Positions 1 through 64,000 of a DNA stretch of 64,000 nucleotides are shown piece after piece. The first letter of the stretch is position 1, and each line of letters opens with the position of its first letter. The stretch lies in contig NC_089434.1 of the NCBI RefSeq assembly GCF_026210795.1, positions 3,286,001 through 3,350,000 of the forward strand, given 5' to 3'. Source of the DNA: Rhizophagus irregularis (taxonomy: Eukaryota; Glomeromycota; Glomeromycetes; Glomerales; Glomeraceae). The notes beneath the pieces were generated by a model, which had not been told where the DNA came from, made no database searches, and saw only the letters and a list, made by a program, of their open reading frames with translations. The position numbers were made by a program, and so were the translations under genes.

Positions 1-419
1 TTACAATAAAGAAAGTTTTTATATATGAACCGTGAATAAAATTATAGAATGATAAGTCTTATGACTCAAGTACATTTTTTTTTATACATTAAATAAAATT
101 ATTAATTATGTACATGAAAAAAAAAAAATGCCAAAACAAATAAATGAACCTTAACAGTTACGTATAATATTAACCTTTTTGATTACAAAGTTTACTAATT
201 TACCAGTTCAAATTTTAATATTTTACTCAACTTTCTTTTCCAGTCATTTGAGTATTTTGAGTAGAGCAAATAATCAAAATTAACCATTTATGGTTTATCA
301 GATAGTCCAGTCCGATTTCAAATGATGTTAACATGGAATTTGATCGACATAAGATCCGGTAATAACGATGTAATAATAGTTAATCTATTGGAACAAGTTC
401 CGATCGCAATATAAAAAAA
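1..419. other. AT-rich gene-free left edge
   Basis: No gene, RNA or repeat boundary could be supported here. The stretch is AT-rich with homopolymer runs (a T run near 75 and an A run near 118) and no long open frame on either strand. It ends where sequence shared with the promoters of the other family A copies begins. Confidence 0.6.
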
Positions 420-651
420 AATAATATAAAAATACCCTTTGGCAAATTTTTAAAAGAAATTTATATTTTTTTCGTTCTGAAAATTGAAAGTTTCTCTCGT
501 TCAAATCATTTCTTCTACGAATTCCATTGGTTATTTCTTAAGATATATAAAGTGTTATACCGATAATATACATATTTAGTTCAATTGTTGCTTTGAAGAA
601 AAAAAAAATAATATATTTTGAGAAACATCTTTAACGCAAGAAGTTTTTACA
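420..651 (+). promoter_or_regulatory. Promoter and 5' leader of family A copy 1 (long type)
   Basis: This stretch is closely repeated before the copies at 18214 and 24927. It contains CCCTTTGGCAAATTTTT near 436, AAAATTGAAAGTTTC near 480, a TTCTACGAATTCCATT stretch, and a TATA-like TATATAAAG at 544-552, about 100 bases before the ATG. The last bases before the start codon (AAGTTTTTACRATG) are also conserved in all copies. Conservation of non-coding sequence next to the start codon suggests shared expression control, but a simple recent duplication would give the same picture. Confidence 0.5.
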
Positions 652-1185
652 ATGACTCATGGATCCGATTTGGATTTTACTGAAAATATTAATGATGGAA
701 ACAATCATTTACAACAACCAACAAATGTGATCCAAATGGAGCATACTCGAATGGAATATAATCAAATAGAACATAATCAAATGGAACATACTTCAAATGC
801 TCCATATAATAATAACTTTAATATTTCTTGCAACCCTTCAGATACAACAACTTACAACACTGGCAATAACGAAGGGTCCTCTTTTATGGATAATCAACTT
901 GGTACTTCAACTCAATACTATGATCCTACGTTCACTACATCGTATCACGCGCCGCAGTATAACTCTCTTCTTGATGATATTCAATTCCAAAATAACTTCT
1001 CATCAGTTAATATTCCTCAGACGGATAATTCTGAGATCTTTAGACTTAATATTCCCGGTTTCAAAATCATCGTTATACCTAATTCTGTAAATTTAGCTAA
1101 TTTGGATTTACAAAATTTGTTTCCACAAGACTCTAACCCAAATATCGTTACTATTCATTTGATTTTAATAACTTTTAGTAACTAA
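652..1185 (+). CDS. Family A protein, copy 1, C-terminus altered by deletion
   Basis: Unknown function. The 177-residue frame starts at the ATG conserved in all paralogues. Residues 1-15 are the conserved start (DLDFTENIND), residues ~29-46 carry four MEH/MEY short repeats, residues ~50-120 are Asn/Ser/Thr/Tyr-rich and probably disordered, and the hydrophobic motif IFRLNIPGFKIIVIP follows at about residue 130. No signal peptide, membrane segment or known domain is seen. Compared with the copy at 28120, 43 bases are missing after codon NIVT (about 1152), which shifts the frame: the usual tail ending in FDFNNF is replaced by about ten unrelated residues and the frame ends at the next TAA. A possible polyadenylation signal AATAAA lies at 1264-1269. 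No intron is needed. It may still be expressed as a tail variant. Confidence 0.6.
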   Translation: MTHGSDLDFTENINDGNNHLQQPTNVIQMEHTRMEYNQIEHNQMEHTSNAPYNNNFNISCNPSDTTTYNTGNNEGSSFMDNQLGTSTQYYDPTFTTSYHAPQYNSLLDDIQFQNNFSSVNIPQTDNSEIFRLNIPGFKIIVIPNSVNLANLDLQNLFPQDSNPNIVTIHLILITFSN

Positions 1186-1372
1186 ATTTCTTTTTATCTA
1201 ATTTATATTATTATTATTTCTTATCTGTATTTTTTAAATATTTTATCATGTATTCATTATATAAATAAAGTTATATTTATTATCTAATTCTTAGCTATTA
1301 ATATTTGCCAAGGGCTTAGGCCAAAATCTAATTATAATAAATAATGTTGGGATGCGGATTCTTTAAAACGAT

Positions 1373-1561
1373 CTAAGGCAAAAGAATTATATGTTTTATT
1401 TGCGAATTTATATGATCGATTCCCGGCAATTCTTGAAATTTCTTTAAAATCCGCTTCAGGGTTTTTGTCTTTAATTTATCCTGTAAATCTTTTCGAAATA
1501 AAATAAACGCATTTTGAGGTCGAGTTATTCTACCTTTTTTGCCTACCAGACCTAGAATCAT
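1373..1561 (-). pseudogene. HMG-box (MATA-type) gene fragment
   Basis: The minus-strand frame carries GRITRPQNAFILFRKDLQ, matching the start of an HMG box of the fungal mating-type (MATA) class, where (R)P(P/Q)NAFILFR in helix 1 contacts DNA. Only this first part is recognisable; the following residues (KILKKFQELPGIDH and beyond) no longer match the box and a stop comes after 62 residues, against the usual 70-80-residue box in a larger protein. A second, more decayed copy lies at the same relative place in the unit at 28 kb. It is best read as a fragment carried along in the duplicated unit, not a working gene. The HMG call rests on the helix-1 motif alone. Confidence 0.5.
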
Positions 1562-1627
1562 TACAGATGATATAATAATTTTTGTACTGTTATATACATT
1601 TTACGTAAATAATTTTTGTTCTTTAAT

Positions 1628-1709
1628 GTTCTAAACTTTAGAAAATATTGAAAAAGTCCATAAATTATTGTATGAAACTGATAATATAATTAAGAAACGT
1701 AATTCATAA
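1628..1709 (+). pseudogene. Relic of kinase-gene 3' end
   Basis: The sequence is nearly identical to the last codons of the kinase fragment at 25706-26009 (peptide EKVHKLLYE.DN.IKK), but the codons between the upstream junction and GTTCTAAAC are missing and one base is inserted, so the frame is broken. The same joined form recurs at 29335, about 42130 and, inverted or diverged, near 45850. Confidence 0.5.
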
Positions 1710-2619
1710 TGTCCTTTTACTTTTAACAAGAGAATCTGGTACTTAAATATCATTAATCAAATATTTTTAAAGACAGAACAAATTTAATGTGAAATTTTTA
1801 GTTTGGAACTTTAACTCATAAAATTTATCGTAATTTTAAACAAACCTGCATGTTGGAGAATAGGGTATATTGAAAAAATTAATTTTTATCTATCCCTTAA
1901 ACTGTTTTGCAGCCAAATTTGCCTGCAATTTTGTTTTTTAATTAAAGACACTTTTAAATACCTTAAAATATTTTATTACATAAACCAATATTTTTGTAAT
2001 AAATTCTATAGTATTTTCTAAGTAAAAATCGAAAAAAAAGTTCAATTTGATTAATGATTTTTAAAAGTAAATGATCGACAAATTATAACAAATAGTAGCT
2101 AAATTTTTTAAATTGAAATATCTTTTTATCCATTAACCCTAGAAATATAAAATTACCACCATTTGATGCGTCTTAATGAGAAGAATCTGATATAAATAAA
2201 ATTATCCTTCTACAAATATTATGTGACAGGATAACTTATAAAATCTAAAAATTTATAGATTAATATAACTTTTTATTTGTCAATTTTAGAGTTATGATTT
2301 TATTACCATTAAATGCGCCTTAATAAGAGGAATCTAACAAATATAATTTCATCTTTCTATGATCACTAGATCTCAAGATATTTTAAAAATTCTAAAATTT
2401 TTAAAATTAATTTTAGTCCCTACAGTTTGAGGGATAGTTTGGAAGCAAATCACAAGAACGTATATGTATTTATAGCAACCGCGACCTAAAATAAGATATT
2501 TCCACATCTTTTATTAAAATGAATCGAATTATTATAATTTTTGAAAATAAATTTTCAAAATTTTGAAGAATCTATCATCTTAAATTAATGCATTTAATAA
2601 AGGGTAAACAATAATGTTA

Positions 2620-3950
2620 TTTTATTAAAAAAAAAAGTGTAACGTCAGTCATCAGCTGATATTTAATTTCTTTATGAGGTATTGAACATTCACTACTCAT
2701 AGGATATTATTTATCTAACTATAATAATATCTCAAAATATTAATGTTATTAATAAAGAGCGTTAGATCTAGAACCAAAAAGTAAAAATCCTGTATAAAAT
2801 TTGCATCTTTTCATTCCGAAACCATTGAATTAAAATTATTATTTATTATTTAATTAATTGTGAATATGTATTAGAGTATAGGACAAGATAGATATATTGA
2901 ACGCAACTTGAATCACAAATAAATGACTCAAAGAGGGACAATATCAAATCATTTTAGAAGAAACATAACCTCCATTAATGTACATCAGTGATCGTAAACT
3001 AAAAAAAAAATCAGAGAATTAGTTTAACTTTTAAATTGAATTTCAGATCATGAAATTTCAGTGAAACATTTTTACCTTTTGGGAATATTTTCACATCCAT
3101 CATCATTATCAATGATTTGGAGAACATCACGTAAGCATGCAAAAAATTTCTTGTTGAACTTCGAATATTTTTTTGATATATTTGGCCACATAGATTACCG
3201 TCATCAGTATAAGTTTATCACTTTAGGATTTAATTCTTTTAGAAAAATTATTTCAAAGTAAATGACAGGTTTTGTAACATTCTAAATCTTCAATTAGGTT
3301 CGTTCTATTATTGATAAATTATAAATGTCAGTAAATTTCAAAGAAAAATATTATATAACAATCCATTTCGATTAAAACGAGTCCTTACTAGGAATATTCA
3401 TATTTCTTTTTGATTTCAATCAAATTGCAAATTTGTTATATAATTATTTTAAGATATTAACCATATATTTCCGTTGCATATGTTTAACCAAAATCGTTAA
3501 ATGAAAAAGAGTATCGAAATCAAAGCTTTAATATTAAGGAAAGTTCCAGCTTATCATTAGTTTGAGTATTAAAATGTTCCTTCTGGCGTAACAAGACATT
3601 ATTTAATTAAAAATAAATATTTTACCTTCTTCTAAAAATCATTAGAACTTAGACTTTTATGAAATTAAATGTTCGTTGTTTTTATTCTACAAGTTATTAT
3701 TTCTATTATAGTTAACATTTATTATCTTTTCATGTCGTGTTTGAGATATTTGAGTTTCTGAAATAGTTGTTTAGAATGTTCCTCATAAAATAAAGGGAAA
3801 ATGTAATTACAAAGTGCGTTCGCATTGCTAAAGTAGGATAAAACCTTGTTAAAGACCTAAATGTAATAAATAAAACTTATTTCTAAAAAAATTTCTCACT
3901 ATCACGGGTTATATTGATTTTTCGATACTTATTTTTACCATGTGATTTAT
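2620..3950. repeat. Class I downstream block of unit 1
   Basis: Long stretches here recur after other family A copies: GTAACRTCAGTC near 2640, GCGTTAGATCTAGAA near 2758, a block around 2940-3260, CGTTGCATATGTTTAACCAA near 3472, and a terminal block (3740-3930) with AAACCTTGTTAAAGAC and TCACGGG. Matching copies lie at 26340-27560, 29800-31135 and 42540-43500, and part at 16690-16900. The block is non-coding apart from the small opposite-strand frame annotated separately. It defines a duplication unit of roughly 3.5 kb. Confidence 0.65.
2944..3191 (-). CDS. Candidate small two-exon gene opposite family A (copy in unit 1)
   Basis: Not recognised. Exon 1 is 3191..3076 and exon 2 is 2998..2944, joined across a 76-77 bp GTAAAA...TTTAG intron. 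Together they give 171 nt, a 56-residue protein from ATG to TGA with the piece FFACLRDVLQIIDNDDG followed by CENIPKS at the splice site and ending YVSSKMI. The paralogous unit at 26680-26926 keeps the same two exons, lengths, splice phase and stop with only a few substitutions. Other units (19.7, 30.2, 34.9 kb) have shifted or truncated versions. It could be a small gene, or the last exons of a larger gene whose 5' part has decayed. Four of the six exon differences between the two intact copies change the residue, so constraint is not demonstrated. Confidence 0.35.
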
Positions 3951-4529
3951 TTGGATCACATAATTGAGGTAAGGGAGAACCAAAGAAATCTTATTTTCTT
4001 TTTTTCTTAATAGTTTTGACACAGTTACATCATTTTGGAAAAAATTTGTTTATTGTTTCTAATAAATAAAAAAATTATTTATAAACTGTTTAATAAAGCA
4101 TTTTTTATTAACTTTTACATGTAATTTAATAATACAATGTAATTCGCGGAGAAGTATAGAAACGAAATTAGAATGAAGTTAAAAGAACGAAAGAATCCTT
4201 TCATTTAAAAAGAAAAAAAAAATTTTTTTCGTTTTAATCCATTATTTAAAAAAATTTTTTACTTTTCGTTTCTTTCCCTAATTGGCAGTTCCTTTTGTTT
4301 ATAAAAAAATTCGTTTTTTCTTTCCCTCATTGGCCATTTCTTTCGTAATTTAATAATATTTTAAACACTAACTGTTAACGTAGTTAACAGGTGAATCCTA
4401 GTAATAATAATAATTATCGTGCTCCGCTGTATGATGTTGATGATTTGTAATTTAATTATTTTTTATGCGTAAGTTTAATAATTACAATAAACTATATTTA
4501 AGCTATAAACAATACATGTGTTATAATTA
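3951..4529. other. AT-rich spacer with short homopolymer-rich duplication
   Basis: No gene is supported. Between about 4255 and 4345 a short segment with TTTCTTTCCCTAATTGG is followed by a near repeat TTTCTTTCCCTCATTGG, a local duplication. The rest is A/T-rich without recognisable structure. Confidence 0.45.
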
Positions 4530-6115
4530 TTAATTATGGCTATTAGGATTATTATTGAAAATAATAACAGAATTGATAAAAACTTTATCAGCTGTTAATT
4601 TCGAAACTAATTCTTCCAAATTTTGACTTTTATTTTCTTGAATTTCATTTAAATCTTTTAATGGCCTTTTTGTAACTTTAATATTACTGTTTGCCGAATT
4701 AATAACTTCACGATTATCTAGAAAAAGTTCAATTTTGTTAAATTGATTATCAAAAAATAGAATAAAATTTTAGAATATTACCATTAAGCAATGATTTTGC
4801 AACAACGAAATTGTCTGTTGATAAAGTTGATTGTTCCATTGATTCTTCTATAGAAGAAAATTAGAATGCAGGTCATTTATTAATGATTAAAAATTTCAAA
4901 TTTTTACCTGATCGAATATTATTTTTATTAAAACCAAATGCTTCAACAAGGTTAAAAGCATTATTTCGTTGAATTTCAGTTTCTGGACGCTCATATCTAG
5001 CAAGCCCTTGCTCAGACTTATGTCGTGTACTTGCCATACATTCAGAATTTGAAAATCCTCGTCGCTTTAATATTTGTACTAGCGTTTTCTGACCTGAATG
5101 GTTACTAATTTTGCGATCATCCACGTTAATTCCGGTTAAGGTAACAATTTTTTTCATAAAGGATTTAATTTCTTTTTCAGACACATGTTGCTTATGATAC
5201 CATTGTCCATTAAATTCAACTGTATAATATGAAATAAAAAATAATAAAAATTTTGACATTAGATTTGTCAAAAAAAAAAAAAATTTTAATATTTACCTTC
5301 ACTAATATTGCATGGCTTTAAATAAAAATGTGGATCAGCTTGGGTTGGACGTTTGGTAAAATAATTTTCATACATTTCAATGATACTAGGTATTTCGGGA
5401 ATGTATAACTTATCACCTTGAGATTCAATATTATTGGCACCGCGTTGATTAGTTTTTGATTTGTAAATGATAACATCATATCCACCATATTTGTTTTTTC
5501 TTCGTATAAAATTTTGAAGCTGCAAATTGAAATGTTCTCCTCCCCTTAACCCTAAAACAATAGCATTAAAAAAAAAGATCCTATATAATAAACTGGCAGG
5601 ATCATTGCCAGACATTGCTTGATGATCAAGAATCTGAAGAAGATCATCTTCAGTAAATCCATCAGCACCGTTACGCTCCCCACGACCTTGACTCACAAGA
5701 CTCTTAACTTTACCATTCAAAATCTGCCATAATTTGTAATATTGATCTTTATCCATAATGTTGATAGGTTTTGAAAAGACAGACTTATTATTCAAATGTC
5801 TATTTATTACAAACATGCAACTATTAACTGAAGAAACATGATATTCGAGAACCATCTTTTTTTCTCATTGCATGAACAAATCTACAAAGCTGATCCTCTA
5901 ATTCTTCTTTTGTATCAACTTCCTCAATCAATCCTTGATAATTAACATCTGTTCTAAATTTTTCCAAAGCTCGTATCCAATTTGAAGTTCGAATAATCAG
6001 TATTTTTACATCGGCTACTATCAATAAGATTGCGAAGTTCATCATCAGTAGGCTTTTTATAAGTAAAGTTCACCTTTAATTTCTTACAAGGTCGTTTATC
6101 TTTGTTATCTTGCAT
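4530..6115 (-). pseudogene. Crypton-like (DUF3504) tyrosine recombinase, frameshifted
   Basis: This minus-strand gene begins at the ATG at 6115 (MQDNKDKRPC) and ends at TAA 4530. Three introns are clear: 5296..5220, 4907..4848 and 4781..4718 (77, 60 and 64 bp, all GT..AG), each joining frames exactly. The catalytic domain shows VLGLRGGEHFNL (first catalytic Arg), a region around NHSGQKT, ASTRHK and LARYERP with the likely nucleophile Tyr. The residue that is normally the second catalytic Arg in HSGR is Gln (codon 5099-5101). Two frameshifts are seen, near 6003 and near 5858 (an extra C after DGS). The last two exons encode a polar tail beyond the domain. DUF3504 proteins derive from Crypton DNA transposons that cut and join through tyrosine chemistry. 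With two frameshifts and a lost Arg this copy is inactive. Confidence 0.8.
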
Positions 6116-6277
6116 CTTTAAAATATTAATAGAAAGGTTTTGTGTAAAAAAAAGAGTCGAAATGGAGAGAAATGAAATTGGATAAAGAAAAAAAATGATA
6201 AAAGCTTAATTTATGAGTTTAATTCGAGTTTAATAAAAGTTTAAATAAAACATCATAATGTCACACGATAATATCAT

Positions 6278-6424
6278 TATTGTGCTTGCGTTGATAAATA
6301 TACAATTATTAACCAATGCTGCATTCTGATTGGACAGATTTGGCCACTACGTGGCCAAATCCTTACCAATCATCTGCTAGCATTGGTTAATAATTGTAAT
6401 ATTAATCGCTACAAGCACTATAAT
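6278..6424. repeat. 147-bp palindromic MITE-like element
   Basis: The arms pair along nearly the whole length: ACAATTATTAACCAATGCT at 6302-6320 pairs perfectly with its complement at 6379-6397, outer arms (GTGCTTG at 6282 and CAAGCAC at 6412) extend the match imperfectly, and an inner stem GATTTGGCCAC/GTGGCCAAATC has a 3-base loop at about 6348. No clear target-site duplication. It lies upstream of the Crypton gene, but Cryptons lack terminal inverted repeats, so it is probably a separate foldback element. Confidence 0.65.
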
Positions 6425-6782
6425 TTATAATGAAGAATCAATATCTGAATGAATTTTTTCAAAAAAAGCAGTAGCAGATGTTGCAAGTATTTATTATTTT
6501 ATATTTGTAATCATAATATAGATTTATTAATTTATTGAGTAATTTAAATTAATACATAAAAAAAAAGTAAAAGTTTTTTGATATAATCATTCATTTTTTT
6601 ATTTAGAACAGTAACTAAGTTTCTTAAATATATTTTAAAATTCAACTATCATTTAATATATTTGGTAAATTTTAAACAAAAAAAACAAATTTACAATTGT
6701 TATCTTCCGTACCGTCACGTGATCGTATCGATCACGTGACTCTACCGCTTTAATGACCACGAGCTTTGACTGTGAAATAAAA

Positions 6783-7218
6783 TTAATAAAGGCTATGGCG
6801 GTGAATCCCTCTCATAACATGCATACGTCTTACACCATATGGCATCCAATATAAGTTCGGGCTGGTTTGTAATTGTCGCACTTGAAATAAGCCTCTATCA
6901 ACGCTAATAAATCTTGAAATCATCGAGTATTGGACATTCAATCTCCAACCAAGACCTTGAAGTTCTCTCCTCAATTCTCTTCTACACCAGGCTTAAATAT
7001 AATTATATATAAATAGTTAAATAAAAAATATGTTAGTCATGTTATAATTCATATTTTTTGTTTCACATACCACCATTCCTCCCAAAATGGGGATGTCCCG
7101 CAGGAATATTAGGAACTTCGTATATATCGTAAGCAAGATATGTAAGATCCCTTCTTACACGACGTGGATTCGGCAACGGACCAGGAGGTATAAATCGGCG
7201 GATTGCTCGTCTTGACAT
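6783..7218 (-). CDS. Small basic two-exon protein, unknown family
   Basis: I do not recognise the family. Exon 1 runs 7218..7071 and exon 2 6991..6783; the 79-bp intron (GTATGT...TTTAAG) joins them in phase to give 357 nt, 118 residues. The N-terminus is very Arg/Pro-rich (MSRRAIRRFIPPGPLPNPRR), followed by RRDLTYLAYDIYEVPNIPAG, then a segment WCRRELRRELQGLGWRL that could form a basic amphipathic helix, and a basic C-terminus (GVRRMHVMRGIHRHSLY). No signal peptide or membrane segment. The start is the first ATG of the frame with clean splice sites, and base composition is less AT-rich than the surroundings, which supports a real gene. It is divergently arranged with the gene starting at 7582. 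A nucleic-acid or acidic-partner binding role is only a guess from charge. Confidence 0.7.
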
Positions 7219-7581
7219 TTTAACAGAATTAAGATTAACGTAAAAATCAGTTAAATGATGAAAATGTAGCGAATATTTATTATCATCATTATTATTATCA
7301 TCATCATCATTATTATTATTATTATTAGCCCGAAGGACTATATAATACTGTATGTCCGTCCGGTAAAAATGTCATTCTTGACGAATTAATAATAAGAATA
7401 ATATACATGTATGTCTATCAAGAATCTTACCGTCAAAATTAGGCGGGATTGATGTACCATATATATATATATATATCCATTCTAGTTATTACGATCACGT
7501 GCCAGATCTTTACATGATTATCACATAATATTTTTGCGTGTACCTAATTGTGTAATCTCTTTTCTCACGTTCTTAAAGAAA
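7219..7581. promoter_or_regulatory. Bidirectional intergenic promoter region with microsatellites
   Basis: The 363-bp gap separates two divergent genes, so it must hold both promoters. It contains an ATT/ATC microsatellite (about 7270-7327), an AT-dinucleotide run (about 7459-7476) and a TCACGTG site near 7496. An imperfect inverted repeat (ATTCTTGACG at ~7375 and ATCAAGAATC at ~7418, with GGTAA/TTACC ends) lies between. Which elements act in transcription cannot be told from sequence alone. Confidence 0.45.
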
Positions 7582-8528
7582 ATGCAAAAAAAACAAGGAA
7601 AAAAACAAGGTACTATTCATACTTCATAATATATTAACTGACCTTGACATTTTATTTGATTAAAATATAGTTAAACAGGAAAACAGACCAATAAAAAAGG
7701 TAGCATGGAGTGAAGAAGATGAAGTAAGCATTTTTCTCCGGTTGCGAAATAAATCTCGGTATTTAATCTAACCTTTCATCCTTTATAATACAGGAACATC
7801 GCCAGAATCTTATCAAATGTGCCGAGAGATATGCTGAAGCTCGACAAAAAGTTCTATCTATTCCGGGCACCTCAGTCATCGAAGATATCCAATATGCGAT
7901 GGCTCTTGTCTACGAGGAATATAAGGCCAATACCTGGCCAGATAGATTCAAGCACAAATATGATTTATCACTTGCAGAATCTCCATTAAAGTAAGATCAA
8001 TCGTCTTTTTGTTTTGTCTTTTTACTTTTACTTTAATTTTGCATATTTACTAGGGAAGCTATAGTTGCGGCCAGAATTATGGAAGAATTTTCAGACTTAA
8101 CAACAGTTTTACATCGAGATCTTAATTACAATTGGCACTGGGCCGTTAATGAAGCTGGAGAAATTCTTGATAAGGCTATAGGATATAATAATCATCTTGA
8201 AGAATACGACTCTACGGAAGGTTTGTACACCAAAAGGTGTATCTATCGATTCTAACACTAAAATAACATATTAACAAGGCTATTATATCAACAATTAGAT
8301 GATGAATAAGTCTATGGTGTTTATACGTTATCACCCGTGCCTCCACAACATGAGTATAATAACATAAGGATGTTGAAAGAATTGCAAATACTATTCTTAA
8401 CTTTTGATTACTCGTAATTAGTTTGTATAATAATATTTCCTGATTCAGATTTTCATTGCACATTGCATTGTGATAAATGCGACTACAGGCAATATACGAA
8501 TAAAGTCAAAAGAAGCGCACCCTCATGA
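7582..8528 (+). CDS. Five-exon hypothetical protein with C-terminal Cys/His cluster
   Basis: Unknown family. Exons 7582..7609, 7671..7723, 7794..7990, 8054..8220 and 8449..8528 join with GT..AG introns to give exactly 525 nt, 174 residues. The start is Lys/Gln-rich (MQKKQGKKQ), followed by KKVAWSEEDEEHRQNLIKCA, a charged probably helical stretch; residues ~45-145 look alpha-helical (VIEDIQYAMALVYEEYK, AIVAARIMEEFSDL). The C-terminus FHCTLHCDKCDYRQYTNKVK has three Cys and two His spaced like a small zinc-binding site. The first three introns are 60-70 bp, the last 228 bp with a GTTTGT donor, so that junction is the least certain. WSEEDE recalls Myb/SANT starts, but the rest of that fold is not visible. 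It is head-to-head with the small basic gene at 6783. Confidence 0.68.
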
Positions 8529-10527
8529 TGAACTGCAATATTAAGAAATCATTTTTTATTCATTTTTTCTTAACCGTTGGCCCTTTCTCATGTATTACTT
8601 TACAAAGTTCATCAGGAGTTACAGTTCGCGAAAAAAATAATCGGAATTTAATCAGAATTACAAAAAGTGTAAAGAATAAAAAACTAGTGATTAGAATTTC
8701 TTCAAAATTTGCAAATATATAAACCTTATGTATATTAAATTTCAGCCTTCTATCTTGCTTGGTTATCTCTCAATCGATTTTTTAATTTGATAAAAAAAAA
8801 TCGTCAAAAATTTAAACTGTAAAAAAAATATAAATTTCATAAAGCATTCAAAATTGCAATTTATTAAAACTTGAATAATGTGATTTGAGTTTATGCCATT
8901 AAAAAAAATCTTTATTATTGAGAAATTGATTCAACATGATGATCGCACTCTGACCTTTACCCCCAATTTCCATTAAAAGAACTAAAATTCAAAATTAAAC
9001 ATAAAATAAAATAAATATAAAAGTTATTATAAATATATTTAATGTACAGATTAATAATTTTCAAAATATACAAATAAAAATTATTAATCCAAATATTTTA
9101 AAGTGGTTAAATTTATCTAAATTTTAATGATTTTTGAGTCAATTTTACTTTTAATTTACTGAAAAACTAACTGATTTAAAATAGCAAAAAATGTTTTTAA
9201 TAAATTAATTATGGATATGCTTTTATGTTTATAATTTTTTATTTGGATATACAGGCAGATTGTTAATTTCTGAGCACAATATTGAAACCTTTATGAAATT
9301 TTCATTTCTTAAATTTTTAATGATTTTTTATTCAAATTAAAAAAAAATTGATTGAGAGACAACTAAGTAAAAACAAAAGGCTGAGATTTAATATCTTTTG
9401 TATTCTGAATTTAAACATGGGTAAAAACTGAGTCATACTTTTTTTTTTAAATTCAAATTTCCTCTTTCCAATCCAAGCCACTTATTATATTAACAAAAAT
9501 AAAAAAAAAATAATCAGAATCCCTGGAGCTCTCTAAAATTAGGTTATGCATAATAATATAAAAAGTAAAAATACAAAACGTGATGAATACTTTATAGAGT
9601 ACATTCAGTTAGTATCTTTTTTTTTTGATTAACATTAAGGAACCGTTATTCAATAATGAAATTTTTTATCATTTTGTAATAAAGTATAAAGTTTTTTCTG
9701 CCACTTTAAGCCACTTTCTAATTTTCATTGTAATTAAAAAAAAAAAAAAAGAGGAAAAAATATATATATATTCATCTTTTATAACTGTATGTATAATTTA
9801 CACAGATTTTTCTTAAAAAAAAATATTGATTTTTTTTATTTCCTAATTTCCCATCAAAAGAAAAGAACATAATAAAAATAAAAAAAATATTTGTTTTACT
9901 TGGCAAAAATTCACGGGGGATTCAGTAAACAAATCAACTGTTATTATAAACCTTGTTAAATAAATATTCAGGTCATATTACAGAAAATTTGATTAATTAT
10001 GATACCGATCTGAATCTAATATAGCTATCTAGTAAGCCAAAATTTCATGTCAATTTTCTTTCTTATCTCACATTTCCAAATTTCCTAAAATTCTTAAAAT
10101 TTTGTGCATGTGCAAAAATCATACTTATAGATTTACTTAGTCATATGCATTTAATTAGGTTATTTTAAAGAAAATTAAATAATAATAATAATAATAATAA
10201 ATATTGCACAAATCTACATATACTATTTTACATAATTTTAAGAACCCAACATGTATTTTATATAAACCTGACTTTACATGTAAAATAAATTTATATAAAA
10301 CTATATAAATTTTTTTTTTTAAATTCAAATAAGATTTTATGTATTTTTTATATTAGTATTATATTTAGCAAATTTATTATTGTTTATTTGAAATATTATG
10401 ATTATATTTTACTATAGCTAATAAATTTTACTATTAGCTAATAATTATCTAAATGATATTGAACTAAAATCTTTATTATTACATTTATTATCCTATTAAA
10501 AAATTATATTTATAAAAAAATAGAGTA
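8529..10527. other. AT-rich gene-free stretch
   Basis: About 2 kb of extremely A/T-rich sequence. Short open frames (for example 8525-8722 and 9625-9816) look like chance frames of low-complexity sequence: no initiation context, no splice partners, no recognisable motif. A short ATT/AAT microsatellite lies at about 10180-10200. No structured RNA or repeat boundary was found. Confidence 0.55.
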
Positions 10528-10672
10528 AATTTATTCATCGCACGTGCGATGCATCGCCACTTTCCTTTTTTGTAAATTATTTATGTTGATCAACCTGCTT
10601 ATACATCGCCACCCCCCTTAAAATGGCAATGATAAACATAAAAATTTGCATCGCACGTGCGATAAATAAATT
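10528..10672. mobile_element. 145-bp MITE-like element with CGCACGTGCG termini
   Basis: Terminal inverted repeats of 26 bp (10528-10553 and 10647-10672) differ at one position. Each arm contains the self-complementary ATCGCACGTGCGAT. The interior has no coding capacity and repeats the word CATCGCCAC twice (10552 and 10603). No convincing target-site duplication was seen, so the superfamily is open. Confidence 0.65.
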
Positions 10673-10751
10673 ATTTCAAAAAAATATTACCGTATATCAC
10701 GCCATCGTACTACGCATGTATCCTCCCTTGAAAAATTTCATAAAATTGTAT

Positions 10752-10974
10752 AGTACCCGGGGTTATTTTACAATTATCTCGTGATCTAGTGATCAGATTT
10801 GAGCCATCTTTTTTTGTTTGATAGCTCTTATTGAGCTTTTTAAAATAAAAAAAAGATCGTTCAAATTGGACTGGTAGATTGTGAGATATTCGCAAAAAAC
10901 AGAATTTTAGGCTTTGTTTAGTACCTGAAGGTACAGGGTCAAACCCCTGATTTTTGCAAGATACCTGGGGTACT
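10752..10974. mobile_element. 223-bp foldback element with a 112-bp central palindrome
   Basis: The ends AGTACCCGGGGT (10752-10763) and ACCTGGGGTACT (10963-10974) are imperfect inverted repeats. Inside, 10776-10887 folds on itself: ATCTCGTGATCTAGTGATC pairs imperfectly with GGACTGGTAGATTGTGAGAT, around a centre at AGCTCTTATTGAGCT. The right arm carries extra sequence with its own inverted repeat CAGGGTCAAACCCCTG (about 10934). A 61-residue minus-strand open frame lies across the palindrome and is not regarded as a gene. Confidence 0.6.
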
Positions 10975-11579
10975 GTGGCTCGCTATATACAGTATATATT
11001 ATATAATATTAATATTAAATTTATATTATATTTACAGCATATAAAAAAACTCTTACTGGTAGATCTTACACCTAAAAAATTTCCCAAAAATAATTTTAAA
11101 AAAAAGTGACTTTGTCACTGAACCACATAAGAAAAATATATTTTTACTTGCAAAAATAGAACTCTTGACTTTTAGTCTACAATATTCAGAAAAGACCTGG
11201 AGTTTTTTAAGGAAATATTAGCTTTTTTCTTTTGTTTTGCTGGCTGTAGTAATAGTATTAAACTAGCTATGTCAAAAATATTCTTTCACTGCATAGAAGG
11301 GCTTGGGTCGCTTATATGGGCGAGTGTAGAGCTCCTAATGAGTCGAGTTGAGTCAAGTTACAAGTTAAAAACCTTAATTTTAAAGTACTTTTTATTAAGT
11401 TAGAATATAATTAAACGAAAATTTACAATTATACGAGTCAAAAATGCAAGTTTATGCGAGTCATTTTTAGAGCTTTAGGCGAGTGAATAAAAGGAATATA
11501 CTAGAAACATATTTATTAACAATAGTTAATAATAGTTTTTGCAACTTTATTATACAAATCTTTCAACTTTTTTTTATTC
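10975..11579. other. Gene-free spacer
   Basis: AT-rich sequence with a somewhat less AT-rich patch near 11290-11350 (GGGCTTGGGTCGC, GAGTCGAGTTGAGTC). No gene or repeat could be supported. Confidence 0.4.
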
Positions 11580-12860
11580 TTGGTGCTAAATTCGCTCATA
11601 ATGATCGATATGAAAAAGAAATTATCTATCAATGTTACATACCTTATGGCTGAAAAGCTGACACATTTTAGTAGTACGAATAGATTATACAGTTCTAATA
11701 AGGGTAATTCTTATACATTACTGGATTTTGACTCTTTAAGGAAAAATAACATACAATTACAAGTGTTCACAAATAATCAACGAATTATAGACAAGTATAA
11801 ATAATTACATGACGTTATTAGTAACAGAAAGAATGTGAATGTTAGATTTCATATCTTCAAGTATCTGATTGCGGTAATGCTTGCATTACTAATATCACGA
11901 GGGATGAGAACCAAATACTTCAATAAACTGCGTGCTTTATTGATAGAAAAATATCAATTATTAATCAAATGATTAGAATTCACGTCATCCAGAAATAATG
12001 AAATAACAACCTACATTAGGTTTTCAGTCAGATATATCACATGGTATTTTAGTTTCAAATTGCCATGTAATATTTGTGCTATAACTATGTCAAAAAATAG
12101 AAAAGTGTATTGGAAATGTAAAAAACAGGTTATTCAACAATTACCTAAAGTCCCGTTAGAGAATGCAGTATTTAAAGATCTAATGTATAAAAAAAAGAAG
12201 GAAATTTATCTGCCACAAAGAGGGATAAGTTTCGTCAAACAGCTTGCTTATAAAGATAAAAAGCTTTACAAATATTATGAAGGCAGTACTCCTATATAAT
12301 ATTGAGTTATTTACTCTCATTATAGAGAAGATGACCTGAAACCTGGTACTAGAAAAGCTGAAATACTCATAAAAAGATGTGTTAGAAGATTAGCAAATAA
12401 TAAAAGCAAGTGGCAGATCTTAATAATAGTGATGTTTTATTAATACCACCCTCCCACTTATTTTACTATATATTCAAAATAAAAGAAGCAATATTTACTG
12501 TAAAGAAGTATACATTAAATCAAGTGATTTAACGCGGTTATATAGTGATGTCAGTAATAGACAACATTTTAATAATTTAAATGATGAAATTATCCTCAAC
12601 TATACCTATAATGAAGAAGACTTCACTATGATTAAAAATTTTAAAGAAAAACAGCTACCGGCTGTACGTATCCTAACTGATGAAGATTATAGATGATGAG
12701 CTACATGATGAATGTGTACACAGTAATATTAGGTTTGATATGTCAAGAATCGATCCTTGGTATATTAAATGAAGAAGTGAATTGACAGAAACTAAAACTG
12801 CTAAAAAGAAATGGAAGCAAGAGGAAAAAAAAAGGTTATGTAATAAGAAATAGCATAGTT
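11580..12860 (+). pseudogene. Decayed coding region of unknown origin
   Basis: Several consecutive plus-strand frames have protein-like composition but are broken by stops and shifts: a frame to 11804 ending NNQRIIDKYK, a frame 12060-12299 with FVKQLAYKDKKLYKYYEG, a piece around 12330 (KAEILIKRCVRRLANNK), and one around 12520-12690 (NDEIILNYTYNEEDFTM) ending in TGATGA. Codon-like composition is richer in G/C than the flanks. No domain is recognised. The succession suggests a long former gene or transposon ORF, 1.2 kb or more, now a relic. Confidence 0.35.
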
Positions 12861-13009
12861 GTACCCAGCAGTTATAGAATAGAAACAGAACTATTAGTTT
12901 TTATTCATTAAAAATTTGATTTATATGTTTTTATCTTTTAGATAGAATTTTCATTAAGTTAAATATTCTACACCTTATAGTATTTACATGTAGCTAGTAA
13001 AGTTGCTGG

Positions 13010-13235
13010 AAAAACTAGGGGTTTTGGCAAGTTGGTGAAATGCTGAAATGATAAAACTTTGCTGAAACTATATGAAAGTCTTATTAAAAAGTTGGCAAAA
13101 CTTTGGAGAAAAACAAAATCTGGCGAAACTTATTATAAATGCCGAAACTGCTGAAACCTTGCCGAAACTATAATAAAACTATAGTAAAATTTTGGAGAAA
13201 CTAATCATAGAATTTTGGAGAGGTTTAGGCAAGCA
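13010..13235 (+). repeat. Degenerate short tandem repeats (GCTGAAACT / TTGGCAAAACT words)
   Basis: The words GCTGAAACT, GCCGAAACT, TTGGCAAAACTTTGG and TTTTGGAGA recur about every 12-25 bases with substitutions across some 220 bases. It ends sharply before the AT-rich desert. It looks like an old minisatellite or a low-complexity repeat; no coding frame runs through it. Confidence 0.5.
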
Positions 13236-13239
13236 ACCT

Positions 13240-16200
13240 TAGTAGCTAGTCAGTTTCTAGATTAGAAAAAAAAATACGGGCTTTAATTAAAGTTGCATTA
13301 GGCAAATTTTTAGGTAAATCTTAACAGTCACCTAAAATTTTTGGTTGTATCATTGTTTTTAATAGTGATATAAGCATCTAGGTGACAGGTTGACTTTTTC
13401 TTCAGAGAAGTAGTCTTTTTCATAATGCTTGGTTCTTATATATATTATATTTTTTCTTATTTTTATAAGTTTAGTATATGTAAGTAGGTGTAATTATATT
13501 AAGACAAATCGCATCTATAGAAATTAATAAAAAAAAAAATATTTACAGCATATTGATTTAATTTTAAAATAATATAATCTTCATCTATTTTAATCTTTAA
13601 GTGTTTAAAATCTAATATATTTTGAATATATGCCTTAATTACAAAAATATTATTTGCATTTTTACCAAATACTTTTGTAATAATTTGAGAAAGTAACAAT
13701 TATTATCTTCATTAAAACCATTAGACTTTATCACTTGATTTTTATATATATAGTAAAATCTATTTGGCTAGTAAATGTATCTACTTTTTCTAATTGACCT
13801 TTTAAATATAATCATATATGTCAACATATTATTCCAAATAAACTTTTATGATATGAATAATAATATGAACTAACCTAAATAATTATTATAATAAAAACTA
13901 TCCAAATTTACCTTTTTTTTAATTCTTCATTACAAAATAAATACAAGATGTTTTATTTAGTTAGTTATTCATATTTTTGCATTTTTTTTAAAAGTTATTA
14001 CTGCTAAATAATTTTTTATATATAAAAGTATTTCTTTTTTGGATATAAACAGTCATTTATTATTTTTTTAACTTTATATTTCACAAATTGCTATCATATA
14101 AATAAAAATTAAATAGAATATAAAAACTATGGTTTATAAATATATATACTACCACTTAGACTTTTTCTTCTATTTTATAATACTTTCCAACTTTTTAGTT
14201 ATAAATTTAATTTATTTAACTTGTGTTTGCATTTAATTTATAGTTCTTTCTTATTTTTGAAATATAACTATAATTTAATCATATATCTTTTCATGAAAAT
14301 CAAAAAGTCTCTTCATTTGGTTTTCAATAATTATTTAGCAAATTATTAGATATTAATTATTATTAATTATATTATTTTTGAAATATATCATTAATATTTG
14401 GTTGATAACATTAGTATGAATTTGATTTTGATTAATATCAACCAATAGTAAATATAGAAATTTATATTTCTATCCTCTACTATAATTGGTATTTATAATT
14501 CAAATGAGTTTTTTAATAATTATCATTTGTAATATTAAGTATATTAAATAATATATCAGATATAAATTTTGAAGTAAAAGATTTATCATTAATATTAATA
14601 ATATCATAAGTATCCATCATCTATAATTTTTGAAATAAATAGCTTCAGTTATTATTAGTCAAAGTTTTAGTGGGTGCAGATTTTGAATAAATGGCTTATT
14701 AGTTTTTCATATAATAATTTTCCATTTTTCTTTTCATTATTTGATGCAAAGTTTGTATTTGTTTCAAATAGAATTATGATTTAGATGAATTTAAAAGGAC
14801 ATATTTTGGTAATTATAGATTACATTTTTTTTTATATATTATAAATTGCATCCCAATACATAAACTAGTAATTTAAAAAATTACTATTTAATACAAAAAA
14901 AAAGAGAAAATAAAAATGGATTGATTTTTCATTTGATCTGATTTGAATGAATTTCAATCCATTTTAATTTTCTTTCTACTTTTATTTTTGAAGACAATTT
15001 TTTTATTTTATTATATATTGATAAATATTTATAAGATATCTAAAAAAAAATTCTTTTTATTAACTTAATATTTATAAAATGGCTGAAATAGTTTATTTAT
15101 AGATTAATAGATCGCAATTTTAGTTTCAAATTTATCAATAATCTAAATAAAAAAATATGTTGTATACTATGTATAAATAATGATAAACATTGTATAATAG
15201 TATTTACAGATTTAATATCTTACTGATCTTTTGCTTTATATTTTGAATCTGATCTAAGATTTTTTATTGTTTAAAAAAAAAAATTTAATAAAGTAATAAA
15301 ATAAAATAATAAAAGTAAAAATAAATAATATTTTAATGAATTTATTGTAAAATTTTATTTTAATTTATAAAAACAAAATTTAAAAATCTTTGAAATTTAT
15401 GAAAATAATAAATTGATTACATAATTAAATTGAAAATTCTAATTTTCTCAAAATTATATTATTATTTTAACTCCACCTTTTACACCTTTTACTATAAATC
15501 CATCTATATATTGCAATATTAATATAATTGTAAAAGGAGGTAAATTTTATAATCAGTTAAACTTATAGCTAAAACAAATAATATTTACATACTTGCATTA
15601 GTAGGTACAATCAAATCAATGCCATTTTCACCATTTACAATTATTTATAAATGGAATACTCCAATCAGTATTACTAATAATTTGTTATTAATCAGACTAC
15701 CAGATTTAACTATAATGTTATAATTACTTGAATGATAATAATAGCCTATTGATTTGTTCTTCACTAAGTTTTATAAGATTCAAATTATTTAATTTATCAT
15801 TATTTTTCAGATGTTCAAAAATTTATATGTATCCATTTTTCATATATTTCTTTGAGGTTATGGATTAATCAGTTGTAATGGAGATTATGGATTAATTGGT
15901 TGTTAAAGGAAAAGTTTTATTATTTTGAATTCTATATTCAATGTAAATAGTTGTTCTAGCTTATTTTGATGATAAAAAAATTGACTCTAATATCATTGAT
16001 GGTGAAGTCTTGGTCTTTGACTTTATTATAAAATATTCCTGTGTTACCTTCTAATTTGAAGTATATAAGTCTGTATTTAAAAATAGATCATTAGCATGAT
16101 ATTACAGAACTCTAACCATTGATAAATTACTTATCCATTATCACTAGCTTTTAAAATATGAAAATTTTCAACATTACAGTAAGCACAGTGATGCATTCTT

Positions 16201-16320
16201 TTAATTGGTCTTTGCTTATTCCAAATAAATCCCCTCCAATAAACATGGATCGTTCAGCTAGACAACATATCTTTCATTTTTTCTAACCTGAAAACAAAAT
16301 GTAAATGTAAGCGCATGAAT
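13240..16320. other. 3-kb AT-rich desert
   Basis: Extremely A/T-rich and without a credible gene on either strand. The open frame 13499-13699 (minus) is short, lysine/isoleucine/asparagine-rich and without motif. No inverted repeats with clear ends were found by eye. Confidence 0.5.
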
Positions 16321-16338
16321 GCATAGTAGGAAAAATAA

Positions 16339-16390
16339 AATGTAAAGGTGTAATGTAGATGTAAATGTAGAGGTAAATGTAGAGGTAAAA
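16339..16390 (+). repeat. 12-bp minisatellite (GTAAATGTAGAG)
   Basis: Two exact copies of GTAAATGTAGAG at 16361-16384 are preceded by degenerate copies (TGTAAAGGTG, TAATGTAGAT). The opposite-strand open frame 16258-16464 with repeated TSTFTS residues is a by-product of this repeat. Confidence 0.6.
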
Positions 16391-16689
16391 TTAGAAACAT
16401 AACACTTTCTACAATGAAGGAAGAAACATAACTGTTTTCTCCTCTGGAAACAATAAACCTTCATTGTACCTACATTTCCACAATTACTTTATACTTACTT
16501 CACATTTTTTTTACATGTTTTTGGTATGAAAGAAAGAATCGTTTTTTGCGTGAGAAATATTCGTTTCTTGTATGAGAAAGAGAAGTCATTTATATATTTT
16601 ATATTACTCGATATTTTCAGACTTCTTTGACAGATAATTATCACCAAATATTATTAAATTGTGTGATTGAAATATTTGGACAACTTTCT

Positions 16690-16900
16690 GAAATAGTTGT
16701 TTAGAATGTTCCTTATAAAATTAAGGGAAAAATTTAATTACAAAGAAAGTACGTTCGCATTATTATTTGTTAAAGTAGTATAAAACCTTGTTAAAGACCT
16801 AAAAGGAATGAATAAAACTTATTTCTAGCAAGAAGTTCTCAGTGTAAAAAAAAATTTCAATCTACTTATCACTATATATCACGGGAGTATCACGGGCTAT
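16690..16900 (+). repeat. Detached copy of the unit-terminal block
   Basis: TTCTGAAATAGTTGTTTAGA (16688) through AAACCTTGTTAAAGAC (about 16785) to ATCACGGG (about 16888) matches 3750-3930, 24330-24470 and 30940-31130. No family A gene immediately precedes it, so it is a displaced end of a duplication unit, lying about 1.1 kb before the promoter of the next copy. Confidence 0.6.
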
Positions 16901-17109
16901 ATTGATTTTTTCAATTATTCCGGATAAACTATATTCCGACATTATTCTTTTACCATATAATTATTTTGCAAAAAAATACTTCAATATTTTCTTTGGGAAA
17001 AGGACGTTATGGGCGCCGAATGAAAAAAATTTTTCTTTCTTTCTTTTAGAATGTAGCAATAGGAATATCATAAACATTTTTATTTACAATAATAAATAAA
17101 CCTTACGTA

Positions 17110-17586
17110 CAGTAGGCGATCAAAAGTATACGGACATCTCTCAAATTAAAAAAATTCTCATACATATAATATAAAATAAAACTAAAAATATATATTTATT
17201 TTATCTTCATTTATTGAATTACATAAAAATATAGGCGCTAATAATTTAATTTATGGCAGTAATTACTTCAATTTTCCATGCATCATATTGATTAATTTTC
17301 TTATATATTCTTAAGAAATATTTTTTTTTGTGCATTCTTTATTATTTTTTTCAAGTTAAAATGATAGCGAAGTATGTCAGAAAGTGGGTAAATAATTGTT
17401 TTTATATCTGCCCAGAGATTTTCAGTAAGTTTAAAATCAAGATTCCTAATCTTATGTTTTTGGCGATTTTAATTCAAAAATTAACTAAAAAAGGAAAGTC
17501 TCATGATCCTAAATTCAAAATCATGTGTTATTCATATCATATAATTTCGTAAAACAAGGTGTCCGTATACTTTTGATCGCCTACTG
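17110..17586. mobile_element. Internally deleted Tc1/mariner element
   Basis: Perfect 27-bp terminal inverted repeats (17110-17136 and 17560-17586, beginning CAGTAGGCGATCAAAAGTAT) are flanked by TA on both sides, the target-site duplication typical of Tc1/mariner transposons. On the minus strand the peptide FKLTENLWADIK (about 17400-17450) matches the conserved end of the DDE transposase domain, D-x-N-P-x-E-N-L-W. The rest of the transposase (normally about 330 codons) is missing or shifted, so the 477-bp element is non-autonomous. Perfect ends suggest fairly recent mobilisation. Confidence 0.85.
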
Positions 17587-17589
17587 TAA

Positions 17590-17979
17590 TTAATAATGAC
17601 TATGGATCCTTTGCAATTCTGAAAAAATTAATCTATTCTTAGCTCAAAAAAAAAAATTATATATGAATGATATTAGGATAAAAAGAATCCGAAATACCTA
17701 AATAGGATCAATTCTATTTGAATGACGTACAAAGGATCAATTCTATTTGATAACGTACAAAATAATTGGATGAATACCTAAATAGGATTAGTCTAAACAG
17801 CCTTTTTTTTTAAGACTCACTTTGGAAGTTATAAATTCATTGATAGATTAAAATAATTTACGTTATTAAATATAAAGGAAAAATGCGATGTAATGTAAAA
17901 AAAATATATTACTATAAATTTTTTCAAGTAAGGGATCACAAAACCGGTTAAATATTGCGATATTAAAAAATACTATATA
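17590..17979. other. Spacer between Tc1/mariner element and family A copy 2
   Basis: Contains a short repeated word GGATCAATTCTATTTGA (about 17706 and 17733) and repeated AATACCTAAATAGGAT (about 17692 and 17773). No gene seen. Confidence 0.4.
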
Positions 17980-18213
17980 AACAATACCCTTTGGCAAATT
18001 TTTAAAAAATAACAAAAAGAATTTTATTTTTTTTGTTCTGAAAATTGGAAGTTTCTTTCTCCTTCAAATCATTTTCTTCTACGAATTCCATTAGTTATTT
18101 CTTAAGATACAAAGTATCACATATTTGGTTCAATTATTGAAGAAAAATTATTATATTTTGAGAAACCATTTTTAACTTACTTCAGAATATTTTATTGTGC
18201 AAAAGTTTTTACG
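17980..18213 (+). promoter_or_regulatory. Promoter and leader of family A copy 2 (long type, TATA altered)
   Basis: Matches the leader of copy 1 from CCCTTTGGCAAATTTTT through AAATTGGAAGTTTC and TTCTACGAATTCCATT to the ATG. The TATATAAAG of copies 1 and 3 is replaced by AAGATACAAAGTATC, so the TATA-like word is lost here. Confidence 0.5.
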
Positions 18214-18774
18214 ATGGCTCATGGATCCGATTTGGATTTTACTGAAATTATTAATAATCATTTACAACAACCAACAAATGTGATCCAAATGGGACATACT
18301 CAAATGGAATATAACCAAATAGAACATAATCAAATGGAATATATCCCAAATGTTCCATATAATAATAACTTTAATATTTCTCGCGACTCTTCAGATACGA
18401 CAACTTACACAACTAGCAATTACGAAGAGTCCTCTCTTATGGATAATCAACTTGGTACTTCAACTCAATACCATCATCCTACGTTCACTACATCATATCA
18501 CGTGCCGCAATATAACTCTCCTCTTGATGACATTCAATCCCAAAATAACTACTCATCAGTTAATTCTCCTCAATCGAATAATTCTGAAATCTTTAAACTT
18601 AGTATTCCCGGATTTAAAATTATCGTTATACCTAATTCTGTAAATTTAGCTAATTTGGATTTACAAAATTTGTTTCCACAAGACTCAACCCCAAATATCG
18701 TTACTGAAAACTCGCAAACTCTCTTTCAAAATACTTTTGGTTTAAATGATTCATTTGATTTTAATAACTTTTAG
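18214..18774 (+). CDS. Family A protein, copy 2, intact
   Basis: Unknown function. 186 residues, intact from the conserved ATG to TAG with the usual C-terminus (NDSFDFNNF). Compared with copy 4 it lacks the four residues DGNN/DRNN near residue 15. MEY/IEH/MEY short repeats occupy residues ~25-43, followed by an Asn/Ser/Thr/Tyr-rich region. The hydrophobic motif here reads IFKLSIPGFKIIVIP, followed by NSVNLANLDLQNLFPQDS, the most conserved segment of the family. No signal peptide, no Cys, no known domain. The 97-residue frame overlapping at 18350 is an out-of-frame shadow found in all copies. A possible poly(A) signal AATAAA lies at 18872-18877. Confidence 0.72.
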   Translation: MAHGSDLDFTEIINNHLQQPTNVIQMGHTQMEYNQIEHNQMEYIPNVPYNNNFNISRDSSDTTTYTTSNYEESSLMDNQLGTSTQYHHPTFTTSYHVPQYNSPLDDIQSQNNYSSVNSPQSNNSEIFKLSIPGFKIIVIPNSVNLANLDLQNLFPQDSTPNIVTENSQTLFQNTFGLNDSFDFNNF

Positions 18775-18899
18775 TGACTAAACAATATTCTTTTCTTTTT
18801 TCTAATTTAATATTTTCTTAAATTGTATTCTTTAAATATTTTATTATGTAATCATTTTCATTATATTGTTTAATAAAGTTATACATATCTGACCAATTA

Positions 18900-20216
18900 T
18901 TTTAAGTCGCAGTTGTATTATATAATGTATTTCATATGTGAGTTTTTGCTTCCTAGCAAAAAAAGTTTTTCAATATACCCACTCTTTGACATGCGAATTC
19001 GTTTAAATTTAGGAATTAAAGTATCAAATACAATTCTCTTTGCAATCTTTAAGATATGATTCTAGAACTTTTACTAAAGTGCATACATAAACTATTTGAA
19101 TTGTGTGGCAGAATTTTCGGTAATGAAATAGAATTCGATGCTAACTAAAATTATACATTAAACCTTCTCATTTGACATTTCAGATTAATGATGTGAAATA
19201 CCAGAGTCATAAAAATAAAAAACCGCGAATGACATTTCTGTTATTAAATTATCAATGTCATATAAATAAGGACTTTTCAATATTTCCAAAGTTTAGATAA
19301 TTTTGAAATAATCAAAAAAAAGATTTATTTATCATAAAATGTATAGTTAATAGTATGTAGTAAAAAATTATTATACAAAGAAATGATCAAAAAAAAAAAA
19401 AGTATTGACAAAATGAATAATGAATAATTAATTGAGTTCATTGTTAATAATTCGATGTATACTTTTTTTTATTTATTTCAGTATAAATTTAAAATTTATA
19501 TATACTTCAAGCAATATACGCATTTGAAGTAGGGTCCCAAATCATTGAATTAAAAACTATTATTTAAGCGTAGCATTAAATTGCTGGTTTATGTATATTC
19601 CATTCCATTTTTAATAAGTAATAATTAGGACATTAGGACAAGATAGATATAATCAATGGCTTAAAGGGGAGAAACACCTCCATCAAATACATCGTAAACT
19701 AAAATATTTCTACATCCATATCACGTAAGCATGCAAAAAAATTCCTGTTGAACTTCAGTTCGTGTATTTTTTGATATATTTGACCACATAGTTCACCTTT
19801 GGGATTTCAAAGTAAATGACAGAGTTTTGTAACATTCTAAATTTTCAATTGGGTTCGTTCTATTATTGATAAATTATAAATGTCAGAAAAATCTCAAAGA
19901 AAAATATTATAAATTTGTGATAACGATCTATTACTAGCTAAAGGATCCTGACTTTTGATTTCAATTATATTGCAAATTTTGTGATGAAATTATTTTCATA
20001 TATTTCCGTTGAGTATGTTTAACCAATATCGTAAAATGAAAAAGAGCATCAAAAATAAGAGCTTTAATATTAAGGAAAGGTTCAACTTACCATTAGTTTG
20101 AGTAAAGTTATTTTTCCAACGTAACAAGACATATTTTTAATTAAAATAAATATTTTGCTTTCTCCCAAAAAATTATTAGAAATTAGGAAAATAAGTCATA
20201 CTATGAAATTAAGGTA
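18900..20216. repeat. Class II downstream block of unit 2
   Basis: From TAAGTCGCAGTT through CAATATACCCACTCTTT (about 18970) and TTAAGCGTAGCATTAAATTG (about 19564) this matches the sequence after the copy at 36348 and the orphan block at 34230, not that after copies 1, 3 and 4, until about 19650 where all units share sequence again. The small opposite-strand two-exon frame is present at about 19680-19790 but shifted and shortened. The block stops where the MULE-like element begins and resumes at about 24312. Confidence 0.6.
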
Positions 20217-23200
20217 AATTAACTATTAAAGTATCGGTATTATTTAAATAGTTACGGTATCATCAATTGACTCTGTTACGGTATGGTCATTTTTTTATCG
20301 GTATGAAGATCCATTTGTGCATCATACTGTACTTACACCTTTGGTTGTATAATATTAATACAACTGCCATACAAATATCGTACCTGTATTGTAAATATTG
20401 TAAACCGCAGTAATACAATAAATCTTGCCAAAAAATAAACATGTTGAAAAGTCTATAAGGAAAAATGAAATTAAAATCTATGTAAAAATTAATAAAAAAG
20501 ATTTCTATTTGTATAAACAGTTGCTAATTTATGTATTAATTATTTTTATTTACATTTATTTTACAATATATTGTTACATTAATTATTTTGATTTTAATAA
20601 TTATTATTCTTCAACTGTAGCATATTGAAATTTGAAATATTTTTTTTTAAAAAAAGCTCTACATATTATATTATACATATTAAATCTTATACAAATTTTT
20701 GGCAAAGTAATAATATTTTTAGCAAAGTAATAATAGCATATTTCATTAATTATTATTTAATTCCATTTCCAACTTTTTAATCTGCAACTCTTTTAATTTT
20801 AGATCAATTTCATTCTGTTTGAGTTGCATTTTCCTCTCTTCTAATGCGATCTTGCGCTCTTCAATTTCCATTTCAGTGTCGTCATCATCATAATCAATCT
20901 TTGCCTTTTTTGAAGCGCATTGCTTTCCTTTACTGGTTGTTCTTTTGGATAGTTTTCTAACTATTTTTTTTATAACATTAAAACATGATAATACCCATCA
21001 TAAATAGCAATCAAATCATAAAGTTTATTACTTTACCTGATCTTTTATTAGCTTGCATTTTTTTACCAAAGTCACTTTTATCTTTACTAGACATAGGAAT
21101 GCCTGTTTGTTAATGTATTTTTATTCTTTTATAGATGCACTCATCATGTTTCCATCCCCTAAATATAAAAAATAAAATAGGTATTAAATTATTTATTATA
21201 TAATTATGCAGATAGTAAAAAATTACCTTAGAATTGCAATTTTTAATTTCAATGATTTGCCTGTTCGATTAATCATTGCATGAGCACTTTCAGCAATATT
21301 AGTATCAAATTGTGTTGTCTGCCAATCTTCATATGACATTAAGGAATAATGATATGTTAATGAACCCAGAACCCATGGTTTCTGATAATATTCTAGCCAA
21401 TCTAAAAAAAATAAATTGACATAAATTAATATAATTAATACGATTGATAATCTAATAAAGCAAAACATTATATACTTACTTTGTATACCATCTTCATTAT
21501 GCATTTTAATTTGTCCAAATATTTGATTAATTTCTTCAAAAGAATTTACTTTAAGAATTTCAAGCATATCATGTTTTGTATCTGCACAATAAGGGTAATG
21601 GTCAACATTTCTATAAAATTATAAAATTATTAGCAAAAGTTATATTATTAATTTAAAAAATATAAAAATCTTACTTTTTATAATAGATATGACATGATTT
21701 AAATACATATTGTAAATGTTCTTTAGCTTTTCGTGTAGGATCCATTTTTTTCATAGCCTTTCCTAATCCAAGGGCTTGAACTTGATTTAAATCAGCTAAA
21801 ACACAAACCCAACTATCACTATGTATATGCCGAAAATGGGCAGGCTTATTAGATAATTTTTTGACTATTTCAAAAAAGGTTTCAAACATTTTTTGATATG
21901 CCTCTTTAGTTGCAATATTAGTAAAAATTCTACAAAATGTTATAACTATAAAGAATGCATTTAAATTAATTAAGAATTATTAATAAATCAAATTGAAAAA
22001 TTAAAATTGTTAACTTACTAGTTCTAGATTTTTCTTCATATGCATTAAACTCTAATTCATTAATGTCACCATAAATACGTTTAAATGAAAAATCAACTTT
22101 GAAATATTTAAATTCAATGCATTTTGCTGCTTGTTCATTAGTCATACATAAAATCATTATATGATCATCATTAAAAAAACCTATTAAATTATTTTATATT
22201 ATATGTAAAGTAAATAATAAATATATTAATAACATTTTTACTTACTAATTTTTTGGATATAATTCTTTATTTCTTAAGTATTTTGATAAAAATCATATAC
22301 CACTCCAAGAATCCATTGACCATGTGGATGTTGCTGATTATAAACACATGCAATTAAATATTAAAGCTTGTTAATATTATTGAGAGAAGCATGAATTTCA
22401 GCTATCATTTCTGTTCCAAATACACTTTTAAGCAAATGATATTATTAAAAAAAAAAGTTAATAATAAGAAAATTTATAATGATATAGCATAATAAAATAA
22501 GTTAAACTAACCTGACACTAACTGCTATGCAGTTATATCTATAAGTTGTTCTTTAGAATTTTCAATTAGTTTCCTCAACTCTGATTTAATACAAATAGGA
22601 GTCTTAGATAAAGGTGGTGATAGATGTGTATAAATTCCTTTAGATATCAAAATTACAAAAGGAAATCTTTGCAAATTTAAAGGTGTAAGTATTTTGAATT
22701 CAACTGAACAAGGAAGTCATTTTAATTCAAGTTTTTGAGTTAAGCCCTGAAAAAGATGGACTGATTCTAATAAAAAAGTCATTAATTTTTTAATAAATAC
22801 AATTATATTAAAAAAAAAAGTGGAATTTATTTACCATAATATTTCTTATGACAACCTGTAGGGTGCAACATATTGCAATTTGTATCATCCTATATAAATT
22901 AAATAAATAAAAAACAATTCATAAATTAGTAAAGTTATAAATTATTATATATTAATAAAAAAGTAATGAAAATGCATACTTTCTGATCTAAAATTTTTCT
23001 CTGATTTGCAAAAAGTGACTTTAAAAGATTAATATCTATACCAGCCTTAATTTGCAAAGAAATATGACCTTTTTCATTTGGTTTCCATTTATCACATCCT
23101 ATGAATTCACTCCATTGATTTGTAGTATAAACTAAATAGTGTTTAATTTTAGCTTTACCACCACAAGTAAAAGTATTATTTGGATAAGGATATCAGGTTT

Positions 23201-24312
23201 TTATTGCTGTTAAGTATTCCCTAAAAGAAAGTAAAGATTATTAAAAAATGCATTATAAAATTATAATTTGAGACTATTATAACTTACGTTTGAGTAAGTA
23301 TTCTTGTAATCCTATTTTCTGAAGTATTATTATAATCATCTTCACAGATAAATGGATTGGTTTCAAAATTTACTTTAGTATGTAATGCTTTCAAGATATT
23401 TGGACCAGCTAATTGATAAGTTTTAATGTCTCCACAATGTTTTATTGCCTTTTTAACCTGGATCCATTTTTTATTTTCTGGATCATCCATATCTTTACCA
23501 AAAAATGGACATCCAACATTAGAAAAACTACCGCTGTCATCACAGAGTGAGTATTGGATCTATTTTTTTTAAAAAAAGTGTTAATTTTTGGTAAAACATC
23601 TTTATATTAAAAATTACTTACATCACGAAATACTGCCTTAGGATCCTCCCAGTTTTCAATGTGATAAATATATGCAACTTCTTCTTCTGATGTTTCTGGA
23701 TATTCAATGGGAACTAGAGAGTATCTTACATCTTTGATTTTAGTATCTCTTGTAAATACTGCTATTTCAGATTCTGTATCATCTTCTGCATCTAAGTTAG
23801 TTTCAGCTGTCTAAATAAAAATGTATTTATTATTTACATCTATTACAATTTTTTTATATAATGATAATTTAATATTAATTAAACTTACAAATGGATCAAA
23901 GTTCAATGGTTCATCAAATTCATCTAAATTTATATATTCATATGGTGTAAACATTTTATTAAAAATGATAAAAAATAATAAGGTTAATAAGTTGGGAAAA
24001 AATTAAAGATGAAGGAAAAAGAAAAAGTTTAAATCAGCAAAATCATTATCGAGATTTAATAAATCTGATCATTTTTGGTACTAGATCTGCAGAAATGTTT
24101 CACAAATCAAATAAGAGCTAAGAATACAGGTATTATTTGATAAATATATCTAGAGGTTTGAAATTTTCCATTATATATCAGTATGATCAGTATGATTAGC
24201 ATAATTTTGTATCATACCTATATCTTATCAATATAGTACCGTAACTAAATACTATATACTCATTAAGTATTGTTCATATTTTATCCTATAATAAATTATT
24301 TTTAATATAATT
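20217..24312 (-). mobile_element. MULE-like element inserted in a family A unit
   Basis: Boundaries come from comparison with the other units: shared sequence stops after ATGAAATTAA at 20216 and resumes near TTAACATTATTATCTTT at about 24312. Near each end lie imperfect inverted copies of a TAGTTACGGTA word (about 20257 and 24240), with several scattered (C)GGTAT/ATACC words. AATTAAC occurs near both edges and could be part of a target-site duplication, but the exact ends are uncertain. About 4.1 kb, encoding one decayed minus-strand transposase. Confidence 0.65.
20746..23954 (-). pseudogene. MULE-type transposase, multiply interrupted
   Basis: The gene reads on the minus strand from ATG 23954 (MFTPYEYINLDEFDEP) to TAA 20746, split by short introns. 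In order: an acidic N-terminus; a region with CDKWKPNEKGHISLQIK and CNMLHPTGCHKKYY; a segment with SPPLSKTPICIK; a block KYFKVDFSFKRIYGDINELE (22157-21966); HIHSDSWVCVLADLNQVQAL and FKSCHIYYKK (21889-21671); and WLEYYQKPWVLGSL then NIAESAHAMINRTGKSLKL (21567-21223). The tail is a Lys/Glu coiled coil (EERKIALEERKMQLKQ). The order fits transposases annotated as MULE-like in these fungi. In-frame stops are seen at 23193-23195, 22717-22719 and 22525-22527 and more near 22300-22360, so it is dead. The assignment is from remembered family pattern, not a search. Confidence 0.65.
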
Positions 24313-24719
24313 AACATTATTATCTTTTTCACTAAGGGAAAAATATAATTATAAAAGAAAGTGCATTCACATTGTTAAAGTAACATAAAAGACTTAAAAG
24401 TAATAAATGAAATTTATTTCTAGCAAAAAAAAAATTTACTTAAACTGTGTATCACATGAGTATCACAGGGTGCAAAAGTACCAAATATTTTTTTATAAAA
24501 AAAAATAAATTAAACTAAAAAAAGAATGTATTCATATTAATTCAATTATTTATAAATTTTTTTTTTCAGGTGAAACTTCTAATAATAGAAATTAATCAGA
24601 AAGTTGAAAATCTATCTTACTATTCAAATTAAGAATAGATATTTTTTTTTTTCAATACATTCTTGTTGATATTACTGATTATAAAACTGGTTATTTTGAA
24701 AACGTGCGTTGTTAAAAAA

Positions 24720-24926
24720 AAATATAAATACCCTTTGGCAAATTTTTTTTTTTTTCATTCTGAAAATTGAAAGTTCCTCTCTTTCAAATCATTTTCTTCT
24801 ACGAATTTCATTAATTATTTCTTTTAAGATATATAAAGTGTTATAACATATCTAATATATATATTTGGTTCAATTATCACTTTAATAAACTTCAAAATTT
24901 TTTATAATGCAAAAAAAGTTTTTACG
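24720..24926 (+). promoter_or_regulatory. Promoter and leader of family A copy 3 (long type)
   Basis: Very similar to the leader of copy 1, including CCCTTTGGCAAATTTTT, AAAATTGAAAGTTCC, TTCTACGAATTTCATT and TATATAAAG at 24830-24838. Confidence 0.5.
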
Positions 24927-25504
24927 ATGGCTCATGAATTCAATTTGGATTTTACTGAAAATATTAATGATGGAAACAATCATTTACAACAACCAACAAA
25001 TGTGATTCAAATGGAACATATTCGAATGGAATATAATCAAATAGAACATAATCAAATGGAATATACTTCAAATGCTCCATATAATAATAACTTTAATATT
25101 TCTTGCAACCCTTCAGATACAACAAGTCAACAACTTACACAACTGGCAATAATGAAGGATCCTCTTTTATGGATAATCAACTTGGTACTTCAACTCAATA
25201 CTATCATCCTATGTTCACTACATTGTATCATGCATCGCAGTATAACTCTCCATTTGATGATATTCAATTCCAAAATAACTTCTCATCAGTTAATATTCCT
25301 CAGATGGATAATTCTGAGATCTTTAGATTTAATATTCCCAGTTTCAAAATCATCGTTATACCTAATTCTGTAAATTTAGCTAATTTGGATATACAAAATT
25401 TGTTTCCACAAGACTCAACCCCAAATATCGTTACTGAAAACTCGCAAACTTACTCTCAAAATACTTTTGATTTAAATGATTCATTTGATTTTAATAACTT
25501 TTAG
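24927..25504 (+). pseudogene. Family A copy 3, broken by an 8-bp insertion
   Basis: The first 66 or so codons (MAHEFNLDFTENINDG through NISCNPSDTT) are in frame from the conserved ATG. An 8-base insertion, in effect a duplication of AACAAGTC-like sequence near 25118-25130, shifts the frame. The rest of the protein, with MDNQLGTSTQYYHP, IFRFNIPSFKIIVIP and the normal end NDSFDFNNF, is intact in the +1 frame to TAG 25504. Residues also deviate from consensus (IPSFK for IPGFK). Possible poly(A) signal follows within 100 bases. Most likely a recent pseudogene. Confidence 0.75.
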
Positions 25505-25705
25505 TAACTAAATTTCTTTTTATCTAATTTATATTATTATCTGTATTTTTTAAATATCTTATTATGTATTCATTATATAAATAAAGTTATATTTATTATC
25601 TTAAGTAGACCAGACTTATTATTTGAACTAATCATTACAAATGATATAACAATTTTTTTATACTGCTGCTTATATGCATTTTACGTGATATGTTAATAAT
25701 TTTAG

Positions 25706-26009
25706 TCCTTTAAGATTAATGATACAATGTTTAGATGCTGACCCATCCAATAGACCAACAGCATCTCAATTTTACGAATGTTTAGGAAATCGGGTTACGG
25801 CAATATGCGATGATCCTGATCCGTCGGATTTATCTAATCAATTTGACGTTGCTGAAGAAATTAAATTCTCAAATTTAGAACAGTTACATTTTAACATTTT
25901 ACTGTATCATGAGAGAGCCATCTATTATGTTCTAAACTTTGGAAATATTGAAAAAGTCCATAAATTATTGTATGAAATTGATAATTTAATTAAGAAATGT
26001 CATTCATGA
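25706..26009 (+). pseudogene. Protein kinase C-terminal exon, orphan
   Basis: The frame starts after an acceptor-like TTTTAG and reads PLRLMIQCLDADPSNRPTAS, the subdomain XI motif of kinases (W/L-D-x-D-P-S-x-R-P), followed by FYECLGNRVTAICDDPDPSD and about 60 residues of C-terminal tail ending IKKCHS. About 100 residues survive; glycine loop, catalytic loop and activation segment are absent. This is the only unit that keeps this exon: in the other class I units the segment from about 25721 to 25927 is missing. No promoter is evident, so I call it a gene fragment. Confidence 0.75.
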
Positions 26010-26339
26010 TGTCTTAATTTTTACAAAAGGAATCTGGTACTTAATTAATTATCTTTAATCTGAAATATCAAAATGTTTTAAAGACAGCCAATTCAATGTG
26101 AATTTTTAATTTGGAACTTTACCTCCTAAAATTAATCATAATTTTAAACAAACCTGCATATAGAAAAAAAATATATTTTATCTATAGTTTGGGAAGAACG
26201 ATATATGTAATTTATAGCAACTGCGGTTTAAAATAATTGGTTGTTAATATTTCTACATTTTTTATCAAAATGAATCGAATTATTATAATTTTGAAAATAA
26301 TTGAAAAATCTATCAACTTAAATTCATGCATTATGTTAT

Positions 26340-27560
26340 TTTATTAAAAAAAAAGATGTAACATCAGTCGTCAGTTGATATTTAATCTCTTTATGTGGTA
26401 TTGAAAATATACTACTCATAGGATATTAAAAAAAAAATGCTTCTTTATCCAACTATAATAATATCTCAAAATATTAAAGTTAGAGCGTTAGATCTAGAAT
26501 TAAAAAGTAAAAATCCTGTATCTTTACATTCTGAATCATTGAATTAAAATTATTATTTATTATATAAACGTTGTCTTAAACTACCATTCTTGCATATTCA
26601 CAATTAGAGTATAGGACAAGATAGATATATGTCATATATCGAATGCAATCACATATCAATGGCTCAAAGAGGGACAATATCAAATCATTTTAGAAGAAAC
26701 ATAACCTCCATTAATATACATCAGTAATCGTAAACTAAAAAAAAATCAGAGAATTAGATTAACTTTTAACTTGAATTTCAGATCATGAAATTTCAATGAA
26801 ATATTTTTACCTTTTGGGAATATTTTCACATCCATCATCATTATCAATGATTTGGAGAACATCACGTAAGCATGTAAAAAATTTCTTATTTAACTTCGAA
26901 TATTTTTTTGATATATTTGGGCACATAGATTACCATCACCAGTATAAATACAAGTTTTTCACCTTTAGGATTTAATTCTTTTAGAAAAATTATTTCAAAG
27001 TAAATGACAGGTTTTGTAACATTCTAAATCTTCAGTTCTATTATTGATAAATTATAAATGTCAGTAAATTTCAAAGAAAAATATTATAAATTTGTGATAA
27101 CGATCTATTACTAGCAAAAATTGGTTAAAGGGTCTTGACTTCTAAGAATATTCATATTTCTTTTGATTTCAATCATATTGCAAATTTTGTGATGAAATTA
27201 TTTTCATATATTTCCGTTGAGTATGTTTAACCAATATCGTAAAATGAAAAAGAGCATCCAAGCTTTAATACTAAGGAAAGGTTCAACTTACCATTAGTTT
27301 GAGTAAAGTTATTTTCCAACGTAACAAGACATATTTTTAATTAAAATAAATATTTTGCTTTCTCCCAAAAATTATTAGAAATTAGAAAATAAGCCATACT
27401 ATGAAATTAAGTATTTGTGGTTTTATTCTACAAGTTATCAGTTATTATTTCTTTTATAGTTAATATTATTTTTTCACGTCATGTTTGAGATATTTGGGTT
27501 TCTAAAATAGTTGCTTATAAAATAAAGGAAAAATATTACAAAAAAAACTTTTTCTGAAGG
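26340..27560. repeat. Class I downstream block of unit 3
   Basis: Nearly collinear with 2620-3790 of unit 1: TTATTAAAAAAAAAGATGTAAC at the left, GCGTTAGATCTAGAA near 26483, the two-exon frame region, CGTTGAGTATGTTTAACCAA near 27217, and TTTCTAAAATAGTTGC at the right. The terminal block with CCTTGTTAAAGAC is missing and replaced by other sequence after about 27545. Confidence 0.6.
26680..26926 (-). CDS. Candidate small two-exon gene (copy in unit 3)
   Basis: Exon 1 26926..26811 and exon 2 26734..26680, separated by a 76-bp GT..AG intron, give 56 residues with the same layout as the copy at 2944-3191: FFTCLRDVLQIIDNDDG, then CENIPKS across the splice and a YVSSKMI end. Differences from that copy are few (Trp to Cys at residue 2, Phe to Leu, Ala to Thr, Ser to Leu plus two silent changes). 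Not recognised; retention of frame, splice sites and stop in two units is the only support. Confidence 0.35.
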
Positions 27561-27668
27561 TAAATGGATGTAAAATAATAAATAATAGTATGGCTAAAGT
27601 AAGATCTACCCCAAAATTTAGGTCTATATTATGACATCGCTATCGTCATTCATTTTAAAAAAAAAAAT

Positions 27669-27777
27669 ATTTTTTTTTTTTATATGGTGTTTTTTTTTAT
27701 ATGGTGTTTTTTTTTTATATGGTGTTTTTTTTTTATATGGTGTTTTTTTTTATATGGTGTTTTTTTTTTATATGGTG
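27669..27777 (+). repeat. 17-18-bp minisatellite (T-tract plus TATATGGTG)
   Basis: Six copies of a T run of 8-11 followed by ATATGGTG lie in tandem, with the T-run length varying between copies. It sits immediately upstream of family A copy 4, between its promoter and the end of unit 3. Confidence 0.85.
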
Positions 27778-27959
27778 ACCATTTTTTTTTAGGGTTCATT
27801 CGTTTCGGTATAAAAAAAAATGGGGGTGATTGTGTTTATTAAGAAAAAAAAATATTTAAAATTATGTAAATAAAAAATTTATGCATAGCTGCTTTTGGAC
27901 TATCAAAGAAAATGAAAAATATTTGGGCGGGGTTTTTTTTTGTGTCACCTTGACAGAAT

Positions 27960-28119
27960 TACTAAATTCTATTTAAGAGCCTTATTTTTCGAACATCAAA
28001 AATATAAAAGTTTCTCCCTTAAGTTAAATATAGTTTTATAACATATCTAATATACATATTTGGTTCAATTATCGCTTTGAAGAAAAACTTCAAAATTTTT
28101 TATCCAAAAAGTTTTTACG
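27960..28119 (+). promoter_or_regulatory. Promoter and leader of family A copy 4 (short type)
   Basis: Shares CTTATTTTTCGAACATC and AAAAGTTTCTCCCTTAAG with the copies at 36348 and 46635. Compared with the long type, about 40 bases between the AGTTTCTC and CTTAAG words are absent, and no TATATAAAG is present. TACATATTTGGTTCAATTAT near the ATG is common to both types. Confidence 0.5.
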
Positions 28120-28692
28120 ATGGCTTATGGATTCGATTTGGATTTTACTGAAATTATTAATGATAGAAACAATCATTTACAACAACCAACAAATGTGATC
28201 CAAATGGAACATACTCGAATGGAACTTAACCAAATGGAACATAATCAAATGGAACATACTTCAAATGTTCCATATAATAATAACTTTAATATTTCTCGCG
28301 ACTCTTCAGATACGACAACTTACACAACTGGCAATTACGAAGAATCCTCCTCTCTTATGGATAATCAACTTGGTACTTCAGCTCAATACTATGATCCTAC
28401 GTCCACTGCATCATATTACGCGCCGCAGTATAACTCTACACTTGATGATATTCAATTCCAAAATAACTTCTCATCAGTTAGTCCTCCTCAAACGGATAAT
28501 TCTGAAATCTTTAGACTTAATATTCCCGGATTTAAAATTATCGTTATACCTAATTCTGTAGATTTAGCTAATTTGGATTTACAAAATTTGTTTCCACAAG
28601 ACTCTAACCCAAATATCGTTACTGAAAACTTGCAAACTCACTCTCAAAATACTTTTGGTTTAAATGATTCATTTGATTTTAATAACTTTTAG
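28120..28692 (+). CDS. Family A protein, copy 4, intact and best family reference
   Basis: Unknown function. 190 residues, intact. Layout: conserved start (FDLDFTEIIND), HLQQPTNVIQ at 19-28, four short repeats MEHTR/MELNQ/MEHNQ/MEHTS at 29-48, an Asn/Ser/Thr/Tyr-rich disordered region to ~128, IFRLNIPGFKIIVIP at 130-144, NLDLQNLFPQDS to 162, and the end NDSFDFNNF. High Asn/Gln/Ser/Thr and lack of Cys or Trp suggest a flexible, possibly prion-like or interaction protein. The hydrophobic beta-like IVIP patch may be a binding or assembly motif (inference). No transport signal is seen. Poly(A) signal-like AATAAA follows about 100 bases after the stop. Confidence 0.72.
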   Translation: MAYGFDLDFTEIINDRNNHLQQPTNVIQMEHTRMELNQMEHNQMEHTSNVPYNNNFNISRDSSDTTTYTTGNYEESSSLMDNQLGTSAQYYDPTSTASYYAPQYNSTLDDIQFQNNFSSVSPPQTDNSEIFRLNIPGFKIIVIPNSVDLANLDLQNLFPQDSNPNIVTENLQTHSQNTFGLNDSFDFNNF

Positions 28693-28829
28693 TAACTAAA
28701 TTTCTTTTTATCTAATTTATATTATTATTATTATTTCTTATCTGTATTTTTTAAATATGATTTTATTATATATTCATTATATAAATAAAGTTATACAAAT
28801 CTAATTATACTAAACAACAATGCTGGATG

Positions 28830-29020
28830 CAGGTCCTTTAAAACGATCTAAGGCAAAAGAATTGTGTTTTATTTGCGAATTTGTATGATTGATTCCCGGC
28901 AATTCTTGAAATTTCTTTAAAATCTGTTCTAGGTTTTTGTCTTTAATTTATCTTGTAAATCTTTTCGATATAAAATAAACGCATTTTGAGGTCGAGTTAT
29001 TCTACCTTTTTTGTTTAAGT
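28830..29020 (-). pseudogene. HMG-box fragment, second copy
   Basis: The minus strand again gives GRITRPQNAFIL followed by YRKDLQDKLKTKT, then a stop (TAG) where the copy at 1373-1561 reads on. Position relative to the family A gene is the same as in unit 1, so it was duplicated with the unit and has decayed further. Confidence 0.5.
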
Positions 29021-29049
29021 AGACCAAACCTATAATCATTACAGATGAT

Positions 29050-29265
29050 TGTCCGAAGCGTTAGCGAAGGACTATTTACTGTACTGAACTAGCAAAAATT
29101 TGTTTTAACCCCCGTTTTTGTCACCACAATTGAATATGTATCACGATTTATGTAACACTGCCTATTTGACCCCTGAAATATGCCAAATAAATAAATGACA
29201 CGTAGATCACGTAACATTTGTGAGTTATGCAACGCGAAGGACTTAAACGGTTTCCGTTTTCCTAG
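29050..29265 (+). mobile_element. 216-bp insertion recognised by empty paralogous sites
   Basis: Unit 1 reads CATTACAGATGATATAATAA (about 1556) without interruption; unit 4 has the same flanks with 216 extra bases between GATGA and TATAATAA. The insert starts TGTCCGAAGCGTTAGCGAAG, which folds into a small hairpin (GTCC...GGAC), and ends TTTCCGTTTTCCTAG. A second GCGAAGGACTT lies near its right end. It has no open frame and no long target duplication (at most 1-2 bases). Superfamily unknown. Confidence 0.7.
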
Positions 29266-29334
29266 TATAATAATTTTTTATACTGCTATATACATTTTAT
29301 GTGATATGTTTCAAAATAATTTTTGTCCTTTAAT

Positions 29335-29418
29335 GTTCTAAATTTTAGAAAATATTGTAAAAGTCCATAACTTATTGTATGAAACTGATAATTTAATTAA
29401 GAAACGTCATTCAATGAT
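29335..29418 (+). pseudogene. Relic of kinase-gene 3' end, unit 4
   Basis: Same joined sequence as at 1628-1709 (GTTCTAAA.TTTAGAAAATATTG), lacking the kinase exon kept at 25706, with an altered end (CATTCAATGATG). Confidence 0.5.
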
Positions 29419-29799
29419 GTCTTTTTATTTTTACAAGAGAATCTGGTAAATATCATTAATCAAATATTTTTAAAGACAGAACAATTCAATGTGAAATTTT
29501 TGGATTGGAACTTTACCTCCTAAAATTTATCGTAATTTTAAACAAACCTGCATGTTGAAGAATAGGGTATATTGAAAAAAATTAATTTTTATCTATAGTT
29601 TGGAAGCAAATCACAAGAACGTATATGTATTTATAGCAGCTGCGGCTTAAAATAAAATATTTTCACATTTTTCATTAAAATGAATCGAATTATTATAATT
29701 TTGAAAATAATTCTTCAAAATTTTGAAAATCTATTATCTTAAATTAATGCATTTAATAAAGAGTAAACAATAATGTTATTTTATTAAAAAAAGGTGTAA

Positions 29800-31135
29800 C
29801 GTCAGTCGTCAGTTGATATTTAATCTCTTTATGAGGTATTGAAAATTTACTACTCATAGGATATTAAAAAAAATGCTTCTTTATCTAACAATAATAATAT
29901 CTCAAAATATTAACGTTATTCATAAAGAGCGTTAGATCTAGAATTAAAAAGTAAAAATCCTTGACTTCAATGAATATTATTAAATTCTACTGCAATTCTA
30001 TATAAAATTTACATCTTTTCATTCCGAATCATTGAATTAAAATTATTATTTATTATTTTATCGAACGCAATCACAAATCAATGGCTCAAAGAGTACAATA
30101 TCAAAACATTTTAGAAGAAACGTAACCTCCATTAATATATATCAGTAACCGTAAACTAAAAAAAAAATCAGAGAATTAGTTTAACTTTTAACTTGAATTT
30201 CAGATCATGAAATTTTAGTGAAATATTTTTACCTTTTGGAAATATTTTCACATCCATTATCTCATGATACATTTTGGCCACTATTTACCGTCATCAATAT
30301 AAATACAAGTTCTTTAGAAAAATTATTTCAAAATAAACAGCAGTTTTTGTTTCTTTTTACATCTTAGCTGAATTATGAAGGAACTTATTATCTAATAAAA
30401 ATTTGATATTAAAAAATATATTTTTAATTGAAATTTTGCAAAATATCTTATCAGTAATTTAGCATTTAGCAAATTGAGTTACCTTTTTCTTTTTCTGCTT
30501 TAGAATTCTAAACCTTCAATTAGGTTCGTTCTATTATTGATAAATTATAAATGTTAGAAAATCTCAAATATTATAAATTCGTGATAATGATCTATTACTG
30601 GCAAAAATCGGTTAAAGGGTCAAATTTTGTTGTGGGATTATTTTTCAGATAATAAAAGATATTAAACATATACATGTATTTCCACTATATATGTTTAACC
30701 AATATTGTAAAATGAAAAGCACCAAAATCAAAGTTTTAACGCTAATGAAGATTCCAGCTTACTATTAATTTGGGTATTAAAGTGTTATTCTCCAGTGTAA
30801 CAAAGACATATTTTTCAATTAAAAAAAAATTATTAGAAATTTCATACTATGAAATTAAGTGTTCTTTATGTTTTTATTTTACAAATTATTATTTCTATTA
30901 TATTTTTTTCACGTTAAAATTGTTGTGATTGAAAATATTTGGGTGGCTTTCTAAAATAGTTGTTCAAAATGCTCCTCATAAAACAAGAGGAAAAATTTAC
31001 GTAATTACAAAGAAAGTGTGCTCACGTTGTTAAAGTTATTAAACCTTGCTAAAGACTTAAAAAGTAATAAATAAAACTTATTTCTAGCAAAAAATTTTCA
31101 GCCCACTTATTACTATGTATCACCTTACATGGATT
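29800..31135. repeat. Class I downstream block of unit 4
   Basis: Collinear with unit 1: GTAACGTCAGTCGTCAGTTG at about 29797, GCGTTAGATCTAGAA near 29929, opposite-strand exon remnants near 30110-30280 (first exon truncated), an extra ~190-bp stretch (about 30337-30500) not seen in units 1 and 3, and the terminal block CCTTGCTAAAGACTT near 31046. Confidence 0.6.
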
Positions 31136-31551
31136 ATTTAAAATACCCGGATATATCGTACTTATTTCCGTACATAATACTCAATACTTTATAAACTACA
31201 ATATTTCCAAAATTTTTTTCTTTTTCTTCTTTTTTAGAAATGTAGTAAATAGGAATATAATAAGCAATTTTACAATGATGAATATGATGAATGAAAAAAA
31301 GATCTCTCATGATTATCTGAGGTAGCACATTATATTTAATCAGTTTTGTTTTTTGATTTAAACTATAAAAAAAAAATAATTAACAGTATGTTTTTCTAAT
31401 ATGTGATGATTTACAATTGTTTTAAGTTGTGATGATTTACAGTTCGTTTGTCGCGAGTATTCATTCAAAATCCTAATATAGATAAGCCTATAATGTAAGC
31501 AGTATATGTGATAAATTATTAAAAAATAACGAAATTTTTTTTTTTTTCGGT

Positions 31552-32000
31552 TTCATAAAATATAGTGTTATAATATATCTAGTATACATATTAAAAAGAA
31601 TTTGGCTTTGAAGAAAAAAAATAATATATTTTGAGAAAACATCTTTAAGAATTTTTATAGTAGAGCAAAAAGTTTTTAGATCCGATTTGGATTTAACATA
31701 CTCCAACTGTTCCATATAATATGACTACGAAGGGTCCTCTTTTATAGATAATCAACTTGATATTTCAACTCAATACTATCATCCTACGTTCAGTCGTTCA
31801 CTACATCGTATTATGTGTCGCCAATTCTGAGATCTTTAGATTTAACATTCTCAAGTTTAAAATTATCGTTATACTTAATCCTGTAAATTTAGCTAATTTT
31901 ACAAAATTTGTTTTTACATGACTCAACCTCAAATATCGTTACTGATAATTCATAAACTCACTCTAAGAATATATTTTTGGTTTGAATGATTCTAATTTAC
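31552..32000 (+). pseudogene. Family A copy 5, deep relic
   Basis: Leader words (GGCTTTGAAGAAAAAAAATA, AGCAAAAAGTTTTTAGATCC) and coding pieces survive: GATCCGATTTGGATTT at 31679, then directly AACTGTTCCATATAAT, GAAGGGTCCTCTTTTATAGA, CTTGATATTTCAACTCAATA, TTTAAAATTATCGTTATAC and CAAAATTTGTTTTTACATGA. The ATG, the MEH repeats and much of the centre are deleted, and stops occur in every frame. Confidence 0.75.
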
Positions 32001-32009
32001 ATTATTATT

Positions 32010-34229
32010 CTTATCTAATTATCCAGAGTCCTACGTTTACCGAAAAGTTTGATCACGTGAGAATATATATAGTACAAAATTTCCCAATAGAGGTCACATT
32101 TTTATTCAAAAAATGATTCGTCACAACATATGTGATACAAAATTCCTTTCAAAAAGGTGAGACGGTTGATCAAATTACGAGATAATTATCTCCCTTCTAA
32201 CTTCAATTTCTGACATATTTACAAAGAGGCCAAACGCCTGACAAACTATTTCAAGGTTAATTTTTTTTTTGAAAATGAGAATTAAGAAAATTTGAAAAAT
32301 TTACCAAATCTTAAATATTTTTTAGACTCAATTAAATTTCTTAAAATATCGTAGTAAAACATTACAGGTATGAAGTCGTCTTTTGTTTTTAACTAATTGT
32401 ATATAATCAGAATTAACATCACCTGTTCTAAATATATTTCTAGATGTTTAATAAATATAAAATATTTTGAAATAATTGCCATATATTACGTTGAAGGGCA
32501 TATTTCACAAATAATAATTTATTAAACAATGTGAAATAGCACATCATCGACGAGACTTTTTCATTTCAGCAGGCTTTCAAGTCTTCAAAATAGCCCAACA
32601 AATTCTTCAGTATAATTTTAATAAAGAAGGTTCTCAGCGTCCTGAATACGATCTCATTCAAATGATTGAAAAGTAAATGTCCAACTTTTTGAACTCTATC
32701 TGAGATCTGCTTATTCGAAAGAGAAATCGGCTATGTACCTTATTCAAAGATCAAAAACTTTAAGTTGAAGGTCGCACAAAGCAACGATTTCATAGTTTCC
32801 ATCATTTGCCAATTATATGTGGGTGAAATTAGCTCACCATCAAAGAAAAATTATAATGATCACATTCATCAGGTGCGTTTATGAAAGATATAGAAATTGA
32901 TAGAGGACAATCAGCTGCGGACGGCGAACGTAATACAGATTCTGAACATCTCGAGATGGCTGAGTGAAAATCATGAGATGTTCAGAATCAATTCGACGAT
33001 GACATTCATCTATTGACAAGGATGCGAATATAAAAGTGCTGAGATTTCAATGCATTGATGCATTGGTAAGAAAAATTATCATCTTGTTTTTTTTCCTATT
33101 TTATTCTTTTAATCACTTGTTAGTTATTTATAGATTATAATAAACTTGATTATTAAACGCTTTTTAATAGGCAACTGTCACAACTTAGGAATTTAAAATT
33201 AAAACGCTGAGTAAGAAAGTGGATGAAACTTTGGATTTTTTTAATTCTAATAAAAACAAAAAAAAAATTTCGAGACGAGTTAGTTGTTGGACCTTAGAAA
33301 TATATACTATGGTTCATATTGGACAAGTATTAATTCTAGTATCCTCAAAGGATATGTCATCATTTATAGTTAGTAGAGAATTATCTTTAGGAATACAAAA
33401 TATTTTTCGCAAACCTCTATACTAGCTTTATAATCTGGGATCACTGACAAAAAAAGCAACATTCAAATAAGATACCTTTGCACTCCAAAGTTTCAACAGT
33501 TAGTTAGCAAGACGTACAATGTTAATGGATCCTGTCCATTTTGGTTTGGACATTTTTAATATATAGAGTGCCACATCAAAAAATTTATTATTGTTATTAT
33601 ATGACTCATGTAACTCGCATTCTTTGTACGTATAACATAAATATTAAATTGTAATGCTCATGTGTATTTTATTTCGGAAAAATGATTATAGTGTGAACTT
33701 AATGTAAGTTATCATTTTCGTGTGATCTACAATACGTATTATAAACTTTTAGCTTGTCTTTTATGTAGTGTGTGGTATAAATACTATAATTTTTTTTTGC
33801 AATTTTCGGCACTATCAGCTAGTGCATAATTTTATTTTGTTCAAACACTTAAACATTATACAGACTAAAATAAATTCATTATTAAAAAGTCAAATATAGA
33901 AGAGATTTATTGATTTATATGCATAAATACCCACTTTTCATCTTGATTATAAACTATAAAATGCCATCAAGTCTAGTCAAAAGAATTACTTAATATGGAT
34001 TGAACACTATTGGTATCATAAATTAATTGTTTATGAAAAGAAAAAAATTCAAAATCTTTTTGAATATTGGAATACAAACAGAAAATAGTGATTTTCAGAT
34101 AAAGCAATATCAAACTGATTTTGTTTGAATTATTGATTTTTAAAAAGGTTAATTTATCATTAACCCATGCAATAGGTATTTTAAATTCCTCATTTAAAAT
34201 TTCTATATCTTAGCAAGTATAGTGATGTA
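32010..34229. other. Low-gene region with possible exon relics and a 15-bp hairpin
   Basis: A possible exon after TTTCATTTCAG at about 32572 reads AGFQVFKIAQQILQYNF then EGSQRPEYDLIQMIEK and a stop; no matching upstream exon was confirmed. A perfect 15-bp inverted repeat pairs 32938-32952 with 32975-32989 around a 22-base loop. The 68-codon frame at 33219-33425 has no recognisable motif. Nothing else could be supported. Confidence 0.35.
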
Positions 34230-35800
34230 TTTTTTAACTTTTATTTCTGAATCTGACTTTGAATGCAGAATTTTCGATAATGAAGTAGAATTCTTATTCT
34301 AATACTAACTAAAATTATACATTATATATTCTAAACTTTCTGTCTTTTCACTCATTTGACATTTCAAATTAATGATGAGTCTTATAAAAATAATAAAAAT
34401 CACGAATCAATATTTTCAAAGTTTAGATAATTGAAATATAAAAAATATAAAAAAAAGGAGATTTATTTATCATGAAATATATAGTTGATAGAAGTATGAA
34501 TATTATTATATCGTTCAGTTAAATATGTGATGATCAAAAAATGCAACTACTTCAGTTTTCTATCATTATTTGTATTTATTTCAGTATAAATTTAAATTTA
34601 TATATACTTTAGACAATATACGCATTTGAAGTAGAGTATAAATACATCATTTTATCAAAAAGAATGCTTTCTTTCATATATGGTACTAAATATATATATA
34701 TATATATACTTCCAACTTTCATCTTAAAAACTAATATTTAAGCGTAGCATTAAATTGCCGTTTATGTATATTCCATTACGTTTTTGATAGGTACAATTAG
34801 GAATTAGGACAAGATAAGTTTGAATCACAATTCAATGGCTCAAAGGTGAGAAACACATCCATCAAATACATCTTTACCACTTCGTAAACTAAAAAATCAG
34901 AGAATTAAATAATTTTTAATTTGAATTTCAAATCACGAAATTTCAGTGAAATATTTTTACCTTTTGAGAACATTTCGCATCCTTCATCATTATCAATGAT
35001 TTGGAGAACATCACGCAAGTATGCAAAAAATTTCTTGTTGAATTTCGAGTATTTTTTGATATATTTGGCCACAGATTAATATAATTTAAATAATATATAT
35101 ATTAACAAATATCCCACCCACATATGTCATATAAAGAATTATGTTCTGTAGTAAGAGAATCTTTCCGAGGTGAAGTTATTTTGAACCTACAGTATAAATT
35201 TTGTTATAAATAAGTTAAAACTTTATACTGAACGTATGCAAGAAAGTCTTAACGTTGCTACTCAAAAATATATTGGTGACTGTGATAAACCAAATGTATA
35301 AGTTTTTCACCTTTGGGATTTCAAAGTAAATGACAGAGTTTTATAACATTCAAAAACTTCAATTAGGTTCGTTCTATTATTGATAAATTATAAATGTCAA
35401 TAAATTTCAAAGAAAAAGTATTATAAATTTGTAATACCGATCCATTACAATCGAAAAATCGATTAAAGTGAGTCATTATTAGGAATATTCATATTTCTTT
35501 TGATTTCAATCATATTGCAAATTTCGTTATGAAACAATTTTAAGATATAATTCCGTTGCATATGTTTAACCAATATCGTAAAATGAAAAAGAGTATTCGA
35601 ACTAAAGTTATTAAGAAAAGTTCCAGCTTACCATAGTTTGAGTATTAAAATGTTACTCTCCAGCGTAACAATACATATTTTCAATTAAAAAATAAAAAAA
35701 TCAAGACTGTCTTAAGTATTCGTGGTTTTATTCTACAAGTTATTATTTTTTAGTTAGCATTATCTTTTCACGTCATGTTTGGTTTCTAAAATAGTTGCTT
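34230..35800. repeat. Orphan class II block without a family A gene
   Basis: Starts with TTTCGATAATGAAGTAGAATTC, includes TTAAGCGTAGCATTAAATTG at 34738, and continues into the shared block (34840-35680). The opposite-strand two-exon frame at about 34840-35070 is frameshifted by a missing A. About 200 bases at 35080-35290 (coding-like pieces SYKELCSVVRESFRGE and MQESLNVATQKYIGDCD) interrupt the block relative to other units. No gene A copy precedes it, so the unit lost its gene or was broken. Confidence 0.55.
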
Positions 35801-36179
35801 ATAAAATAAAGGACACAAATAAACATTTTTTATTCGTCGGTTTAAACGTTACACTAAAATAATTTTACTTGGTTAAATGGATTTACGATGAATATTGATG
35901 ATATTAATATTTACTTGGTTTACTTGGTTAATGATCTACGATGATAAACGTTATCTTATCACGCACTAATAAGTTGTTATCTTTGTGCCCGCCCTATCAT
36001 TGTGCCTCAAAATATTTATCTGTTGTGGTTCTCAATTTTTTTTTAAATTATATCATATTACTTTAATCTCTTTAATCTAGATACTTTCATCTTCTTTTTC
36101 GTATAAAATTACACTAAAATAATTGACATTTTAAGTTACAAAAATATTTTTTATTTGGTCTACACTAAAATATTTTTAT

Positions 36180-36347
36180 TATTTTAAAAAAAATCTATTT
36201 AATGGCCTTATTTTTCGAACATCAAAAATTTAAAAGTTTCTCTCTTAAGATAAATATAGTTTTATAACATATCTAATATACATATTTGATTCAATTATCG
36301 CTTTGAAGAAAACTTCGAAATTTTTTATAGAGCAAAAAGTTTTTACG
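36180..36347 (+). promoter_or_regulatory. Promoter and leader of family A copy 6 (short type)
   Basis: Nearly identical to the leader of copy 4 and to the inverted leader upstream of 46635: CTTATTTTTCGAACATC, AAAAGTTTCTCTCTTAAG, TACATATTTGATTCAATTAT. Upstream, TTACACTAAAATATTTTTAT is shared with the inverted copy only. Confidence 0.5.
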
Positions 36348-36908
36348 ATGGCTCATGGATCCGATTTGGATTTTACTGAAATTATTAATGATGGAAACAA
36401 TCATTTACAACAACCAACAAATGTGATCCAAATGGAGCATACTCGAATGGAACTTAACCAAATGGAACATAATCAAATGGAATATATCCCAAATGTTCCA
36501 CATAATAATAACTTTAATATTTCTCGCGACCCTTCAGTTACGACAACTTACACAACTGGCAATTACGAAGAGTCCTCTCTTATGGATAATCAACTTGGTA
36601 CTTCAACTCAATACCATTATCCTACGTTTACTACATCGTATCACGCGCCGCAGTATAACTCCCCTCTTGAAGATATTCAATTCCAAAATAACTCCTATAC
36701 TCTTCAGACGGATAATTCTGAGATCTTTAGACTTAATATTCCCGGGTTTAAAATCATCGTTATACCTAATTTTGTAAATTTAGCTAATTTGGATTTACAA
36801 AATTTGTTTCCACAAGACTCAAACCCAAATATCGTTACTGGAAACTCGCAAACTTACTCTCAAAATACTATTGATTTAAATGATTCATTTAATTTTAATA
36901 ACTTTTAG
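36348..36908 (+). CDS. Family A protein, copy 6, intact
   Basis: Unknown function. The start is placed at the ATG at 36348, conserved in all paralogues; the frame is open 45 bases further upstream but without an ATG. 186 residues. MEH/MEL/MEH/MEY repeats lie near residues 29-46, and the central region is shortened by a few residues (NNSYTLQTDNS where others have NNFSSV..PQTDNS). IFRLNIPGFKIIVIP is conserved and NSV is NFV. The end reads NDSFNFNNF. Frame intact to TAG. Poly(A)-like AATAAA lies near 36990. Confidence 0.72.
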   Translation: MAHGSDLDFTEIINDGNNHLQQPTNVIQMEHTRMELNQMEHNQMEYIPNVPHNNNFNISRDPSVTTTYTTGNYEESSLMDNQLGTSTQYHYPTFTTSYHAPQYNSPLEDIQFQNNSYTLQTDNSEIFRLNIPGFKIIVIPNFVNLANLDLQNLFPQDSNPNIVTGNSQTYSQNTIDLNDSFNFNNF

Positions 36909-36919
36909 TAACTAAACAA

Positions 36920-38060
36920 TATTCTTTTCTTTTTCTCTAATTTGATATTTAAATATTTTTATTATGTAATCATTTTCATTATATTGTTTAATAAAGTTAT
37001 ATTTATCTGACCAATTATTTTAAGCCGCAGTTATTATTTAATGTATTTCATTCGTTCTTGTGGTTTTTTGCTCCCTAGCTAAAAAAAAAAATTTTTTTTT
37101 CAATATACCCACTCTTTAACATGCGGATTCTTTTAAATTTTAGGAATTAAAGACTCCAAATACAATTAATTCTCTTTGCCATCTTTAAAATATGATTCTA
37201 GAACTTTTACTAAAGTAAGTGTATTTGAATTGTGTAGCAGAATTTTCGGTAATGAGATAGAATTCTTATCCCGATGCTAACTAAAATTATACATTAAACC
37301 TCCTGTCATTTCACTCATTTGACATTGATGTGAAATACTAGAGTCATAAAAATAAAAAACCGCGAATGGCATTTCTGTTATTAAATTATCAATGCCATAT
37401 AAATAGGGACTTTTTCAATATTTTCCAAAATTTAGATAATTTAAATTATTTTGAAATAGACAAAAAAGATCTATTTATCATGAAATGTATAGCTGATAGT
37501 ATGTAGTATAAAAATTATTATACCGTTCAATTAAATATGTGATGGAATAATTTATTGAGATATCGATAATTTGATGTATACTTTATTTTAATATTTATCA
37601 GTATAAATTTAAAAATTTATATATACTTCAGCCAATATATGTATTTGAAGTAGGGTCCCAAATCATTAAATTAAAAACTATTATTTAAGCGTAGCATTAA
37701 ATTGCCGTTTTATGTATACTACATTTTTGATAGGTAATAATTAGGACATTAGGAGTTAGGACAAGATAGATATAATCAATGGCTCAAAGGGAAGAAACAC
37801 CTCCATCAAATACATCGTTACAACTTCGTAAACTAAAAAAACCAGAGAATTAATTAAATTGAACTTCGTGTATTTGGTCACATAGATTACCACCATTAAG
37901 TTTTCACCTTTGGGTTTAATTCTTTTAGAAAAATTATTTCAAAGTAAATGACAGAGTTTTGTAACATTATAAATTTTCAATTAGGTTCGTTCTATTATTG
38001 ATAAATCATAAATGTCAGAAAAATCTCCAAATATAAATTCGTGATACCGAGCAAAAAATT
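36920..38060. repeat. Class II downstream block of unit 6
   Basis: Collinear with 18790-19950 of unit 2 (CAATATACCCACTCTTTAAC at 37101, TTAAGCGTAGCATTAAATTG at 37684). The two-exon opposite-strand frame is reduced to a scrap near 37860. The block stops near GTTAAAGGATCCT at 38060, after which the sequence is unrelated to the other units. Confidence 0.6.
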
Positions 38061-40395
38061 GGTTAAAGGATCCTCTGTACTACGATATATACATAATTAT
38101 TGTACCACTTTATATACTCCCTTTTTTTCGAAGTTGCCACATTTTTTTTCTGTAAATTTTTTAGTCGACTAATCAAAAAAAAATCAAAAGGAACGGGATA
38201 GTTTATCTTTGTTCGCAATAGAAAAAAACTATCAATCAATAATTCAAAGAAAAATATATATAGAAAGTAGCAAAAGGTTTTTAATGGGACAAATCATGAA
38301 AGAATTTCTTTCTATAAAAGTTCAAGTAGAAGCAAAAAAAGTTACTTCTATTTTGGACAAAAAAAAATAAAAAAATTACTTCATTCTTCTGAACGAAATT
38401 AACTATCCATTTGGAATGATCTTTTCAAAAGAAGGATTTTTTTGTTCAATAAATTGACAAATGTAAGAGTAACTATCAAGTTTTTTTGATATTTTCTTTT
38501 CTAGTTGATTCATTTTGTAATTTAAAGACAAATAAATTTCTTCTTTTCTTTTTATTTTAGATTTTTCTAAAAGGGAATTACAACGTAAATATACGTATGA
38601 AAAAATACTACTCCAGTCAATTATTGCCCCATCTGGTTTTGTTTGGCGTTTTTTCGGTGACGGTGTATAGGGGGAAGGTAGTAAAATTTCTCTTTTTAAC
38701 GGATTGGGCTACGTCTAAATCTTAGGATTGGGAATTTGCCTTCGGGTTGATTTAAGCTAGGTTAGATTTGAATGATCTTTTATATAGTAAATGTACTATT
38801 CTCCTTTGATCTTCTTATCTCTTGATAAAGTTGTTATTATGCGTTAAAAAAAAAAAAATCTACTCCAGTCAATGGCCGTGCAACGATAGAAAACGAGACA
38901 CGCTAGCAGAAAATTAAACGAAGAACTTGTTCGGTTTCTGGCGTGAGAAAGAAGACTTTGAAATTTAGCGAGGAGCAATGAGAATATTGGAAAATAAATA
39001 GATCAAATGATTGTACATTTTCAAATAGCCGAAGAACTTTTACAGATTTAGTTTGGGCTAGCGAAAAATCTTCGACTTATTAAGGTATGAAGAAAAGAAC
39101 AACATCCGGTCTCTTAATACTGGAATAAGTTTATCCATTGAGGAAGAATTTGCAAAATACAGCATTGACTCACTGATACATACATTTTCCAGTTATTCAC
39201 TCCTCGAATCCAAATTTAAGACGATAATGAGTATTTCATAAATTGCATAGAAGATACTTGGAGGGTATTTCTGAAGGAAATATATTGTTCATTCTGTAAA
39301 CTAGTAGAACTGAGAATAGCTTAGGGGTCTTTAGTCTTAGTCTATAAGGATCTTATAATTTTATCATGAGACAAAATACGAAATAATTGGAATTCCGGAT
39401 GAGTCGATTATGTGATCAAGGTGAGGATTATCTTTCTGGTTTATGATGCTTTATGGCTTAAATAGCATCATTCCTACAAGACTCTCTACGAACTGGCAAA
39501 TTATTCTGATCGTATGTTTCGCCACTTTGTATGAATTTCTCATGTAATAAATTTAACATTTATATTTTATTCTAGGTATCTGAAACTTATTTGTGTTGTG
39601 GAAGACAAAGTGCATCGACTAATACGTGAAGGCTTCGTTCAAAATATCAATTTAACTTGAGCTCGTTTGAAACGATTAAATAAAAAAAATGAAAACAGAA
39701 CGATCATGATTTCGATTACCTTTATGGCACTATCACAACCGGTATATATTACTAAAGTGTTACTACGTCTTTGTCCATTTCTCACTTATAAGTTGTATTT
39801 TATTAACTATTTTTTTTCGTTATATACGGCTCGAAAATTGTATTTTTTCTTTGCAGTCCTAGCATGATTTCACAGAGCAGCGGGTATTTCGGAATTGACT
39901 TGTATAATTTAGAATAAGCATGGTTTTCATGCTTATATTCTGTCGTTTTGCTATTCGAAAATAATTGTTAATACGAAAAATTCTCATTTTTCATCATTGG
40001 ATTATTTTTTAGCAAGTTTTGGATTATATCTAGTAATTCTTCGATTTCGAGAGAAATGTTCTTATGCGTTTTAATAAAAAAATCACAGTCTCGTCGTAAC
40101 TCAAATACCATTAGAATTATAGTTTGTTGTAAGCACACAATTTTATTCTTAGTGATCTATATTACGAAGTATCATTTATATCAAGAAAGATTGTTTAAAA
40201 ATATTTTACGTCAAATCCTCAATAAGAATAAAAATATGTTATTAAATTACGCGGTTACGATATACGACATAAAAACTATTTAATATTATGATTATCATTA
40301 TTTGTTTCTTCGCAAAAGTGATGACGTCTAGTCACATTAATAAAATATCAGCATATTAACTAAGATACTTTCAGTAATGGAGATACAAAGTAATA
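38061..40395. other. Region without a confirmed gene, containing a retroposon-like insert
   Basis: On the minus strand a frame with protein-like content is open from about 38620 to 38385 (pieces SYVYLRCNSLLEKSK and SYSYICQFIEQKNPS, then a stop) and seems to continue upstream of the 38622-38859 insertion; no family is recognised. A 12-bp imperfect stem AGAATAAGCATG/CATGCTTATATTCT lies at about 39912-39942. The plus-strand frames at 39667 and 40056 lack motifs and are probably chance. Confidence 0.35.
38622..38859 (+). mobile_element. Retroposon-like insert with A-tail and 14-bp target duplication
   Basis: A 238-bp segment is bounded by exact 14-bp direct repeats CTACTCCAGTCAAT (38608-38621 and 38860-38873). 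It ends in a run of 13 A (38846-38858) just before the right repeat. A-tail plus long target duplication is the mark of LINE-type retroposition (a SINE, truncated LINE or processed transcript). The body has CCTTCGGG (about 38742) and no open frame of note. No promoter box characteristic of tRNA-derived SINEs was recognised. Confidence 0.65.
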
Positions 40396-41937
40396 CTATC
40401 CAACAATAGATGATCGATTACTTTTGACTAGCAAGATATCAATCTCATCCTGCAAACTCTTATAACTAAATGAACGGCTAGTGTAAACGGCTTCTGAATG
40501 AATAGGTTTATTCGGTTTCCATTTCATTTTAATATAAATTCGACAGGCTTTGTGGGCAATTTTCAACTGCTGATGAATTTCACTATCAGAATATTTTATT
40601 AAATCATAATCTGGATCAAAAAATCCTGACTGATAATCTTTAAAAAAATCACCACTAATTTCAATTAGATATTCACTATTTGGATATCCAAAATCATCCC
40701 TTGACCGCCTAAATTTGCACAATCTTTCGATGGATATTAATATTTCACTCGCGGATGGTCGTTTCGAAGGATCAGGATCCCAACACACCTTTATAATATC
40801 ATTGTATACTAGAGGAGAGTAATGGCATGTTTGTGGGCGAAGACCATCGCAGATATCCAATATTAGATTTACATCATGAGAACGGTCCGCAAATGCAATG
40901 ATTCCACAAGCTAACTCCCATAAGAGAATTCCAAGGCTGTAAATATCGCCTGCTTGAGAATATGGATTGCCACGAATTATTTCTGGCGCAATATAGGAAA
41001 TGACCCCATACACTTTGTCTTTTGCTTCTACTGTATCAGTTGGTCGACACATTCCAAAGTCGGAAATGAATGCATTTTCTTCGTTTAGTAAAAGAATGTT
41101 TCCGCTATGGAGATCACCGTGGACCCATCCTTTTGCATGAATTTTTTCAAGTTCAGCACATATGGTTTGGGCTATACCCAACTTATTCGGTAATGTAAGG
41201 TTATCAAAATTTCGCAATAAATATCGTCGAAGATCACCTTGTGGTGCAAAACGCATTATAAACATATATTCTAATGTCGAGGGATCTTGTGTGATCCCGT
41301 ACAAATGACAAAAATCGAACTGGGCTTGAACCTAAATATGTAATAAGAGAAATTACCATCATATATATAATAATTCTAATTTATAGGGAATTTGTACCTC
41401 TAAAAGAAATGTTTGCGTAAATTCCATTTCACCTTTCAGTTTCTTTAGAGCAACTGTACATGGACCAGTTCGATAATGATATACATTTTTTCTCGTCTTA
41501 TCATATTTATCCTCTTCTTCCAGAGATGATTTAATTCCCCAACTCCACATTGCAGAAAACACCGTACCAAATCCACCTTCACCAATCTTCTTTATTTGGG
41601 ACAAAGAGTTGTGTGGAACCCATTCAGGATACCGTTCGTATGGAGAAAAAAGTTGTGTTTCCTGTATGAAGCTATCAATTAGTTCATTCCCACTGGTCCA
41701 ACTCGAAAACTTGCCGTGCAAAACTCGATGAAGACAATTATCGCAAATGTATGGCAAGTTTAAGTCGCATTTAGGACCCAATGATGATTCAAGTTCTGGG
41801 TTTAGACTTTTAAGGTATCTTATTCTCTCTGGATCTAATGTTTTTGGAAATTCATTATCAGACATTCGAAAGTTACACTCTATTTGTGGATTCTTTCCCT
41901 TTAGTTTAAAAAGTTCGAGGACGTGCTGTTTTTCCAT
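40396..41937 (-). CDS. Protein kinase (TKL-like), two exons, intact
   Basis: Predicted Ser/Thr/Tyr kinase. Exon 1 41937..41398 and exon 2 41331..40396, with a 66-bp GTACAA...TTTAG intron in phase 0; 491 residues. N-terminal ~110 residues carry a Cys pair (CDNC, 65-68) and GNELIDSFIQETQ (83-95), a lead-in usual for the expanded kinase family of these fungi. Kinase domain: glycine loop GEGGFGTV (119-126), VALKK with catalytic Lys 165, catalytic loop HGDLHSGN (251-258; HRD Arg is Gly), DFG 271-273, APE 295-297, WDPDPSKRP (364-372). The stretch between glycine loop and Lys is unusually long (~40 residues, EEEDKYDKTRK). All core catalytic residues are present, so it should be active. No signal peptide or membrane segment: likely cytoplasmic signalling. 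Gly for the HRD Arg suggests activation not dependent on loop phosphorylation. Substrate unknown. Confidence 0.9.
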
Positions 41938-42009
41938 AGTGGAGTGTTAACAAATACATATTTCAGCCTGCTTGAACGGAATAACTCCATTAAAAAGTGT
42001 ATTTTTCAT

Positions 42010-43500
42010 TGTAAAAAAAAGTCTAAACTGTAGATCAGACCTATAATCATATCAGAATGGATATAATAATTTTTTATACTGCTATAATACTGTACATTTT
42101 ATGTGATATGTTTCAAAATAATTTTAATTCTTTAATGTTCTAAACTTTAAAAAATATTGAAAAAGTCCATAAATTATTGATAATTTAATTAATTTATTTT
42201 TACAAGAGAATCTGGTACTTAAATATCATCAATCAAATATTTTTAAAGACAGAACAATTCAATGTAGAACTTTAACTCATAATTTTAAACAAACCTGCAT
42301 GTCGGAGAATAGGTTATATTGAAAAAAATTAATTTTTTATCCATAGTTTGAAAGAAAATCAAATGAATGTATATGTATTTATAATAGCAATTGCGACTTA
42401 AAATAATTAGTTGTTGACATTTCTACATTTTTTTACCAAAATGAATTATTTTGAAAATAAAGAAAATTAAAAAATAATTTTGAAAAATCTATAAATCTAT
42501 ATATAATCTTAAAATTAATGCATTTAACAAAGGGTATACAATATAATATTTTATTAAAAAAAGGTGTAACGTTAGTCGCCATTTGATCTTTATGAGGTAT
42601 TGAAATATACTACTCATAGGATATTAAAAAAAAATGCTTCTTTGACTATAATAATATATCAATATTTTAAAGTAGTTCTAGAACTAAAAAGTAAAAATCC
42701 TTGATTTCAATGAATATTATTGAATTCTACTGCAATCCTGTATAAAATTTACATCTTTTCATTACGGATCATTGAATTAAAATTATTATTTATTATTTAA
42801 GCGTTGTCTTAAACTATCATTTTTACATATTCACAATTTGAGTATAGCTCAAAGAGGGACAATATCAAATCATTTTAGAAGAAACACAGCCTCCATTAAT
42901 AATTAATATAAATCAGTAATAGTAAACTAAAAAAAAATCAGAGAATTAGTTTAACTTTTAACTTGAATTTCAGATCATGAAATTTTAGTGATATTTTCAC
43001 ATCCATTATCTTCATGATACACTTGGCCACTATCTACCTCCATCAGTTAGCAAATTGAGTTACCTTTTTCTTTTTCTGCTTTAGAATAATGTAATACCAA
43101 TCCATTACAATCGAAAAATCGATTAAAACGAGTCATGATTAGGAATATTCATATTTCAAATTTTGTTATGAAAAAATTTTAAGATATTAAACATATATTT
43201 TCGTTGCATATGCTTAAACAATATCGTAAAATGAAAAAGAGTATTCGAACTAAAGATATAAGTAAAGTTCCGGCTTACCATTAGTTTGAGTATTAAAATG
43301 TTACTCTCCAGCGTAACAAGACATATTTTTAATTAAAAAATAAATATTTTGTTTTTTCTAAAAGAAATTAGACAAATAAGTCAAGTTATTATTTCCTTTA
43401 TAGTTTATCTTTTCACGTCATGTTTGAGATATTTGGGTATCTAAAATAGTTTATAATTATTATAATTATAAGATAAAGGAAAAATATTACAAAAAAAAAA
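42010..43500. repeat. Orphan class I block beside the kinase gene
   Basis: Begins with GACCTATAATCAT and the kinase-tail relic GTTCTAAACTTTAAAAAATA (about 42137), passes GTAACGTTAGTCGCCATTTG (about 42566), a stretch CTAGAACTAAAAAGTAAAAATCC, remnants of the opposite-strand exons (42880-43030, first exon mostly deleted), and CGTTGCATATGCTTAAACAA (about 43203). No family A gene precedes it; the kinase at 40396-41937 sits where one would be. Confidence 0.6.
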
Positions 43501-43843
43501 CTTTTGTTAATAAAGCGTCATGTTAGCATGTGGTCATCCAATGTAAAAATAACCAATAAACTTTCCTGTACATCTAAAGTGAATTCATAATGATCTCTTC
43601 ACGCATAATCCTGCATACGTTAAAGAAGTGTGATGATGATTGACAAAAGCAGATATTTTTATCTAAAATTTTTGATATAAAAGTCCAGCCACTGAAGCGG
43701 TTTTTTCATTTTATTTTGAGCTTATCGCTTCTTTACTTTTTTAATCATTATATTATCAAAAAAAAAAAATGTTTAGATAAAATTTCAAAATTATATTTTA
43801 TAATTATATTTATTTCTTAATAAAATAAGCGAATAAAACTTAC

Positions 43844-44775
43844 CAAAAAGAAATGCGTATAGTGCTGCTATTAATCCCCATGCACCACCTATTAAATCCA
43901 GTCCACTTAAGTACTAAATAGAATCGAATTTAATAATTTTTGTTTTTCATAGTAAGAAAAAAGTTCCTCAATATAATAAAAGTACTTACTGTCTTTGATC
44001 TTTTTATTAATTAAATATATAAGTTGTTTTTAGTTTAATAACTGAAATAAAGAATTATTTAATAATGACTATAATATTATTATATATATACAAACCTAAC
44101 TTCTTTATCTACTCGAATGACATTTTTGCTCTTAGGTTTTATATTAAAAGATATTAAACTACCCTCCGTCGATTTATATAACAACGGCCCTCCAACTAAA
44201 GAAAATAAGAATAAATAGTAAATATAATATTATTGGAATTAATAAAATAATATGACTTACCTAAAGTAGATTCAATATTTGATTTCTGTTCATAAGTTGG
44301 AGGGACACCAAAATCGTTCATCCAATTTGGTTTCATTGATTCTCTAATTACACGAGAATATGGAAAATCGTAAAACTACGAAAAAAGACTTGTTAGTAAT
44401 CTCCCATAAATATTTCATGCTTAATATTAAGAAAATTCCAAACACCTGAGCTGGCTTTATTTTATACATATTCAACTCATAAATTGAATCGTCATATGCA
44501 GTCATTTCCTTCAATAATTTATGATATATATCATATTCTATGATAATACAAAAAACTATTAAATATTTATATATGAAATTTCGAATATAAATTTTAATAA
44601 TACCTGAATCAAAAGCAATGATCTTTCCAAGAAACAGTGAAAGAAAGATCACAAACTCAGGAAACGTAAATCCTAATTCCCACCAGCATTTTAATTATAA
44701 GATATTTGTCTGAATGGTAAAAGCCTCAGGACCTTTTGCGCAACAGAATTTATGTCGTCTAATATCTTCTATTAC
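43844..44775 (-). pseudogene. Broken multi-exon membrane-protein gene fragment
   Basis: Minus-strand exons can be followed: 44775..44604, 44537..44446, 44375..44261, 44195..44096 and 43913..43844, with GT..AG junctions. Pieces: VIEDIRRHKFCCAKGPEAF; WWELGFTFPEFVIFLSLFLG (a hydrophobic segment); YELNMYKIKPAQFYDFPYSR; NWMNDFGVPPTYEQKSN; GGPLLYKSTEGSLISFNI; GLDLIGGAWGLIAALYAF (a second membrane-like segment). An in-frame TAA lies in the first exon (about 44696), the region between the last two exons has stops, and both ends of the gene are missing. I recall similar fungal proteins with a C-terminal GGAWG-type membrane segment, without known function. Clearly a decayed fragment. Confidence 0.6.
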
Positions 44776-45119
44776 CTAGAATTCAAAATTAATATCCATA
44801 AAACTCTCACAACAAATATTTTAATTTGGTCGAACCGTTTCAATTTTTGCGAATAACAAAATCACTATCATAGTCGACGAATTTAATTATATTAAAATAA
44901 ACCCTCAAGTAGAAAATAGAATAAATTAATTACTAATAATTATATATTTAGCAAAATTTCAATTTTAAATATAATTTGTAATATTAAATTTTAGGTTCTT
45001 TCATAAGTTCTGCCAAGTTGTAAATAAAGCAAAATAAATGTGTAATGTGTAATTTATATATATATATAAATCCAATAATTTACAATAAAAATAAAAAATT
45101 TTTTTTTAATAGTTTATTT
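44776..45119. other. AT-rich spacer
   Basis: Low-complexity A/T sequence with an AT-dinucleotide run near 45057. No feature supported. Confidence 0.4.
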
Positions 45120-45970
45120 TTTGGGATATTTTCACACCCATCATCTTTATCGATGATTTATTTACTTACTTGCCCAATTTCATCAATTTTAATATGGTAA
45201 GATTATTTTATTTTTCCACGCGCATATTTGAACCGCCAAATTTTTTATTTTAACTTAAATTCTCTGGTTTTTTTAGTTTACGAAATGCAACAATCACTAA
45301 TGTATATTAATGGAGATTACGTTTCTTCTAAAATGATTTGATCTGTCGTGATTCAAGTTGCGTTCTATCTATCTTGTCCTATACTCTAATTGTATAAAAA
45401 TGTAATTGAATATGCAAACAATGGCAGTTTAAGTAATAATAGATAATAGTTTTAACTTTTAACTCAATGATTTGGAATGAAAAGTTGAAAATTTTATACA
45501 GGATTGCAGTAGAGCTTAATAATATTCATTGAAGTCAAGGATTTTTGCTTTTTAGTTCTAGATTTAACGCTCTTTACTAATGACTTTAATATTTTGAGAT
45601 ATTATTGTAGTTAGAATTTCATAAAGAAGCATTTTTTTTGATATTCTATGAGTCAAATCAAATAACATATCGTATGACCTATGTTAAATGCATTAATTTA
45701 AGAAAAGCAAACATCCTTTTTTTCATTTATTTCCTATTATTTGAACTAATCACCATAGACTAATTAAACGATACAATAATTTTCTATACTGTTATACATT
45801 TTACATAACAATAGAGTTCACTCGATATATATCAAAATAATTTTAGTCCTTATAATGTTTTTAGAAATATTGAAAAAAAAGTCCATAAATTAACATTGAT
45901 AATTTAATTAAGAATACCATTCTTTTATTTAAATTGATGCCATTCGAGATATTCCAACTGCGGCTTGTCA
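45120..45970. repeat. Rearranged, mostly inverted class I block
   Basis: From 45262 on the sequence is the reverse complement of the shared block: exon-2-like TTTACGAAATGCAACAATC (about 45279) reading YEMQQSLMYINGDYVSSKMI on the plus strand, then the complement of GGACAAGATAG and of GCGTTAGATCTAGAA. By contrast 45123-45160 (GGGATATTTTCACACCCATC) is in the same direction as unit 1. An inversion junction therefore lies between about 45165 and 45260. The kinase-tail relic near 45850 is again in plus orientation, indicating a second junction. Confidence 0.5.
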
Positions 45971-46074
45971 ACTTTAAATATTTATTTATATAATATAATG
46001 AAAATGAATACATAATAAAAATACATAAAAAATACAGATAAGAAATAATAAGAATATAAATTAGATGAAAAAAT

Positions 46075-46635
46075 TTAGTTACTAAAGTTATTAAAATCAA
46101 ATGAATCATTTAAACCAAAAGTATTTTGAGAGTGAGTTTGCGAGTTTTCAGTAACGATATTTGGGGTAGAGTCTTGTGGAAACAAATTTTGTAAATCCAA
46201 ATTAGCTAAATTTACAGAATTAGGTATAACGATGATTTTAAATCCGGGAATACTAAGTCTAAAGATTTCAGAATTATTCGGTTGAGGAGTATTTTGGAAT
46301 TGAATATCATCAAGAGGTGAGTTATACTGCGGCGCGTAATATGATGCAGTGAACGTAGGATCATCGTATTGAGCTGAAGTACCAAGTTGATTATCCATAA
46401 GAGAGGAGGACTCTTCGTAATTGCCAGTTGTGTAAGTTGTCGTATCTGAAGGGTCGCGAGAAATATTAAAGTAATTATTATATGGAACATTTGGAGTATG
46501 TTCCATTTGATTATGTTCCATTTGGTTACGTTCCATTCGAGAATGCTCCATTTGGATCACATTTGTTGGTTGTTGTAAATGATTGTTTCCATCATTAATA
46601 ATTTCAGTAAAATCCAAATCGAATCCATGAGCCAT
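46075..46635 (-). CDS. Family A protein, copy 7, inverted, stop shifted
   Basis: Unknown function. Start is the conserved ATG at 46635 (18 bases inside the open frame). 186 residues: FDLDFTEIINDGNN, four MEH/MER short repeats, NISRDPSDTTTYTTGNYEE, IFRLSIPGFKIIVIP, NLDLQNLFPQDS. The central region is shorter (no SSV segment after QFQN). One T is missing from the AACTTTTAG at the usual stop, so translation runs on two extra codons to the TAA at 46075 (end NNFSN). It is the only clear full copy on the minus strand, with its own short-type promoter inverted along with it. Confidence 0.7.
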   Translation of the reverse strand: MAHGFDLDFTEIINDGNNHLQQPTNVIQMEHSRMERNQMEHNQMEHTPNVPYNNYFNISRDPSDTTTYTTGNYEESSSLMDNQLGTSAQYDDPTFTASYYAPQYNSPLDDIQFQNTPQPNNSEIFRLSIPGFKIIVIPNSVNLANLDLQNLFPQDSTPNIVTENSQTHSQNTFGLNDSFDFNNFSN

Positions 46636-46840
46636 CGTAAAAACTTTTTGCACTATAAAAAAATTTTGAAGTTTATTATTTTTTTCTTCAAAGTGATAAT
46701 TGCACCAAATATGTATATTAGATATGTTATAAAACTATATTTATCTTAAGAGAGAAACTTTTATATTTTTAATGTTCAAAAAATAAGGCCTTTTAAATAG
46801 ATTTTTTTAAAATAATAAAAATATTTTAGTGTAAACCTAA
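46636..46840 (-). promoter_or_regulatory. Promoter and leader of family A copy 7 (short type)
   Basis: Reverse complement of the short-type leader of copies 4 and 6: AAAAGTTTCTCTCTTAAG, TACATATTTGGTGCAATTAT, and upstream TTACACTAAAATATTTTTAT shared with copy 6. Confidence 0.5.
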
Positions 46841-47398
46841 TAAAATAATATGTATACCAATAAAAAAGCCACTATACCTACTATACATTAATCGGAAAGT
46901 ATCGATTTAGGTTTAGCGGGTGACACACGTATGGCCCCTATTAAGAAAATTCAATTTTGATAAAACTGATACAAAAAATTTACCCCTATTTGGACAATGA
47001 GTTTTAAAACTTTAAAAATTCACACTGATCTCTTAATAGGAAAAAATACCCTGTAGGCTAATCAATTAAGATTTCGTAATAGAAAAAAAGAAAATTCACA
47101 ATCCATCAATTTTTGCATAATATTCACTTCAATCTATCCAAAATAAGCAAACAAAATTCTGTAATTAGAATTTGTGAATTATGGTACTTTAATATTGATC
47201 GTTTCAAATTTAGAAAATAAAAATATAGTCAACTGAAAAATTAAAAAGGTAAACAATCTCTGAATTTAATGCAAGCAAAAACCACATTTTATTTTTTGTG
47301 AAACAAGAAGGTGCAAGTTATTTTTAAAATTCCTATATAAAGTGTTCAATAATTATGCATTGAAACCGTTACCATTCGTCAGTGATGCACGTGATACA
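46841..47398. other. Spacer
   Basis: AT-rich sequence without a supported gene; a short GGTTTAGCGGGTGACACACG patch lies near 46912. Confidence 0.4.
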
Positions 47399-47407
47399 TA
47401 AAGGATC

Positions 47408-47955
47408 GCACGTCCGAAATGTGTGACAGGTTACGCCGAAATCGGTGACAATAACAGGTGACAAATAAGGGTTGGACCACTAAAAAAAACTGTCCCTCAG
47501 ATAAATAGTAGCCCTGTTCATTTCCGGTCGGTCGCATTTTTCGGTCAGATTTAAGTTAATTTTGATTGGGCTGATCAGTTTGTACAACGCAACCATTTTC
47601 TGAACTTTTAGCCCAATTTTTTTGGGGGGTTTTTTGGTCGAACGCCAAAAAATAACCAACCAAAATTAGATAATTTCTGTTTACGTGACATTTAAGAAAA
47701 AAATATATATCAATATAAGGAGTTCGAACTAAATTTCAATCTAAAGCAGTTCAATTTGCGATCGAAAATAAAAAAATTTTATTGGATAATTTTTGTACAA
47801 CAAAATCCGACCGAAAAATGCATCCGACCGGAAATGAACAGGGCTAGTGTTTTTGAACCTCGGGCTTGCACGTGATCATGTGACGCTAAATGACGCTAAA
47901 CATCACTCCTTACTCTAATATATTCGGCGTAACCTGTCACACATTCCGGACCGGC
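47408..47955. mobile_element. 548-bp MITE with 33-bp TIRs and 9-bp target duplication
   Basis: Terminal inverted repeats at 47408-47440 and 47923-47955 match at 30 of 33 positions (core GTGTGACAGGTTACGCCGAA). They are flanked by exact 9-bp direct repeats TAAAGGATC (47399-47407 and 47956-47964). A 9-bp duplication with long TIRs points to a Mutator-like (MULE) origin. No coding capacity. A second element sits inside (47511-47844), so the original MITE was about 212 bp. Near the right end TGACGCTAAA is directly duplicated (47881-47900). Confidence 0.85.
47511..47844. mobile_element. 334-bp MITE nested inside the preceding one, TA target
   Basis: Ends begin GCCCTGTTCATTTCCGGTCG and match as inverted repeats over about 43 bases with roughly four differences. 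TA flanks both sides (47509-47510 and 47845-47846), as for Tc1/mariner-type elements. The interior is non-coding, with a GGGGGGTTTTTTGG stretch near 47624. Confidence 0.8.
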
Positions 47956-48322
47956 TAAAGGATCAACGGATGACATCGATTATCAAAATAACTCATACTC
48001 ATTTCCATGCTTTTTTTTTTTGACTGTACACGTAATCTGTTTTCTTGAAAGAAGGTTAATGTAAAATTATGAAATAGTACATTTTTGGTTTGTCTCACTC
48101 TGATTGCGCTGATTGGCCATAAAAATCAATAAAAAAAAAAGAAAAAAAAAGATCAAAATAAAGAAAATCATGAGTACAACGGATTCACAAAGCCGATATG
48201 TAAGTTTTAAGATTGTAAATTTTCAAAAGAGAAAAAAAGAATGTAATTTATGCAAAGAATAAATTATTCAATCTGACACCAATCGACCATCAATCGGGTA
48301 GATAAATCCGATTCACGAGAAC

Positions 48323-48508
48323 CTATGACTGAATTTGGTCCGCTCTACTCAAGTTTGTTAATATTCTGATAATGTCACCAAGACCAAAATGCTGTGGATT
48401 TTGATAACTCAGCAGTGATATAATAACTTGAACAGTTACATCTCTTCTCTTCAAGAGAGCGTCGTCATGTATACTATGCTGCGCAATGTAATTTATTTTT
48501 AACTGCAT
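48323..48508 (-). CDS. Short hypothetical open frame
   Basis: A 61-residue frame from ATG to TAG with balanced composition (HDDALLKRRDVTVQVIISLL, NPQHFGLGDIIRILTNLS), better than the low-complexity frames around it. No family is recognised and no flanking exon was identified, so it may be an exon of a larger or decayed gene. Confidence 0.25.
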   Translation of the reverse strand: MQLKINYIAQHSIHDDALLKRRDVTVQVIISLLSYQNPQHFGLGDIIRILTNLSRADQIQS

Positions 48509-51493
48509 TAATTAAATTTTGAATACTTACAATATATTTCGCTTACTTCATCATATTGTAAAATATAATAATGTTGATAAATCCCAGGTCATGCTTTCAG
48601 GATTTCGCCTATTTCGCCAGTTTACTATTTTATTCAATCCGAATAATCATATATTACCCTTAATTGCCACCCACATCACATCACATGTTAAAATCAAATA
48701 GATATGAGCAAAATATATATTTCTTAGACATGATAATTTTGCAGTTGTCAGCACTATAATGTAAATAATAAAAGTAAAAAAAAATAAAATAATACAACAA
48801 TTAAAAAAGAAAAAAAAGTCAGATTGAGAAATCAAGCAGAATTAAAAAGATTGAACGTATTACTACGAAAAAAATAATGTGCTACTAATCAGGTTAACTG
48901 GGGTAGATTGTTCTTTAAAGTAAATTTTCTTGACAAATGATTTCGTCCAGTCGATAATTACAGCACCCACAACAAGTTACATCATCTTTTTCTGCGGCTG
49001 TAACACGGCATTCGAATTTATTCTTCATAAATTACAAAATCTATTAGATTAAATTTGCTAACTTATTCAGATTTATAAAGAGAAATAAAAATGAAATACT
49101 TGCATTTATGGATTTTTCTATTCCTTCACTTGCTCTGTTTGCTCTCTTTTCGTATTTACCAGAAATTCTTTTAACGTGTAGTTGATTTTTTGGTTCAAAA
49201 CGGGCTTATAGCGTCACCCGTGTGAGTTGAGTGAATACCAGCAGTCGTTGGGGTTCTGTGAATTTTGTGAAAACGCTGGGTCCGAACATTCGCGAAACAT
49301 TATGCAGATATATTAATCAAATATTGAAAATTTGGAAAGTTTTTATAAAAAAAAAATCAGAACTTCAGATATATTTATTACGCAACGCAAAGAGTCATTT
49401 GATAATAACTTCCCAGCACGTGACTGTGATCAATTAGTCTGTGCTGCGAAAGGATACGTAAAGAAATCTCTACTGACATATATTATACATATTTATACCG
49501 CAAAGATTTGTTATAAATATGATGAAATAAGTCAGCCATAACCTTGGGTATTCAAAGAATGCGTACTCAGATTCATTTTTTGAAAATATTATAATTTTCG
49601 GATTATATTATTTTTTGGGCGTGCTAAAATTGATATGCCCTAATTTGAGTAAACATAAAAATAATATTAATATCATAGTTAATGTCCATTGACATAAATG
49701 TTATACATTAAATTGCAATGTTGTCAGAATTTCTTTATTAAAAACCCATCTGGTCTATAATCCAAGGGAGAAGTATATTTTGTATTCTTTTAATCGCTTC
49801 ATTCCTGTGATTAGTGAAACTGGCTAATATATATATACTGTATATATATAAAGCAAAAATTTGGGCTTCGCCCAGTTTCACTGGAGTATACGAACAATTA
49901 ATCCGTGCATGTGAGCTCCACTCAGTTTCACTAAATTACTTTCTCTGGTTTCGTAATCATGCCCATGATCTACCGATTCGCCGCAATTGTAACATTTATC
50001 GTTCATTGATAATATTAATACATCTTTTAAATGTAACATTTGCTGCCGGTGAGTAGTCATCATGTTAATGGTGTTATTTTGATGAATCAAATCCTATTAA
50101 TAAATAGTACTACGTGTACATTAAAGAAAAAAAAAATATTATTAATATATATTTGAATCATTTCTTCATAAAATATTATCCGCTCTGTAACCTACGAGTC
50201 TTTCTGATGTAGCCATTGTCATAATACTACAAATTTGGATCATTTCGTATTCTCATAAATATTTACCAACGTAATAAAATTTGATTAATATGATAAAAAT
50301 CCTATTATTATCGTTACTGAATATATAAATACATAATTGTCCAGAGGATATGTACGTTCAACACAAAACCATGTCAATGTTCGTCTGATCATGGCTCTAT
50401 ATAAAGAAAACTCAATTTTTACCATGGAATTCGCTTGCAGGATATGAAGTTTTACCGCGAACTTTTTTCAACGCATCGTTTAGGATGAGGATATGAAGGT
50501 GATTTAGGAAAAAAAGTATCGAGACATCTATTTTAGATATTCATTTATTAACTGTTTATGTTTAATTGCATTTACCAATAGCTTTTTAGATTTTAAATTA
50601 AATTGATTGAGTTTAATAAAATATATAAATATCAAATTAAGTATTATATTCAATTATTTATTTATTTATTTTGTTTCATTCATTGTGTTTCTACTTCATT
50701 TGCGAAGAATCAAAGTTTCAATGATTCTTAAATATAAACATGATTAGTTAAAAATCATGTGATTCTTAAATTTTTTAAAATTAGCCAATCAGAAGTCTTT
50801 CCACCATAAGTCTAATTTTAATATTTATCACATAAATTTGTCCTCTAATTGTTACAATCGCTGCAAACAATAATTATAGCTCCTATTTAAATAATCATAT
50901 TACTTATTTAATTCATTCCTTTTACCTTTATTAAAAATAAAATGCTTACAATATAATAAAATTTGATAATACAGGTATAGTTTCTTTTTTTTTCAGTAGA
51001 ATAGTAAATTTTAAAACTTATCATCTTATAAGAAAACTCTTTCATATATTTTGAACTTAAAAATAATTATCAAAGAAAAAAGGGCGTAATTAAATTCAAA
51101 CAATAATAAAATTTATACCTAATCGAGCGACTGCGGTGTACCTCATATACTCTTTTATACTATAAATAAATTGAAAGTTTACATAAAGTTTATATCATAG
51201 GTTTAACGAAAGCTTGAGAGAAAGTACAATAATATATATACATAAATATTAATTGCTATTTGTAAAAGAAATAATAAAATAAATTCCATAATCGTTCATT
51301 CATAAAAGGATATATTTTCTTATATAATAAATTTAAAATGGACATCATGTATATTATAGTAACAGGAGAAAAAATAACTTATTCGTGTTAAAAAGTTTTA
51401 CAATCAAATGAAATTCTAAATTATGATCAATCACGTGAATTTCTCTGTCCTCACATGACTTCATCCAATAAAATCGCAAATTTTTTACAAGGT
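48509..51493. other. 3-kb region with only decayed or chance frames
   Basis: Around 49225-49540 (plus) pieces GFCEFCENAGSEHSRN and RDCDQLVCAAKGYVKKSLL are interrupted by a TAA, suggesting an old coding remnant. A minus-strand frame at 49878-50090 contains CYNCGESVDHGHDYETRESN, with no domain assignable. An 11-bp inverted repeat AGTGAAACTGG/CCAGTTTCACT (49813-49823 and 49872-49882) encloses an AT run. The rest is AT-rich and featureless. Confidence 0.35.
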
Positions 51494-51730
51494 TTAAAAG
51501 GTAGACCCATTAAAAAATTGATTTGTGAATGGATCATTCGAAATTTGTGTTGGTAATCGTATAAATCGATTTGGTATAAGTGTTTTATATCTAAAATGTT
51601 GATATCGACGTCTCCGAATAATACGAGCGACGTAAGACGATGAGACGATAGTAGGATAGTATAAACGAGTTGAAGTATCAGGTTGATTATCCCGAGAATT
51701 GTTTAAAACATCTGACGAAATATGATCCAT
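51494..51730 (-). CDS. Highly diverged family A relative
   Basis: 78 residues from the first ATG in frame (51730) to TAG 51494. MDHISSD, preceded by in-frame NHLQAQ, recalls NHLQQP..QMEH of family A. SRDNQPDTSTRLYYPTIVSS aligns with MDNQLGTSTQYYHPTFTTSY, and a later IPN followed by FTNQFFNG occupies the place of IPNSV...LQNLF. The middle is instead Arg-rich (ARIIRRRRYQHFRYK) and the IPGFKIIVIP motif is lost. The upstream in-frame codons lack an ATG. Whether it is expressed is unclear; it may be a remnant of an older duplication. It is 5 kb from the nearest true copy and lacks the family promoter. Confidence 0.45.
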   Translation of the reverse strand: MDHISSDVLNNSRDNQPDTSTRLYYPTIVSSSYVARIIRRRRYQHFRYKTLIPNRFIRLPTQISNDPFTNQFFNGSTF

Positions 51731-52129
51731 TTGGGCTTGTAAATGATTATCGTAAAAAATATAGGAAATAAATTTAGAAATATAATAGGTAACTTTTAAG
51801 AAAGCTGAATTATTATAGTTATTATTTTTTGTAAGCAACACTTAATAAGTATATCCACATGTCTTAATAAGCGTATCTCTTTTTTTTTGTTCTCTCAAAT
51901 AATTTCTCTATAAAGAAAAAGTATATTAACTAATGAAAACCATAGAAGAAAATTATTTAAAGAAAAAAAAATAATGAATATTTTTTTTTATTAAAAAATT
52001 CTCTAAAGCGACTTTTTATAATTTTTTTTTATTATTTAAACATTTATTTCCTAATATATTAATTTTCAACTCAGATAAATATTTTATTTTATTTTTTTTT
52101 ATTATTTTTTTTTATTTTATATTATTTTA
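51731..52129. other. T-rich spacer before the repeat array
   Basis: Long T and A runs (for example 51879-51890, 51978-51990, 52090-52125) and no gene. It marks the left edge of the repeat array. Confidence 0.4.
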
Positions 52130-55100
52130 TTTATTTTTGGCTTATCAATTTCATTATTCCGAGTCATATCTGAGACAAGTTACCGTAGATCGAATTATAC
52201 CGAATATCATTGTTCTGAACAAATTTTATTTTAAAAAATTATTGTGTCAAATGCAAATGCAAGTTTTTATTTATGGAAATATACTCGCAAGCTTCACGAG
52301 CAAAAATATCGCATGGCGCTTAATTGTCACACAATAATTGCATCCCAATAACTAAAACCAAATTAATTGAATTATACATAGTTTATTTATGCATTGTGAA
52401 ACTATATTTTCAATAAGATTATTCATTTTTTATTGTTTTCTATCCCCATAGAAAAGATATACTAATGGAAATTGTAGAAGAATTTATTAAAATAAATAAA
52501 TAATATATATCTTCTTTTTAAAAATATCCTACAAAGCGATTTTTTTATAATAAAATTTTTTTCGGATACAGTATATAATTTTTCTAATATATTGATTTTC
52601 AGCTCTTTTTTCATTATATTCAAGAAGTTGATCTAGATCATATTGATTATGATGGTAATTTGTCGTTAAAAAAATTTTTTATATCAAATCAATCAAATCA
52701 TTATGTACGAGACCCTACCGAAAAAAATTTTTAATTTAACTGAAACTTGAAAAGGAGTTAAACATCCGTTGTATGATTAAGTTACTAAATTTGGATGTAA
52801 TTTAGTAACGCCAATCAGTAATTAAGTACGAAAAAATTAATGCTACAACGAATTTTATTAGTTAAATCTGAGTAAATGATTTCCAGATTATTGTATAACA
52901 TTCTAATTAAATGGAATTTTTCGTCCGAAAAAAAAAATCAATTAAGGTTCAAAAAAATTTTCTTTATTATGCGTTCCTTTTGTTATCTGCTTATGATGAT
53001 AATGGATAAAATCATATTATTGAAGGATCACAGCAAAGGCAGGTGCAACAAAGGGATGGACTTTTATCATCAACATATTTCCGGCTCGCATAGTTATAAT
53101 TTCCTTTTTTAAAAAGTCTTTTAAATTATATATTGTAATTTGTTATACCTGACAAATGAAATCAATGTTCTCATTATAACTAGATTTAGAAATATTAAGT
53201 AACACTTTTATTATATATAACGAGCCCAAAAATTTAATGCGTTATTTCTATAAACTGTTATCATTGGTCCTCAAGTTAGGCCGGTACTAGTCCTGAGTAA
53301 AGAAACTCTTTACTCAATAAATTACAAACTTATGATATAGTAAAAAGCTTTTCGGATGAGCAACTTATGTGAAAAAACCTGGATCATCCATCACCCATTT
53401 AGCAATTTGCTGTTCCGAAAGCATTACCAAATTTAGAGTAAACTAAATCTAAGCCATTATATTTTTTATAACCCGATAACTTTTTGTCAGCACTATACTA
53501 AAAAATAATTTTCTATTTATTTTATTACAAAAAATATTTAGTTTCTAATATGTTAATTTCACAATTCGGATTGTTATGTCACTTTGTTCCCTGAGTCATA
53601 TCTGAGTAAGTGTAACAAGTTAGATCGAATTATATCAAATATCATTGTTCTGTTAAAAGAAAATTACCAAATTCAGCAAAGAAACAAATTTCATTTAAAA
53701 ATTTATTTAATGTTAATGTCAAATGCAAATGCGCTTAATTGTTACACAATAAGCTACAATAAGTATAATAAATATCTAAGCCGAATTAATTGAAATTATA
53801 ATAATGATTGATTATTATTCAGTTATTTATGTATTGTGAAACTATATCTCATTTCTCAATAAGATTATTCATTTTTTATTGTTTTTCAAAATAATTTCCC
53901 CATAAAGAAAAGATATACTAATGAAAATCGTAAAAGAATAAATATTATTAAAATAAATAATTAATAATATATGAATAATATATGTATTCCTTTAAAAAAA
54001 ATCATACAAATCGATTTTTTTATAATAAATTTTTTTTCGGATCATATACATAATTTCCTGATATATTATTGAATTCCATCTCTTTTTTTTTCGTTATATT
54101 CCGAGTAAAATTAAGAAGTATGATGGTAATTTGTCTTTAAGAAAATTTTTTTTTTAAAAAAAATTTTTTCATATCGAATCAACCAAATCATTATGCATGA
54201 GAAATTATTCTCTACCGAAAAAATTTTTAATTTAATTGAAACTTGAAAGGAGTTAAATATCCGTTATATGATTAAATTACTAAATTTTGGATGTAACTTA
54301 GTAACGCCAATCAAGCACTAATCAAGTACGAAAAAAAATTAATGCTATAACGGATTTTGTTATCAAGAATTAAATCCGAGTAAATAAAGATTTCCCGATT
54401 ATTATTTAACCTAAATGGAATTTTTCGTCCGAAAAAAAAACAATTAAGGTTCAAAAGAAATTTCTTTATTATGCATTCCTTTTATTATCTGCTTATGATG
54501 ATAACAGATAAAATCATATTATTGAAGGATCACAGCGGAGGCAGGTGCAACAAAGAGAAGAACTTTTATCATCAACTTGTTTCTGGCTTATGTAGTTATA
54601 ATTTCCTTTTTAAAAAAATAATATGATTGTAATTTGTAAGTGAACTTTTAAATGAAAATCAATGACTACCAAATTTAGAGTAAATTAAATCTAAGCCATT
54701 ATGCAACAATTGCATCATGTCAATCAATATATGGTTTAGAATTTTATTAAATCCGGTTAAGTTAGTTTGGTTGATTGGTTTGTGAAATTTTTTTTTCTTT
54801 GTCCGATAACAAATCAAAGTAAAATTTTGTTTTACTATACGGTAATTTAGTAATTAATATTTTATGTATTATCGTTCCTTTTGTCATCCGTTTTTAACAA
54901 TGAAAAAACAAACTCCTGAATTAGATCTGAGTAAATTTAGGAATACTCCTCGTAATATATATATATATATTTTATTTTTTAAAAAAAAAATTTTATTTAT
55001 TTTATTACAAATCATATATTTAGTTCCTAATATATATAATAATTTCAACACTTTTTTTTTTGCTATGTCACTTTATTCCCGAGTCATATCTGAGTAAATT

Positions 55101-58100
55101 AACAAATTATACCGAATAACATTACTTTGTTTAAGAAAATTACCAAATTAAGCAAAGAAGCAAATTTTATTTTGATGTTTATTTATGAAAATATACAACA
55201 TAGCCACATTTGATATTTGGCGCAAAAATATTGTATGATCGCTTTAATTGTCACACAATCATAATTGTCTCCCTTACGATTAAATACCTAAATAATTAAA
55301 ATTAATTGAAACTTTAATAATGAATAAATGGAATTCCCCAATATCCATGAATAATTATATTTTTATTCAAGTTATTTATGTACTGTATTGTGAAACTATA
55401 TCTTATTCTCAATAAGATTATTCGGTTTGTATTGTTTTCTTACAAAATAATTCTTACAAAATAATTTCTCCATAAAGAAAAGATATACTAATGAAAAATA
55501 TTATTAAAATAAATAACTAATAATATATGAATAATATATGTATTCCTTTAAAAAAAAAAATCCTACAAAGTAATTTTTTATAATAAAATTTTTTTTTCGA
55601 ATCATATATATAATTTCCTGATATATTATTAATTTTCAAGTCTTTTTCGTTATATTCGAATATGATGGTAATTTGTCATTAAGAAAATTTTTTTTTAAAA
55701 ATTTTTTTCATATCGAATCAATCAAATCATTATGCATGAGAAATTATTCTCTACGTAAAAAAATTTTTTAATTTAATTGAAACTTGAAAGGAGTTAAATA
55801 TCCGTTATATGATTAAGTTACTAAATTTGGATGTAACTCAATCAATAATCAAGTACGAAAAAAATTAATGTTACAACGAATTTTATTATCACGAGTTAAA
55901 ATCTGAGTAAATTTTAATAGTAATTTCTAGTTTATTGTTTAACACTTTAAATGGAATTTTTCATCTGAAAAAAAAATCAATTAAGGTTCAAAAAAATTTC
56001 TTTATTATGCATTCCTTTTGTTATTTGCTTATGATGATGGATAAAATCATATTATTAAAGGATCACAGCAAAGGCAGGTGCAACAAAGGGATGGACTTTT
56101 ATCATCAACTTGTTTCTGGCTTATGTAGTTATAATTTCCTTTTTAAAAAAGTCTTAAAATAATATGATTGTAATTTGTAAGTGAACTTTTTAACTATAAA
56201 TGAAAATCAATGACTAATCCAAAATTTTAATCATTTTACTGTAGACCTGAGTAAAGAAAAATCTTATTTAGAATTTATCGAATCTAATTCAGAATAAATC
56301 ATCCCGATTAGTGATTTGTTGTTTATTTAATTTATGTTAAATAGAATGAAGCATTACCAAATTTAGAGTAAATTAAATCTAAGCCATTATGCAACCAACA
56401 ATTGCATCATGTCAATCAATATATGGTTAAGAATTTTATTAAATCCGGTTAAGTTAGTTTGGTTGTTTGGTTGTTTGGTTGTTTGAATTTCAACTCTTTT
56501 TTTTTTTGCCATGTCACTTTGTTCCCGAGTGGTCGAGTCATATCTGAGTAAATTAACAAATTATACCGAATAACATTGTTTTGTTTAAGAAAATTACCAA
56601 ATTCAGCAAAGAAGCAAATTTTATTTTGATGTTTATTTGAAAATATACAACATAGCCACATTTGATATTGATGCATGGTCGCTTTAATTGTTACACAATA
56701 ATTGTCTCTCTTACGATTAAATATTTAAATTAAAATTATTGAAACTTTAATAATGAATGAATAGAATTCCCCAATATATATATTCATATTATTCAATATA
56801 TAATTTATTTATGCATTGTGAACTACATGTATACCTCAATTTTCAATAAGATTATTCGGTTTGTATTGTTTTCTTACAAAATAATTTCTCCATAAAGAAA
56901 AGATATACTAATGAAAAATCGTAAAAGAATATTATTAAAATAATATATTCCTTTAAAAAAAAATCCTATGATGGTAATTTGTCGTTAAGAAAATTTTTTT
57001 TTTAAAATTTTTTTCATATCGAATCAATCAAATCATTATGCATGAGAAATTATTCTCTACTGAAAAAATTTTTAATTTAATTGAAACTTGAAAGGAGTTA
57101 AATATCCGTTATATGATTAAATTACTAAATTTTGGATGTAACATAGTAACGCCAATCAAGCACTAATCAAGTACGAAAAAAATTAATGCTATAACGGATT
57201 TTGTTATCAAGAATTAAATCCGAGTAAATAAAGATTTCCCGATTATTGTTTAACCTAAATGGAATTTTTCGTCTGAAAAAAAAAACAATTAAAGTTCAAA
57301 AGAAATTTCTTTATTATGCATTCCTTTTATTATCTGCTTATGATGATAACAGATAAAATCATATTATTGAAGGATCACAGCGGAGGCAGGTGCAACAAAG
57401 AGAAGAACTTTATCATCAATTTGTTTCTGGCTTATGTAGTTATAATTTCCTTTTTAAAAAAGTCTTTTAAAATCATATGATTGTAATTTGTAAGTGAACT
57501 TTTTAATTGATAAATGAAAATCAATGAAATCAATGACTAATCATTTTATTGTAGACCTGAGTAAAGAAAAATCTTATTTAGAATTTATCGAATCTAATTC
57601 AGAATAAAAACCCTGAACTATCCCTGATTAGTGATTTGTTGTTATTTAACTTGTATATTATATATAATGAAGCATTACCAAATTTAGAGTAAACCAAATC
57701 TAAGCCATTATGCAGCAATTGCAACAATTGCATCATGACAATCAATGTATTCTGAGTCAGATCTGAATCCGGTTAGTTCGGTTAATTGGTTGTCAAATTT
57801 TCAGTGCGAAAAATCAACTATATAACAAATAAAAGTAAAATTTTGTTTTACTATACTGTAATTTAGTAATATTTTATATATTATCGGACCTTTTATCATC
57901 CATTTCTAACAAAAAAAAAATGTGCACAACAATAGTAAAAAATGAAATAAACTGTTATCAGTTCCCGAATTAGATCTGAGTAAATTTATGAATACTCCTA
58001 GTAAAATATATATATATTTTATTTAAAAAATAATTTTTTATTTATTTTATTACAAATCATATATTTAGTCTTTAATTGTCACACAATAATTGTCTCCCCT

Positions 58101-61100
58101 ACGATTAAATACCTAAATTAATATTAATTGAATAGAATTTCCCAATATTCATGAATAATTATATTATTCAATATAATTTATTTATGAATTGTGAAACTAT
58201 ATCTCATTTCTCAATAAGATTAATTATTCATTTTTTATTGTTTTCTTACAAAATAATTTCTCCATAAAGAAAAGATATACTAATGAAAAATCGTAAAAAG
58301 AATATTATTAAGATAAATAACTAATAATATATGAATAATATATGTATTCCTTTAAAAAAAATCCTACAAAGCAATTTTTTATAATAAAATTTTTTTCGGA
58401 CCATATACATAATTTTCTGATATATTATTGATTTCCAAGTCTTTTTCGTTATATTCGAATATGATGATAATTTGTCGTTAAGAAAAATTTTTTTAAAACT
58501 TTTTTTCATATCGAATCAATCAAATCATTATGCATGAGAAATTATTCTCTACCGAAAAAGTTTTTAATTTAATTGAAATTTGAAAAGGAGTTAAATATCC
58601 GTTATATGATTAAATTACTAAATTTGGATGTAATTAGTAACGCCAATCAAGCACTAATCAAGTACAAAAAAAAAATAATTCTATAACAGATTTTGTTATC
58701 ATGAATAAATAACGAATTTCCTGATTATTGTTTAACTTAAATGGAATTTTTTATCTGAAAAAAAAAAAAATAATTAAGGTTCAAAAGAAATTTCTTTATT
58801 ATGCATTCCTTTTATTATTATCTGCTTATGATGATAACAGATAAAATCATATTATTGAAGGATCACAGCGGAGGCAGGTGCAACAAAGAGAAGAACTTTT
58901 ACCATCAATTTGTTTCTGGCTTATGTAGTTATAATTTCCTTTTTAAAACAAGTCTTTTAAAATCATGATTAAATTACTAAATTTGGATGTAATTAGTAAC
59001 GCCAATCAAGCACTAATCAAAGTACAAAAAAAAATTAATTCTATAACGGATTTTGTTATCAAGAATTAAATCTGAATAAATAACGATCTCCTGATTATTG
59101 TTTAACTTAAATGGAATTTTTCGTCCGAAAAAAAAACAATTAAGGTTCAAAAGAAATTTCTTTATTATGCATTCCTTTTATTATCTGTTTATGATGATAA
59201 CAGATAAAATCATATTATTGAAGGATCACAGCGGAGGCAGGTGCAACAAAGAGAAGAACTTTTATCATCAACTTGTTTCTGGCTTATGTAGTTCTTTTAA
59301 AATAATATGATTGTAATTTGAAAGTGAACTTTTATAACTGATAAATGAAAATCAATGACTAAACCAAAGTTTTAATTATTATGCGCGACTTCTAAAAACT
59401 TTTATCATTTGTCTTCAAGTTACACCAGTGTTAGACCTGAGTAAAGAAAAATCGCATTTAAATTTTTAAAATTTTACTCGGATTTAATTTAGAGAACAAT
59501 ACAATAAATTTTTGGAAGAGTCCATTTTTATGTAAAAAAAAGTCTGATTAGTGATTTGTTATTATTTAACTTGTATGTTAAATAGAATGAAGTATTACCA
59601 AATTTAGAGTAAACTAAATCTAAGCCATTATGCAACAATTGCAGCAATTGCATCATGACAATCAATGTATTCTGAGACAGGTCTGAATCCGGTTAGTTTG
59701 GTTGTGAAATTTTTTGCTCATCAGTGCGAAAAATCAATTACAGTATATAACAAATCAAAGTAAAATTTTGTTTTACTAGTAATATTATATATATTATCGG
59801 ACCTTTTATCATCCGTCTCTAGCAATGAAAAAAAAAATGTGCAAATGTGCACAACAATAATAAAAAAAAAGAAATAAACTGTTATCAGTTCCTGAATTAG
59901 ATCTGAGTAAAAGTTGAGAATAAATTCTTTTTGAATAAAATCCTTCTGATTGTAATTTGTTCGTTTTAAGAGAACTGAATTACCAAATTTAGGAGCACTC
60001 CTGAAAAATTTTTTATAAACCGGTTACTTTTTGCCAGCACTGTAAAATATATATATATATTATTTTTTTTTGAAAAAAAAAAATTTATTTATTTTGTTAC
60101 AAATTATATATTTTGGTTCCTAATATATTAATTTCACAACTCAGATGATTACTTTTTTTTTTTGTCTTATCATTTTGTTCCCCAAGTCATATCTGGGTAA
60201 AAAAATTTTTTTTTATACTGAATAAAATGGTAATTAGTTGGAAAGAAAATTAAAATTACCAATATAGCAACGGAAAAATAATTTTTTTTAATCATTCCTT
60301 GACAAAATCCTTTTGTTTAAAAAAAAAAAATTGAATGCTTGTCATACGATTAAATTACAAAATTTAGAAATAATTTAGTAACACCAATAAATACGAAAAA
60401 ATTAATGTCACAAATAAACCTGAGTATGAACTCCGATTATTGTTACTATTGTTTTAACTTGAATGAAATTTGTCATCCCGAAAAAAAAATTGAAAAAAAA
60501 ATCTTTATTATGTATGCTTATTATGTTAACATAATGAAAAAAAAATATTTTTTTTATCATATTTGGAATAATCACGGCAGAGGCAAATAGTTGTACAGTA
60601 ATTTCCTTTTTTAATTAAAAGAATATGATTGTAATTTGTAATTGAAATTTTATAATTATAAAGTAGAAATCAATATTAAATTTTTTTTAGAATCCAGGTA
60701 AGACCCGAGTAAAAAATATCGTATCTGAAGTTCAGATCAAATAGATCTTTTTTTCTGTATCACTTATTCTATCATTTCTATGTAAATCTGATTAGCTTTA
60801 TTGTGAATTTAACTTGATTGTTAAATGAAATCAACGTTCCGAAAAAAAGGAATTGTCAAATTTGGAATTTGGAGTAAACAAAAAATATTTGATCATTATT
60901 GGCATTTTTTTTACAATAAACTTGTAAGTCGGCGTAAATTAAAGGTCCAAAAAAGTTTGTATTATCATTTCTTTTTATCATCTGCTTCTGATAATGGAAA
61001 AAAAGTATGGACACAGCGACGACAAAGAGAAAATGAACTAATATTGCCAATTTGTTCCCGAATTAAACCTGAGTAATGTCGAGAGCGATTTTTTTTCGTA

Positions 61101-62130
61101 ATTTTGTTCTTTTTAAAGATTGCCAAATTTAGAAAACACCCCTGAAAATTTTTTAATAACCATTTTAAATAACTGATAAAATTTTTTTTTTAAAAAAAAA
61201 ATCGCTATAAATTTTATTCATATTATTATTTAGTTCCTAATATATTAATTTTACAACTTGGATAATGAAATTTTTTTAGTCTTATCATTTTGTCTCCGAG
61301 TCATATCTGAGTAAATTTTTTGTTTATACTAATATAATATAATGGTAAATTACCAATTTTAAAAAATTTATTACGCATGTTATGTTATATTTGCATGTGA
61401 TTTCCCGATTAACTTACAATAAATGAAAAAATTAGGTTCAAAAAAAAAATTATGCAATGCGTTCCCTTATTATCTGCAGATAATAATTAAGTGACGAACT
61501 ATTTATCCGATTCCGATAAGTATAATCTCTTTTTTGTAAAAAAGAAGTTGGTAATTTGTAATTAAGTATTATAACAAGTTAAATATTCGTTAACTTTTAT
61601 TATACAGGTCCAAATATTTAATCATTATGCATGCGTAATTTCCATAAATTGTTATCATTCGTTTCCATGTTAGGCCTGATAAAGAAGGATTACATTTAAA
61701 CTTAACTCAGATCTAATACAAACTTCAGATATGCTAAAAAAAAAAAAAAATTTTTTTTTTTTCGGAAGAGATCTATTTTATTTAGTAATTTAATTTGTTT
61801 GAATTTAACAGTTGACTTGAATGTTAAATGGAATCGATATTCCGAAAAAAAGTTACAAAATCTAATCAAAATGTAATCAAATTATCCAAATTTATCTTGT
61901 CAATCATTCACAGAGTCAGGTCTGAGTAGTTAGTGTTATCAATTTTTTTTTTTTTTACAGCAATTGAAAGAGTTTTTAAATGTTTTTTTTTTTATATTAG
62001 TGCTCCGCTTCTGATAACGGAAAAAACATCGTATGGTTACAGCAGGAGATGACTTTTTTATTTTTTAATATAACTCAATTAAATCCGGCTGATTGTAATT
62101 TGCCATATTTAGGGTTACCCCTGAAATTTT
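52130..62130 (+). repeat. About 10-kb array of degenerate direct repeats
   Basis: A core of about 200 bases starting GGAATTTTTCGTCCGAAAAA, passing CTGCTTATGATGATAA, GGATCACAGC(A/G)(A/G)AGGCAGG and ending TTATAATTTCCTTTTT occurs at about 52913, 54417, 55950, 57259, 58740 and 59111, with older versions near 60461, 60833 and 61820. Cores are about 1.3-1.5 kb apart. Between them lie other shared segments (CGCCAATCAAGCACTAATCA, CATAAAGAAAAGATATACTA, ATTACCAAATTTAGAGTAAA). The word CTGAGTAAA recurs several times per period, suggesting a shorter ancestral monomer. Open frames within (52876, 55935, 59098) carry the same peptide because they lie on the same DNA repeat; frame and stops differ between copies, so I do not call them genes. 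Right-hand copies are the most diverged. Confidence 0.8.
58608..59290 (+). repeat. Recent 358-bp duplication inside the array
   Basis: TGATTAAATTACTAAATTTG at 58608 recurs at 58966 and both copies continue collinearly through the core to CTTGTTTCTGGCTTATGTAG (second ending at 59290). Differences are few, so this is the youngest visible amplification step of the array, at a much shorter period than the usual 1.3-1.5 kb. Confidence 0.75.
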
Positions 62131-63905
62131 TTTTTTTATAAAATACAATTCAAACTATTTTGTTCCTGTAAATTCATTCTTTGAAGTTCCATTAGTTCCA
62201 TTGAGAATATTTTATTAGTGTTACTTCGAATCAAAATAAATGTTATTCGATAATTTTCTTAAGAAAACCTTTACTTTCTATTTAAAGAATGAGTATTAAC
62301 ATTATCAAAATATATATATATTTTTTTTTTTAAAAAAAAAATTATGGTATAGTGCATTATTTTACTTTACCGTTGTTAATTCATAATTCAACCTATAAGG
62401 AACTTTGTCATAAAAAACAAAAGCGCCATAAGTTTAAATTTTTTTATGAAAAAAGGGAACCGAACATAAAAAAAAAGAAACCTTATATAAATTTTTTGAA
62501 AAAGAAATGGATAATCAATCAGTCATTTTAATTAAGTGAAGAATCAATCTCAGCGTGGAAAGAATTTTTATGTTAACTATATGAGAACATTTGCAAACAA
62601 CTATATGAAGAACGGTTTTGGTCCTATCAGTTGATTGCGTTGATTGCGTTGGAAAAAGAAATAGTCTTCTTTTTCAAAATTCAAACAAAGATAATAATTT
62701 GCTTTATGCGTCAAAAAGAAGCGTTTAATTTATGTCATGGCTTACAAATAAATTTCTTGAAAGGAGACTTGAAGGGAGAGACGTCAGAGACGTGAAAAAT
62801 AGCGAAAAAATCAACTGTCGTAAGAGAGGGTTTCTATTCGATTTTTTATGACTGCGGAATATAGCTTGAGTTAAATCAAGAACAAAAATCTTGAACTATT
62901 ATATTTCTAAGTTATCAAAAATTCTCAGATCCTGATTTTATTACTAGGATCGAAATGAATTAACAAATTTATTATTGATGCTGCTCTACAAAGGAGGAGT
63001 AGACTAGAATCTTTCTAAATGCAGTCGACGTTTAATCTCAAGATATCATCATCATCTCTTTGTCTTTTCTGCTTCCTTTTACTGGTTTATTTCACCATAT
63101 AAAATCTTTTCTCAAAAGACAATCACTGCGATAATAATTGCGGTTTGTAAAAATAATAGACAAGATAATGCCCGGATTTCGCCACCATGATCCTTCTGAT
63201 TCTTCGATATTTAGTTTTTTCTTGTGATTTACCGAGTTCTTTTAGGTAAAGAAATTCGATTAATCCATGTGAAGTTTTTCCAAGAGACAGTGGTAACTTC
63301 GTCAATATTAATTATAAAAAGATGATTTAGAGAGATCACAAATTTCAGACATATTTCACTAATTATTATCAAAGATTTTTCAGGATCTTTATGCTAAAGA
63401 TTATTCAAGAAACACCAACTCACTTTATGCACTCAATCAATACTCATTACAACATCAGTATTTTCGATACAGATGACTTCAATTAAGCGTATCATACTTT
63501 GATGTCACCGAAATTGAAATCAAAAGAAATAAGAATTCTTCTGATTGGGAGATACCAGTATTTGATTTGAGCAATTTCCAATTAATACAATTGGATTTTA
63601 ACGTATATATTCAATCGAATATCGGATATATATACCTTGGATGTCTAATTAGGGGTCTATATGTCCGACTGGGCAATGGCCAATTTCTCGACATTATAAT
63701 TTATCGATAATAGAAGACGAATCTAATTAGAGATTTAGATATCGTTGGACTAAAAAAGGTATTCTATATTTGCTAAATGCTAATTACTGATCAATATATG
63801 TAGAAAATCTCTAATTTTAAATTTATTAAAGTAAAGGGAACAGGTTTTTTCATATAAATTCTGTAAGATGTAAAAACCGATGTTTATGAACCAATTTTTC
63901 AAAAA
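62131..63905. other. Right-edge region without a confirmed gene
   Basis: AT-rich to about 62500, then less AT-rich. A 60-residue minus-strand frame at 63123-63305 (TKLPLSLGKTSHGLIEFLYL) has reasonable composition but no family is recognised. A tandem 10-mer GTTGATTGCG occurs twice at 62630-62650. Sequence around 63500-63780 has no frame of note. Confidence 0.35.
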
Positions 63906-64000
63906 ATGGTAATCGTTGTATCAAGTTCAGCCGGAAATCTTATTGATCAAATCATCGATGAGAATAACGAGTATAATGATTGTAAAAATATTCCTAAAAG
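63906..64000 (+). CDS. 5' part of a gene running off the window
   Basis: An open frame from the ATG at 63906 reads MVIVVSSSAGNLIDQIIDEN, then NEYNDCKNIPK, and is open to the window end; the same frame is open a little further upstream (DVYEPIFQK). The end AATATTCCTAAAAG has the same form as the exon end CENIPK of the small opposite-strand gene in the family A units. Many kinases of these fungi start with a helical segment of similar pattern ending in a Cys-containing helix, so this could be such an N-terminus; that is only a resemblance. Confidence 0.35.
   Translation, partial: MVIVVSSSAGNLIDQIIDENNEYNDCKNIPK

Follow-up and report, generated by a model that had tools for sequence, protein, structure and literature searches.

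The window analysed here is a stretch of 64,000 nucleotides of Rhizophagus irregularis DAOM197198 (contig C6, 3,286,001-3,350,000). R. irregularis is the model arbuscular mycorrhizal fungus. The window contains six copies of a gene for a small disordered protein with a conserved motif, IPGFKIIVIP, together with the relic of a copy, a doubtful distant relative and several co-duplicated segments (Table 1).

Table 1. The motif gene family and associated segments in the window (window coordinates)
Feature	Position	Strand	Remarks
Family copy 1	652-1185	+	177 aa, open frame; motif 1051-1079
Family copy 2	18214-18774	+	intact, 186 aa; motif 18604-18632
Family copy 3	24927-25504	+	frameshift-broken, parts in two frames; motif reads IPSFKIIVIP
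Family copy 4	28120-28692	+	intact, 190 aa; motif 28522-28550; predicted beta-hairpin at residues 131-142
Family copy 5	36348-36908	+	intact, 186 aa; motif 36738-36766
Family copy 6	46075-46635	-	intact, inverted, 186 aa; motif 46223-46251; ends FNNFSN (two additional C-terminal codons)
Relic of a copy	31720-31952	+	three frames, with stops
Doubtful distant relative	51497-51841	-	similar only to an aberrant frame on contig C22 (L018)
Downstream segment co-duplicated with copy 1	2434-3682		79% identical to 26194-27424; no long frame; decayed flank
Downstream segment co-duplicated with copy 3	26194-27424		no long frame
Downstream segment co-duplicated with copy 4	29595-30830		no long frame

The preliminary description had counted six copies, a relic at 31.6 kb and a relative at 51.5 kb, with at least three intact frames (18214, 28120 and 36348) and a fourth (46075) longer by two codons. 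The copies, the four frames and the relic are all present as claimed. In copy 1, a frameshift past NIVT has swapped the tail for an out-of-frame read (IHLILITFSN). Against the family profile, the relic gives matches in three frames (E 1e-7, 2e-5 and 6e-4). The relative is doubtful, because its match to the family profile is not significant (E 2) and its sole likeness, from a one-to-one comparison, is to the odd frame L018. The latter (1489-1773; contig C22:2183907) matches the C6 family at its N-terminus (phmmer E 5e-7 within the collected set), lacks the motif and has a basic C-terminus (SSSYRILRNRRIQRRIRH...NGSNFF); the 51.5-kb frame has a similar end. The cluster had been called a 'dispersed tandem family'. 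'Tandem' is loose for copies that are 3-18 kb apart with one inverted, and the term as a whole understates a genome-wide family; a further copy lies 2.2 kb beyond the window end (C6:3352164). For several copies the duplication took in segments 1-3 kb downstream; the genes are open, and the flanks have no long frame. The idea that the co-duplicated segment carries a companion gene was rejected, as no frame there exceeds 73 residues. A short tandem run with a unit like TTTTTTTTATATGGTG is found upstream of copy 4 (about 27670-27790).

The window cluster is one of several clusters of a family spread through the genome. In the 146.7 Mb searched (32 contigs), single-protein queries give about 88 loci on 13 contigs, a lower bound in which fragments are counted and matches are merged from hand-collected coordinates. 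Contig C20 has 35 loci, C22 has 21, C6 has 12, C13 and C19 have four each, and the others have one or two each. One window protein used as query finds 18 matches on eight contigs; members from C20, C13, C22 and C19 find 68, 64, 47 and 11 respectively, and the C6 core peptide on its own finds 51. Degenerate DNA for IPGFxI[IV][IV][IV]P has 35 exact matches genome-wide and its reversed control has none, so the motif recurs beyond chance. There are at least 27 distinct single-exon, motif-bearing frames of at least 130 residues, including a C27 copy with a broken tail and N-terminus. In a tree, members cluster mostly by chromosome (C6 with C27, 100/99; C22, 100/99; C19 with C14, 100/100), so dispersal came first and local amplification followed.

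The family is apparently undescribed. No description was found in the literature, whether searched by the peptide or by R. irregularis families that are clustered, prion-like or rich in Asn. The earlier view that the proteins resemble no known family is borne out: seven members have no Pfam match above cut-off (VASt, T7-like_Y65 and Pox_G7 fall below theirs), and no significant relative is found among PDB sequences (best E 2.7), PDB folds (best E 0.76, with a low-confidence query model), viral contigs or prokaryote contigs. The R. irregularis genome shows a burst of Glomeromycotina-restricted genes (PMC10234402).

A typical member is a single-exon protein of 140-216 residues with 23-31% Asn+Gln, 17-27% Ser+Thr and 5-10% Pro. 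The core consensus is roughly [FYL]-x-[FL]-x-I-P-G-F-[KE]-I-[IV]-[IV]-[IV]-P, in which I-P-G, the next I and the final P do not vary across the 27 aligned members (eight contigs). Most sub-families have a second, weaker conserved patch after the core (NLxNLDxQN), which is not found in the C20 group. The motif is doubled in a C22 sub-family and in one C14 member; the C22 pairs are close together, whereas in the C14 protein (L032 1119-1613; contig C14:629604) two IPGFEIIV motifs are more than 100 residues apart. MEH pentad repeats had been reported for the window proteins. These are real, as three to four MEHxx units, but vary in number and are private to the C6/C27 sub-family. The acidic-aromatic end NDSFDFNNF is likewise present (for example LANLDLQNLFPQD...NDSFDFNNF, which is without basic residues), and shorter variants (FDQFQQ, FNNFHN) recur on other chromosomes. 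Lys+Arg residues number only one to five in most members, whereas shuffling the same DNA gives about 10% (z about -4); the kinase and recombinase-like frames of the window have normal Lys+Arg. The 19 C6 and C20-type sequences checked contain a single Cys, that of copy 1. As noted before, there is no signal peptide: judged by sequence, no sub-family starts like one, and the N-termini MAHGSDLDF, MSQNTLQNN and MDYYNILQNN are hydrophilic. In the C20 member L013, translation from an upstream in-frame ATG would give a hydrophobic leader; it is not counted as protein, because a C1 relative has a stop in between and the TATA of C20 relatives lies near that spot.

The copies are functional protein-coding genes under purifying selection, which is strongest on a 16-residue segment. 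For the C6 set, pooled Nei-Gojobori dN/dS (JC-corrected) amounts to 0.48 overall, 0.56 upstream of the motif, 0.13 in the motif and 0.59 downstream; when six near-full copies and a motif of 16 codons are used, the motif value is 0.08. Eleven C20/C1 members give 0.41, 0.51, 0.10 and 0.33 respectively. Bootstrap intervals, which are approximate because the sequence pairs are not independent, are 0.00-0.28 (C6) and 0.02-0.24 (C20) for the motif, and 0.30-0.63 (C6) and 0.31-0.53 (C20) for whole genes. A motif value of 0.08-0.13 against 0.4-0.5 for whole genes is the mark of real genes, and lies far from the value of about 1 that non-coding duplication was expected to give. The preliminary description had proposed function with diversification, as in secreted or recognition families. 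Function is upheld; diversification of that kind is not, since dN/dS is below 1 in all 20-codon blocks with a computable ratio (highest 0.84) and the variable centre thus looks relaxed rather than positively selected. About three stops are expected in a C6 gene copy that has diverged neutrally to 0.1 substitutions per site. TATAAAA is found 58-130 nt 5' of the start codon in 18 of 27 members, on several chromosomes, compared with 3.4 in dinucleotide shuffles (maximum 9) and seven on the other strand. AATAAA occurs within 250 nt past the stop of 26 members out of 27, where shuffles would give 10.2. Since the antisense control scores 27 of 27, this signal does not discriminate.

AlphaFold2, run on an alignment of 27 family members, predicts disorder throughout (mean pLDDT 44) except for two strands on the motif (131-135 and 138-142, pLDDT about 70) that turn at Pro136-Gly137. 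A two-motif C22 protein is modelled with two hairpins (128-143 and 155-174; pLDDT 57-77 by block). The motif is thus predicted, from models of low to moderate confidence, to form a beta-hairpin turning at the conserved Pro-Gly. For a two-residue hairpin, however, L-Pro-Gly would not be the classic turn. The models agree with the earlier reading of a disordered chain with one hydrophobic beta-like patch, and place the hairpin precisely at the motif.

A short stretch that stays constant while the chain around it drifts is characteristic of motifs for docking or assembly, which favours intracellular adaptors or co-regulators. Near-absence of Cys and the lack of a signal peptide suggest an intracellular location, and one conserved hairpin across some 88 loci points to one conserved partner class, or to the family itself as partner. 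What we infer of the partner, location and activity of these proteins is, tentatively, that they are disordered adaptors or co-regulators inside the fungus, in which the hairpin binds a shared partner or its own kind. They would form a birth-and-death family of small, single-exon proteins. The hairpin would serve as docking element for one partner class common to the whole family, or for a second hairpin; the aromatic, lysine-poor acidic tail may be an activation-type or condensate-forming region, and the rest of the chain is predicted to be a disordered Asn/Gln/Ser/Thr-rich acidic spacer. Members would be interchangeable, with dosage and tail varied via local duplication. The tail resembles acidic activation-type regions, which are acidic, rich in aromatic residues or Leu and poor in basic residues, in composition only.

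More speculatively, the hairpin could be a new class of docking or assembly motif, with members of one and two hairpins as interchangeable connectors, monovalent and bivalent respectively, of an intracellular, perhaps nuclear, assembly. The family shares with disordered proteins built around a single short linear motif the strong purifying selection on a short segment of a drifting disordered chain. However, none of the described classes of such motifs was found to correspond to IPGFKIIVIP in the peptide literature search, and no known docking domain matches in the Pfam, PDB sequence and fold searches. Since this large, selected family is defined by one short peptide, the motif offers an unusually simple handle: a 16-residue bait with which the shared partner could be sought. 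Should docking or assembly turn out to be what the hairpin does, a widely deployed interaction would have been identified in a fungus whose gene functions are difficult to test.

The main rival of adaptors or co-regulators is self-assembly, which is rather unlikely. Here the motif would be an amyloid-type signalling motif, with hairpins or beta-arches stacking between members in an Asn/Gln-rich setting, as in HET-s or RHIM. The Asn+Gln content and the single conserved hydrophobic beta segment are consistent with this, and the two motif copies of the C22 sub-family and the C14 member are reminiscent of the two pseudo-repeats of HET-s (PMC5485727). Like the fungal motifs HET-s, PP and sigma, the family motif is short, hydrophobic, beta-forming and conserved, and some members have two. 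However, it sits in a free-standing disordered protein with net acidic charge and no executor domain; no Pfam model matched, and inspection by eye of 43 frames, lying up to about 1.5 kb to either side of the members retrieved, revealed no NLR or HeLo-like frame.

Effectors or recognition proteins that act on the plant, towards which the preliminary description had leaned, would have to be secreted unconventionally, and are improbable. Local amplification and fast sequence drift do resemble effector families, and disordered effectors of the SP7 type are known from R. irregularis (PMC11333574). Secretion is not supported: signal-peptide-like starts are missing from every sub-family, Cys is nearly absent in the sets checked, there is no excess of amino-acid change and no positive selection, and basic residues are too few for a host nuclear localisation signal. 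SP7-like proteins and the arabinogalactan-protein-like (AGL) proteins of arbuscular mycorrhizal fungi are the nearest known disordered families in R. irregularis, and the present family lacks defining features of both. SP7-like proteins are Glomeromycotina-specific, multi-member and almost wholly disordered, which is the likeness counted here; they carry a signal peptide and 6-11 imperfect hydrophilic repeats, and many also have a nuclear localisation signal (PMC11333574), whereas the present family has neither signal-peptide-like start nor nuclear localisation signal, and repeats only as the three to four MEHxx units of C6/C27. AGL proteins also form small disordered low-complexity families, unique to Glomeromycotina, but are secreted and have Pro/Gly- or Gly/Asn-rich tandem repeats (PMC8786786). 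The present proteins lack both such repeats and a signal-peptide-like start; they are Asn/Gln/Ser/Thr-rich with modest Pro.

That the members are SUMO-interacting proteins, with the second strand (KIIVIPTSS) as SUMO-interacting motif (SIM), is very improbable. IIVI followed by Ser/Thr fits the loose SIM pattern, but the [VI][VI]x[VIL] core is not kept in all members (EIIVRP in a C19 member, EIIVNT in the second C14 motif), and conservation reaches IFxFxIPGF, which a SIM does not need. That the copies are non-coding duplications or a mobile element that merely look like genes is scarcely credible: flanks are co-duplicated and several copies are broken, but dN/dS is far below 1, single-exon frames are open on many contigs with TATA elements, and there are no common element ends, the upstream starts of the conserved blocks being different.

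Other features of the window include a separate direct-repeat array (D3, D6, D7) at 52822-59703, with copies 63-97% identical and spaced at 0.4-2.8 kb, which is not recognised as part of the family. Remains of a tyrosine-recombinase-like element lie on the minus strand at 5286-5855 and 4873-5259. The former frame matches DUF3504 above cut-off (Pfam E 3e-7); the latter, which adjoins it, matches nothing significantly in Pfam, although its sequence looks like the C-terminal part of the former (HSGQKTLVQIL). A protein kinase gene, apparently with at least two exons, is found at 40396-41937 on the same strand (PK_Tyr_Ser-Thr, E 4e-32).
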